A stretch of DNA of 42,405 nucleotides from a virus, in the IMG/VR virus record IMGVR_UViG_3300034066_002438, positions 1 to 42,405 of that record; one strand, 5' to 3'. How positions within the stretch are numbered: position 1 is the stretch's first letter; each line of letters starts with the position of its first letter. The position numbers and the translations under genes are program-made. This document shows, in pieces, positions 1-42,405 of this stretch. A model generated the notes under the pieces. That model was given only the letters and a program-made list of their open reading frames with translations. It ran no database searches and was not told the origin of the DNA.

Positions 1-9
1 CTATATTAA

Positions 10-57
10 TCCACAACTGGGGGGGTTCGAGGCATTTTTCACCCCCCCCTAGTTTCC
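10..57. repeat. G-run/C-run inverted repeat, copy 1 (imperfect)
   Basis: AACTGGGGGGGTT near position 14 faces ACCCCCCCCTAGTTT near 42-56, giving an imperfect hairpin of about 12 bp. It is followed by TTAGACTCTGATGAAACCCAG, which leads into the 20-bp tandem array. The same hairpin-plus-GAAACCCAG arrangement recurs at 469-550. No T-tract follows, so it does not look like an intrinsic terminator. Confidence 0.5.
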
Positions 58-74
58 CCTTTAGACTCTGATGA

Positions 75-450
75 AACCCAGTCTGGTCATGTTCAACCCC
101 GTCTAGTCATGTTCAACCCAGTCTGGTCATGCTTAACCCAGTCTGGTCATGCTTAACCCAGTCTGGTCATGTTCAACCCCGTCTAGTCATGTTCAACCCA
201 GTCTGGTCATGCTTAACCCAGTCTGGTCATGCTTAACCCAGTCTGGTCATGTTCAACCCCGTCTAGTCATGTTCAACCCAGTCTGGTCATGCTTAACCCA
301 GTCTGGTCATGTTCAACCCCGTCTAGTCATGTTCAACCCAGTCTGGTCATGCTTAACCCAGTCTGGTCATGCTTAACCCAGTCTGGTCATGCTTAACCCA
401 GTCTGGTCATGCTTAACCCAGTCTGGTCATGCTTAACCCAGTCTGGTACA
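75..450. repeat. 20-bp tandem repeat array, three variants in higher-order order
   Basis: Eighteen full 20-bp units plus a 16-bp partial unit lie head to tail. Variant A is AACCCAGTCTGGTCATGCTT. Variant B differs by ending GTTC. Variant C is AACCCCGTCTAGTCATGTTC. The order is B C A A, B C A A, B C A, B C A, then A A A A. There are no spacers, so this is not a CRISPR array. Because 20 is not a multiple of three, any reading frame through it is an artefact with a 60-bp period. An iteron-like protein-binding array, or a neutral variable-number repeat, are the obvious possibilities. Confidence 0.95.
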
Positions 451-468
451 AGTGTACTAAGGGTCTAA

Positions 469-519
469 CAAGTAGGGGGGTTACTTGAATCTGAAATTCT
501 CTCCGAACCCCCCTACTTG
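469..519. repeat. G-run inverted repeat, copy 2 (perfect 14-bp arms)
   Basis: CAAGTAGGGGGGTT (469-482) and AACCCCCCTACTTG (506-519) are perfect inverted repeats around a 23-base loop. Downstream, TTAGAACCAGGTGAAACCCAG repeats in diverged form the sequence that precedes the tandem array at 61-82, so the array is flanked by two related modules of about 70 bp. Confidence 0.85.
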
Positions 520-1000
520 CCCCCTTAGAACCAGGTGAAACCCAGACAGGACAAGGTTTTCCAGGTTGCCCCCCTGACTACCCCCTATTAGGACTTAATT
601 GCCGTTGTTGATGATGGTTAGACCAAGTTTAAAAATCTGTCAAAAGTTCAGTGTTTTATGGGTTGCAAATTTTTCACGCCCAAGTTATAATAGGGAGAGA
701 GTCTTGAGGTCAAATTATACTCTAGGACAAACATTTAACCTACCCATTTTTAGGAAATGTATAAATGGATACATTTTGGGACAAACTGGGGCTTAAGGGA
801 CACCAACATCGTCAAACCATTCCAGCACGGGGTTTGCGGGGGATTTGCCAAGTCGAAACTGGAGTAGATAGGGTTAACTGGGGAATTGATGTCCTATGAC
901 ATAAAAAACCAAAGCAACCCCCCACTTGATGGGTTAAAACAGGGCTATATCTTTAGAGGTAGGTATAAATACTCATACCTTGTGCATAACGGTTAGTCGA

Positions 1001-1152
1001 GGGCAGTGCGGGGGGAATTAGTCCTCCCCTGTAGAAAAAACTAACCTACCCCCCTACCCCCCCTAGGAGATGAGAGACTGGTTAGGTTGGGGCAGTGCGG
1101 GGGGAATTAGGTCTCCCCTGTAGAAAAAAAAAAACCTATCCACCCCCCTACC
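1001..1152. repeat. Direct repeat, two copies with 89-bp period
   Basis: GGGCAGTGCGGGGGGAATTA begins at 1001 and again at 1090. Similarity continues through CTCCCCTGTAGAAAAAA and a following CCCCCCTAC tract, for roughly 55-60 bp per copy. Each copy can form a small GGGG/CCCC hairpin. No coding content is visible. Confidence 0.85.
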
Positions 1153-1204
1153 TACCCTGTTGATGGGTTAACCTGGAAACTCTACAGGGTCGGGACATCA
1201 GTAA

Positions 1205-1245
1205 CAACTAGGGGGGTTATTTTAGGATTCAGACCCCCCTAGTTG
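1205..1245. repeat. G-run inverted repeat, copy 3 (perfect 13-bp arms)
   Basis: CAACTAGGGGGGT (1205-1217) pairs exactly with ACCCCCCTAGTTG (1233-1245) around a 15-base loop. It lies just beyond the 3' end of the minus-strand gene at 1329-2030. No T-tract follows on either strand, which argues against a standard terminator. It belongs to the same family as the hairpins at 10-57 and 469-519. Confidence 0.8.
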
Positions 1246-1328
1246 GGAATTTAATACCTAAAACAAATAGGGTTTTATCAACTCTAAACAGGTTAGACAT
1301 TGATAAAACCCTATTCGCTATGTTAGCC

Positions 1329-2030
1329 TTAATCTAAACCAATTTGTTTGATTTTGCCAATTTCACAAGCCTTTTTGACAGCTTCAAATGGTTCTAAACC
1401 ATCTTCAACAATAAATCTGGAAGCTAATTCTTCTGCAAACTTTAGCTCTCTTAAGGCTTCAGTAGGAATATGGTCACGGATAGCTCCTGATTTAACGCCT
1501 AAGACTAGCCCATTGAGATAGTCTGTAGAATTAGGATAGATGTACTTTTTATAATTAGAACTTAGTTCTGGGTTATTTTCCAAATAATATTTGAAAGAGT
1601 CAGTTAGGGTGCGACGGGCGATTTTGCTTTCAACTCTGGTTTGGAGACGGTCATTGCGTTCTTCTTCAGTACGTTGAATATTGAAAGCATGGTCTAAGCG
1701 ACGTTCTAAAGATTCTACCAAACAGGAAAAAGCTACGGCTTGGCATTTTTTGTTGCCCAGTTGAGCATAAGCACTTACTATAGTACAAAAGGTCTCCATA
1801 CCCATAAGTCTAGCTAATGAGTTAGTACCCTCTACATGAACCTTCTGAACAGAAAGATTGTCCAGTTCCAGTAAGGGTTTGGCGTATTTTTTACCGGTTG
1901 AGTTACCTATAAGAATATCTAATGCTTTGCAACCATTTTGGGACATAGCATAGCTACCATCAGTTAATTGATAACCTTCAAGTTGGATGTCGCCTAGTTT
2001 AATGATTGCTTTTTTGGCTTTGTTGTTCAT
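1329..2030 (-). CDS. Antirepressor/Bro-like DNA-binding protein (putative)
   Basis: A 233-residue protein starting MNNKAKKAII. An in-frame extension reaches 2075 but would begin at the -10 box of its own promoter, so I take the ATG at 2030. The N-terminal part (GDIQLEGYQLTDGSYAMSQNG) has the flavour of phage Bro/antirepressor proteins, where a sensor-like strand is followed by 'MSQ' and an ALDIL/ARL-type helix. The middle has a conserved-looking AVAFSCLVESLERRLDHAF helix and the C-terminus (about 110-233) is helical. The 279-residue protein at 39979-40818 shares the same order (SADGKTCGMSQSALARL, then a LLAFASIGIDTWIR helix). Transcribed alone from a TTGACA promoter, with a perfect inverted repeat in its leader. 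Regulation of phage transcription is an inference; no enzymatic motif is visible. Confidence 0.5.
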   Translation of the reverse strand: MNNKAKKAIIKLGDIQLEGYQLTDGSYAMSQNGCKALDILIGNSTGKKYAKPLLELDNLSVQKVHVEGTNSLARLMGMETFCTIVSAYAQLGNKKCQAVAFSCLVESLERRLDHAFNIQRTEEERNDRLQTRVESKIARRTLTDSFKYYLENNPELSSNYKKYIYPNSTDYLNGLVLGVKSGAIRDHIPTEALRELKFAEELASRFIVEDGLEPFEAVKKACEIGKIKQIGLD

Positions 2031-2041
2031 AGCTAAGTTAG

Positions 2042-2066
2042 GGTCTGTGAAAAAGAATAACAGACC
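2042..2066. promoter_or_regulatory. Perfect inverted repeat GGTCTGT-N11-ACAGACC (putative operator)
   Basis: Seven-base perfect arms (2042-2048 and 2060-2066) lie between the -10 box at 2075-2080 and the start codon at 2030 of the antirepressor-like gene. Position and symmetry suit an operator at or just after the transcription start, or an mRNA hairpin in the leader. Confidence 0.45.
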
Positions 2067-2074
2067 ATAAATCA

Positions 2075-2102
2075 ATTATAGCAAATTGTTTGAATTTGTC
2101 AA
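2075..2102 (-). promoter_or_regulatory. Sigma-70-type promoter of the antirepressor-like gene
   Basis: On the minus strand, TTGACA (2102-2097), a 16-base spacer, then TATAAT (2080-2075). Both boxes match the consensus exactly. The predicted start site near 2068 gives a leader of about 38 bases to the ATG at 2030. Confidence 0.75.
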
Positions 2103-2142
2103 TGTCCAGACAATGTGAAAATACGGAAATCCTGACCCCTGT

Positions 2143-2165
2143 TAGACAATAACGCCCAAAGCAGA
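2143..2165 (+). promoter_or_regulatory. CGCYCAA late-type promoter motif, scaffold gene
   Basis: GTTAGACAATAACGCCCAAAGC, core CGCCC at 2153-2157, 46 bases before the ATG at 2199. One of 15 copies in the window; the ACAATAACGCCC stretch is shared with the copies at 20260 and 29114. Confidence 0.7.
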
Positions 2166-2198
2166 AAATGTAAACCCAAGTGTACAATTAAAAGAGAT

Positions 2199-2816
2199 AT
2201 GACACCGGAAGAAATTAAACAATTATTAGAGGAATCGCAACAGGCGTTTCTAAACCAACTACAAGGGGAATTGGGAACGCTAAAGGCAGGCATCTTAAGC
2301 GAGGTAGACCGAAAAAACAGTGGATTGGCGAGTAGTCTACAAAAATCCTGGGATAAAAGAACCACAAAAGCACCCGAACCTGAGCCAGAATTAGAAGTGG
2401 AAGTGGAGACACCCAAACAGAAACTAAGTCTTCAGGCTCTACAGAAACAGATTGAAGATTTGAAGGAACAGTCAAAGGAAAAAGACAGAAAAATAGTTGC
2501 TAAAGAACTAGAAAACATCTTAAACTCAACCATATCCAAATTTAAGCCCCTAGACTTAGGAATTGCGACCAAAGCCTTTAAGCTACAGTACGGGGATAAC
2601 TTAGTTTACGAAGATGGTGTAGCTTTTGTCAAAAATGGGGATACTGTGGAAAGTGTGGACGAGGCGTTAGGAAAATTCCTAGAAACTGATTTCGGTAAAA
2701 GTCTATTACCCCCGACATCCAAAGCTAGGGGTGCTGGGTTAAAACCCCAAAACAGTAGCCCTGCCCCCACAGAGGGGAAACGGGACATTCTGGAAGATTT
2801 GTTTATTGAAGATTAA
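2199..2816 (+). CDS. Probable capsid scaffolding protein
   Basis: A 205-residue, strongly charged protein. Residues 1-50 and 70-115 are helical and coiled-coil-like (EEIKQLLEESQQAFLNQLQG; LQALQKQIEDLKEQ), separated by an acidic linker rich in PEPE/EVEVE. A short folded segment around 125-165 (LVYEDGVAFVKNGDTVESVD) is followed by a Pro-rich stretch and an acidic tail ending DILEDLFIED. Size, charge, coiled coil and position upstream of the major capsid gene match phage scaffolding proteins, which fill the procapsid and are later lost. No protease motif is visible. Between it and the capsid gene lie a minus-strand gene and an IS607-type element. The call rests on composition and context, not on sequence similarity. 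Confidence 0.55.
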   Translation: MTPEEIKQLLEESQQAFLNQLQGELGTLKAGILSEVDRKNSGLASSLQKSWDKRTTKAPEPEPELEVEVETPKQKLSLQALQKQIEDLKEQSKEKDRKIVAKELENILNSTISKFKPLDLGIATKAFKLQYGDNLVYEDGVAFVKNGDTVESVDEALGKFLETDFGKSLLPPTSKARGAGLKPQNSSPAPTEGKRDILEDLFIED

Positions 2817-2825
2817 GTTAAGGTT

Positions 2826-2849
2826 AAGAGGGTTCTGCTTTAGACCCCT
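2826..2849. terminator. Hairpin between convergent genes
   Basis: AGAGGG...CCCTCT lies between the 3' ends of the plus-strand scaffold gene (2816) and the minus-strand gene at 2855. The loop is about 12 bases and no clear U-tract follows on either strand, so terminator function is only suggested by position. Confidence 0.3.
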
Positions 2850-2854
2850 CTCCC

Positions 2855-3172
2855 CTATCCCAAATTAACCCAAACGAGTCCATCATGGGTAGTCAGGCAG
2901 TATAGAGCCTCGACTACCTTAATTAGTTTTAAAGTCAGAAACGGGTTAAGTTCGGGTAGTTTAGAAAGAGCTAGTAGGTCACGAATGATACCATCAAAAG
3001 CATTGCAACGGATAACAGAAAGACTAACACAGATAGGGTTGTTATAGTCAGAAGAACCTAGTAGGGCAAGGCGTTCAGCCAATTCATAGGGGGCGGAGTC
3101 GAGACCAGAGATAAGGAAAGAAATATTGCAATGGGTCTCAAACTTTTCCAATTCCAACTGAAATATACGCAT
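2855..3172 (-). CDS. Hypothetical protein, 105 residues
   Basis: A small protein (MRIFQLELEKFETHCNISF...) with several Leu-rich helical stretches, including DGIIRDLLALSKLPELN and LTLKLIKVVEALYCL, and three cysteines. I do not recognise a family. It carries a good copy of the CGCYCAA motif 35 bases before its ATG, so it is probably expressed with the virion genes although it runs opposite to its neighbours. The location between scaffold and capsid genes suggests a head-related or inserted accessory gene, but no function can be given. Confidence 0.6.
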   Translation of the reverse strand: MRIFQLELEKFETHCNISFLISGLDSAPYELAERLALLGSSDYNNPICVSLSVIRCNAFDGIIRDLLALSKLPELNPFLTLKLIKVVEALYCLTTHDGLVWVNLG

Positions 3173-3191
3173 AAGACAACCTACTAGATTT

Positions 3192-3218
3192 AGACATAGT
3201 TTGAGCGTCGTCGGTTAC
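3192..3218 (-). promoter_or_regulatory. CGCYCAA late-type promoter motif, 105-residue gene
   Basis: On the minus strand, GACGACGCTCAAACTATG with core CGCTC at 3207-3203, 35 bases before the ATG at 3172. CGCTCAAACTA is shared with the copies at 6921, 17970 and 31026. Confidence 0.65.
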
Positions 3219-3224
3219 TAAAAC

Positions 3225-3240
3225 ATTAACATTCGTTAAT
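3225..3240. repeat. ATTAACATTCGTTAAT inverted repeat
   Basis: Arms ATTAA/TTAAT around CATTCG. It lies just outside the 3' end of the TnpB element and upstream of the late-type motif of the 105-residue gene. A related, longer palindrome lies at 8839-8860; both contain TTAACWTTCRTTAA. Confidence 0.4.
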
Positions 3241-3259
3241 ATGTAAGGGTAGTAACTCC

Positions 3260-4690
3260 CTATTGGGGTAGCTCAGTTAAGAATTTTATTAGGATTCCTC
3301 TGGCTCCATTTAAATCTCTGTCTAAACTTTCGTTACTCTGAGATTTGATTACTTTCCTCCCACCTAGATTAGCTATTATTTCCCCTGTCCATGATACGGT
3401 TTTGGAGGTATAAGCCTCAGAAACTATTATTAGTTTTTTACCAAATTTATTGGCTTTGAACTTTAATAATTCCTTAAACTCATAATGTCCAAAATTTAAC
3501 ATCGAACGGGTAGTAGATTTATTGATTTTTCTGCCTTTCTTTTTGACCATTTCACTGGTGTTAAAGCAGGGTAGAAGGATTACATCAAAGTTATCTACTA
3601 AAAATCTGCTAATTTTGTGGTGGAGTTCTTTCCTCAGATTTCTTACCTTTAATGTGGTTCGTTGTTGCCACATTCTTAGATAATCAATCCGACTTTGGTT
3701 TTTGGTTTTAGCTATTTTAGATTGGATTTTGTCTGCTTTATGACAGAGTTTAGCCAATCTCTTCAGGGCTTCTTCACCAAATTTACCAAAAACTCCATTA
3801 GACGAAAAAATAGTTTGGAAAGTTCTAACACCAGGGTCTAATGCTACAATCTTTAGGTCTTGGTTTTCGACTTCTGGATTATTAGCAATATCTTCAGTAT
3901 AAATTAGGTAGAACAATCCCCCAGTAGTTGTGAGGGTTAGACCATCAAAACTACCCCTTGTGTCTGATTTTAGGGGGGTTTCTAGTTTTAGGTTTCGGGG
4001 GGCTAACACTCCCTTAGCTGAGAGTATTTCCTTTTTTAGGTTGATAGTTTGTCGGGGCTTTTTTCTAGATTTGAATTTTAACTCAAACCTTTCAACTAAC
4101 CCCGCTTTTAATTGGGCAAACCCTACTTGTTGGGCATTGATAGCTTCGGTGATAGCCTCCTTTACTGTATTTATGTTTATGCAATTGGTTAACCAAGTGT
4201 GTTTCTCCAACCAAAATTGAAAGAATGTGTCACGGATGTCATAGCTTGACAAACCTTTTCTTTCTCTCTTAGTCTTTAAATCACAATTAGCCCCAATTTT
4301 ACCGTTTATCAGCAAATCTACAGTTTTATTGTAAACAAACCGATATTGAGAGATTAGCTCATTCAGTAGATTTTGTTGAGTTTTGTCGGGGTAAAGTCTT
4401 ATCTTCCTCGATATTTTTGTTGTTTTTTCTAAGTCCGTAGACTCTGCAACTGAAAATATGGAGGATTGATAGTAAGTAGGGGGTAAGTTCTTGTTCGGGA
4501 CTTGTTTGAGTATTGTTGAGAACCACGATTGTTCCACCGTTCTTGAGGAAAAGGTATTGGAACAATTCAAATCCGAATCGGCAGAGTCTATCTCGGTGGG
4601 AGATAGCAAGAGTGAACTAATCTCCTGAGAGTAATCTGTCCAATAGGGTTTGAATACCTTTTCTTTTGAAGTTAAGTCCAGAACCGACAT
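3260..4690 (-). CDS. tnpB: TnpB RNA-guided nuclease, IS607-associated
   Basis: A 476-residue TnpB-family protein. The canonical part starts near residue 92 (KISRKIRLYPDKTQQNLLNE) and continues to the RuvC-like nuclease: Asp in VALDPGVRTF, Glu in IIVSEAYTSKT, Asp in SLDRDLNGARG, so the catalytic triad is intact. The Cys4 zinc finger usual between the second and third RuvC motifs is absent (TSKTVSWTGE has no CxxC). Residues 1 to about 90 are encoded by the same DNA as the tnpA remnant in another frame. The ATG at 4690 is supported by GGAG ten bases upstream. TnpB proteins are nucleases guided by an RNA from the element's right end, so an omega-RNA may overlap the gene's 3' end. Transcription probably comes from the TTGACA promoter at 4779-4807. 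Confidence 0.85.
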   Translation of the reverse strand: MSVLDLTSKEKVFKPYWTDYSQEISSLLLSPTEIDSADSDLNCSNTFSSRTVEQSWFSTILKQVPNKNLPPTYYQSSIFSVAESTDLEKTTKISRKIRLYPDKTQQNLLNELISQYRFVYNKTVDLLINGKIGANCDLKTKRERKGLSSYDIRDTFFQFWLEKHTWLTNCININTVKEAITEAINAQQVGFAQLKAGLVERFELKFKSRKKPRQTINLKKEILSAKGVLAPRNLKLETPLKSDTRGSFDGLTLTTTGGLFYLIYTEDIANNPEVENQDLKIVALDPGVRTFQTIFSSNGVFGKFGEEALKRLAKLCHKADKIQSKIAKTKNQSRIDYLRMWQQRTTLKVRNLRKELHHKISRFLVDNFDVILLPCFNTSEMVKKKGRKINKSTTRSMLNFGHYEFKELLKFKANKFGKKLIIVSEAYTSKTVSWTGEIIANLGGRKVIKSQSNESLDRDLNGARGILIKFLTELPQ

Positions 4691-4799
4691 CTGTAATAAT
4701 CTCCGAATCGGGGTAAACTGATTTCAAGAAATCGACCTGTCTAGCCAAATCAGCAGACTGTTTTCTTGAACTAACTTCATTATAGCTGATAACTAATGG
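4359..4799 (-). pseudogene. tnpA: IS607-type serine recombinase TnpA, truncated, with an in-frame stop
   Basis: Reading the minus strand from 4799 gives an IS607 resolvase core: ISYNEVSSRKQSADLARQ (catalytic Ser in VSS), then SEIITDVGSGLNFKRKGIQ, and after a TAG at 4617-4619 the same frame continues HRDRLCRFGFELFQYL and LLSILHIFSCRVYGLRK to a stop at 4359. The expected sequence across the stop is LLxGDxxTLxIxHRDRLCRFG, so one codon became TAG. The frame has no start codon: a TAA lies 15 bases before the first aligned codon, and the usual N-terminal helix-turn-helix is missing. The remnant is therefore non-functional unless the stop is read through and an unusual start is used. Its DNA doubles as the N-terminal coding part of tnpB in another frame. 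Confidence 0.85.
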
Positions 4800-4807
4800 T
4801 TTGTCAA
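4779..4807 (-). promoter_or_regulatory. Perfect sigma-70-type promoter driving tnpB
   Basis: On the minus strand, TTGACA (4807-4802), 17-base spacer, TATAAT (4784-4779): both boxes exact, ideal spacing. It begins TTGACAAACC like the other early-type phage promoters here (9990-10019, 39914-39943, 40804-40833). The -10 box lies inside the degenerate tnpA frame, so the promoter spans the truncation point. Confidence 0.8.
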
Positions 4808-4841
4808 GAGGTTAAGTCAAAAAAAGATAAACAGTATATCA

Positions 4842-4864
4842 GGGGGGTACGCCCAATGCTATTT
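4842..4864 (+). promoter_or_regulatory. CGCYCAA late-type promoter motif, capsid gene
   Basis: GTACGCCCAATGCTATTTATG, core CGCCC at 4850-4854. It is 110 bases before the capsid ATG at 4960, the only copy outside the usual 30-46 base range, implying a leader of about 100 bases for the most abundant virion protein. Confidence 0.55.
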
Positions 4865-4959
4865 ATGTATGGATACTACGGCCAGCCTAAAAAATCGTAG
4901 AAACCCTGTGTGGGATAAAACACAAAAGAATCTACTGAAAATAATAGGAAAATTAGAAA

Positions 4960-6006
4960 ATGGCAAAGCTTAATTTAGCAGTAGTCAACACGATTTTTTC
5001 GGAATTGTTGACCAAAGAGGTAAACCGTGAAGCAACCTTCTTGTCGTTGCTGACGAAGTTACCCGAACGTAAGTCCAATATCCAGTGGTCTGTAGGAGTT
5101 GGTGGAACGCAAGCAACGGGAGTAGCAATTACTGGTTCAGCACCTGCGGCCAGCCAAGACGTAACTATTCCGGCACAGTTACCCATCAATAGTTCTTCGT
5201 TACAATCTACTTTCACCTTGAACTTGAAAGAGATTGAGGAAGCTAAAGAAATGGTTTCCAATGCAGAATTACGTCAGTTGCTGTCTGCACAAATGCGTAA
5301 TGCAGTAGACGAACAAGCTACTACCTTAAACCGTAAATTATACAATGGAACTGGTGCGATTTCTGATGGAGGAATCATCGGTCTATCCATTGCGGCTGGT
5401 ACTGGAGATTATGCGGGTATTCCTTCAGCGACCTACCCTTTATGGCAAGGACAGGTCGTAGATTGCTGGGATGCTGGAGCGGCCGCAACCGACAAACGCC
5501 AAGCCTTAAAAACCGACTTTATGCTGGAATTAGACCGTAAAATCCGCTACCGTCCTGGTCGGTATGACCTAATCCTAACTACCCCTAAAGTCGTTGAACA
5601 ATACAAGAAAGTCTTTGAAGCCAATCGTAGCTTCCAAATCATGACTTTTGACGGCAACCGAGTTCCTTTGGTGGACTTAGGATTCAACGTGGCTGGTTAC
5701 ATGGGAACCCCAATCATCGATGATGTGTATTGTAACCGTACCCGTACTGCGGCTGAATCTGCCATTACCACTGCTCTCGGTACTGATGTTGACGAAGGTG
5801 TAATGTATTTCTTACGTCGTGAAGACTTAACGTTCTATTCCGCACCCGTACAGAACTCGTTTTCGGCTAACGGTGTTTATACCTTAATGCGTCAACTGGC
5901 TCAAACTAGCTTGTATGTGGACAACTTCGTAGTTGGTTGTATTGCCCAGTTGCAATTAGCCACTCGGAAAAACGTTGGAGTTATCCGTAATATTAAAGTC
6001 GCCTAA
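4960..6006 (+). CDS. Major capsid protein, HK97-fold type
   Basis: A 348-residue protein forming the capsid shell. The N-terminal helix-rich arm (NTIFSELLTKEVNREATFLSLL) is followed by the segment IQWSVGVGGTQATGVAITGS and a long helix (LKEIEEAKEMVSNAELRQLL). A P/A-domain-like region contains YDLILTTPKVVEQYKKVFEA and VAGYMGTPIIDDVY, a pattern typical of phage capsid proteins: a statement about plate reading, then 'GTPIIDD'. The C-terminal part has LRREDLTFYSAPVQNSF and ends with a positively charged strand. Length is normal for the fold, and no N-terminal scaffold or protease domain is fused. Its own strong terminator follows at 6026-6052, giving a monocistronic unit with a long leader, as suits very high expression. 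Confidence 0.85.
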   Translation: MAKLNLAVVNTIFSELLTKEVNREATFLSLLTKLPERKSNIQWSVGVGGTQATGVAITGSAPAASQDVTIPAQLPINSSSLQSTFTLNLKEIEEAKEMVSNAELRQLLSAQMRNAVDEQATTLNRKLYNGTGAISDGGIIGLSIAAGTGDYAGIPSATYPLWQGQVVDCWDAGAAATDKRQALKTDFMLELDRKIRYRPGRYDLILTTPKVVEQYKKVFEANRSFQIMTFDGNRVPLVDLGFNVAGYMGTPIIDDVYCNRTRTAAESAITTALGTDVDEGVMYFLRREDLTFYSAPVQNSFSANGVYTLMRQLAQTSLYVDNFVVGCIAQLQLATRKNVGVIRNIKVA

Positions 6007-6025
6007 GACTTAATAAACCCTAAAT

Positions 6026-6052
6026 CACCCCTTTAACGGGGGGTGGTTTTTT
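6026..6052 (+). terminator. Intrinsic terminator after the capsid gene
   Basis: CACCCC tttaacgg GGGGTG followed by GTTTTTT. It lies 20 bases after the capsid stop codon. Confidence 0.85.
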
Positions 6053-6157
6053 GTCCTTACCCCACGCCTAAGTGTACGGGAATCCCTACTGAAAGACCGT
6101 AGATAATGCTGGAAAAATTGGCATATAATGGAAGGGAACATACATTATAGGTCAAAT

Positions 6158-6835
6158 ATGGCTATCATTCCAAGCAATCAGACTGAATTACTCGCTTTCG
6201 TTTCCCAAGATGCCAGTGAACAAGGGAATTTGTCAATCCGTGGCGTGGCGAAAATGGTGGGAGTAGACGATATGTCTATCATCCGAGCCTGTAAATTTCT
6301 AGAGATATACATGGAGGATGAAACTATAAAGCCGTCCGATACCGTTCTACTATTGGATTATTTATCTGAAACAGATAGTACATTATTATCCGAAAGTTTT
6401 GTTAGACGCTTTGGCTTACTGGGTATTTATGCTTCGACAATCCATTTGTTTGATGGGGTGAGTTTAGGACAAGCTTATAAGACAGCCGCACTAAGTTCTG
6501 AGGATTGCCTCAAAGGATTATTTCAGCAAACTAACAAGGGGAAAAGTAAGGTTACAGGCTATATTTATTGGATACAGCAAGCTACAACAGGTTACACAAA
6601 GATAGGGGTTAGTGTAGACCCCTATAAAAGACTAAGTTCATTACAAGTGGCATCGCCTACCCGTTTAACCTTAATACATAAAAAGCGGTATAATAATTGT
6701 GATTTATATGAAATAGAGAAACGTATTCACAGACAATATAAAGAATATCATGTCTTAGGCGAATGGTTTGCGCTACCTCAAGATGTGGTCACTAATTTAA
6801 CTAAGTCCAATAGTAAGTCTAACGGATTAGGCTAA
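6158..6835 (+). CDS. GIY-YIG-family nuclease with N-terminal DNA-binding-like domain
   Basis: A 225-residue protein starting MAIIPSNQTE; AGG lies six bases before this ATG. An upstream ATG at 6128 overlaps a TATAAT sequence and has no ribosome site, so I reject it. Residues 1-130 look like a phage regulatory or DNA-binding region (LSIRGVAKMVGVDDMSIIRACKFLE is helix-turn-helix-like). Residues about 137-215 are a GIY-YIG domain of the T5orf172/MUG113 kind: GYIYWIQQATTGYTKIGVS, then DPYKRLSSLQVASP (catalytic Arg region) and EIEKRIHRQYKEYHVLGEWFAL (catalytic Glu region). Such genes are often free-standing homing nucleases or modular relatives of antirepressors. Insertion between the capsid gene and the next late gene, with its own terminator, suits a selfish accessory gene. 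Confidence 0.7.
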   Translation: MAIIPSNQTELLAFVSQDASEQGNLSIRGVAKMVGVDDMSIIRACKFLEIYMEDETIKPSDTVLLLDYLSETDSTLLSESFVRRFGLLGIYASTIHLFDGVSLGQAYKTAALSSEDCLKGLFQQTNKGKSKVTGYIYWIQQATTGYTKIGVSVDPYKRLSSLQVASPTRLTLIHKKRYNNCDLYEIEKRIHRQYKEYHVLGEWFALPQDVVTNLTKSNSKSNGLG

Positions 6836-6848
6836 ACTAAACAAAATG

Positions 6849-6876
6849 GGGAGGGTCTAAAAGCCCTCTTTTTTTT
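6849..6876 (+). terminator. Intrinsic terminator after the GIY-YIG gene
   Basis: GAGGG tctaaaag CCCTC followed by eight T residues. Confidence 0.85.
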
Positions 6877-6910
6877 GTCCTTACCAGTCTTAACAAAACT
6901 TAACATGGGT

Positions 6911-6936
6911 AAAACCACAACGCTCAAACTAAATAA
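6911..6936 (+). promoter_or_regulatory. CGCYCAA late-type promoter motif, 118-residue gene
   Basis: CCACAACGCTCAAACTAAAT, core CGCTC at 6921-6925, 37 bases before the ATG at 6958. Confidence 0.7.
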
Positions 6937-6957
6937 AACACCTGCCAAGAGATAAAA

Positions 6958-7314
6958 ATGCTGTTCACACCAGATGAAATATCTAGAATTAAAATAGCAC
7001 TTGGGTATGAAGAATTTCCTAAGTATGAAGCTGATGTGCAGTTCATGCTAGAAGTGATTGAAGACCAAGTGCGCTATGAAAGAATCTTATTTTTACTGGA
7101 AAAAGTGGAAGAAATAGATAGTAAAATACAACAATATGTAGAGAAACTCTATGTAGAACAGGTAGAGGGTATAACTTTGAACTATGAAAAAGTGGTACTG
7201 GGATTGAAAAAAGAAGGTCTGCGGAGACTAAAAGAATTGTCTTGGCAGACCAACTTAGATATAAGAAACTCCCCGTTTAAAGGTAATGACGGGTTTAGCT
7301 TTGTCGCCTATTGA
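6958..7314 (+). CDS. Hypothetical small virion-class protein (possible neck protein)
   Basis: A 118-residue, mostly helical acidic protein: MLFTPDEISRIKIALGYEEF, then two long helices (VQFMLEVIEDQVRYERILFLLEKVEEIDSKI). I do not recognise a family. The N-terminal pattern and the gene's place just downstream of the capsid gene are reminiscent of small head-completion or connector proteins, but this is weak. It has its own CGCYCAA motif. Its 3' end overlaps by 7 bases with the convergent thyX gene, with no terminator visible between them. Confidence 0.55.
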   Translation: MLFTPDEISRIKIALGYEEFPKYEADVQFMLEVIEDQVRYERILFLLEKVEEIDSKIQQYVEKLYVEQVEGITLNYEKVVLGLKKEGLRRLKELSWQTNLDIRNSPFKGNDGFSFVAY

Positions 7315-8264
7315 TGAGTATCTCGGTCAGAATCAAAAAAGTCCTTTGCTTCTAAATCAGAGTTAAATGGCATAACCCAATGGGTAGTTACTTGGCGAAT
7401 TTCAGTCCCATTAAGAATCCTGGTATCTTTTTCCATAGCATAGTCACCAGACTCACCTGTAAAAAGTTTACGGGCAGGAACCCAACCAATAAACCCGCCA
7501 CACATCACAGATGCGTCGATGGCTACGGCAGTATGCTCTAAAGCTGACCAATGCTTTGAGCTAACTAAACGTATAAATAGTTTAACGTCTTTTTCCACAT
7601 CCATATTCCCTTCGTGGTTGAGGTAAGACACTCTCGCACAACGAGAGGCTGACAGAGCAATGAGTAAAAGAGTATTACCTTTGTACAGTTCTCTTTCTTC
7701 CCTGGTTACATAGGGCAGATGTAAACCACCATCTGATATGATATAAGCAGAACATTTGTGGTAAGCCTCAAGCATCAAGCGGGCTACCTTTCTAATCTCT
7801 GGCTGGGCTTTTTCGGAAGTACGAAGTTCAAAAAAGTTGAACCATTGAGTGCCGGTCAGCACCACATCCACCATTTGAAAAGGCTCAGTAAGTCGGTTCA
7901 CAATTTCTTTATGAACCCCAAGCAGGTTCAATAAATTAGCCCAAAACCGTTGGGAGTGCATGGAGCAGAACCATACAAGGTCAGCTAATTTAGCCTTTAG
8001 ACCCGACAGGGGCTTACCAGCTTGCATTCCTGACTGATTCGTACCCCATTGGTCAGGGTGATAGGGATTCTCTACTAATTTTCGGTCTTTTTTCTTAATC
8101 GGAACAGCCCGATTCGACTCGGTATTAGAGGACAAAATACGGTGTTTATTGAGTTGAGCTAAGACAAATCGGGGAATACGAATTTGAAAAGTGGTAATAG
8201 TGTCGCCTGTGATGGAATTGACACTTTGTTCGATGACCTTAGCGTGGTATTGGGTAGGTTTCAA
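7308..8264 (-). CDS. thyX: Flavin-dependent thymidylate synthase ThyX
   Basis: A 318-residue ThyX. The enzyme makes dTMP from dUMP using methylene-tetrahydrofolate and reduced FAD. The ThyX motif is present at residues 40-52 as KHRxxSSNTESNR (first Arg of RHR replaced by Lys). The nucleotide-binding segment WFNFFELRTSEKAQPEIRKVA matches the family's LRxxxxAQxEIR. A further block SASRCARVSY and C-terminal SALEHTAVAIDAS...GFIGW resemble the longer phage forms; bacterial ThyX is usually 220-250 residues. The start is TTG at 8264, supported by AGGAG eight bases upstream. It overlaps the stop codon of the sigma-factor gene (TTGA), so the two are translationally coupled and made early from the same promoter. 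Confidence 0.9.
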   Translation of the reverse strand: MKPTQYHAKVIEQSVNSITGDTITTFQIRIPRFVLAQLNKHRILSSNTESNRAVPIKKKDRKLVENPYHPDQWGTNQSGMQAGKPLSGLKAKLADLVWFCSMHSQRFWANLLNLLGVHKEIVNRLTEPFQMVDVVLTGTQWFNFFELRTSEKAQPEIRKVARLMLEAYHKCSAYIISDGGLHLPYVTREERELYKGNTLLLIALSASRCARVSYLNHEGNMDVEKDVKLFIRLVSSKHWSALEHTAVAIDASVMCGGFIGWVPARKLFTGESGDYAMEKDTRILNGTEIRQVTTHWVMPFNSDLEAKDFFDSDRDTHQ

Positions 8265-8752
8265 GAATTTGCTCCTAATTTCTTAATTTTTCTGACTTCT
8301 GACTTATAAGTTCGCAGGGTAAGACCCAGAGTTTTAGCTATTACCTCTTGGGTAAGACCCATTAGACGTTTGCGGACAATTTGCTTTTGGAGGGGGGTGA
8401 GTTTAGACCAGAACAGGTTCAGGGTCATTTGGTATTCAGTGGAATCGACTCGGAATGCCATATTGTCTAGGGGAAAATCTCGAAGTTGGCATTCCATGAC
8501 ATAGGTTTTGTGCCGAATAAGGCGGAACCTTTTGCGAATATCCAACCAGCAATAGCTGGTGAGCGTTCCTTTGTTGGGGTTCCAAGTCTTAAGTTTTTCT
8601 AGAACCAGACAAAGACCCTCCTGAAAATAATCCTCTCCTTTGACTGACGTATCACGCATAGCCCGACGGATAGCGGGGATTTGGGATTTAACCAAATTTA
8701 GTTTAGACGTTTCACAGGCTTGTTGTTCGATGGTTAAAGGTAGGTATTCCAT
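8261..8752 (-). CDS. Phage-encoded sigma factor, sigma-70 family
   Basis: A 163-residue protein with the two-domain layout of small alternative sigma factors. Residues about 30-80 resemble region 2: VKGEDYFQEGLCLVLEKLKTWNP, then GTLTSYCWLDIRKRFRLIRH, the 'F.sya...i...i' helix that binds core RNA polymerase and the -10 element. Residues about 113-160 resemble region 4: LTPLQKQIVRKRLMGLTQEV followed by IAKTLGLTLRTYKSEVRKIKK, a clear helix-turn-helix. It is first in an operon with thyX and has TTGACA promoters upstream, so it should be made early. Expected role: redirect host RNA polymerase to late genes, probably at the CGCYCAA motif. That partnership is my inference; a transcription-unrelated HTH protein is less likely given both regions. 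Confidence 0.75.
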   Translation of the reverse strand: MEYLPLTIEQQACETSKLNLVKSQIPAIRRAMRDTSVKGEDYFQEGLCLVLEKLKTWNPNKGTLTSYCWLDIRKRFRLIRHKTYVMECQLRDFPLDNMAFRVDSTEYQMTLNLFWSKLTPLQKQIVRKRLMGLTQEVIAKTLGLTLRTYKSEVRKIKKLGANS

Positions 8753-8759
8753 GTGGGTC

Positions 8760-8798
8760 TAGAATCTGCCATAAAAGACTACGAAAGAACAGTAGAAG
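8760..8798. repeat. 39-bp exact copy of tape-measure coding sequence
   Basis: Positions 8760-8798 are identical to 10908-10946 inside the tape measure gene; identity stops sharply at both ends. It lies 8 bases upstream of the sigma-factor start codon and within the leader of that minus-strand operon. The operon transcript would be complementary over 39 nucleotides to tape-measure mRNA. Confidence 0.95.
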
Positions 8799-8810
8799 AA
8801 GCGGTCTGAC

Positions 8811-8816
8811 AGTATA
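8811..8816 (-). promoter_or_regulatory. Possible second -10 box before the sigma gene
   Basis: TATACT on the minus strand about 60 bases before the start codon. The matching -35 region (TTTTAA at 8839-8834) is poor, so this is a weak candidate. If used, the leader would start close to the 39-bp tape-measure copy. Confidence 0.3.
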
Positions 8817-8838
8817 GTACCATTTTGACCGTTTTAAA

Positions 8839-8860
8839 AATGTTAACTTTCATTAACATT
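8839..8860. promoter_or_regulatory. AATGTTAA-N6-TTAACATT palindrome (putative operator)
   Basis: Eight-base perfect arms around CTTTCA, in the leader or promoter region of the sigma-thyX operon. The core TTAACTTTCATTAA resembles TTAACATTCGTTAA at 3227-3240. The arrangement suits a dimeric regulator site. The rest of 8753-9157 holds the promoter at 9010-9038, the 39-bp repeat and no visible gene. Confidence 0.4.
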
Positions 8861-9009
8861 AATTTCTTGCTTCACTGTGGGTAAGACGGCTTAACACCAC
8901 TCCACAAGCTAACACGGGCTAACTGCCCGCTTTACCCCAGTTAAAAGGGGTTTAACCCTGATTGATTAAGCTTGGTTCTCACTTAACCAGTTTTTGTTGG
9001 GTTAAACCC

Positions 9010-9038
9010 AGTATAACAGAGAGTAGATAAAATGTCAA
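9010..9038 (-). promoter_or_regulatory. Sigma-70-type promoter of the sigma-thyX operon
   Basis: On the minus strand, TTGACA (9038-9033), 17-base spacer, TATACT (9015-9010). The predicted leader to the ATG at 8752 is about 250 bases, long enough to hold the palindrome at 8839-8860 and the 39-bp tape-measure copy. Confidence 0.7.
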
Positions 9039-9157
9039 GGGGTTGAGAAAAACTTTTAGACTTTAACCCTAGTAGAAAACTACCTTAAATGTTAATGTAT
9101 CCCAACAAAGGTGGGTCTAAAACAGAACCCCTTGATGCCAGTGTGTCAACTGTTTTC

Positions 9158-9565
9158 TTAGCGTCTATACTCTTTCTTTTTCAAATCCATGTCTTCCCGA
9201 AACTCACAGAAAAACTCGTATTGTTTAGAGTCAGAGTCTTTATAGAGGACTAATCCTGTGAATAAGTTAATGCAGTTATAAGCCGCTTCTTCTGGACTTT
9301 GCCCATACACATCGATGTATTTGCCGTTAAAACTAACACGACAATTTATGAACCAAACTAGGTTTAAGGGGTCAAATACTAAGCCATCATAAGTGGAGTA
9401 TCTACGCAGAATTGGGCGGGATACTTGTCTGAGTATAGTGAGCAACATTTCTAATTCTGTTAGGTTGGATTTTTCCCCTTTAGAGAAAATTTCAGGTTCA
9501 ACCCCCATTTCTTCTAAAAGTCTTCCAGTCGTTCCCGCCATTAACTTCTCAAAATAACTACTCAT
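9158..9565 (-). CDS. Hypothetical protein, 135 residues
   Basis: A small protein (MSSYFEKLMAGTTGRLLEEM...) with a helical N-terminal half (LTELEMLLTILRQVSRPILRR) and a strand-rich second half containing YGQSPEEAAYNCINLFTGLV, resembling the short 'SPEEAAxxx' element of some small phage proteins of unknown role. The C-terminus is rich in Asp, Lys and Arg. It is second in a minus-strand pair with the gene at 9593-9958, 27 bases away, sharing its TTGACA promoter, so it is probably expressed early. No function can be assigned. Confidence 0.6.
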   Translation of the reverse strand: MSSYFEKLMAGTTGRLLEEMGVEPEIFSKGEKSNLTELEMLLTILRQVSRPILRRYSTYDGLVFDPLNLVWFINCRVSFNGKYIDVYGQSPEEAAYNCINLFTGLVLYKDSDSKQYEFFCEFREDMDLKKKEYRR

Positions 9566-9592
9566 TTTTGTCTGGTATTGGTGGTTGTTTAA

Positions 9593-9958
9593 CTAAAGAA
9601 TAACAGATGGTTCATGAGTTGATAGGACGTACAAAATAATGGCTTCTTGTTTCTCGTAGGACAGTTTAGACAGGACTACCTCCCCCAATTTTATTAACCT
9701 TGCCTCCCCCTCAACACGGTCTACATACTCTGAGACAGTATCAAACTCAGCTTCTGAGGAATCAAGGTATAGAATGAAATCCGCTAGGTTTCCCCCTTTA
9801 ACCCCTAGATTCTGATGGTGTACATGGAGAGAAAGACCACGGGTAATATTGTACAGAATTAACGCATCCAAGCCTGCTTTAGTAGCTCTCTCAATAATAT
9901 TAAGGAAACACCCTAAATTGGGGGAAGAATTATTGTCTACAGAAGAATTATTAGACAT
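9593..9958 (-). CDS. Hypothetical protein, 121 residues
   Basis: A protein starting MSNNSSVDNNSSPN, a polar low-complexity tail, then a compact fold with helices CFLNIIERATKAGLDALILY and GEVVLSKLSYEKQEAIILYVL and a short HVHH motif. No family is recognised. It is the first gene behind the TTGACA promoter at 9990-10019 and is divergent from the tape measure gene, with which it shares a 120-base control region. Probably an early accessory gene. Confidence 0.6.
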   Translation of the reverse strand: MSNNSSVDNNSSPNLGCFLNIIERATKAGLDALILYNITRGLSLHVHHQNLGVKGGNLADFILYLDSSEAEFDTVSEYVDRVEGEARLIKLGEVVLSKLSYEKQEAIILYVLSTHEPSVIL

Positions 9959-9989
9959 CTCAGATAAGTACCTTTAGTTGGTTGAATCC

Positions 9990-10019
9990 AGTATAGCAGG
10001 GTTATCTAGGGTTTGTCAA
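9990..10019 (-). promoter_or_regulatory. Sigma-70-type promoter, early pair 9958/9565
   Basis: On the minus strand, TTGACA (10019-10014), 18-base spacer, TATACT (9995-9990). It begins TTGACAAACCC like the promoters at 39914 and 40804. Confidence 0.75.
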
Positions 10020-10026
10020 GGGGTTT

Positions 10027-10053
10027 GAGAAAAAATCGCCCAAAGCTAAGTTA
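10027..10053 (+). promoter_or_regulatory. CGCYCAA late-type promoter motif, tape measure gene
   Basis: AAATCGCCCAAAGCTAAGTTAG, core CGCCC at 10037-10041, 42 bases before the ATG at 10079. Confidence 0.7.
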
Positions 10054-10078
10054 GACCCCGCTTGGAGTATAACTGAGG

Positions 10079-13000
10079 ATGCCAGAACAGCAAGGATACA
10101 ATGTATCGTCACTATTTGTTTCGATAGGATTAGATACAAGTCCAGCAGAAAGAACCTTAAACCAATTTGAGAACTTATTGCAAAGTTCTGTAAATCGGTT
10201 AATCTTCACATTTACAGAAGACGTATCGCAAAGATTCGCCAGAAGTTTTGAAGGTCTAGGTCGTGGCATTGGTAACTCTGTCCAAAGAAGTCTGAACGAG
10301 GCTATGGGGCAAACCAAGAGAATTGAGAAAGAAGCCACAGAATCTTTAGCAAATATAAATCAAGCGGCAGAAAGGGGGTTGAGAGATGTAGCAACCACTA
10401 CAACTGCGGCATTAGGACAAGTAAACCAGGCCTTAAAGGATGTAGAATTAAATACCAAAAGGTCTTTAGAGAATACCCAACAACAGGTACAAGCCCAATT
10501 AAACCAAATAAAGAATTTAGCATCAGCATCTACAGATGCTAAGGACAAAGCTGTAGGGAAAGCGGCTGAAACATTAGCGAAACAACTATCTGCGATGGAT
10601 TTCTCGCAAATAGAGAGAGGGTTACAAAAAGTCCAGTTAAAGGCATTAAGTGTGGGGTCAACACTAGCCAATAATTTAGCTGACATCAGAAATAATCTGT
10701 CCAAACCTGCGGAAGAAATTGAGAAGGCACTAGAAAGCTCCTTAAAGAAAACCCAAGAAGCAGTAAACATAGCAGATAAAGCACTGGGAGAGTCTGGTAA
10801 GAAATTTGCGGAGAGAGTAGGAGTAGCATATAACCAAGCATCAGAAATATTAGCCAAAGAAGGAGTGGATTCAGCACAAAAGGCAGTAAACAATCTGTCT
10901 AAAGGTGTAGAATCTGCCATAAAAGACTACGAAAGAACAGTAGAAGGTACGGCTAACGAATTATCCAAAAAAGCTCAACAGTTACAAGTCTTGGGTACAA
11001 CTGAAGCGATGGCTGAAGCCGAAAGACTTTATGCTTTAGCCAATAGTGTTCGTTCAACGTCAGTGAACACCATAGCATCAGTGAGAGAAAGTGCTACCCA
11101 AGCAACCCAAAGCATATCCAAAGAAATGGGTAAAGCAGGGGGTGAAGCGGGGTCTGCATTTGGTGGTGGATTTGGAGCGGCTTTAGGGGGGGTCGTTGGT
11201 GGACCGGTGGGAAGTCTTTTAGGTGCGGCAATAGCAGAAGCCCTGGCCAACGGACTTCAGTTAGCTTTAAACTCCAGAATGGAGGTCATTAAAGCCACTC
11301 TCGGTGGTTATATGAACACGGTAGCCCGTGGGATGATGAACTTTGCCGAAGAAGAAAGGCGTATAAACATGGGTTTATATGTTACGGGGAAAAGGGAAGG
11401 CTTTGGACAAGATAGTGTGGAATTTAACACAAAATCTAAGGACGTACAGAGGGCAGTTACCTTGACTGCATCTGACCTGTCTTATGGACGGGTAGAAATT
11501 GCGGAACTATTTAAACAATTGGTAAAAGCCGGGTTTAATTATAATGAGATTATAGGTGGAACAACCCCTGAAGAAATGAGACGGGGGGCATTGTATCAAA
11601 CTGCTGGTTTAGGAGAAGCAGTAGAGTTACCAGGAGACCAGTTAGATGAAGCCAGCATATTAGTAAAACAATTTAAAATGGCATTCCCTGAAAATAGTAT
11701 AAAAACTATTGTTAGAGAAATTGCCGCTTTGGGACTGTCCACTCCTGCCGAATTTCGTAGATATAAATATGCAACTCAGGATTCGCTATCTGCGGCGGCC
11801 GTAGCAGGAATCTCGATGAGAGATGTGATGCAAGGGTTTGCAACAATGTTTAACTTAAGTACCCCGGAAGTAGCGGGTACAATGTTAAAAACCATCTACA
11901 ACGGTATAAGTGGGGGTAATGTAAACCGCCAGATGTACGGGGTAGTGTCCAAGTATTATCAGGGAGAGGATGGGCAAGGAGATTTACTAACAGCATTAAG
12001 AAATCCTGGAGACTTTGCCGCAGAATTTGCCAGATTAGACACTGTGATGGATTCAGTCCTGAAAAAGGGTGAGGCAGTGGGAATTGCGGGGATGGAGAAT
12101 GTAACAGGAGACTATTACAAAAGTCTAGGGTTACAAGAACAAGCAAATATGAGGGCTAGAGGGGTATCTAATCTGTTCGGTGGTGGGGACACCTTCCAAA
12201 TTGGTTATAGAAACTTAACTCTTGAAGGACGTGAAAAAGCAGAAGAACAAAAACGAGAGTTTGCCAACTTTAATAATGAGAAAGACGGGGAATTGCTACC
12301 CGACTTCATTCGACTGCGCCAAAAGGGTTTAAAGGGGGCAATGGAATTAATCGAATCCACCAAAGAAAACGTGGAATCGTTTGCCGCTAAATTGGCTCCT
12401 GGTTTTACTCAAATGGTGCTATTTTTCAACAAAATAGCCAACGAGTTAACTGCTGGTATGGAGAAGTTTTCCGGGCCACTGGAAAGAATATCTGAAAAAT
12501 TAGGCGAAGTATTTGGCAATTTATCAGAGAATAAGCTCATTGATAAATTTGTGGATGGAATTTCCAGTACGTTAGGGAATGTAGGCAGAATATTTGAGAA
12601 CTGGTTAAACTCAGCGATAGACTTTGTATCGGAAGGGGAAAATGTAGATAGAGTATTTGCAAACCTTAACAACTTACTCTCAGATTTTGCGGGGTTGATG
12701 GGTAATCTGGCGGAAGCATTTAAAGCGTTTTTACCCTTGATAAATGAAGCCACAGGCACTATGGCTAAAGCAGGGTTAGACTCTGAAATAAGACAAGTGG
12801 CAGGAGACCTTAAATCAGTTGGTGAAGGGGTTAGTGAAAGAGTATTTAACTATGGGGCAGAGACAGGTCAAGTTGAAGGGATAACAATAAGAAATAAAGA
12901 TGCTGTCAAAGGATTGACGGATAAGGACGCTGAAGCAGTTCTATTAGCCCTAGAGAATACAAGAAGCAAATCTTGGATAAAAACAGGTAGGGAGAAAGCA

Positions 13001-16000
13001 AGGAAAAATGTATTTGGTGGTGTAACCACATCCGCAGAGAATTTTGCTGAGGAGGGGGCATTAAATGCGGAGACAATTAAAGAGGGAATGCGAAAAGTAG
13101 TAATAGGAGGAAAAACCTATTACATAACTGGTGGTACGGGGGCAAACCAAAGTCGATTTATAGAAATTCAAGATGGAAAGATACAAAATGCACTTGTAAG
13201 TGATATAACAAAACCAGATAATAGAAAAGAAATAGCAAGAGCTTTAACCACTAAATCTGGAGAATACGGAGTTGCCGATTTATCAACGGCTGGTATGGGG
13301 TCTTTCCTAAATCCTAAAATACTGGCAGAAATCGCTAAGGAAAATGGGAATCTTAAAAACCGTCAAGCCGCCACATTAGAAGCCCAACAATCAAGAGTTC
13401 GGGACTTATTTGGTAATAATGCAGTTTTTGATGAGAAAACAGGGAAAGTAAGAGAACAGGATAGTGAGGGTAACAGAGCAGATTTATCTTCTAGTAGTTT
13501 CGGTACAGAGGCATTATCCAAAACCCCTGAACGTCTGAATGCCTTAATTCGTACTGGGGCAGGTCTAGAGGGAAGTTCTGCGGAGCAAGCCCTAAGAGAA
13601 ACGGCAAGCAGAAGCAAAATCACCAATCTACAAACAATTACTGGTCTATCTTCTGGAAAAACCAAAGGTAAAGAGGGGGAAGCCTTCTTATTAAGTCAAG
13701 CAGATGTCTTAGAGACGGTAAGGAGAAATGAGAAAGAAGGGGCGGACATAGCCAAAACTGCTTCGGAGTTAACACAAGACACAACCAAAGAATTAGAGGA
13801 AGCCCTACGGAAAAAGGGACAATTAAAACCTGCGTGGGATAAAATTAAGAAACAGATTGAGTCTGGAGAAATTGTAGGGGACAGCACAACGTTCCTGGAA
13901 CAATTTATCACAAAAGCCCGTGAAAAGGTAAGCGACAATAAAACCCCGTTTGCCGAAAGAAATGCAATGAATGAGAATTTAATTGCATTGACTAAAGATT
14001 TAAACACGGATAAACCAAAACCTTTAGAAAAACCTGGGGCAGTTAAAGAAGGTGTTCCTGCTGACCTAGAAAAGTACCGTCGTCTTATTGACGATATGAA
14101 CCGGAGCAGAATTGAGCAAGAAAACCAGATTCTCCAACTAAGGCAAAAATCTTTAGAATTGGAGCGTCAATCTTTTGTGTTGGCCACGGCATTTAAAGGA
14201 CAAGTAAATGCTAATTTGGAGCAATTCTTTGGTATCTTAAGTCAGGCAGAAAATACCCTGTTAGGGAATCAGACAAAACTAAGACAAATAGACCAATTCT
14301 TTGTTGACCGTCGGAACAACCTTGCTAATCAGTTTAAAGATGTAAACCCGCAGGTAGGTGGGGGCATCAAGGACAACTATGAGGGTACGGGGCAACCAGT
14401 ATTTGTACCTAAAGCATCCCCTGATAAAAATGTTAATGCACTATCTAAAGACTTGATAAAAGGGCAATTAGATGCTATCAAAGAGAAACAGAATGAAAGG
14501 GCTGAGATTGCTAAACAGAATGAGCTAATTCAGCGTAATCTTACCCAACAAATAAGAAATGCTGTAGCCCAAACGTTCCAACAAGCCACAAACACAGCAA
14601 CTGGGTTAGCCTCATCTTTCGGGGGTAACAGTGAGTTTATGGTAAAAACCACTCAACTCTTTGATGGGGTAAGAACTCAAGGGGTACAATTAGCTCAACA
14701 AATACAAGCCTTAAAAGTTATTCAACAGACAAATCCTAGTGGTTTTGGGGCGCAAGATGCTAAAGCCCTCTCAGGATTAGAAGGTGTATTTAAGCAAATT
14801 CCCAGGATGCTGAAGGAAGCGTTAGGGGACGCACTTGCTTCCCTACTCCGTCAGGTAAATACTTTCTTCCAAGACCTATCAGAACGGTCTAGACAAAGAA
14901 GTAATGAATTGATGGGTATGGTGATGCCTGGTGGAGCTTCTTCGGGTTTATTGACGATTGTGGGGGACTTACAAAATAGTCTGTTCAAAAATCAACAAGA
15001 GAGTTTAGAACTACAACAAGAATCTTCACAGATAAGAAGACAAGTAGAGCTAAACCGTTCACTAGGGGCTGTGTTCCCTGACCAATTCTTTGCCCAAAAA
15101 GTATCGATGGGTGAGGCATCTATAGGTGTGAATGATGCAAAAAGAGGGGGGTTAGAGTTAGAAGCTAAAAATCTCCTAGAGACTTCCAAAATTAAAGCCA
15201 ATATAACCTACTTCAACAGCTTTATTGAGTTATTTCAAGGAGCTAGAGGTCTTAGCAGAGGATTCAGTAGTGTCTCAGATGCTGTAACAGAAGTAGAGCA
15301 AAGACGAGAAGCAATTACTAAATCTATCTTCGACTTAGAAACTCAAATACAGTTAATGGAATCTCAACTTGAGACCATGAATAGTGTATTTGGTTCCCTG
15401 AGTTTAGTTGACCGTGAGAGACTAGAAGAAGGTAAGAAATATTTAGAGCAACAAAAACAAGCCACAATAGCCCTTCAAAAAATCAATGATGCACTAAGAG
15501 GGGAATTAGGGAAATTGGCAATAGCTAAAGTCCAAGAGGATGCTAGGGGTAATGCTCAAAGTGCATTGATGGAATCTAATTCTGCCCGGTCACAAATTCT
15601 CGGAATGTCGGATTCCCGGTCTACTCGTAGGGAAGCCGCTTCTATAGATTTAGAAAATTCCCGTATTGATGCAATAAAAAAAGTAACTGAAGCTACTCTC
15701 AAAAGTGCTGAGGAAAGAGCTAACATAGTTGCAGAATTAGCCAACATGGACTCGAATGCGGCTAAGGGTATGTACAACACACCTGAAGCTCAAGCGGAAA
15801 TAGCTAGAAAATATGTTGAGTACCAATCTCGACTCATAGCAATAGACAATGAAGTTGGGAATGCCCGTGTGATGGCGTACAACAACTTAAAAGTCCAAGT
15901 TGAAAAATCTGCCTTAGAGTTGGATGAAGGCTATCGTGCAAACGTTCAAATAGCCAATACTGTTGATGGGGCTTTCTCCAATCTTTATGATATTCTCACC

Positions 16001-17902
16001 GACTCCAGTAAATCTTTTGCTGATAGAATGAGAGATTTTTCCCAGAGTTTAATCAAAGACTTTGGACGGATAGGTTGGGAACAATTGAAGGATGTGATTG
16101 TATCCCCCTTCAAAGATATGCTAACTAAAAGAGACACATCTGGGATATTAAACCCAAGTATGCCTGATTTTAGTAGGGTGGGGGCTAATTTAAACTTCCA
16201 GTCCGCCGCAATGTCCAACCCTGACGACCCGAAATCGAAGGAAAAACTCAGAGAGCAAATTTTAGCTGTAGATGCCCAACAACAAACAGCATTAAAAGAG
16301 TTAAACGAGAGAATGCGTCGTCAAATAGTTTCCTCTGCCAACATAGATGATGCGGGCAAAGCGGCTTCTACGATGTATTCAACTTTGGCCAAGGAAATTG
16401 CTAACAACACTAAGGACGCTGAATTATCTAAATTAATCTCAATAGGTTCTGCGAATGGTCAAGAAGGTATGGCAACAAATATTGCCTTACAAACTTCCAT
16501 TCAAGAAAACATCAAAAACACGCTGTTGCAAAGTCAGACTACGCTGAAAGAGATTTTAGTTAAGTTAAGCTCTAATACTGTACAAAACCCAACAGCTAAT
16601 CCTCAATATTCTTCAACCGCTAACACCCAGTATCCTAATAACTTTGGTGCTGAGATTCTACCCCCGCCTCCTAACGTAAAACCTGGTACAAAGCCTCAAA
16701 CTGGCTCCCAGTCTAATGTTTTACCTGCTCCCCCCAGTGTTGGGCAAACTCCGGTTAAACCCAAACCTAAACCTAAACCAGTTGTCAATGAACAAGCAGT
16801 AGATTACCAATTGAATAACAACCCTGCCAACGCAGAGTTTAATCGTTTGTTCAAAGAGAGAAAGAGACAAGGATTGACAGGGGGAACCCTAGAGAGAACT
16901 GGGAAACCAGAAGTACCACAACCGCTTAGGGATGAGGACACCCGGAGGATTCTGGATGACCAGTTAAGAAGGGGGATGTTTGAAAATGAGAGGAATCCCA
17001 CTCGTAGAAATCTACAGAATCAGTTAAGAAGTTCTACCCCTAATGAAACTCTTGTTTCAGGGTTAATGGGAGATATGCCGGTAGATTGGTTTGGGGCTTC
17101 AACCCCCACTTCTAACTTCCAATCCCTAACTAATCTCCAAATGGGTACAGGATTAGACCGACTTATCCTTGACAATCTTCAAACGAGTTCAGGATTAAAC
17201 CCCAGCAATTTCTTAATGGGTTTAGGGCTACAACAAGGGCAAGGGCAAGGATTTGGTGCTACCCCAGCTTTCTCATTGGATAATTTAGATATGCTCAGTG
17301 TCGCCCCCCAACAAGGGGGTGGAGGTTGGTTATCTAAACTTCTAGGGGGAATGGGAGGTATGAACTGGATGAGCATGGGTATGATGGCATTACCCTTTAT
17401 CATGTCCCTATTTAATTCTGGGAAACGTAAAAGATACAACTCCGGGGGGGTTGTACCCGGTGCTGGTACTACCGATACTGTACCTGCCATGTTAACTCCT
17501 GGTGAGGGGATTTTAACCAACGCTGGTATGTCCAGAATTGGGGGTGAGAAAAATCTTTATGCCTTGAACTCTGGCAGTCTGAAAATGGGGGCGATTCAAC
17601 CCCCCAAAAACTTAGGGATGCCCAATCTACCGACCGCAGAAGCCAACAAAAGTAAGAGTGCAATACCCGTTCCAGTTAAAACGGAGGCTGAAAAAACGAT
17701 AGCCCAATATATGGGTGGTAATGAGGAATACAGCTTACCACCAATTGAACTGTCGTACACCAGCACTACCATAGCCGGTCAAAATTATGTTACCGAACAA
17801 ATGTTCAAGTCGGCCATTGAGCAATCAGTGGAACGGGCTAAAATGGAAGTTTTCGGCACATTAAAAAATTCCCCCAACACTAGGCGTAAATTGGGGCTTT
17901 GA
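10079..17902 (+). CDS. Tail tape measure protein, 2607 residues
   Basis: A very long protein that sets tail length and acts in DNA entry. Residues 1 to about 330 are helical and coiled-coil-like, rich in Ala, Gln, Glu and Lys (repeated NLAxIxxxL patterns). A Gly/Ala-rich hydrophobic stretch near 350-395 (GGGFGAALGGVVGGPVGSLL) is a likely membrane-active segment. Long helical regions follow to about residue 2170, then a Pro/Lys linker (VKPKPKPKPV). Near 2410-2445 is a Met/Gly-rich hydrophobic stretch. After it comes the segment YNSGGVVPGAGTTDTVPAML then TPGEGILT, a hallmark of phage tape measures. By the usual 0.15 nm per residue, the tail would be about 390 nm. Monocistronic by position, with a late-type motif in front. 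Residues 277-289 lie in the 39 bp copied at 8760-8798. Confidence 0.92.
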   Translation: MPEQQGYNVSSLFVSIGLDTSPAERTLNQFENLLQSSVNRLIFTFTEDVSQRFARSFEGLGRGIGNSVQRSLNEAMGQTKRIEKEATESLANINQAAERGLRDVATTTTAALGQVNQALKDVELNTKRSLENTQQQVQAQLNQIKNLASASTDAKDKAVGKAAETLAKQLSAMDFSQIERGLQKVQLKALSVGSTLANNLADIRNNLSKPAEEIEKALESSLKKTQEAVNIADKALGESGKKFAERVGVAYNQASEILAKEGVDSAQKAVNNLSKGVESAIKDYERTVEGTANELSKKAQQLQVLGTTEAMAEAERLYALANSVRSTSVNTIASVRESATQATQSISKEMGKAGGEAGSAFGGGFGAALGGVVGGPVGSLLGAAIAEALANGLQLALNSRMEVIKATLGGYMNTVARGMMNFAEEERRINMGLYVTGKREGFGQDSVEFNTKSKDVQRAVTLTASDLSYGRVEIAELFKQLVKAGFNYNEIIGGTTPEEMRRGALYQTAGLGEAVELPGDQLDEASILVKQFKMAFPENSIKTIVREIAALGLSTPAEFRRYKYATQDSLSAAAVAGISMRDVMQGFATMFNLSTPEVAGTMLKTIYNGISGGNVNRQMYGVVSKYYQGEDGQGDLLTALRNPGDFAAEFARLDTVMDSVLKKGEAVGIAGMENVTGDYYKSLGLQEQANMRARGVSNLFGGGDTFQIGYRNLTLEGREKAEEQKREFANFNNEKDGELLPDFIRLRQKGLKGAMELIESTKENVESFAAKLAPGFTQMVLFFNKIANELTAGMEKFSGPLERISEKLGEVFGNLSENKLIDKFVDGISSTLGNVGRIFENWLNSAIDFVSEGENVDRVFANLNNLLSDFAGLMGNLAEAFKAFLPLINEATGTMAKAGLDSEIRQVAGDLKSVGEGVSERVFNYGAETGQVEGITIRNKDAVKGLTDKDAEAVLLALENTRSKSWIKTGREKARKNVFGGVTTSAENFAEEGALNAETIKEGMRKVVIGGKTYYITGGTGANQSRFIEIQDGKIQNALVSDITKPDNRKEIARALTTKSGEYGVADLSTAGMGSFLNPKILAEIAKENGNLKNRQAATLEAQQSRVRDLFGNNAVFDEKTGKVREQDSEGNRADLSSSSFGTEALSKTPERLNALIRTGAGLEGSSAEQALRETASRSKITNLQTITGLSSGKTKGKEGEAFLLSQADVLETVRRNEKEGADIAKTASELTQDTTKELEEALRKKGQLKPAWDKIKKQIESGEIVGDSTTFLEQFITKAREKVSDNKTPFAERNAMNENLIALTKDLNTDKPKPLEKPGAVKEGVPADLEKYRRLIDDMNRSRIEQENQILQLRQKSLELERQSFVLATAFKGQVNANLEQFFGILSQAENTLLGNQTKLRQIDQFFVDRRNNLANQFKDVNPQVGGGIKDNYEGTGQPVFVPKASPDKNVNALSKDLIKGQLDAIKEKQNERAEIAKQNELIQRNLTQQIRNAVAQTFQQATNTATGLASSFGGNSEFMVKTTQLFDGVRTQGVQLAQQIQALKVIQQTNPSGFGAQDAKALSGLEGVFKQIPRMLKEALGDALASLLRQVNTFFQDLSERSRQRSNELMGMVMPGGASSGLLTIVGDLQNSLFKNQQESLELQQESSQIRRQVELNRSLGAVFPDQFFAQKVSMGEASIGVNDAKRGGLELEAKNLLETSKIKANITYFNSFIELFQGARGLSRGFSSVSDAVTEVEQRREAITKSIFDLETQIQLMESQLETMNSVFGSLSLVDRERLEEGKKYLEQQKQATIALQKINDALRGELGKLAIAKVQEDARGNAQSALMESNSARSQILGMSDSRSTRREAASIDLENSRIDAIKKVTEATLKSAEERANIVAELANMDSNAAKGMYNTPEAQAEIARKYVEYQSRLIAIDNEVGNARVMAYNNLKVQVEKSALELDEGYRANVQIANTVDGAFSNLYDILTDSSKSFADRMRDFSQSLIKDFGRIGWEQLKDVIVSPFKDMLTKRDTSGILNPSMPDFSRVGANLNFQSAAMSNPDDPKSKEKLREQILAVDAQQQTALKELNERMRRQIVSSANIDDAGKAASTMYSTLAKEIANNTKDAELSKLISIGSANGQEGMATNIALQTSIQENIKNTLLQSQTTLKEILVKLSSNTVQNPTANPQYSSTANTQYPNNFGAEILPPPPNVKPGTKPQTGSQSNVLPAPPSVGQTPVKPKPKPKPVVNEQAVDYQLNNNPANAEFNRLFKERKRQGLTGGTLERTGKPEVPQPLRDEDTRRILDDQLRRGMFENERNPTRRNLQNQLRSSTPNETLVSGLMGDMPVDWFGASTPTSNFQSLTNLQMGTGLDRLILDNLQTSSGLNPSNFLMGLGLQQGQGQGFGATPAFSLDNLDMLSVAPQQGGGGWLSKLLGGMGGMNWMSMGMMALPFIMSLFNSGKRKRYNSGGVVPGAGTTDTVPAMLTPGEGILTNAGMSRIGGEKNLYALNSGSLKMGAIQPPKNLGMPNLPTAEANKSKSAIPVPVKTEAEKTIAQYMGGNEEYSLPPIELSYTSTTIAGQNYVTEQMFKSAIEQSVERAKMEVFGTLKNSPNTRRKLGL

Positions 17903-17908
17903 CCAGGT

Positions 17909-17934
17909 TTAGGGGTTTAATTGAAATCCCCTAA
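17909..17934 (+). terminator. Hairpin after the tape measure gene
   Basis: TTAGGGG tttaattgaaat CCCCTAA lies 7 bases after the stop codon. The following CAGAATCTTTCTTCG is only partly T-rich, so it may be a weak terminator or an mRNA-stabilising hairpin. Confidence 0.45.
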
Positions 17935-17959
17935 CAGAATCTTTCTTCGTCTCTTAGGT

Positions 17960-17984
17960 CAGACAATACCGCTCAAACTAAAAG
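17960..17984 (+). promoter_or_regulatory. CGCYCAA late-type promoter motif, first M-like tail gene
   Basis: AGACAATACCGCTCAAACTA, core CGCTC at 17970-17974, 34 bases before the ATG at 18004. Confidence 0.7.
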
Positions 17985-18003
17985 AAACCTGCCTTAATTT
18001 CGG

Positions 18004-19392
18004 ATGCCTTTAGAATTTCCGTCAAATCTAGCCCCCAACTTCTTTCATGTGGATAAACTACCCGATTACGGGCTAAAACTACATGAAAACGAATTAGGAC
18101 GGGAAATTAGACGTTTTACAGAGACTACAGGGAATAAAACAGAGTTAAGAGTTCTTTATACGGGGATGAGGGCTACGGAGGTAAATACTCTTTTATCCTT
18201 TTACAGGGATACAAAGGGGACATTTGAAGATTTTACCCTGCCAACAAGTTTTTATTTAAGTCCTGATGAAATCACTAACTCTTTGGCAGGATTAGACGAC
18301 ACAGAAACTTGGCGTTTCTTGAGACAACCAATAATAAAAACAATTATAAGTGATATTTACCAGACCGAAATAAACCTTATTTCGCTGAAAGAACCACCAT
18401 CCCAAAGTTCAGGAAATGTAGTGGGGTTTGTGGAATCAGTGGTTTTAAGTTTAACACCTTCGAAAATAACACTAGCCCCCCTTCTTGTTAGTAGGGGTTT
18501 TGATTCAATCCAGTTGGATTTTAGCGAGGGGGGTTCAACAGTTATTCCTAGAACTACCGCCCTACTCACTAACTTAAACTTTAGTCTAGCTAGTCTGACT
18601 ACCTTGGCTAATGCGGAGGCGGGGGCATCATCAGGCAGTCTAAACTTTAGTCTACCCATAGTGATTCCCAGAATACCGGTGCTTATGGGTTTTGAATCTA
18701 TAACACTAGAGTTAACACAAGGTAGTACAGGCTACTATGAATTAGCAGGATGGGATGAAATGCAAAGCACAATAGTTTCTGGGACTTTTACATCGACATT
18801 AAGAACAATCCATCTGGTGAATACAGGTAGTGGTGTGGCATCCACAACTTTACCCTCAAATGCCCCTGATAATTCAATAATCATCTACTCGGATTATGCC
18901 GGTACAAGTAGCGTAAGCCCCACGGGGTTTGGGTTAAATAGTTTTACCCTGAACGCTCCTGCGGGTCAAACAATTCAGGGGCAAAATAGTCGGGTTTTTA
19001 ACGTTGAAAACACTTCTATTCAGTTGATAAAGAAAGGAACCCGTTGGAATATAGTAGGGACAGAATTAGCAACGACAGCCATTCCAGAATCTATGGATGG
19101 GCAAATTGACTCCCCATCAAACAAAACATACACTTTAATAGCCAGTGCTAGATATGGTTTTACTATTGAAAACTTAACAGTCTTTACTACCAGTGGAACT
19201 TGTACTGTTGCCGTCCAAATTAATGGGGTAAATGTAGGGGCATTAAGTGGTATTAACGTGACTAGCTCTAGTCAAACTGTTAATAGTACGACGGCCAAGA
19301 CAGTAACCACGGGACAACGAGTAACCTTCGTGGTATCTAGTAACAGTAGTGCTAGTGAATTGGTTTTCTCTCTAGGAACCCAGAGAACTTAG
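18004..19392 (+). CDS. M-like minor tail protein with fibre-type C-terminal extension (paralogue 1)
   Basis: A 462-residue protein. Residues 16-132 form a domain found four times in this window: LPDYG, then E.RRF...TGN, LLSFYRDTKG, TWRF..PI and Y...INLISL. Its pattern and its place directly after the tape measure resemble the lambda gpM family of minor tail proteins at the tail tip. Residues about 140-235 are strand-rich with two related SLNFSL/LNFSL segments. Residues about 255-350 (TIHLVNTGSG.. to RWNIVG) and 365-462 (KTYTLIASARYGFTIENLTV, SGTCTVAVQINGV) are beta-rich modules of the kind seen in phage appendages and fibres. So the protein probably links the tail tip to an external appendage. 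No cleavage or enzymatic motif is seen. Confidence 0.6.
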   Translation: MPLEFPSNLAPNFFHVDKLPDYGLKLHENELGREIRRFTETTGNKTELRVLYTGMRATEVNTLLSFYRDTKGTFEDFTLPTSFYLSPDEITNSLAGLDDTETWRFLRQPIIKTIISDIYQTEINLISLKEPPSQSSGNVVGFVESVVLSLTPSKITLAPLLVSRGFDSIQLDFSEGGSTVIPRTTALLTNLNFSLASLTTLANAEAGASSGSLNFSLPIVIPRIPVLMGFESITLELTQGSTGYYELAGWDEMQSTIVSGTFTSTLRTIHLVNTGSGVASTTLPSNAPDNSIIIYSDYAGTSSVSPTGFGLNSFTLNAPAGQTIQGQNSRVFNVENTSIQLIKKGTRWNIVGTELATTAIPESMDGQIDSPSNKTYTLIASARYGFTIENLTVFTTSGTCTVAVQINGVNVGALSGINVTSSSQTVNSTTAKTVTTGQRVTFVVSSNSSASELVFSLGTQRT

Positions 19393-19415
19393 GCAAGAAC
19401 GCCCAAACTAAGTCT
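19390..19415 (+). promoter_or_regulatory. CGCYCAA late-type promoter motif, 19436/19861 pair
   Basis: AGAACGCCCAAACTAAGTCTAG, core CGCCC at 19400-19404, 36 bases before the ATG at 19436. Confidence 0.7.
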
Positions 19416-19435
19416 AGTAAACCCGATAAAAACCT

Positions 19436-19858
19436 ATGCCATCATTTTTATTCAACGATGCTAAAACTAAAATTCTACAAGCGTTACTAGACCTTGATGG
19501 GGATACGTTTTATGCGTGTTTAGTAACAGCAACTCCTGCGGCCACTGAAACCCAAAGAATCGGGTTGACCGAAGCTACAGGGGGTAATTATGCAATACAG
19601 GCTTTAACTGGAAGAACACTGAACAACCCGACGGCTTCGACTGTCAGATGGACATTCTCAAATCCTATTTGGAACAATTTAACTACTGCAAACTCCGCCC
19701 CAATAGTTGGGATGGTAATTGTGGAACAAGCTGGTGGAAGTCCTGCTACATCAGACCAGCCAGTATGTTTTTTAGAGTTTAACACTGCTTTTACCCCAAG
19801 TGGAGCCACGTTCCAAGTAGATATTCCAGTTAACACTGGTGTCCTAACCGCAACCTAA
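19436..19858 (+). CDS. Predicted beta-rich virion protein, 140 residues
   Basis: MPSFLFNDAKTKILQALLDL, then strands rich in Thr and Ala (TFYACLVTATPAA, STVRWTFSNPIWNN, PIVGMVIVEQAGG, CFLEFNTAFTPSG). The compact beta-sandwich-like pattern is common among small phage structural proteins of tail tips and decorations. It lies between two M-like tail genes and shares a promoter motif with 19861-20253, two bases away, so it is most likely a tail component. I cannot name a family. Confidence 0.55.
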   Translation: MPSFLFNDAKTKILQALLDLDGDTFYACLVTATPAATETQRIGLTEATGGNYAIQALTGRTLNNPTASTVRWTFSNPIWNNLTTANSAPIVGMVIVEQAGGSPATSDQPVCFLEFNTAFTPSGATFQVDIPVNTGVLTAT

Positions 19859-19860
19859 TC

Positions 19861-20253
19861 ATGTCTGGATTTACTTATCCCTCCCTAGTTCCCAACGTTA
19901 TCGACAACTTAGAGTTGCCAGATTTCGGTGTAAAGATATACGACAATGATGACGGGTCTGAGACTCGGAGATTCGTTCATCAAACAGGGAACCATACCAA
20001 AATATTGTTAAAATATGAGGGGAGAAGTGAAATTGAAGTTTCGTCTCTAATCAATTTTTGGGGTCTGGTTAAGGGTATGAAGGAGGCCTTCATACTCCCT
20101 GAAGGAATTAATCGTCACCCTAGTGCTTACCAATCCGGTATTAGCTTATTAGGGGATACAACTCTTTGGCGATTTGAAGCCCCCATTAAAATTGTTACAG
20201 TCTTTACAAAAATTTATAATTTTGATGTACCCCTAATTTCAGTAATTGAGTGA
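19861..20253 (+). CDS. M-like minor tail protein, stand-alone domain (paralogue 2)
   Basis: A 130-residue protein that consists only of the M-like domain: ELPDFGVKI, ETRRFVHQTGNHTK, LLKYEGRSEIEVSSLINFW, ILPEG...RHPS, LWRFEAPIKI, IYNFDVPLISV. Compared with paralogues at 18004, 24690 and 25121 it has no extension, so it may represent the ancestral form. Expected at the tail tip near the L-like protein encoded next. Confidence 0.6.
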   Translation: MSGFTYPSLVPNVIDNLELPDFGVKIYDNDDGSETRRFVHQTGNHTKILLKYEGRSEIEVSSLINFWGLVKGMKEAFILPEGINRHPSAYQSGISLLGDTTLWRFEAPIKIVTVFTKIYNFDVPLISVIE

Positions 20254-20272
20254 CAATAACGCCCAGACTATA
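20248..20272 (+). promoter_or_regulatory. CGCYCAA late-type promoter motif, tail-tip operon
   Basis: GTGACAATAACGCCCAGACTA, core CGCCC at 20260-20264. It lies 35 bases before the ATG at 20295 and only 23 before a GTG at 20283, favouring the ATG as start. It heads the coupled genes 20295-29106. Confidence 0.65.
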
Positions 20273-20294
20273 GAAAAGTTGAGTGGTAAAACTG

Positions 20295-20783
20295 ATGACA
20301 GCCCAAGCCCCACACTTATCACCTGAACATTTCTATGGAAGATTGGTGTATCTGAAAACAAAGGAAGGTACGGAATACTACTTCCAGAATTTTCAGACAG
20401 CCCCCTACAGCTTTGAAGGGGAGAATTATCTCTATCTTCCTTTCAGTATGTTATCTAGCAAAGAAGATTTGGAGATAAGTTCGTCTTCAGTGGAGATAAT
20501 GTTGGCCAACACTGAAACACTCAGAAACTTATTAAGGGAGACTGATATTAGAGGGTGTAGGCTTAGAGTATACACAATCTTTCCCGAAGAAGAAGGGGCT
20601 ATTTATGAAACACAAAATACCCGAATATCTTCCTACTCTTTTCAAAAGGGAGTAGTGAATGTCAGTTGTCGTTCCCCTGTAGATGCCATTTCTAATCAAA
20701 TACCCTCTAAAGTATTTGACCCAGAAGTGTTCCCAGAGCTACCGTATGTGAACAGTGTAAAAACTAACTATAGACCTTTATAA
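20295..20783 (+). CDS. L-like minor tail protein
   Basis: About 162 residues, starting MTAQAPHLSPEHFYGRLVYL. Sequence features are a strand-rich start, YYFQNFQTAPYSFEGENYLY ('f.GetYlp.pf' as in tail proteins of the lambda gpL or DUF1833/DUF2163 kind) and ISSSSVEIMLANTETLRNLL, a pattern typical of these proteins ('...v.i.ls.....l..l...d.rg..v.vy'). The order M-like, L-like, NlpC/K-like, I-like, J-like repeats the lambda tail-tip order, which supports the call. The upstream GTG at 20283 is possible, but spacing to the promoter motif favours this ATG. Confidence 0.6.
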   Translation: MTAQAPHLSPEHFYGRLVYLKTKEGTEYYFQNFQTAPYSFEGENYLYLPFSMLSSKEDLEISSSSVEIMLANTETLRNLLRETDIRGCRLRVYTIFPEEEGAIYETQNTRISSYSFQKGVVNVSCRSPVDAISNQIPSKVFDPEVFPELPYVNSVKTNYRPL

Positions 20784-20786
20784 ACC

Positions 20787-21230
20787 ATGGAAACACCATA
20801 TACACCCACTCCCTCAGTATTTGACTTTCAAGGTATCCCCTATGCTTGGGGTGGTAAATCCTATAAAGAAGGACTGGATTGTTTTGGGTTAACGAACCAA
20901 GTCTATAGAAAATTTAATTGTGAGCAGATTAATGGTTATGATTGGGTCTATGGGGAGTATGGCTCTGATTCTGATTTACCTACTGGTAAATTAGCGGAAC
21001 TTTGTGATACTCTGGAACGAGAAGAAAGCCAAGTAACATCAACTTTAGACCTGGTTCTTATTGATTGGTGGGGTAAACACGGTTTAGGAGTTATCGTAGA
21101 ACACATGAACCAAAAATATGTGGTATATACAGGGAGTGCTGGTACTGGAACTAGCGCATTTATCCCCCTTAGAAGAATTAAACACCGAATAGTTAAATCT
21201 TGGAAATGTGTTAAGGGGGGCGTAAAGTGA
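20787..21230 (+). CDS. NlpC/P60-type tail peptidase (K-like)
   Basis: A 147-residue NlpC/P60 cysteine peptidase. The catalytic block is IPYAWGGKSYKEGLDCFGLT with Cys in DCFG; the His follows in STLDLVLIDWWGKHGLGVIV, and the polar third residue is probably in the next strand. Lambda gpK and similar tail-tip proteins of this family assist tail assembly and may cut peptidoglycan during DNA entry. The gene starts 4 bases after the L-like gene and overlaps the I-like gene by 4 bases (GTGA), consistent with one coupled operon. The domain is complete but compact, without a fused JAB domain. Confidence 0.75.
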   Translation: METPYTPTPSVFDFQGIPYAWGGKSYKEGLDCFGLTNQVYRKFNCEQINGYDWVYGEYGSDSDLPTGKLAELCDTLEREESQVTSTLDLVLIDWWGKHGLGVIVEHMNQKYVVYTGSAGTGTSAFIPLRRIKHRIVKSWKCVKGGVK

Positions 21231-22840
21231 TTAACCCTGAGCAAAATTTTCAAGACTTCTTTTTTAGTCTAAGTTTAAAAACAGAGTCTAAACTTGCCAA
21301 TGTTCCCGTGTCCGTGGTTAGTGAAGATTTAAAAATTTATAATGGGAGAATGGGTGGAGCTATTGCTCTGGGTATTGTAGGGGGGGCAATCGGGTTTTTC
21401 ACGGGGGGTACAAGTTTCCTTTTCACCGGTTTAACTCTAGGATTTGCTCTGGGTTCTGCCTTATTTGGCTCAGAGCCTAAAAAGAAGAAAAAACCCCGTG
21501 CGCCTAGTTCTTCTTTTTCCTCCATGTCTGGGGATGATATAGCAATACAAGGCTCCGCTATTCCAATTATTTATGCTAGTAGAAGCAAAAACCCTAAAGG
21601 GGGAGTTAGGGCTACTGGAAAACTAATTGCTTGTAAAGTGGAAAATCTTGGTGATTCAGCTTACCAATACAATATTATTGCCCTTAGCTTAGGGGAAATA
21701 GGCACAATAGATTCCAGCCTAATGCTTATCGATGGCCAAACAATAGAGAGATTCTATGCTGAAGATTTAACCTTTAATTATTTAATTGGGACTCCTACTT
21801 ACTATAATGATGCGGCACAGGGTAATTTACCTACCGAATTTAACTTCTTTGGTCAGTGTATAACTCCTAACACCTATAATCTACTTGGTTCGTCCAAAAG
21901 GGCGCAATCTAAATCTACCTCCCAACAAGGGACAACGGTAGCAATTAATACTTGGCAAACCTCTAATTGTTATGTTTCTGGGCGCAATGGTAATTCAGTC
22001 CTAATAACAAAAAATGCGGGTTCAACAAGTAACCCCGATGCCTACGCTCAGTCTAATGAAAATGTTAGGGATGGGGGCGGTAGTATAGGTTGGAGTCTAA
22101 CAAACAATCGTAAGGTAGCGGTAGGCTATGGTACTAGGGGTAGTAGCAATATTACTTATGGCATCCTTAACGACATTGTAGTTACCCCCCAGCCTGTCCC
22201 CCCGTCTCCCCCTCCCCCCGCCGAACCCCTTACTGTTACTACTTATCCCGTCGTTGTAATCCATAACGGTTCACCAGTAGCTATCTCCGGTGCAACTTGG
22301 TCAGTAAATGACACCTTTCAAGTTGAGTTAGGTAATGACGGAGGTAATAAAGTGGTTAAATATAGCCAAAATGGAAATCTCCTAGTGGCTTACTCCGGTG
22401 TGAATTGGGGTAGTCTTCCAGCTAAGGGGGTAATTTATGATATGGGGACATCCATAAACATAACTTCTTCTGTGGGTATAAGTTTCCCCACTGGTAATTT
22501 CGGGGTAGATGTTGTGAACTCTACTCAAGATACTGCCACACTGGTAGTCTATGAAGATGAGCAAGATTCCATTGAAAATTGGAGTCGCTTCACACCTGCT
22601 GAAATTTACGAGGTTAACTCTGCTAGATTTAGGGTACTAAAGAAAAACGATGCAAGCCGTCAAATCACTATTACCCCCTCAGTCAATATATCAGAAGATG
22701 ATGACATTTATTGTGTTTGGGAATCTTATTATCAAACCAGTAAAAAAGTGACCAATATTGTGATAAATTTTGAAGGTATGTTTTTCTCTCGTAGAAAACC
22801 GGTTGATGCTGATTCTGGGAAAGCAGGAGGTAAAAAGTAA
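21227..22840 (+). CDS. I-like tail assembly protein with tail-hub N-terminal features
   Basis: A 537-residue protein starting at GTG 21227. Residues about 40-85 are a Gly-rich hydrophobic segment (GGAIALGIVGGAIGFFTGGT) followed by a KKKKKPRAP basic patch. Then comes GDDIAIQGSAIPIIYASR and GGVRATGKLIACKV, which parallel the 'QGNPVPVCYG...G' region of lambda gpI and the start of gpJ-type hubs. The middle is polar and Ser/Asn-rich, followed by a PPSPPPPAEP linker near residue 325 and beta-rich domains to the end. It overlaps the next gene by one base (TAATG). I read this pair as a tail hub split in two polypeptides. Confidence 0.55.
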   Translation: MINPEQNFQDFFFSLSLKTESKLANVPVSVVSEDLKIYNGRMGGAIALGIVGGAIGFFTGGTSFLFTGLTLGFALGSALFGSEPKKKKKPRAPSSSFSSMSGDDIAIQGSAIPIIYASRSKNPKGGVRATGKLIACKVENLGDSAYQYNIIALSLGEIGTIDSSLMLIDGQTIERFYAEDLTFNYLIGTPTYYNDAAQGNLPTEFNFFGQCITPNTYNLLGSSKRAQSKSTSQQGTTVAINTWQTSNCYVSGRNGNSVLITKNAGSTSNPDAYAQSNENVRDGGGSIGWSLTNNRKVAVGYGTRGSSNITYGILNDIVVTPQPVPPSPPPPAEPLTVTTYPVVVIHNGSPVAISGATWSVNDTFQVELGNDGGNKVVKYSQNGNLLVAYSGVNWGSLPAKGVIYDMGTSINITSSVGISFPTGNFGVDVVNSTQDTATLVVYEDEQDSIENWSRFTPAEIYEVNSARFRVLKKNDASRQITITPSVNISEDDDIYCVWESYYQTSKKVTNIVINFEGMFFSRRKPVDADSGKAGGKK

Positions 22841-24693
22841 TGGGTGGTAAGACGCAAGCTGACGTAGCTAATTTTGAAGATATATTTCCCTATGGGATAG
22901 CCTTTGATGTATACATACAACCTCTGACTAATGAGGAAGGTGAACCAATAGCTTTTTCTGAAGGAAATTGGCAATTCTTAAAGACAATTTTTATTAGAGA
23001 GAAATCTGAGAATGCTAAACAGTTTAAGTTTGAGATTCGTAATCTCCCTTATGGTCGCTACTATGTTAAGTTAAAACCGTATACTACTGCCCCTAGTAGC
23101 ACATCAAATACCATAAAATTAAGTTGTACGGGGGAAAATGCGGAAATAACTACCCCTTACACTCTAAGAGGAAAAAATGTAGGCTTAAGGGGGGAGTTCT
23201 CATCGCAACCTTCTAACCAAGATATGGCAAAAACCATTAACTATGATGAGGAAAAGAGAATAGTATCGTCAGAAAGTGGTGCGCCCATCCGAATTACCAC
23301 TGTTTCAGAAGTTGTCATACCCTCCGAAATTAGTAAAATTGCTAACTACAAGGGTGTAGCAATAGTGGGAGTGAAAATAAAGGCCTCTGACCGTATAAGT
23401 TCATCACCTGAAGTATCCTTCTTTGTCTCAGAAGGGAGAAAGATTCGTAACCATCTTCACTATGGGACTCAACAATCTCTGACCCCTTCAAATCAAATTA
23501 CTGATACTACCGTAGACTATTCAGAAATCCCTGAGTTAACCATTGGTCAAACCAAAGTAAGAAACTTAGATACTAAACAAGAGGGTGGTGTTACAGCTTT
23601 ATCTAATAACCGTATCACGGCGGGTATTACCCTAAACCCAAAAGACCGCTATATTGTTTTTAATTATGCGGCTTCCAATTATTTCCCAGATATTTATGTG
23701 GATTGGCTAATTAACCCCGAAGGTGGTTTAGGTGCTGTTATTGATGGGGATGAGGACATTGATTACCCCTCAATTGTAGAGACTAGAAAATTTGTCCGAG
23801 AGAATGGATTCTTTTGGGACGGGGTTATCTCGGAAACGGAAAGTTTATCTTCTAAAGTAACTCAAGAAGCTGGTCTATCCTTACTCTACCCTTATTCACC
23901 TAATGGGCTATTCGGATTGACTATGGAGAACGAGGATAGATTACCAATAGCAGTTTTTAACTCATCCAACATCCTTAAAGATTCCTTTGAAGAAAGTGTT
24001 CTACCTTGGCAAGATACCAGCGTTAACCAAGTGATTGTGGTCTATACGGATGGTACTGATAATCAACGCCCTGCTACCGCCGTTATAGCCCGTACACAAG
24101 AATTAGATAATGGCTGGGAAAAGTTAAACTCCATCACTATCCAAGCTCCTTCGATTACCAATCCTGAACAGGCTAAAACCGTGGCAGGGGTAACTCTTAA
24201 CTCTAAACGATTACAAGACCGTAACATTCGATTTAGAACTGCCACTCAGGGTTTATTCTTATCCCCTGGTGAAGCCATTTTAGTTCAACATCAGACCACT
24301 GAATTTAGTTATGAACTGTCTGGTTATGTGACTGAGACGGAGGATTATGATACCTTGGGGCAAACACAAAGAGTTCTTTTATCTCGTTACCCTTCACCAT
24401 TTATAACTTCCGATTACCGTGCCACAATCCAACTCCAGACTACCGGTGAAGTTATTACTGATTTGCCATTTACTCTGGAACAAGTGGGTGGTAAAACTTA
24501 TATGAATCTTAGTGAACTACCGTCGCCCGTATCCCTGTATGACCCTGTGGTTGTTGGTAGAGATATGATTGAAAATAAAGTTTATCGTATACAATCTCTT
24601 TCCATAAGTGAATCAGGAGAAATAAGTATCGATGCCGTAATTTGGTCGGATAAGCTTTTCGATTTTACTAATCTGGAGTTTATTTTCCAATGA
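22840..24693 (+). CDS. J-like central tail hub (tip attachment) protein
   Basis: A 617-residue protein. Residues 20-150 are a beta-rich, fibronectin-like region (FEIRNLPYGRYYVKLKPYTT). Residues about 155-260 include EISKIANYKGVAIVGVKIKA, typical of gpJ-type hubs. The central block PDIYVDWLINPEGGLGAVID, then FFWDGVISETESLSSKV, corresponds to the 'yll.dpryGlG' region of tail tip attachment proteins, and the C-terminal third (TQGLFLSPGEAILVQH to VYRIQSLSI) fits the hub's last domains. It would cap the tail tube and organise the tip. It overlaps the gene at 24690 by four bases (ATGA). Confidence 0.65.
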   Translation: MGGKTQADVANFEDIFPYGIAFDVYIQPLTNEEGEPIAFSEGNWQFLKTIFIREKSENAKQFKFEIRNLPYGRYYVKLKPYTTAPSSTSNTIKLSCTGENAEITTPYTLRGKNVGLRGEFSSQPSNQDMAKTINYDEEKRIVSSESGAPIRITTVSEVVIPSEISKIANYKGVAIVGVKIKASDRISSSPEVSFFVSEGRKIRNHLHYGTQQSLTPSNQITDTTVDYSEIPELTIGQTKVRNLDTKQEGGVTALSNNRITAGITLNPKDRYIVFNYAASNYFPDIYVDWLINPEGGLGAVIDGDEDIDYPSIVETRKFVRENGFFWDGVISETESLSSKVTQEAGLSLLYPYSPNGLFGLTMENEDRLPIAVFNSSNILKDSFEESVLPWQDTSVNQVIVVYTDGTDNQRPATAVIARTQELDNGWEKLNSITIQAPSITNPEQAKTVAGVTLNSKRLQDRNIRFRTATQGLFLSPGEAILVQHQTTEFSYELSGYVTETEDYDTLGQTQRVLLSRYPSPFITSDYRATIQLQTTGEVITDLPFTLEQVGGKTYMNLSELPSPVSLYDPVVVGRDMIENKVYRIQSLSISESGEISIDAVIWSDKLFDFTNLEFIFQ

Positions 24694-25124
24694 GCAATCT
24701 TTCTTTTCCTGCTATAACTCCTGATTTTATGCGAGAGATTGAATTACCTCCTTATGGTATCCATATAGTGACATTCCCTGATGGGGGGGAAGTTCGACAG
24801 GTCTTATCAGAGCAAAGCACAAAGTCCAAAGTCAAACTAGAGTTTATTAACCGTAATGCTGTTGAAGTAGGAAATGTGTTAAACTTTTATAAGAATACCA
24901 GAGGTGTTTTTGGTAGTTTTACACTACCCCTATCTATTTGGCGACACCCTCTAGTATTGACAAATGCCTATTCCAATCTCCTGAAAAATATTGTCTGGCG
25001 TTTTGACCGTCCAATTAGTATAAAAACCATTAGACAAGATGTATATTCTTTTGATACCTACCTAATATCCGTATCGCCTGTAACACCGCCTAACCCCAAT
25101 AGTTTCCCTGACCAAATTCTATGA
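24690..25124 (+). CDS. M-like minor tail protein (paralogue 3)
   Basis: A 144-residue protein made almost only of the M-like domain: ELPPYGIHI, GEVRQVLSEQSTKSK, VLNFYKNTRGVF, FTLPLSIWRHPLV, WRFDRPISIKTI, YSFDTYLISV, plus a short Pro-rich tail. Four-base ATGA overlaps with both neighbours place it in the tail-tip operon. Because another copy follows directly, this is a tandem duplication. Confidence 0.6.
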   Translation: MSNLSFPAITPDFMREIELPPYGIHIVTFPDGGEVRQVLSEQSTKSKVKLEFINRNAVEVGNVLNFYKNTRGVFGSFTLPLSIWRHPLVLTNAYSNLLKNIVWRFDRPISIKTIRQDVYSFDTYLISVSPVTPPNPNSFPDQIL

Positions 25125-26431
25125 GTTTCCCTAACTTCCACCCTACAAGAATTGAGGGCTTTACTCTCCCTGATTTCGGACTTCTAACCATTGAAGACCA
25201 AGCAGGGGAAGAGCGTAGAGCTATGCAATACACTGGTGGTAGGGATGCTAAGTTGGACGTTTTTTTTGAAGGGCTTAATGAGTCTCAAATTCTTGAACTA
25301 TTAGATTTCTATAAAAATATTTATAGCTCTGGGAGGGGGTTCGGTTTCCCCTCTAACTTTTTTGTCGGGCAAGAAATTTACTATGAGGCTTTGAAAAAAT
25401 CTCTAGGTAAATTTTTACTTTATTTTACAAGCCCCCCCACTGTAAAAACTCTATACAGTGGTATCTACAGCATAAGAACACAACTAAAGGCCAGTAATGC
25501 CTTCATTTCTGCCCCCTCCAAAATATATGTCACGTTACAAACTCAAACTTCTGTTAGTGCTATAGCCTCCACAACTTTTGTTGTTTGGAGTCAAGTGTCG
25601 GGTTCCCCTGTAACTTTCTCTGAACCTAACAGCTTAAACACTCTTGTGACTTCTCAAGGTGGTGTTTTTAACACTGTCAACGGACGGATTTTCTTAAAAA
25701 TAGCATTGGTTGATAACCTTGATGTCTTCAGTCTTGTGGAGATAGTACCTTCCCCAACCAGTTTCGATGTTTTGGGTGGTCTTAGCTTGTACCCCTCTGT
25801 CCCTGAACACCCCTCTAGCTTAAAGGTCATTCCCCCATTAATCTTTTCCCCCGCAGACTCCGAGGAAGCTTACTTTAAACGCAAAATAAATATAGACTCT
25901 GTTAGTTTTAGATGGTCTTTACCCGCTCAACCAGCTTTCTTAACCCACTTTAATATTGAGGTTTATAATAAGCCTAATTGGGAATCTGTAGCTACTACCG
26001 AATCTAACTCTTATACTCTCCCCCCTAAAACTACTTTTCGTATAGTTTCTAATTACAATATTGGCGGGCGTATTTTTTCCGCCCCCTCTGATATTTTCTA
26101 TGTAGACCCCTTGATTCATCTTGATAGCTATGGTTATGGTTCAGATACAGTTAACGAAATAAAAATTATCCCTTCTTTCCTGGAGAGCCGAGTTTTAGAT
26201 TTATTTAATACTCAAGAGTTTCCAGAGAGTTTTTGGGATACCACTATAGGCTTTGTAGGCTCTAACCCTAATGAAAACCCTTTGCCTCTTTCCAACAGTT
26301 TCATCTCTGCTTATTCTCTTTCCAGTACCGACGACTCCCCCACTCAAAGTTCGTGGCACGCCCAAGTTTCTGTTATAGGCGGAATTAAATCTGTAACTGA
26401 CTTAAATCTAGGTGGGGTGGTAATTGGCTAA
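25121..26431 (+). CDS. M-like minor tail protein with long C-terminal extension (paralogue 4)
   Basis: A 436-residue protein. Residues 10-125 are the M-like domain (LPDFGLL, EERRAMQYTGGRDAK, LLDFYKNIYSSGRGFGFPS, IYSIRTQLKAS), the most diverged of the four. It is followed by about 310 residues of beta-rich sequence with several fibronectin-like features (VSFRWSLPAQPAFLTHFNIE, TTFRIVSNYNIGG). Only the linker region differs strongly from paralogue 1, which also has an extension but an unrelated one. It probably joins the tail tip to the large fibre encoded next; the two genes overlap by one base (TAATG). Confidence 0.55.
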   Translation: MSFPNFHPTRIEGFTLPDFGLLTIEDQAGEERRAMQYTGGRDAKLDVFFEGLNESQILELLDFYKNIYSSGRGFGFPSNFFVGQEIYYEALKKSLGKFLLYFTSPPTVKTLYSGIYSIRTQLKASNAFISAPSKIYVTLQTQTSVSAIASTTFVVWSQVSGSPVTFSEPNSLNTLVTSQGGVFNTVNGRIFLKIALVDNLDVFSLVEIVPSPTSFDVLGGLSLYPSVPEHPSSLKVIPPLIFSPADSEEAYFKRKINIDSVSFRWSLPAQPAFLTHFNIEVYNKPNWESVATTESNSYTLPPKTTFRIVSNYNIGGRIFSAPSDIFYVDPLIHLDSYGYGSDTVNEIKIIPSFLESRVLDLFNTQEFPESFWDTTIGFVGSNPNENPLPLSNSFISAYSLSSTDDSPTQSSWHAQVSVIGGIKSVTDLNLGGVVIG

Positions 26432-29106
26432 TGTTTAAAGCTATTGGTGAAGTAAAACTCGTTATTACAGACACTCAAACGGGTCAACAAAAAGAAATTA
26501 TAAAGAATAATACCTTCACTGAACGAGGGTATCAGGCGGCCATGAACTTGGATGGGTCTGTTTCAGGTCTAAAAAGAGACCCATTTTATGACCCCCGGAA
26601 TATGGTAATTTCTACTTCCAGTGCTACCCCTAATCGGTATACTATTTCTGTTCCAGGTATTATTGCTGAGTGTCAATACCCTTCTGGTGCTTCTGAGGTA
26701 ACCTGGGTAGAAGCTACAGAAGATACACCGATGTACGGAGAATTAAGGGGTAGATTAACCTTTACAGGGGCAAATCGTACTTTTCAAACTGTCGCTATAG
26801 TAGATAAGGGTTCGGGTACGGCGGGTGTTGGTTTTACGACTGCTAATGCCTACGCTTACGTTAGATTTGAGTCCCCAGTCACTCAAGCCCCTTTTGAAAC
26901 CATCGACATTTTTTATCGGGTCTACTTTATTAACAGCCCTGGGTTTGGTCTACCACTAGGGGGAGACTTTGTAAGACATCTCGGACGGCGTTTATTCGGT
27001 TTTGAGTTTATTAACCAATTGATTGGTAGTGGCGGTGACAAATCACCTGGTCAGTATCCTAGTCTTACTAGCGTCCCTAATCCTGATAGTTATAACTTTT
27101 TTGCCGTAAGAGATACACTAGCAACCAACGTCTCAGCACAATTTATCAATAACGGTAGTTCTGGTTTGGCCACTTGGAGATATAATCAAAGCACTTCCCC
27201 TAGCCTTAGTTTTACTTTTGGTGGAACTTCCGTAGGTCTAGATGCTTTCACTGGACGGGTTCTCAATTCTTTAGCTTTCGGGGTTATTCCCAGTAATAAT
27301 AATCGGTGTATATCTGCTTTCCGCTTTGCTGACCCTAATCGAAGCCCTATTCAAACCTCTTGGGGTAAAAGAAATGGCGCACCTTCAGCTTTTTACGATG
27401 CTTCCTGGAGTGCCAACGGGACTGGTAGGGTTATCCCTTCTGGTTCTTGGACGGGTATCTACCCTGATATGTACCGTGTTCGCATTGTGGATTCTGGTAA
27501 TGTGGGTTCAGCAACTTATAAGTTAGAACGTCAAAGATTTACCCACTACAACGGGAACTCTTGGGCGCAAGTTACTGACACCCCGCCCCATCTTTCACGG
27601 GGTAATACTGCTATCCCCTTTCCTGATTCACATGGACATCAAGATTTTCTTAATTATAAAGCTTTTTCAGAACGTAAGCTGGTACGTTGGGATGCTACAG
27701 GTGTAGTCCTAATTGATATTTTCAATGGGGAATATAAGGTTTTTGATGCTGATAATGACCTGACAGTTTCCAACGCTAATTTACCAGTTACAAATATCAA
27801 ACAGGTAGAAGTTGTTAATGGTCTCATCTATGTTGCTTGCTCTAACACGGGACTTTGGAGAATTAACCCTGCTGGTGGTACAAATTCTATAACTTTACTA
27901 TTGAATGAACCCGTCCACGGAGTTACCAGTATTTATTACCAAACTGGTTTAATTATTGTTGCTGTCACATCTAACGGATTTAGATGTTCCGATAATTGGT
28001 CTACTCTGTTCACCCCTTCTTCTACTTGGATTACTGACTTAGGTTTCTTTAGAGCTAAAGTAATTGTAGGTTGCAAGTCGGCTAATCGTCCTAATGGTGA
28101 ATTGGCTCTCTACCTTACTAATGGTTCCGACCGTAGGATTGTTTGGTGGTCACGGACTATTGCTAATGGTAACGCTATTGACGCATTTTCTTCAGGGGGT
28201 TTATTTGATTTAGAAAATACTATCCAATGCTCTACTTTTGGTGATTTTTGGCTTGCATCTTCCGCTAATGTTGGCAATCAGAACAATACCAGGACTATGA
28301 CATTTGGTTCTACCAATAATCCTGTCCTGGGTGGAGGTAATATTCAGTACATGGACAATAATATCCCTGTTTTAGGGTTTTTTGATGAAAAAAATTCATA
28401 CTATTTTTCTTCCCATTACAATAATGGTTATGATGTTTTAATAAACGGTTCGGTTACGAAAGTTGAGGCTGTCAGTCCCTCCTACCCAAGCAATTCACCC
28501 CGTCCCCCTAGTTCTCTTGTTTATCTGGGTAGAAATTTAGTATTTTCTTTTGGTAGTATTTATACTTGCTCGTATGGGTGGGAAGAATGGGGCTGGGACG
28601 GCTCTACCTGGGTTGAGGGTCATTCAGGCTCTAAACTTACCCATAGCGGCTCTCAAGCCATTTTAGATGGTCTTTCTGTTCGATTTGAGAATGGTTCGGC
28701 TGGTACTGCTTTTACCACCACTGATTTCTACACAGTTCCCGTTTGTTACGGGGTTTTAGGGGATAACGCCCGCTATGTGGACAGTTTCATCACAATTACT
28801 GCCTCTAGTGTAACCTATCAGTCCAACATAGGTAGTTTAACTGTACCATCTTCCCCCCCATATAGTCTCCCTTTACCAGCCTCTACAAATTCAAATTTTG
28901 CTGGTTTAATCGGTTCTGATGTAAATTCCATTTCCGTTTCTCTTAATGGTACACCCGTTCCTAATTCCAACTTACTTTTTAATGGGGCTACCCCTCCTGA
29001 AGGCGGTTTAATCTCCTTCAACAACACCACTGGGACTGCCTTTTTCCATCCTTCCGATGCTGGAAAAACTTTCTCTGGTTATTACTCGTATTTGACCTCT
29101 GGTTAG
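26431..29106 (+). CDS. Tail fibre / receptor-binding protein (putative)
   Basis: An 891-residue protein, last of the coupled tail operon. The N-terminal part (MFKAIGEVKLVITDTQTGQQ, then IIKNNTFTERGYQ) resembles phage tail proteins that begin with a short strand-rich domain used for attachment to the tip. The bulk is Gly, Ser, Thr and aromatic-rich and predicted all-beta. Residues about 440-560 (NGLIYVACSNTGLWRI, TGLIIVAVTSNGFRCS) repeat a 'VYVAxxxxGLxR' strand pattern like beta-propeller blades. The C-terminus has another strand-rich module. Host-receptor binding is inferred from size, composition and position; no enzyme motif is seen. Confidence 0.5.
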   Translation: MFKAIGEVKLVITDTQTGQQKEIIKNNTFTERGYQAAMNLDGSVSGLKRDPFYDPRNMVISTSSATPNRYTISVPGIIAECQYPSGASEVTWVEATEDTPMYGELRGRLTFTGANRTFQTVAIVDKGSGTAGVGFTTANAYAYVRFESPVTQAPFETIDIFYRVYFINSPGFGLPLGGDFVRHLGRRLFGFEFINQLIGSGGDKSPGQYPSLTSVPNPDSYNFFAVRDTLATNVSAQFINNGSSGLATWRYNQSTSPSLSFTFGGTSVGLDAFTGRVLNSLAFGVIPSNNNRCISAFRFADPNRSPIQTSWGKRNGAPSAFYDASWSANGTGRVIPSGSWTGIYPDMYRVRIVDSGNVGSATYKLERQRFTHYNGNSWAQVTDTPPHLSRGNTAIPFPDSHGHQDFLNYKAFSERKLVRWDATGVVLIDIFNGEYKVFDADNDLTVSNANLPVTNIKQVEVVNGLIYVACSNTGLWRINPAGGTNSITLLLNEPVHGVTSIYYQTGLIIVAVTSNGFRCSDNWSTLFTPSSTWITDLGFFRAKVIVGCKSANRPNGELALYLTNGSDRRIVWWSRTIANGNAIDAFSSGGLFDLENTIQCSTFGDFWLASSANVGNQNNTRTMTFGSTNNPVLGGGNIQYMDNNIPVLGFFDEKNSYYFSSHYNNGYDVLINGSVTKVEAVSPSYPSNSPRPPSSLVYLGRNLVFSFGSIYTCSYGWEEWGWDGSTWVEGHSGSKLTHSGSQAILDGLSVRFENGSAGTAFTTTDFYTVPVCYGVLGDNARYVDSFITITASSVTYQSNIGSLTVPSSPPYSLPLPASTNSNFAGLIGSDVNSISVSLNGTPVPNSNLLFNGATPPEGGLISFNNTTGTAFFHPSDAGKTFSGYYSYLTSG

Positions 29107-29128
29107 ACAATAACGCCCAATCTGATGA
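29104..29128 (+). promoter_or_regulatory. CGCYCAA late-type promoter motif, neck operon
   Basis: TTAGACAATAACGCCCAATCTG, core CGCCC at 29114-29118, 30 bases before the ATG at 29144. A strong Shine-Dalgarno AGGAGG follows at 29131-29138. Confidence 0.7.
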
Positions 29129-29143
29129 CAGCAGGAGGTTTTT

Positions 29144-29575
29144 ATGAGTCTAAATTTAAATGACTTAGGATTAGTTGATGTAGTTAGAGAAATTGTCGAT
29201 AGCTTACAGGCGGGTGTGGTACACATTGTCCGTCCTTCGAGTATTGCCTCTAACCCCTTTGAGAGTTCGGATAACACTCCCCTTTTAGTAGGGTCTTTCC
29301 CTTTAATATCTTTTAAGGATGGTACAATCCATGAAAGACTTCAATTTAGCTCCAATGCTTCTGGTATTTTCAGGTTTAAAATGGCTATTCCTAATGCAGA
29401 GGTCTTAGTTGGGGATTACGCCTTTATTAATTGGTCTGAAGGTGTCCGTATTATTCCTGCTGTTGTAAAAGAAGTTAATTACAATCTATCTGCATTATCT
29501 CCAGTTACGGTTAATTCTAATGAGGGTGTTCCTTATACTTGGACACAGGTTCAGGAGTTACTAGCCGATGGTTAG
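29144..29575 (+). CDS. Hypothetical neck or tail-completion protein, 143 residues
   Basis: Starts MSLNLNDLGLVDVVREIVDS, a helix, followed by strands (SFPLISFKDGTIHERLQFSS, FRFKMAIPNAEVLVGDYAFI). The order helix then beta-barrel-like part, and the gene's place at the head of a set that ends in the major tail protein, suggests a head-tail joining protein. It has a strong AGGAGG ribosome site and overlaps the next gene by 8 bases. Family not recognised. Confidence 0.5.
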   Translation: MSLNLNDLGLVDVVREIVDSLQAGVVHIVRPSSIASNPFESSDNTPLLVGSFPLISFKDGTIHERLQFSSNASGIFRFKMAIPNAEVLVGDYAFINWSEGVRIIPAVVKEVNYNLSALSPVTVNSNEGVPYTWTQVQELLADG

Positions 29576-29792
29576 AAGAAATAATTCAGAACTTAATAGG
29601 TTTAAACAAGATGTGCGTGTTAATCTCTTGGAAAAAGCCGAAATGGTTACCCAAAGAACTGAGGGCGTTACTGTTTCTGTATCAAATGATACTATCTTTC
29701 TTTCTAGCGAGACTTCTATTCCGGAAGAAATCCTAGACCCAAAAATGCGCCCCCTTTCAGATGAACTTAAGAAGGAAATTGGAGGCTTTTAA
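29568..29792 (+). CDS. Hypothetical small protein of the neck operon, 74 residues
   Basis: A short, charged protein (MVRRNNSELNRFKQDVRVNL...) with an N-terminal basic helix and the strand pattern GVTVSVSNDTIFLSS. Coupled on both sides: 8-base overlap upstream, one-base TAATG overlap downstream. In many siphoviruses a comparable position holds a small connector or HK97 gp10-like protein, but this one is shorter and I cannot assign it. Confidence 0.5.
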   Translation: MVRRNNSELNRFKQDVRVNLLEKAEMVTQRTEGVTVSVSNDTIFLSSETSIPEEILDPKMRPLSDELKKEIGGF

Positions 29793-30271
29793 TGTTAAGT
29801 ATTGTTAAGCTAGAATCGGCTATTTTCACCCTATTAACCTCCAAATTTCCTCCTTCTTCAGGGATTACTTTTTCTAATAATTATCCTCGAAGCCAAAAAG
29901 AACTCACACAAAATAAAACAATTGTCTGTATTAGTTCTATTTCCGATTCTGTGGAAGGTAAGATTATTACCAGAGAATTACTTCATCCTTTAGTTTCTTT
30001 AGCCATCTTTAGTATCGATTATTTCCGAAATAGACAAGTCCAAGAACTACTTATTTCTACTTTAGACTCCAGTAGTCCTTTTGAACTTTTAATGCCCAAT
30101 CAACAGGCTTTTCACTGGTTTTGTGAGAGACGTTTACCTCCCACGTTTACTCCTTCCTTAGAAATTTACTCTGGGGCTGTAGATTATCGAATTTTGCTTA
30201 GAGACTCCCCACCCCTGAGCCGTAATTTCCAACCGTTGAGCATTAATTTAAGCTTATCAATCGTTGAATAA
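29792..30271 (+). CDS. Probable tail terminator / tail completion protein
   Basis: A 159-residue protein: MLSIVKLESAIFTLLTSKF (N-terminal helix), then a series of strands and SLAIFSIDYFRNRQVQELLIS, ending LEIYSGAVDYRILLRD. The pattern 'helix, strands, Y/F-R-N-R-...-LL, then strand near the end' and the position directly before the major tail protein match tail terminator proteins (lambda gpU-like in role), which cap the tail tube. The call is mainly from context. Confidence 0.45.
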   Translation: MLSIVKLESAIFTLLTSKFPPSSGITFSNNYPRSQKELTQNKTIVCISSISDSVEGKIITRELLHPLVSLAIFSIDYFRNRQVQELLISTLDSSSPFELLMPNQQAFHWFCERRLPPTFTPSLEIYSGAVDYRILLRDSPPLSRNFQPLSINLSLSIVE

Positions 30272-30297
30272 ATTCCCTAACGCCCAATTTCATACTT
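30271..30297 (+). promoter_or_regulatory. CGCYCAA late-type promoter motif, major tail protein gene
   Basis: TTCCCTAACGCCCAATTTCATAC, core CGCCC at 30281-30285, 44 bases before the ATG at 30325. Confidence 0.65.
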
Positions 30298-30324
30298 GAA
30301 ATCTCTATATTTGAGGCTACTTTA

Positions 30325-30963
30325 ATGGCAAAACGTGCCGGCCCTGCGCTAATCGAAATCGGTGAAGGTGCTTCCAAGATTACTTTGACTAATGATGACC
30401 AGCTTAATGATGCGGTTATCATGATTGAACGGGATGAGTTCCAACTTAAATCCCAAATTTCCTCCAAACCCGTTGGCTACATTAAGACTGGTATCGAGCC
30501 GAAGCTTGAACTTTCGATTGCTGAAATTAATGCCGCTCAAATCGCTTTACTTTTCGGCACTCCCCTTGAAACCGCTACTGACACGGTTAACGCTGTTAAC
30601 TACACTATGACCAAAACGGAAGTAACTGACCAAGCTGGTCAGCTTATCACCGGTCAAAAAGTAGTTATCAAACCCTACCCTATTGTAGCTGACCCTGGCA
30701 CTACTGCTCCTACTACCACTACCTATAACGGTAAAACTTATGCGACGATTCAGTTAGCTGAAGACGCTTTTGATGCTGACGTTGCTCTTTTTAAAGCATG
30801 GGAAAATACCGTTATTACTTTCCCCAACGGTGCTTTAACTTCGATTAACGGTAGCCGGCTTGTTTTTGGTTTACAAAGCCAGCAAGAATTAAAACTAACG
30901 ATAACGGGCTTACCCGGTGCTGGCGGTGTACGCATGGTCTACGGTGACTCCTCGATTGCGTAA
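30325..30963 (+). CDS. Major tail tube protein
   Basis: A 212-residue protein: MAKRAGPALIEIGEGASKIT, strands through FQLKSQISSKPVGYIKTGIE, then LELSIAEINAAQIALLFGT, the helix-strand pattern typical of siphovirus tail tube subunits. A Pro/Thr-rich insert around 125-145 (PGTTAPTTTTYNGKTY) and a C-terminal strand rich segment (LKLTITGLPGAGGVRMVYG) complete it. Own late-type motif and own perfect terminator imply strong independent expression, as for the capsid gene. It lies after the tail-tip and neck genes instead of before the tape measure. Confidence 0.75.
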   Translation: MAKRAGPALIEIGEGASKITLTNDDQLNDAVIMIERDEFQLKSQISSKPVGYIKTGIEPKLELSIAEINAAQIALLFGTPLETATDTVNAVNYTMTKTEVTDQAGQLITGQKVVIKPYPIVADPGTTAPTTTTYNGKTYATIQLAEDAFDADVALFKAWENTVITFPNGALTSINGSRLVFGLQSQQELKLTITGLPGAGGVRMVYGDSSIA

Positions 30964-30989
30964 ATACTTAGCCGTCTAGAGCTAATTGC

Positions 30990-31016
30990 AACCCTTAGAG
31001 TTCTAAGGGTTTTTTA
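30990..31016 (+). terminator. Intrinsic terminator after the major tail protein gene
   Basis: ACCCTTAGA gt TCTAAGGGT, a perfect 9-bp stem, followed by TTTTTTATTT. Confidence 0.9.
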
Positions 31017-31042
31017 TTTCAATAACGCTCAAACTAAAATAG
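31016..31042 (+). promoter_or_regulatory. CGCYCAA late-type promoter motif, 23-residue gene
   Basis: TTTCAATAACGCTCAAACTA, core CGCTC at 31026-31030, 41 bases before the ATG at 31067. Lies directly after the preceding terminator, so the next small gene has its own transcription unit. Confidence 0.7.
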
Positions 31043-31066
31043 GAAACTTTTATATTTTAACTTGGC

Positions 31067-31138
31067 ATGAAAAAAAGTTCTGGTTGTAAGAAACCCAAAA
31101 TGCCTAAGCCCAAACCCCTAAAACCTAAAAAGGCTTAG
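31067..31138 (+). CDS. 23-residue Lys/Pro-rich micro-protein
   Basis: MKKSSGCKKPKMPKPKPLKP followed by KKA and a stop. Eleven lysines and five to six prolines, one cysteine, no acidic residue. Evidence that it is a gene: a good CGCYCAA motif 41 bases upstream, placed between two strong terminators (30990-31016 and 31148-31170), so this unit would otherwise transcribe nothing. A ribosome site is not obvious (AGGAAAC is 20 bases upstream). It could bind DNA or another virion protein. Lys/Pro repeats also occur near the end of the tape measure. Role unknown. Confidence 0.6.
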   Translation: MKKSSGCKKPKMPKPKPLKPKKA

Positions 31139-31147
31139 TCTTTCCAA

Positions 31148-31170
31148 AAAACCCCATTAACTGGGGTTTT
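31148..31170. terminator. Bidirectional terminator between convergent operons
   Basis: AAAACCCCA ttaac TGGGGTTTT, a perfect 9-bp stem with T-runs on both strands, between the plus-strand micro-gene (ends 31138) and the minus-strand gene that ends at 31178. Confidence 0.85.
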
Positions 31171-31177
31171 GCAGTAT

Positions 31178-31657
31178 CTAGGCTTGGTCTCCCAATCTGC
31201 CAAATTTAATTGCTTCCCTCATATCCAACCAGAAGGTATAGTTTTTAGGTAGCACTAGGGGATGAATGAAGGGCATTACAAAGTCTTCAAGGTCAAATTC
31301 ATCTTCAAATTTTTCATGAATAGTAAAAGCTAAACCCCTGCGGACATCCCAATCATAAACCTGTAAGGGGTCATCTAGACCCATAGACCAGGGCATTACA
31401 CTGGTAATGTTTTTGTCGTTTATTAATCTCCAAGCATCGGGGGTATTGTGTTTAGCTCTATTAAAAGACCAATTTAGAGCATAGCCCTCAACCCGCCCAT
31501 ACGGTTTCTCAGGGTCTAAAGGTTTGACCTCATCCCAAAAGTTAGCAGGAAGGGATTTGACAAGTTTTAGGTACTTTATGACACTGGGGACAGCATCATA
31601 AACATCATCAAAAGCATCTTCATCAAATTCTTTTTCGGTCAAGTCAAAATCAATCAT
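31178..31657 (-). CDS. Hypothetical acidic protein, 159 residues
   Basis: MIDFDLTEKEFDEDAFDDVY at the start is very acidic, followed by a folded region with many Trp and Phe (ANFWDEVKPLDPEKPYGRVE, YALNWSFNRAKHNTPDAWRL). No family recognised. It overlaps the end of the 859-residue gene by 8 bases and ends the terminase-portal transcription unit, so it may act with the 859-residue protein. An acidic small protein here might be a scaffold- or inhibitor-like partner, but that is speculative. Confidence 0.55.
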   Translation of the reverse strand: MIDFDLTEKEFDEDAFDDVYDAVPSVIKYLKLVKSLPANFWDEVKPLDPEKPYGRVEGYALNWSFNRAKHNTPDAWRLINDKNITSVMPWSMGLDDPLQVYDWDVRRGLAFTIHEKFEDEFDLEDFVMPFIHPLVLPKNYTFWLDMREAIKFGRLGDQA

Positions 31658-34229
31658 TTTTTATAAGCTCCATATTGTCATCAAAACTGGGGAAATTGTC
31701 TAATCCTTTTCTATTGCGTATCTCCCCCACTATAGCATTAAGTACCTGTTTTTTGGTAGCATCAGGGGGTAGACCCCATAGCTCAGGGTTCTTAATGATT
31801 TTAAGTAAGAAACCCCCACTAATTTTTCGGAGATTGAGTTCATCCTGAATTTTCCCCCTTGTGGCTTCTAGACTAGCCTCCAAGTTATCCCGACTTATAA
31901 TGCCTTTAGAGTAGGTTTCTTTTAGTTTAGCTAAGGAATCCTCCATTTTTTTAATGGTAGCACTGTCTGAAAACTCTTTTATTTTTTCAATGGTGGATTC
32001 CATTATCCTAATTTTACCAGATAACGAACCCAGTTGCAAGTTCTGTTCAGCTAAAACAACACCATTGTAGAAGGTATATATACCTTCTGCGTCTAATCTA
32101 TCAAAATCTTCAGGGGGTAGTTTACCCTTTAGTTCATCTACTGCCTTAGAGAGAGTATCCAATAATTGCATTTTTCTGACTTTTGTGAGTTCATCCCTGA
32201 ATTTATCATGTACACTAGACTCAATAGCCCCCTTTCCAGTTCCCATTACGCCATTCTTTAACCCGTTATCGATTTTCCCACCAATAGAAGGGTCTAATCC
32301 TAGTCTTTCTGATAGTTCTCTAGTTCGTGAGAGTTTAGCTCTTAATGACTCATTTTCTGGGGTTATCAAGAATTGGTCAACGGGATGAAGCAAGGAAGAC
32401 ATGGGGTTCTCTCCTTTACTCTGGTGTATAATATTTGGTATATCCAAATAGGTCTGGTATGTGTGAGACATTTCATCTATTGCTTTACGCCATGAAACTT
32501 CTTCCTGTGTTTCTTTATCTCTAAACCCAGAAATAAAACCATCTTTTTCTAGGATTTCCCACCCCTTTTCATAGTAGCTTAAGGGTAATTCCGCCATAAT
32601 GGTTTCACCCTTTTTAACTAGGTTGCCTTTAGCATCCAGGTCATAATACTGCTTCACGAAATGACTTATACTGCCATCCTCATTTCTAACCACTTCAACA
32701 TTATCAAAATCTTCCCTACTTACAGCTTTTAACTTTTCCTCAACTACCTCACCTTTCTTGGTATTCTTTTGAGTCCTTTCTATGGATACATAAGGATTCC
32801 CATCTTTATCAAAGGAAGCAAATTGTTCTACATGGTGTAACTCATATCTGCTTTTCTCATCTAATCTTTTCCCGCCATAGTCTAAGACTTCTTGTAACTC
32901 CAAGTCCATAGACAGAAACCTTAAGGTTGATGAGGTATTTTCTGTAGCTACTTCATATTTTATCTGTTCATAAAATTGCAATAGTTCCACGGGGGGTAAC
33001 TTTCTTAATACTTCCAGTGGTATTGAGAAGTTATTCCCTAAAACCAATCTCCCCTTGAACTCCTCAAAATTAGAATTTAATCCTGAGACATAATTTATAA
33101 GATTTGCTGATGCTCTTTCAACTCTTTCCCTGATTTCTTCTTTACTTTCCACTGGTACTAAGTTACCATCTTTATCCTTTTTAGGTTCGCTGTTTATGGC
33201 TTTGAAATACAGCATTTCTACTGTTTTTTCTATATTATCCTCAATTCTTGTGTTTAATTCACTGAGGTCAGTATTTATAGCAGATTTCATTTCGCTGTCT
33301 CTAGATACCAACTCATAATCATAAATCCCATCTTCCACCATTTTCCTAAACGCAGAGATTTTACTCTCGACTTTTTTATCGAAATCTTCACTGGTCGTGT
33401 AGGGTCTGGTGAATTTAGAATTTTCAGGTATGGTTTCCCACTTTAAGGGGGAAATAAAACCTTTTATTCTACTACTTTTCCCCAATAAGAGCAATACAGC
33501 TTCATCAAAAGTAGTATCTTTGATTTCTTCCTCAAACCTTTTTCTTACTTCTTCCATGCTCCTAATGGGCGTATCCCCCTTAAACACTTCAGGGTAAGAT
33601 TTTTTCAGTAATCTTAATATTTCTCTAAGTAGTTTATTTCTATTAGCTCCAGACATTAGAGCTATGTTATGGGTTTTGAACAATTCCTTTACAACTGTTT
33701 CCCCATAATCCAATTGTAATTGTCTAATGGTTTGGATTGCTTCTTTAAGGTCTCTATCTGCCCCGCCTCTTGGGTTTGCTCTATCCCTATCCCCTATGAA
33801 ACTGGTTCTTCCTGCGGTAATTTCCGACAATAAACCTAAGCCACTTTTTATGAATTTGGAAGCCTGATTTCCTAACCCATCAGTCTTTTCTTCAGGGGTC
33901 TTCTTGGTTTCTGTGGTTTGTTCTTGGGGTCTATTTTTTAATACTTTTTCTAATACTGTGTCCCTTAATTGACCGGGTTTATCTGTATTCTTCTTTTTTG
34001 CTTTCCCTTTTGACTGGGGTTTACTGGTGTTTTCACTATACTTGGGGGTATAGGCTTTTGAGGCTCCTTTGTCTCTAAAAGTCCCGTCCTCGTTACGAAG
34101 GACTAACCATTCTTTAAACGTCCTCCAAACACTAAATTTCCCAAAGGCTTTTTGTTTATACGCCCCCCCTACAGTTTTTACTTTGTCTTGAACTGCTGAC
34201 CCCTTTCTTTTATTATTTCGTTTCTTCAT
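31650..34229 (-). CDS. Large protein of unknown function in the portal-terminase unit
   Basis: An 859-residue, highly charged, helix-rich protein. Residues 1-20 are strongly basic (MKKRNNKRKGSAVQDKVKTV), then a Lys/Gln/Thr-rich linker to about 130, then long helices (LKEAIQTIRQLQLDYGETVV, ISAFRKMVEDGIYDYELVSR) and, near 470-600, a strand-rich stretch (KDGNPYVSIERTQKNTKKGE). The C-terminal 180 residues are again helical. In many siphoviruses the gene after the portal encodes a head-morphogenesis (MuF-like), protease or ejection protein. I see no catalytic Ser-His or other motif to support any of these. It carries its own CGCYCAA motif, so a virion-associated or head-assembly protein is the likely class. 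Confidence 0.5.
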   Translation of the reverse strand: MKKRNNKRKGSAVQDKVKTVGGAYKQKAFGKFSVWRTFKEWLVLRNEDGTFRDKGASKAYTPKYSENTSKPQSKGKAKKKNTDKPGQLRDTVLEKVLKNRPQEQTTETKKTPEEKTDGLGNQASKFIKSGLGLLSEITAGRTSFIGDRDRANPRGGADRDLKEAIQTIRQLQLDYGETVVKELFKTHNIALMSGANRNKLLREILRLLKKSYPEVFKGDTPIRSMEEVRKRFEEEIKDTTFDEAVLLLLGKSSRIKGFISPLKWETIPENSKFTRPYTTSEDFDKKVESKISAFRKMVEDGIYDYELVSRDSEMKSAINTDLSELNTRIEDNIEKTVEMLYFKAINSEPKKDKDGNLVPVESKEEIRERVERASANLINYVSGLNSNFEEFKGRLVLGNNFSIPLEVLRKLPPVELLQFYEQIKYEVATENTSSTLRFLSMDLELQEVLDYGGKRLDEKSRYELHHVEQFASFDKDGNPYVSIERTQKNTKKGEVVEEKLKAVSREDFDNVEVVRNEDGSISHFVKQYYDLDAKGNLVKKGETIMAELPLSYYEKGWEILEKDGFISGFRDKETQEEVSWRKAIDEMSHTYQTYLDIPNIIHQSKGENPMSSLLHPVDQFLITPENESLRAKLSRTRELSERLGLDPSIGGKIDNGLKNGVMGTGKGAIESSVHDKFRDELTKVRKMQLLDTLSKAVDELKGKLPPEDFDRLDAEGIYTFYNGVVLAEQNLQLGSLSGKIRIMESTIEKIKEFSDSATIKKMEDSLAKLKETYSKGIISRDNLEASLEATRGKIQDELNLRKISGGFLLKIIKNPELWGLPPDATKKQVLNAIVGEIRNRKGLDNFPSFDDNMELIKND

Positions 34230-34252
34230 TAAAAGTTTTAACCCAAGCTCTA

Positions 34253-34277
34253 ATTTGGGCTTGGGCGATGGGGCTAG
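34253..34277 (-). promoter_or_regulatory. CGCYCAA late-type promoter motif, 859-residue gene
   Basis: On the minus strand, CCCCATCGCCCAAGCCCAAA with core CGCCC at 34267-34263, 38 bases before the ATG at 34229. Confidence 0.6.
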
Positions 34278-34287
34278 ACCCCAGATA

Positions 34288-34452
34288 CTAGAATAATATC
34301 TGAAATAGCCATATAGTAGTAGCTACACAAATTAATGCCAAAACCCCATAGACTATATAATTAAGCAAAATTAGTCTGGAAATCACATTCAAGTTCTCCC
34401 AAACCAGCCAAGATACTACAGGGGTTAGTGCGATGAAACCTAAAGCCAACAT
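34288..34452 (-). CDS. 54-residue small membrane protein with two transmembrane segments
   Basis: Minus-strand frame MLALGFIALTPVVSWLVWEN then LNVISRLILLNYIVYGVLAL and ICVATTIWLFQILF. Two hydrophobic segments (residues about 2-17 and 28-53) flank a short polar turn, a size and layout typical of holins and other small phage membrane proteins. GAGG lies 8 bases before the ATG. A TTGACA promoter-like sequence is about 52 bases further upstream (34504-34531). It lies in the 317-base gap between the portal gene and the 859-residue gene. No endolysin is adjacent, so holin identity is only a possibility. Confidence 0.5.
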   Translation of the reverse strand: MLALGFIALTPVVSWLVWENLNVISRLILLNYIVYGVLALICVATTIWLFQILF

Positions 34453-34503
34453 ACGGATAACCTCAAAGTCTAAATTGTTTAGGGGTTATTGACCCCTGTT
34501 TAT

Positions 34504-34531
34504 ATGTTATCGGTCTATCAGAGTTTGTCAA
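34504..34531 (-). promoter_or_regulatory. Possible sigma-70-type promoter, small membrane protein
   Basis: On the minus strand, TTGACA (34531-34526), 16-base spacer, TAACAT (34509-34504). The -10 box is poor, the -35 region (TTGACAAACT) resembles the early family. Confidence 0.45.
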
Positions 34532-34546
34532 GGGTTTTGCAAAACT

Positions 34547-36430
34547 TTATTCCATCCCCGAAACCATAGATTTAACCTCCTCTAGGGGGATTTCCAACTT
34601 CTGCGATAATTCAGCCATTAAGGTATCTAAAATCCCTTGTAGGTTATCTCCTCCCTCAACATATCCTACACCGTCTAGAACCTCAACTACAGTAGCATCA
34701 GTGGCCATAGATAAAGCACTTGCCACTTCCTGGATTTGCATATCAAGGTCAACTGCTACTGTTTCACCTTCACCTTCACCTTCAGCTTCTGGTTCTGGTT
34801 CTGCTTCTGCCTGAATCTCTTGCATATTTCGCATTTGTTCAGATATGTTTTCCCATTCTGCTTCAGGGTCAAATCCTAACAATTCTTGTGCTGTCTTAAC
34901 TGATACAATCTGATTCAGAACTAAAGAACTTAATTCCTCCATAGATAGTTCAAAATGTTCTTCTGGTTTGAAGGATTCCTTAGTTTCATTTTGAATAGTA
35001 TTTTGTTCATCAATAGAAGCATTAGGAGTTAAAGCTCGTTGTAAATCTTCAGTTACCAATCTCATCGCAGTGTCAGCGATTGGTGTTTCTAGTTTTTCCA
35101 ATCGGGCAAGGCGGTCTACCTTAGCATCAACAGAATCTAGAACGAACTCATTCAACCCTGAAACTGAAATCATTTCGGCTTTATCAGGGGGTAAACCGTG
35201 GGCTAAGGCTACTAACTTATAACAGTTCTCTAAGAATCTTAACAATTCCTCACCGTAGGCGGTCAAAGCTTGTTCTTGGCTGATAAAGTCCATACTTTTA
35301 GCCACACCAGACTCTTGCATTGGTCTATCAGTACCAGCAGAAATACCGTTACTAAATACTAAATCTTTGATTCTAGATTCAATACCTTGTAAATAGCCTG
35401 TAATAGTGGAAATCGCTGAACCAGTAGTCTCATTAAAGCTAAATCCTGACCCAATCAAAACTCTATGATTACCAGTTTGTTGTTTGGCTTCTTCAATGTC
35501 CACCATTTTATCAACAGTTTCCGCCATCGGAGTAAATAGTCTTTGAATCTGTCCAGCCAAATTAGCAGTATAGGAAAGATTATTGTGAACTCGGATGTGT
35601 TCTAGAACCAAATAAATGGCTTCTTTGACTACCCATAGATTCTCTGGGGCTTGAATCTTAACTACCGGAATAATATCTCTACCATGTTCAATAGTTGATT
35701 TCTTACTGACCATGTATTCTTTAGTTTCTAAGTCAAAACCCATGACAGGACTAGGTGTACCATCTTTTGCTAATTCTACTGGACACGAATAAATATTTAT
35801 TTCTTTATCATCAATAAAAGTCCAGTTTAGGTATACTCTAGGGATACCCACTGGGTCATATTCAGTCATTAACTCTCTAATTTTTATCCATTGTAACCGT
35901 CCATCCTTTTCGTCATAGTGGACTACCTTACAGGGGTCATATAGGGCAATATAAGGCATTAAACCTTGTTCATCTTGTTCCTTACGGTTTTTAGGTAGGT
36001 TCTCAGTATATTCAATATCAATTACTGCATAAACTCGTTCATACTTCAAAAGTCTGTAAAATACTTCTTTAATAAAGTTCTTTTCTTTTTGGTTATTTCC
36101 ATTTACGGATTCCCTAAATTTAGCCCAGAACTTCCCCTCGTCTCCTTGAGTTCCCAAACCATTAATAACATGGTTTGAAGCAGTCATCCGATTCATTAAT
36201 TGGGCTAAACATTGCCCTAAAATAGGTGTGTAGGTAAAAATCTTTTTGCGGTACTTATAGACTTCTGCATCCTCATCTGGCTTTTTGCAGAGGTATTTCT
36301 CCAGATTTTCCCTAATCTTATTACCCCCCGCTAACAAATCGTCAGCAGTCTCATAGATGTATTTTTTAGCCAGTACATCGGGGTGATAAGTTTCTAACTG
36401 ATTAAACGGGACTTTCTCAGGGTATCGCAT
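34547..36430 (-). CDS. Portal protein
   Basis: A 627-residue portal-type protein forming the DNA-entry ring at one capsid vertex. Helical N-terminus with RKKIFTYTPILGQCLAQLMN, a wing-like strand region (PYIALYDPCKVVHYDEKDGR; QWIKIRELM), and the long helical stem-crown region, including IYLVLEHIRVHNNLSYTANL and EELLRFLENCYKLVALAHGL. This layout resembles portals of the DUF4055 kind. The C-terminal 100 residues include an acidic low-complexity linker rich in E/P/G (residues about 545-560) and a helical end. It lies immediately downstream of the terminase gene on the same strand, as expected for portal genes. Its own CGCYCAA motif lies 40 bases upstream. Confidence 0.75.
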   Translation of the reverse strand: MRYPEKVPFNQLETYHPDVLAKKYIYETADDLLAGGNKIRENLEKYLCKKPDEDAEVYKYRKKIFTYTPILGQCLAQLMNRMTASNHVINGLGTQGDEGKFWAKFRESVNGNNQKEKNFIKEVFYRLLKYERVYAVIDIEYTENLPKNRKEQDEQGLMPYIALYDPCKVVHYDEKDGRLQWIKIRELMTEYDPVGIPRVYLNWTFIDDKEINIYSCPVELAKDGTPSPVMGFDLETKEYMVSKKSTIEHGRDIIPVVKIQAPENLWVVKEAIYLVLEHIRVHNNLSYTANLAGQIQRLFTPMAETVDKMVDIEEAKQQTGNHRVLIGSGFSFNETTGSAISTITGYLQGIESRIKDLVFSNGISAGTDRPMQESGVAKSMDFISQEQALTAYGEELLRFLENCYKLVALAHGLPPDKAEMISVSGLNEFVLDSVDAKVDRLARLEKLETPIADTAMRLVTEDLQRALTPNASIDEQNTIQNETKESFKPEEHFELSMEELSSLVLNQIVSVKTAQELLGFDPEAEWENISEQMRNMQEIQAEAEPEPEAEGEGEGETVAVDLDMQIQEVASALSMATDATVVEVLDGVGYVEGGDNLQGILDTLMAELSQKLEIPLEEVKSMVSGME

Positions 36431-36455
36431 AGGGTGGGCGGGGTTAGGTCTTCTA

Positions 36456-36480
36456 CTTAGGTCATGAGCGGCCTAACCCC
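36456..36480 (-). promoter_or_regulatory. CGCYCAA late-type promoter motif, portal gene
   Basis: On the minus strand, TTAGGCCGCTCATGACCTAAG with core CGCTC at 36470-36466, 40 bases before the ATG at 36430. It is one of the weaker matches (CGCTCATGACCTAAG). Confidence 0.5.
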
Positions 36481-36487
36481 TTGCCCC

Positions 36488-39121
36488 TTAATAGCCAGAA
36501 TTATAATTCCCGTAGAGACTATCATCTTGGGGGACACTGGGTATTAGGGTATTTGCACCCATACTATCGATGATATTCTCAATATTCCGATGCTCCAAAG
36601 TAGCCAAAACGTAACGCAAAGCATCGCAAAAATGGTCTCTTTGCCCTTCAGCCACTTTCTCGGTAACATTCCCTTCTTTAGACTCTCGGTGATATGCAGT
36701 CATGTCCTCAAAAACCCTTTTACAGGATTTGGCAATAAAAAGTTTATCTTGGTGTAATAAAGTGTTAACCACCCCATTACCTTCTGATACCCTATTATAG
36801 CCCTCCATTAACTTGGGAACACCCGCTTTTCTCATGGTTAAAATTCTTCCTGGTTGTGACGGGTCAGCATATCCACGGTTGACACCATGCGTTCTGGCTA
36901 ACTCAATGGCTTTCTCATTGTGGACTCGTTGTTCAATGGCCGCTTTAGGGTTGGGATTTTCCCAACAATCAATCACAAAATAAGCGGCTCCTCGTCTTCC
37001 CACCACTACTAGGGCAGGATTCACATCTCCCCAGTCCACTCCGATATATACTTGGTCAAATTTTGTCGGTAAATCATCATCATCCAGTAAGTGTCTCTTA
37101 TCTAAATCTGAGAATATCTGACCATCAAAAGATTCCCAAGATGCTAAAAATTCTTGTCTAAAGATTTTTTCGGGTAATGACTCTTTGGTTCTTTGGATTT
37201 CATCAAGGGGAATAAAGGGATTATCATAAACTGTCTTTAAAAAACTAGCCCAATTAGGAACTTCACCACCTTGTAGGTAGAGACTATGGAAAAATGTACC
37301 TGCCCCTTTGGGCGTATTATGACTGATAAACCCGTTAGACCAGAAAGAATGGGTTTCTGGAATGGTGAAATCAAAAGTCTGACATTCTGATTGTTCAAGG
37401 GTTTTGATTGTATCCCAGTAATAGTCTTGATTTTTTAAGGGTTCACCGGGGTTAAACCCGTTTAAAACCAGCCCATCCCCTCCAAGACACGCCACTACCC
37501 CTAAATTAGTCAGTAGTAATTGCATCTCTCTTAAAAGCTCTTTTGACGGGCTTCTGAGGACTATTCTTTTTTGGTCATCCCTCAAACCCGCCCCTACTAT
37601 GTATCCCTTTATAAAAGACACAGCCCACTCTCTTTTTCCGTTCCACAACCAAGAGGGTATCACCTGATTATTAGGGAAAAACTTTCGCATACCTAAGTGC
37701 TTTAACAGGTTCAGGAATTTCCCTAAATCATCGCTATTATGAAAAGCACTGGCAAAATTCCCTTGTGCTATGCCCCACCCTAAGAAATGGGCTAACTGCT
37801 CAGTCATCCCACCTGAAATACTTAAGCCGTTTATCTCAGTCCCAGTCCCTTCAAAATCAGCTAGGGGGTCAATGTTCCCCCAGACTTCCATCCCATAGTC
37901 TATGGCTACCTTATCCCCAACTTCCAGTTCACCCGTTTTCTTCCATCCATCTTTGGTTAAAATAGGGTGGTTCAGGGAGGATTCTAAAGTAAACCCATAG
38001 TTGGTTGAGATTTTTCTCGTTTCCACGATACCATTGTTAAAGAAGCCATCTGCTTTGTGGAACTCTCTACCTATTCCATAGATGTCCTCAGAAATGGGTA
38101 AATACTCTTTCTCTTTTGTATCGGAGTCAAAATCTTTAATTTCCTTGATTCCAGTGGGAGTTAGTACTTTTGTATTAGGATTAACACAGCCAATAATTAA
38201 AGATGTACTATTTTTAGTATCAACTAAAGCAGGGCGAATCACTTCCGTCCATACAATGGGTTTTATATCTTGCATCTCATCTAATCCAGCAAAATATATC
38301 TTCAACCCCCGCATATTATCGCCGTTATCTTCATTGGCTCCTCTGAGGATGATGTCTGGTTTATTTCCTTTAAAAACGATTCTGCATTCAGACTTAAAAA
38401 TTCTTTTAACTGCTGGGTGTCCATCTAGAATATTTACAAGTGGTTCCCAGTGGATTTGTTTAGCCTGTTTTAAGCTAGGCATAACGAGCAAAACGACGGG
38501 GGGAGAAGCTTTATCATAGTTGCCGTTGTAATTAATAGCCCTTTCGATTAAAGTAGTCAATAATAGCCGGGAGTTATGGGTGGGGATATTACTCTTACTA
38601 CATAGGAAAATCCCTCCTTCTACCTGAATACACTTAGTTCGATGTCTTCCAACAGGGATTACATCGGCTATAAAAAAGCTTTCCCACGGATGCAAAATTT
38701 TACGAGGAACAGATAAATTAAGTTTTTTACTTCCCTTTTGAATGTTTTGATGGTAATAGAATATTTCCTCAGTAGTCCATGTGTTAGACTCTAACTTACG
38801 GTTTAGCTCCAAAACCCACTCATGGTTTTTCCCTGCTCTGATAACCTGTCCATTTTCAAAGACAATATCGTAGCAATCATCTTCAAATACCTCGGTAGCC
38901 GCTAAAACTTTTACAGGTAAACCCTGTTCATTATATACAGTGTCCCCAGTGAAAATTTCCTTAATCGGTTTATAACCATTTTTGGTCAAAATAGGGGTGT
39001 TTTCTTCTAAATTTTTCCCAAATCTCCTCGATGAGACCAAAACCTTGAATCTGGCAGGGTTTCCGAATACTTCTTGTTGTCCAGGGTGTAAATATAATTT
39101 TAATTTTCCAGGTTTTGCCAT
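36488..39121 (-). CDS. terL: Large terminase subunit with two inteins
   Basis: An 877-residue precursor (ATG at 39121; a TTG at 39136 in the same frame is less likely because the promoter motif is 38 bases from the ATG). After removal of two inteins the mature enzyme would be about 439 residues, normal for TerL. The ATPase has Walker A rebuilt as SSRRFGK-S after splicing, and Walker B FAGLDE. Motif III is restored as LIIG-TPKG. The C-terminal nuclease shows its acidic residues in VYIGVDWGDVNP, RGYADPSQPG and QRDHFCDALRYV. TerL cuts concatemeric DNA and pumps it through the portal. Intein 1 occupies precursor residues 37-183 and intein 2 residues 312-602 (separate entries). The gene is followed by the portal gene. 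Confidence 0.92.
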   Translation of the reverse strand: MAKPGKLKLYLHPGQQEVFGNPARFKVLVSSRRFGKNLEENTPILTKNGYKPIKEIFTGDTVYNEQGLPVKVLAATEVFEDDCYDIVFENGQVIRAGKNHEWVLELNRKLESNTWTTEEIFYYHQNIQKGSKKLNLSVPRKILHPWESFFIADVIPVGRHRTKCIQVEGGIFLCSKSNIPTHNSRLLLTTLIERAINYNGNYDKASPPVVLLVMPSLKQAKQIHWEPLVNILDGHPAVKRIFKSECRIVFKGNKPDIILRGANEDNGDNMRGLKIYFAGLDEMQDIKPIVWTEVIRPALVDTKNSTSLIIGCVNPNTKVLTPTGIKEIKDFDSDTKEKEYLPISEDIYGIGREFHKADGFFNNGIVETRKISTNYGFTLESSLNHPILTKDGWKKTGELEVGDKVAIDYGMEVWGNIDPLADFEGTGTEINGLSISGGMTEQLAHFLGWGIAQGNFASAFHNSDDLGKFLNLLKHLGMRKFFPNNQVIPSWLWNGKREWAVSFIKGYIVGAGLRDDQKRIVLRSPSKELLREMQLLLTNLGVVACLGGDGLVLNGFNPGEPLKNQDYYWDTIKTLEQSECQTFDFTIPETHSFWSNGFISHNTPKGAGTFFHSLYLQGGEVPNWASFLKTVYDNPFIPLDEIQRTKESLPEKIFRQEFLASWESFDGQIFSDLDKRHLLDDDDLPTKFDQVYIGVDWGDVNPALVVVGRRGAAYFVIDCWENPNPKAAIEQRVHNEKAIELARTHGVNRGYADPSQPGRILTMRKAGVPKLMEGYNRVSEGNGVVNTLLHQDKLFIAKSCKRVFEDMTAYHRESKEGNVTEKVAEGQRDHFCDALRYVLATLEHRNIENIIDSMGANTLIPSVPQDDSLYGNYNSGY
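37316..38188 (-). other. Intein 2 in terminase, class 1, with degenerate LAGLIDADG endonuclease
   Basis: About 291 residues between LIIG and TPKG. It starts with Cys (CVNPNTKVLTPTG), has block B SSLNHPILTKDGW, block F CQTFDFTIPETHSF and ends NGFISHN followed by Thr (+1). These are the normal splicing residues (C1, His of block B, HN end, T+1). Between blocks B and F lie two LAGLIDADG-like motifs: AHFLGWGIAQGNFA and FIKGYIVGAGLRDD. The acidic catalytic residue expected in each motif is missing (Q in the first, A in the second), so the homing endonuclease is probably inactive while splicing should be possible. Confidence 0.85.
38573..39013 (-). other. Intein 1 in the Walker A motif, probable class 3 mini-intein
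   Basis: About 147 residues between RRFGK and SRLLL. The first residue is Asn (NLEENTPILTKNGY), not the usual Cys, Ser or Ala nucleophile. It shows the three class 3 marker residues: Trp at block B +2 from His (KNHEWVL, W66), Cys replacing the block F Asp (TKCIQVE, C128), and Thr in the end IPTHN (T145, then His146, Asn147), followed by Ser (+1). Class 3 inteins start splicing with the block F Cys and do not need an N-terminal nucleophile. There is no endonuclease domain between blocks B and F. Confidence 0.85.
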
Positions 39122-39144
39122 TTTCTCTACGCTCAATCGCTTCT

Positions 39145-39169
39145 GTCTTAGATTGGGCGATGGGGGCTT
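39145..39169 (-). promoter_or_regulatory. CGCYCAA late-type promoter motif, terminase gene
   Basis: On the minus strand, CCCCATCGCCCAATCTAAG with core CGCCC at 39159-39155, 38 bases before the ATG at 39121. It decides the start codon over the in-frame TTG at 39136. Confidence 0.7.
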
Positions 39170-39204
39170 AACCTAGCGATAAGATTTAATTATGGCTAAA
39201 GGTA

Positions 39205-39233
39205 TTGACAAACCATAAGCGGTATGTTATGCT
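39205..39233 (+). promoter_or_regulatory. Sigma-70-type promoter of the MazG-like gene
   Basis: TTGACA (39205-39210), 17-base spacer, TATGCT (39228-39233). Begins TTGACAAACC like the other early promoters. Confidence 0.65.
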
Positions 39234-39266
39234 GGGAACATACAAACCTGAAAGACCTAAAACCCT

Positions 39267-39854
39267 ATGCGATTTGAATTAACACCAGAAAATTTGGCTT
39301 ACCTAGACTCATATATGGAGTTTACGGACTCTACAGCAGTTTACCCTGATGAAGTAGCCCTGACTTATTCCATTCTGGGTTTGGTTAATGAGTTAGCTGA
39401 AACCATCGAGTGCTATAATGACCAAATAGCTCAAGATGACACTAACCTTAAGGCAATCGCCCTAGAACTGGGGGACGTAGTTTACTACTTGTGTCGAATA
39501 GTTAAGCATCTGGGACTCCCCCCACTGTCCACCTTATTTTCACAATACTCTTTGGGCAGACCAGATTCGTCACGCTATGCTGTCATGAGATTGAGTAAAG
39601 TGTTTGAAAAAGCGGTAATTTATGCTGGCTTCTTCGCTGGTATTCACAAAAAACAACTACGAGGTGATGAAGCATACCAATCCCTAGATACCCTACAGTC
39701 TAAGGTGCGGATAATGTCCCTGTTCGCCATTCTTGATGAGTTAGCCCTCCTGTTCGGGTTTAACAACCTTCTCAGTATAATGAACTTGAACATGGCAAAG
39801 CTATCTGCCCGAAAATTGGCAGGTACTATTAAAGGGGATGGAGATTATCGCTAA
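39267..39854 (+). CDS. MazG-like nucleotide pyrophosphohydrolase
   Basis: A 195-residue protein of the all-alpha NTP pyrophosphohydrolase (MazG/dUTPase-2) type. The metal-binding helix pair is visible as GLVNELAETIECYND (E-x-x-E pattern) and ALELGDVVYYLCRIVKHLGL (E-L-G-D), which together bind Mg2+ in this superfamily. Members hydrolyse NTPs or dNTPs; phage forms may adjust nucleotide pools or (p)ppGpp during infection, though which substrate applies here cannot be read. The second half (about 100-195) is helical and shows no further recognisable motif. It has its own TTGACA promoter and a terminator at 39878-39905, so it forms an early monocistronic unit, complementing ThyX in nucleotide supply. 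Confidence 0.75.
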   Translation: MRFELTPENLAYLDSYMEFTDSTAVYPDEVALTYSILGLVNELAETIECYNDQIAQDDTNLKAIALELGDVVYYLCRIVKHLGLPPLSTLFSQYSLGRPDSSRYAVMRLSKVFEKAVIYAGFFAGIHKKQLRGDEAYQSLDTLQSKVRIMSLFAILDELALLFGFNNLLSIMNLNMAKLSARKLAGTIKGDGDYR

Positions 39855-39877
39855 TTAAACTGACTCAACTTTAATAA

Positions 39878-39905
39878 CCCTAGCCTAGCTGGGGATTTTT
39901 TTTTG
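39878..39905 (+). terminator. Intrinsic terminator after the MazG-like gene
   Basis: CCCTAGC cta GCTGGGG (one mismatch) followed by a run of nine T residues. Confidence 0.75.
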
Positions 39906-39913
39906 TTAGGAAG

Positions 39914-39943
39914 TTGACAAACCCATAAAAACTAAGTTATACT
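39914..39943 (+). promoter_or_regulatory. Sigma-70-type promoter of the antirepressor-like gene at 39979
   Basis: TTGACA (39914-39919), 18-base spacer, TATACT (39938-39943). It matches the tRNA promoter at 40804-40833 at all but four positions over 30 bases (TTGACAAACCCATAA then CTAAGTTATA). Confidence 0.8.
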
Positions 39944-39978
39944 GTTAAAGTAATCAGAAAACACCAAAGAGGTATAAA

Positions 39979-40818
39979 ATGGAAACCGTTAAACCCACAA
40001 TCGTTAAAGTCCCCGAATTAGATATGGAATTGCAATTCTTCGTCAGTGCGGACGGGAAAACCTGTGGTATGAGTCAATCTGCGTTAGCCCGATTATGCGG
40101 GGTTCAACGTGGGAGTATGTTCTCAGAGGGTCGGGTTATTGCAAATCTTTCCCAAGAAACCCCCGAATCAAAAACAGTGCCAGAATGCTTGAAACCCTTC
40201 CAGGGTAAGGTTTTCTCCCAGACGCTTAAAGGGGATTGCGACAGTGTTAATCTTGCGAACATTGTCAATAGCAAAGCGGCGGCCGCTATTATTTCCTACT
40301 ACGGCTTTGAATCAAAAGCCGCTAATCCAGTGGCTCGAAAAAGTCTTTTAGCCTTTGCTTCAATTGGAATAGACACTTGGATTAGGTCGGTCACGGGTTT
40401 TGTTTCCGACTCAGACCGTCTGGCTAACATTGAAATGGTCATGACTTGCCTAGTTGGGAAAGTTGACAAGTTGAGCGAAGAAATTCAGGACTTCAAAAAA
40501 GTAGTCACGGTCTATCCAAAAATCGATGGGTGGAAAAATGGACTAAAGGGTTTGCCCTTTTATCTACCAGAAGATTTCTCCCTAAAGGATTATTTAGAAG
40601 CAAAGGCTTTAGACTTCACTAACACAGAGTTCCGCAAAATCCGCCTTCAAGTTGCTCAAGCATGGGAAACCTTAATGGGTGAAAAACCCCCCAAACGCCA
40701 TGTCTACGGGTTAAAAAACGGTAAACGCAAACGAGTCAGCACTGAGTATTTCTACCGACGGGAAGACATCCCGATGATTGAGGAAATTCTTTCTGGTTTA
40801 GACTTGACAAACCCATAA
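39979..40818 (+). CDS. Antirepressor-like / DNA-binding regulatory protein (putative)
   Basis: A 279-residue protein. Residues 10-50 (LQFFVSADGKTCGMSQSALA, then RLCGVQRGSM) are a Bro/antirepressor-like start: a strand pair, 'MSQ', and a helix-turn-helix-like ALARLCGVQRG. A central helix NLANIVNSKAAAAIISYYGF precedes ARKSLLAFASIGIDTWIRSV, the position where Bro-type proteins often have a conserved helix. The C-terminal part (about 190-279) has YLPEDFSLKDYLEAKALDFT and a basic GLKNGKRKRVST stretch, possibly a second DNA- or RNA-binding site. It shares its layout with the gene at 1329-2030. RBS GAGG lies 8 bases upstream. Its last codons overlap the promoter of the tRNA gene. Confidence 0.55.
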   Translation: METVKPTIVKVPELDMELQFFVSADGKTCGMSQSALARLCGVQRGSMFSEGRVIANLSQETPESKTVPECLKPFQGKVFSQTLKGDCDSVNLANIVNSKAAAAIISYYGFESKAANPVARKSLLAFASIGIDTWIRSVTGFVSDSDRLANIEMVMTCLVGKVDKLSEEIQDFKKVVTVYPKIDGWKNGLKGLPFYLPEDFSLKDYLEAKALDFTNTEFRKIRLQVAQAWETLMGEKPPKRHVYGLKNGKRKRVSTEYFYRREDIPMIEEILSGLDLTNP

Positions 40819-40833
40819 CGGCTAAGTTATAAT
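40804..40833 (+). promoter_or_regulatory. Sigma-70-type promoter of the tRNA gene
   Basis: TTGACA (40804-40809), 18-base spacer, TATAAT (40828-40833). The -35 box is inside the last codons of the antirepressor-like gene (stop at 40816-40818). Confidence 0.8.
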
Positions 40834-40858
40834 AAAGAGGTCTGGAGCAAAAGACCTT

Positions 40859-40930
40859 CTGGGTTTAGCTTATCGGATAAGCACCGTCCTCATAAGACGG
40901 CATAGGTGGGTTCGACTCCCACAACCCAGA
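40859..40930 (+). tRNA. tRNA with CAT anticodon (Met, or Ile2 if lysidine-modified)
   Basis: A 72-base cloverleaf: acceptor CTGGGTT/AACCCAG with discriminator A, D-stem GCTT/AAGC with loop ATCGGAT, anticodon stem CCGTC/GACGG with loop CTCATAA (anticodon CAT), variable loop CATAG, T-stem GTGGG/CCCAC with loop TTCGACT. All stems are fully paired. The CCA end is not encoded. Position 1 is paired (C1-G72), which argues against an initiator. A CAT anticodon can be elongator Met or Ile for ATA codons after lysidine modification; sequence alone does not decide. Own promoter at 40804-40833 and terminator at 40954-40976. Confidence 0.92.
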
Positions 40931-40953
40931 TTTGTTCCTTGTTTGGTTTATTT

Positions 40954-40976
40954 AACCCCCTAGAGTATAGGGGGTT
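40954..40976 (+). terminator. Intrinsic terminator after the tRNA gene
   Basis: AACCCCCTA gagta TAGGGGGTT followed by a T-run, a perfect 9-bp stem. Confidence 0.85.
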
Positions 40977-40988
40977 TTTTCTTGCCTG

Positions 40989-41831
40989 TTAATAGTTACT
41001 GAACCATATATCCTTAAATTCTTCTAAAGCCTTTTCTAATTGTTCCCACACTCCTAAGACCGACTCTCCCCCTTGTTCCCACAGTTCTAAGACAGACTCT
41101 CCTCCTTGTTCTGGAATTACTCTAGACTTAAAGGGGGGGGTTTTTCGTCCGTTCCAGTTAACCCCTAGATTTCCATGTTCTGACTCTAAATGGATTCCTA
41201 CAGCATTAGCGATTAATTTGCGCTTCTGTCCTCCCCATCGCATAGCAAATAGCATATCGGCTCTAGCGGCATTTTGATGGACTGTAGGGTAGGAATTTTC
41301 ACTATTGGGAGCGTACCAAGCTTGAAAGAATCCAATGGGGACATAATACCCATCCTTATAGACACGGGGCATAATCGGGAAACGGTCTAATCTGAGCCAG
41401 ACTTCCTGTTCATAAAATACTTTAGGGTCGCTAACATAATCTGCCCATTTATCAAAACCTATTGCACTAACTCGGTCAATACCGTATATACAATCGGTTT
41501 CTATAAGCTCTTTTCGGATATGATTCATTGAGCGAGGTGGTAGTACAATATCAGAGTCAAAGTGGACTAGCCAACCGCTTTTAGATAAGACATCAGACTT
41601 CAAAAATTCATCGATTGCCTGGGATTTGCCGAAAGTTTGACCCTCAGCAAAAAAAGCTTCAGTAGCATAACACTGAACATGGTGAAAGGAACATACCTCT
41701 TGGGTTTTCAGGTCTTGGGGTGTAGTGAGGACTACCAGATTATCGAACTGCGGACGATTGAAAAGTAAAGACCAAGACAAAAAATCCGAATAACCAACAC
41801 AAGTGGTAAAAGCTTCAACGGGGGAGTACAT
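40989..41831 (-). CDS. Glycosyltransferase, GT-A type (putative)
   Basis: A 280-residue protein with the pattern of phage-encoded GT-A glycosyltransferases: DNLVVLTTPQDLKTQEVC, GKSQAIDEFL, then LVHFDSDIVLPPRSMNHI, where DSD is the metal- and sugar-nucleotide-binding DXD motif, followed by DCIYGIDRVSAIGFDKWADY. Near the C-terminus, EQGGESVLELW is repeated as EQGGESVLGVW (33 bp per unit at 41040-41105). It could modify virion proteins, phage DNA or host surface sugars; acceptor cannot be read. Its CGCYCAA motif puts it in the late group, favouring a virion- or wall-related target. It is convergent with the tRNA gene. Confidence 0.75.
   Translation of the reverse strand: MYSPVEAFTTCVGYSDFLSWSLLFNRPQFDNLVVLTTPQDLKTQEVCSFHHVQCYATEAFFAEGQTFGKSQAIDEFLKSDVLSKSGWLVHFDSDIVLPPRSMNHIRKELIETDCIYGIDRVSAIGFDKWADYVSDPKVFYEQEVWLRLDRFPIMPRVYKDGYYVPIGFFQAWYAPNSENSYPTVHQNAARADMLFAMRWGGQKRKLIANAVGIHLESEHGNLGVNWNGRKTPPFKSRVIPEQGGESVLELWEQGGESVLGVWEQLEKALEEFKDIWFSNY
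41040..41105. repeat. 33-bp tandem duplication in the glycosyltransferase gene
   Basis: TTGTTCCCACACTCCTAAGA... (41040-41072) is repeated with a few changes at 41073-41105, and a third partial unit (TTGTT) follows. In frame, it adds 11 residues (EQGGESVLxxW). Confidence 0.9.
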
Positions 41832-41857
41832 ATTTTCTCAGTGGGCAGGGGGATTCA

Positions 41858-41882
41858 AAAATATTTTGGGCGGTATCGTTTA
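41858..41882 (-). promoter_or_regulatory. CGCYCAA late-type promoter motif, glycosyltransferase gene
   Basis: On the minus strand, ACGATACCGCCCAAAATATT with core CGCCC at 41872-41868, 41 bases before the ATG at 41831. Confidence 0.65.
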
Positions 41883-41886
41883 GGCA

Positions 41887-41918
41887 CAAAAAAACCACCG
41901 GTTAAGGTGGTTCTTTGT
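41887..41918 (-). terminator. Intrinsic terminator after the KilA-N gene
   Basis: On the minus strand, ACCACC ttaacc GGTGGT followed by TTTTTTTG. It lies between the KilA-N stop codon and the glycosyltransferase promoter motif. Confidence 0.85.
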
Positions 41919-41922
41919 TTAA

Positions 41923-42405
41923 TTATTTAGTGAAGAAGTTTGTTATAGCCTGTCTCACTTCAGGGTGGTTTGATGGATAACAAGCAACTTCTCGTGTTGT
42001 GCCGTTAACTAACCGTTTCTCAGGTTGGTTAAGTTGACCACAAAGTTTTTTCACAAACTTCCCAAGCTGTGACCGACTGCTGTGGTCAACTTGAAATCCC
42101 ATTTCTAGTGCAATCTCAACAACTCCTTGCAAGGAATCCCCAGTTAAAGTAGCCTGACTTGGCATAATGCCAGAAATCGCATGGTCAATTAAGAATTGGG
42201 CTAATCTTGGGTTGTCCGTTAGGTTATCCGTAATTTCTCGCACGTCCCGACTAATCTCTAGGGCTACTTTATTCGGGGGTAACTGAGGCTGTTCTACGGG
42301 GGCTAAACTTACAGACCCTTTAGTTATTAGGGTCTGGATGTTAAGGTTACACCAAACATGGAACTCTGGGCTAATCCACTGACCAAAAGCAATTGCTACT
42401 AAAGG
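41923..42405 (-). CDS. KilA-N domain protein, partial (5' end outside window)
   Basis: The frame is open to the right edge of the window; 160 residues are visible. Shortly after the edge comes AIAFGQWISPEFHVWCN, the signature of the KilA-N DNA-binding domain ('aiafaqWlSPeF.lwv'). A Pro-rich linker (PVEQPQLPPNK) follows, then a C-terminal region (about residues 50-160) with LAQFLIDHAISGIMPSQATL and a basic FVKKLCGQLNQPEKRLVNGT segment. A GTG at 42243 within the frame is not the true start because the KilA-N homology lies upstream of it. KilA-N proteins are phage and DNA-virus regulators or antirepressors. This is a third regulatory gene of this general group in the window. Confidence 0.75.
   Translation of the reverse strand, partial: PLVAIAFGQWISPEFHVWCNLNIQTLITKGSVSLAPVEQPQLPPNKVALEISRDVREITDNLTDNPRLAQFLIDHAISGIMPSQATLTGDSLQGVVEIALEMGFQVDHSSRSQLGKFVKKLCGQLNQPEKRLVNGTTREVACYPSNHPEVRQAITNFFTK

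Follow-up and report, generated by a model that had tools for sequence, protein, structure and literature searches.

CGCYCA as a probable single-element late promoter of Mic1-like Microcystis siphophages, and a candidate phage sigma factor to read it

The window analysed here, a stretch of viral DNA of 42,405 nucleotides taken at its full length, is a fragment of a genome related to Microcystis phage Mic1. It carries genes for scaffold, major capsid, tape measure, tail, tail tube, portal and terminase proteins, each with the word CGCYCAA or a close variant on its upstream side (Table 1). Fifteen such sites had been listed in a preliminary description, and their coordinates and strands are all correct, the orientation being in every case that of the gene. 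Thirteen have the exact core, and the two deviants are identical in the aligned relatives, L041 and L053 for the site at 20260(+) and L009 and L014 for that at 36470(-); CGCYCAT also precedes the terminase and tail tube genes of Mic1. As had been claimed, the core is 30-46 nt from the start codon at 14 of the 15 sites and farther away at the capsid copy, a count that assumes ATG 39121 for the terminase and ATG 20295 over longer ORFs. The spacing of the scaffold site varies, from 46 nt in the window and Mic1 to 56-58 nt in the relatives G013, G016 and G018. The window also holds a TnpB element, which terminates a few bases upstream of the core at 3207(-), and in different strains TnpB and a 60-nt block are found directly upstream of different late promoters.

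Table 1. Predicted late promoters, host-type promoters and candidate sigma gene of the window. Late-promoter intervals run from the first C of the core to the predicted start base (+17).
Feature	Positions	Strand	Gene	Core to start codon (nt)	Mic1 counterpart
Predicted late promoter, core CGCCCAA	2153..2170	+	scaffold gene 2199-2816	46	gp42, core likewise at -46
Predicted late promoter	3190..3207	-	105-aa ORF 2855-3172	35	
Predicted late promoter	4850..4867	+	major capsid gene 4960-6006	110	104 nt
Predicted late promoter	6921..6938	+	118-aa gene 6958-7314	37	gp38, also 37 nt
Predicted late promoter	10037..10054	+	tape measure gene 10079-17902	42	gp35, CGCCCAC at -53
Predicted late promoter	17970..17987	+	tail gene 18004-19392	34	
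Predicted late promoter	19400..19417	+	gene 19436-19858	36	gp33 orthologue, 48 nt
Predicted late promoter, deviant CGCCCAG	20260..20277	+	gene from ATG 20295	35	gp31 orthologue
Predicted late promoter	29114..29131	+	gene 29144-29575	30	gp23 orthologue, 37 nt
Predicted late promoter	30281..30298	+	tail tube gene 30325-30963	44	gp20, CGCTCAT, 50 nt
Predicted late promoter	31026..31043	+	23-aa ORF 31067-31138	41	
Predicted late promoter	34250..34267	-	859-aa gene 31650-34229	38	gp3 orthologue
Predicted late promoter, deviant CGCTCAT	36453..36470	-	portal gene 34547-36430	40	portal, CGCCCAA at 33 nt
Predicted late promoter	39142..39159	-	terminase large subunit gene, ATG 39121	38	gp1, CGCCCAT at 49 nt
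Predicted late promoter	41855..41872	-	280-aa gene 40989-41831	41	
Host-type promoter TTGACA-17-TATAAT, 12/12	4779..4807	-	TnpB gene		
Host-type promoter, 10/12	39205..39233	+	MazG gene		
Host-type promoter, 11/12	39914..39943	+	ORF 39979-40818		
Host-type promoter, 12/12	40804..40833	+	directly before tRNA-Met 40858-40931		
Host-type promoter, 11/12	9990..10019	-	ORF 9593-9958; back to back with the tape-measure late promoter		
Weak host-type candidate TTTAAA-16-TATACT, 9/12	8811..8838	-	candidate sigma gene		
Predicted sigma-70-family protein, ECF-like build	8261..8752	-	163 aa, regions 2 and 4		gp36 orthologue

The word is far more frequent in the window than in shuffled sequence, with 23 exact matches to CGCYCAA against a mean of 4.57 (sd 2.18, maximum 11) in 100 shuffles. 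Of these, 12 are followed at 25-60 nt by a same-strand start, against 0.35 expected (binomial 2e-16), for 36 hand-chosen starts that include the 23-aa ORF at 31067 on account of its motif (11 without it); at that distance none has the opposite orientation. The 10 exact matches outside the list (677, 9412, 25924, 26359, 27561, 30534, 37308, 39130, 40471 and 41528) fall mostly within ORFs and show no sign of function.

The units behind the motif had been described as nearly all virion genes. This was borne out for 11 of the 15, which lead with orthologues of Mic1 packaging, head or tail genes or regions (gp1, 2, 3, 20, 23, 31, 33, 34, 35, 40 and 42, assigned as such in the Mic1 papers), and not for the gp38 orthologue and the 105-aa, 23-aa and 280-aa ORFs, which have no known function; homology of the 105-aa ORF to the Mic1 cement protein gp47 was considered and dropped, as the two gave no alignment. 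For Mic1 itself, infection RNA-seq and gene expression classes have been published (PMC11237433), and the raw reads are public (SRR27490991-SRR27491041). Using the classes as the text of that paper names them (23 early genes, 18 of 31 middle and 12 of 44 late) together with 10 late genes added from annotation (gp2, 3, 4, 20, 27, 28, 34, 35, 40 and 47), we found CGCYCAW before 9 of the 22 late genes and before none of the 23 early or the 18 named middle ones, a test that covers 63 of the 98 genes, the 35 unclassed ones including 9 with the motif. Among genes that lead a unit, the motif preceded 9 of 14 late ones and none of the 35 in the early and middle classes (Fisher 1e-6), the late leads that lack it being gp13, 14, 80, 81 and 35. 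These classes supersede our earlier virion and non-virion labels, under which the motif preceded 8 of 15 versus 1 of 23 genes; the single non-virion match, phoH, is a late gene in PMC11237433. Nine Mic1 sites run along the gene and one against it. A few cores stand in front of genes that have no role in the virion, for example a DUF4417 nuclease-like gene in the relative G006, at which the core is not shared by Mic1 gp79.

The motif is conserved in related phages of 60-67% portal identity. Across aligned orthologues of the two clades (16 and 9 loci), identity is about 0.6 before the first C and 1.0 from there on, in alignments made gap-free on the core, a procedure that inflates identity downstream and depresses it upstream, and at loci picked for having the core, which makes the 1.00 within it partly a matter of construction. 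In the window's relatives the downstream side stays at 0.95-0.99 to +24; orthologous loci were found through the downstream 160 bases in the window group and picked from the motif listing in the Mic1 group. Host-type promoters of the same phages served as a control, their loci likewise found through the downstream 160 bases, and showed no step in identity, conservation extending through the -35 box (9 loci). Upstream sequence is also conserved at some late loci, namely the terminase (0.97), 19400 and 20260 (0.90) and the Mic1 cement gene (0.90). We considered and rejected mobile elements inserting specifically at CGC: since many upstream differences resemble the usual drift and indels, and the distance to the core is not the same for the two TnpB insertions, the edge is read as the limit of selection rather than as an insertion target.

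The consensus is CGCYCA followed by A, rarely by T, G or C, with weak downstream preferences (counted from the first C) for a pyrimidine at +9, A or T at +11 and +15, and a purine at +13 and +17, the last present at 33 of 36 sites. The fuller form given in the preliminary description was overstated, for GACAATAA is complete at 3 of the 15 sites and stands before none of 13 aligned Mic1 sites, and its downstream C8, T9 and A11 are preferences only; what is general is the core, the longer GACAATAA...CTAA being partly lineage-specific. Likewise, GACAATAACGCYCAANCTAA was rejected as a general promoter, its upstream part being common only in the window's lineage and missing or exchanged for other sequence at many of the orthologous loci. 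AGACAA is present at 9 of 23 loci of that lineage, and GACAATAACGC occurs once in the Mic1 genome, at none of the aligned sites.

Host-type promoters form the contrasting class. Counting those with a score of at least 10/12, Mic1 has them at 14 of its 23 early genes, at 5 of the 18 middle genes and at 2 of the 22 late ones; the repeated early promoters TTGACA/TGACATAAT, described for Mic1 in PMC7156551, are host-type and precede early genes. In the same phages the late motif makes up the complementary class of promoter repeats. Within positions -45..-9 of the late sites no common word exceeded 40 shuffles in either clade (23 of the 24 window-group loci were used, one being dropped). A search for words downstream of the core gave no clear excess over shuffled sequence, its level being reached in 2 of 40 and 18 of 40 shuffles. 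A terminator stem at 30990-31011 ends 14 nt before the core at 31026, and a hairpin at 41893-41912 with a T run, which the terminator listing shows for the + strand only, ends 20 nt before the core at 41872. In L033 and L042 the gap between divergent cores is 14 and 15 nt; the other two of four listed pairs are 30 nt apart. These stems and the closest divergent cores leave little room for a -35 box. With no upstream word above shuffles and a conservation edge at the first C, the earlier claim of one main element and no visible -35 box of host type stands, and we infer strongly that the late motif is a single-element promoter, with predicted start sites.

Well supported as its reading of the motif was, the preliminary description left unmentioned a candidate recognition factor inside the window, the putative sigma gene at 8261-8752, whose own promoter region has no CGCYCAA core. 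The proteins of the two clades (163 and 169 aa) carry a predicted region 2 followed by a predicted region 4, with no region 3, which is the layout of ECF-like (group 4) members of the sigma-70 family, at their usual length of about 160-190 aa. The family TIGR02937 (sigma70-ECF) spans both domains (32-158) at 1.2e-8 and 1.3e-7 in the two clades, with scores of 34.7 and 31.3 bits that lie below the cut-off of 42.9; Mic1 gp36 gives Sigma70_r2 at 27-70 (9.5e-4) and then Sigma70_r4 at 116-152 (2.4e-3), both below cut-offs. Among seven records, PF08281 was above cut-off in three, below it in three and gave no match in Mic1; in a separate search, the score fell just below cut-off. A structure model built from 7 sequences (mean pLDDT 75, pTM 0.45) matched 8b3z over 11-86 and 3vfz over 106-163 (Z 8.6, 1.7 A, 58 residues), and sigma factors made up most of the 50 matches listed. 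The best Foldseek match to this model had an E-value of 9.3e-3, none reaching E <= 0.001, and the fold of region 4 resembles response regulators as well. Since strong Foldseek matches are lacking, the model is modest and region 4 has this second likeness, the sigma assignment rests on sequence and domain order.

Sigma relatives in viral contigs occupy 9 loci, all from the two clades; in phage records they were found in Mic1 only, plus one chance-level match at E 0.9, and a pattern-limited search through 84,980 genomes of bacteria and archaea brought up 67 matching stretches, none of them confirmed. The pair of motif and sigma was found in two clades only. In two relatives without a sigma match, distant controls of 22-31% portal identity, 0 of 18 and 0 of 8 occurrences of the motif fell 15-125 nt upstream of the annotated starts tested, A-1(L) being covered in the first 50,000 of its 67,884 bases (41, then 67 of 69 listed genes, with unchanged result). 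Between the clades region 2 is conserved to 59% versus 36% for region 4, and the motif core is likewise the better conserved part. Mic1 gp36 belongs to the middle M2 cluster (PMC11237433). Judged by this company and timing, the protein of 8261-8752 (gp36 in Mic1) is probably the reader of the motif. The sigma gene had already been named in the Mic1 transcriptome paper; our literature search found no printed account of the motif or of a link between sigma and promoter.

Taken as a whole, CGCYCA is likely to be the late promoter of the Mic1-like clade of Microcystis siphophages, probably served by a phage sigma factor. The earlier reading, which took the motif for a late promoter specific to the phage and built on one main recognition element, agrees with orientation, position, conservation and confinement to late genes, and also with the scarcity of host-type promoters at late genes and the lack of a second upstream element. 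On early genes, the RNA polymerase of the host would use its main sigma and promoters resembling TTGACA/TATAAT; the phage sigma would then be made from its middle gene and would redirect the polymerase core of the host to the CGCYCA sites of packaging, head, tail and lysis genes. Because of the purine preference and the ribosome-binding site of the gene at 29144, transcription would most likely start 13-17 bases downstream of the first C, which would place the core somewhere between -17 and -7.

We consider it unlikely that the late promoter is instead read by host polymerase with a host sigma, either an alternative cyanobacterial one or the main one assisted by a phage activator bound at CGCYCAA. 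Early genes of these phages do appear to use the host polymerase, given their host-type promoters, and the phage sigma-like protein is so far a candidate reader of these sites; however, late genes rarely have host-type promoters (2 of 22), a core 30-46 nt from the start codon is close for an upstream activator site, the sequence upstream of the core is poorly conserved, and both phage clades have a sigma-like gene of their own. An element acting in the 5' leader of the RNA, whether translation enhancer or processing site, is very improbable: it would suit the nearness of the motif to the start codon and the strong downstream conservation in the window's relatives, but the distance from core to start ranges over 30-110 nt, and hairpins with T runs and opposed cores would leave a separate promoter 14-20 unconserved bases. 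Hardly to be expected is a promoter for a T7-type single-subunit phage RNA polymerase, which a compact, asymmetric single element near the presumed start might suggest, the layout of the window sites being reminiscent of T3 and T7 promoters; PF00940 was found in none of five phage records (the complete Mic1, and G000, G003, G006 and G016, possibly fragments) against 1e-109 for the T7 control, and neither the 859-aa protein nor its Mic1 orthologue has any Pfam match. A repressor or 'stoperator' site, of the kind proposed for motifs in the Nostoc phages A-1 and N-1, is just as implausible, for the word is indeed repeated, intergenic and conserved, but its orientation (12 versus 0 in the window, 9 versus 1 in Mic1) is consistent whereas that of the A-1 and N-1 motifs is not, according to PMC4916379.

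A late promoter served by a phage sigma has a parallel in phage phiEco32, whose middle and late promoters carry tAATGTAtA, are read by sigma gp36 and start 6-8 bp downstream of the element (PMC8948821). There, as proposed here, a phage sigma from a middle gene sends the host core polymerase to single-element late promoters, and early genes have host-type promoters. The two differ in that the phiEco32 word is unrelated to the GC-rich CGCYCA, that its gp36 reportedly lacks region 4 homology whereas the sigma of the window and Mic1 has a predicted region 4, and that phage and host lineages are others, function being demonstrated there and inferred here. For phage 7-11, the same account gives late promoters of the form GTAAtg-16-aCTA and a sigma, gp47, with region 4 (PMC8948821). 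Its late genes are thus served, as proposed here, by a phage sigma having region 4, but its promoters are bipartite whereas the Microcystis phage motif has no detectable upstream element. The late promoters of T4 (TATAAATA, gp55, with the sliding clamp required) resemble the motif in being a single -10-like element with no -35 box, their word being AT-rich as against the CGCYCA consensus here. Ma-LMM01 shares the host genus Microcystis and three expression classes, and PMC5780444 reports promoters resembling those of host sigma-70 in each class and no motif specific to the phage.

A tentative and somewhat doubtful proposal is that a sigma with a folded region 4 reads one GC-rich element, CGCYCA, lying in the range from -17 to -8, with no -35 contact, region 4 being off the DNA or serving another partner. 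If true, this would break the simple rule, suggested by phiEco32 and 7-11, that region 4 accompanies a two-part promoter, and the phages would, if the pairing is confirmed, offer a test case for the role of region 4 where there is no -35 box. Confirmation would also provide a small promoter and sigma pair native to a cyanobacterial virus. For a group of phages of bloom-forming Microcystis, a predicted one-element promoter and a candidate sigma make the late switch explicit. In annotation, the motif can flag likely late units of uncultured relatives, and it points to late genes of no known function, among them the window's ORFs of 105, 23 and 280 aa.

The motif with core CGCYCA(A), which the preliminary description had read as a late promoter, is almost certainly one, as argued by its confinement to late genes in the Microcystis phage Mic1, by a conservation edge at its first C and by the lack of a second upstream element. 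All 15 sites proposed earlier are present, 13 with the exact core and two in deviant form, both unaltered in aligned relatives; the finding itself was right, and only its longer consensus needs trimming. CGCYCAA occurs 23 times in the window against 4.57 expected, a fivefold excess; 12 of these exact matches lie 25-60 nt upstream of a same-direction start and none in the opposite arrangement. In the independently annotated Mic1, 9 of 24 matches are so placed (expected 0.46, p 3e-10), and one is in opposite orientation. When exact 7-mers ahead of Mic1 genes were counted without bias, CGCTCAA came seventh, after words from early-gene repeats such as TGACATA.

The window, a separate virus record of 42,405 bases, is a fragment of a relative of Mic1 (MN013189, 92.6 kb), with which it shares its tail gene order, 82% capsid identity and 67% portal identity across 86% of the portal's length. 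Near-identical relatives exist in IMG/VR (L008-L014, portal 99-100%), as does a second group (L015-L032, portal 60-66%). Terminase intein sets differ among relatives: a large intein (~313-601) is common to the window and Mic1, and a second one of Mic1 is seemingly missing in the window.

Mic1 genes have been classed by RNA-seq (Wang et al. 2024, PMC11237433), and in the parts of that paper used here the early genes are gp49-gp73 minus 61 and 67, and the late class covers genes for packaging, head, tail and lysis. At 15-125 nt upstream, CGCYCAW was found before 9 of 22 late genes, none of 23 early and none of 18 named middle genes; among unclassed genes, 9 of 35 have the motif. At the leads of transcription units the counts were 9/14 late and 0/35 early or middle (Fisher 1e-6), or 6/14 and 0/35 with strict CGCYCAA (2e-4). 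The phoH gene, with CGCCCAT upstream, was initially counted as non-virion and is listed there as late (PMC11237433), and the five late leads lacking CGCYCAW include gp35 (tape measure), with CGCCCAC at -53. Host-type promoters (TTGACA/TATAAT-like pairs with at least 10 of 12 matches) showed the reverse pattern, preceding 14/23 early, 5/18 middle and 2/22 late genes; in the window, such promoters (10-12/12) precede TnpB, MazG, the ORF at 39979-40818 and a tRNA-Met. The muramidase-type endolysin has the late motif upstream in both clades, that of the window and the Mic1-type. Mic1 gp79 (DUF4417) is without it.

We aligned orthologous loci on the core, 16 from the window's close relatives and 9 from Mic1-type phages. 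In the former, mean identity rose from 0.63 over the five bases before CGC to 1.00 over the first five of the core, remaining at 0.95-0.99 to +24 (counted from the first C), above the 0.85-0.89 found from +25; in the latter, the same step led from 0.42-0.64 over the ten preceding bases to 0.99, followed by 0.90-0.92 to +14 and ~0.8 to +29. Agreement of the upstream 20 bases varied widely by locus, from 20% at an 859-aa gene to 97% at terminase. Treated likewise and aligned on the -10, host-type promoters from these phages gave 0.81-0.96 from -30 to +29 (9 loci). Core-to-start distances are often preserved between the window and Mic1 (scaffold 46 nt in both, with 56-58 in the related records G013, G016 and G018; 118-aa gene 37 in both; capsid 110 against 104). 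Thus, at most loci, the first C is the 5' limit of the selected sequence. A near-identical 60-nt block ending ttagacaataa stands in each of two strains before a different late promoter (L037:16026, L014:13975), and upstream sequence may therefore move in blocks from one late unit to another.

In neither clade did any shared word at -45 to -9 exceed 40 shuffles; in the window's lineage, the core is adjoined by AGACAA at 9 of 23 loci. A hairpin with a T run ends 14 nt upstream of core 31026 and another 20 nt upstream of core 41872, the latter's minus-strand T run being taken from the sequence because the program lists the plus strand only; four divergent core pairs are 14 (L033), 15 (L042) and, twice, 30 nt apart. 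There is hardly room for a separate -35 box at these places. Downstream of the core, position +9 is a pyrimidine in 34 of 36 sites and +17 a purine in 33 of 36, with weaker preferences at +11, +13 and +15. At 29114 the ribosome-binding site AGGAGG starts 19 bases past the first C, so transcription should start before it; the start is predicted at +13 to +17.

The core is probably read by a phage sigma-like protein, for which the candidate is a window gene orthologous to Mic1 gp36 (42%), itself a middle gene of cluster M2 named RNA polymerase sigma-70 factor in the gene assignments of PMC11237433. The two match TIGR02937 (1.2e-8 and 1.3e-7, under the curated cut-off), and gp36 matches Sigma70_r2 (9.5e-4) then Sigma70_r4 (2.4e-3), each under cut-off; across seven records, Sigma70_r4_2 was above cut-off in three, under it in three and unmatched in Mic1. 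For the predicted fold, the closest solved structures are mostly sigma factors (by domain, 8b3z over 76 residues at 2.4 A and 3vfz over 58 at 1.7 A). With limits set from helices, identity between clades is 59% in region 2 and 36% in region 4, and the motif core does not differ between them. No CGCYCAA core precedes the sigma gene, which has a weak host-type promoter (9/12) in the window and TGCTATAAT upstream in Mic1. In two cyanophages that are more distant and gave no sigma match, 0 of 18 and 0 of 8 core occurrences lay 15-125 nt upstream of annotated starts. A search for a T7-type polymerase in five phage records, Mic1 among them, found none.

Features of the window and related records
Feature	Position (strand)	Observation
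Host-type promoter TTGCAA-17-TATAAT	663-691	CGCCCAA at 677(+) inside spacer, kept in L035 and L037; dual use possible
TnpB element	3260-4690(-)	Directly upstream of late promoter of 105-aa gene
TnpB element, same right end	L037 near 14200	Directly upstream of capsid late promoter
T5orf172/MUG113 match	6128-6835(+)	GIY-YIG-like, homing endonuclease PHROGs; between capsid gene and late promoter 6921
Sigma candidate	8261-8752(-)	
Lys/Pro-rich ORF, 23 aa	31067-31138(+)	Own late promoter; relatives conserve its leader; perhaps a tiny virion protein or a non-coding late RNA
Terminase gene	36488-39121(-)	Insertion at Walker A motif, ~residues 36-183; Mic1 without
ORF after host-type promoter	39979-40818	
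Perfect host-type promoter	40804-40833	
tRNA-Met (anticodon CAU)	40858-40931(+)	Right after the perfect promoter
DUF4417 nuclease-like gene (G006)	L038:10438-11145(-)	Motif 33 nt upstream

Of the two phage sigmas described in PMC8948821, phiEco32 gp36, without region 4 homology, uses tAATGTAtA as its single element, transcription starting 6-8 bp past it, and 7-11 gp47, with region 4, uses a bipartite promoter. The mode of action here is like that of phiEco32, but the sigma has a predicted region 4 and the word is GC-rich; therefore the window/Mic1 system is a variant and a member of neither type. For Ma-LMM01, a Microcystis phage with a transcriptome, the sections consulted describe host-type promoters only (PMC5780444), those of the Mic1 genome paper early repeated promoters only (PMC7156551), and the Mic1 transcriptome paper (PMC11237433) nowhere uses the word 'promoter' in its main text; topic queries, rather than motif letters, found no account of the late motif in the open-access literature, subscription papers being outside their scope. 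The finding gains a candidate factor, the sigma, and an expression data set able to test the late promoter.
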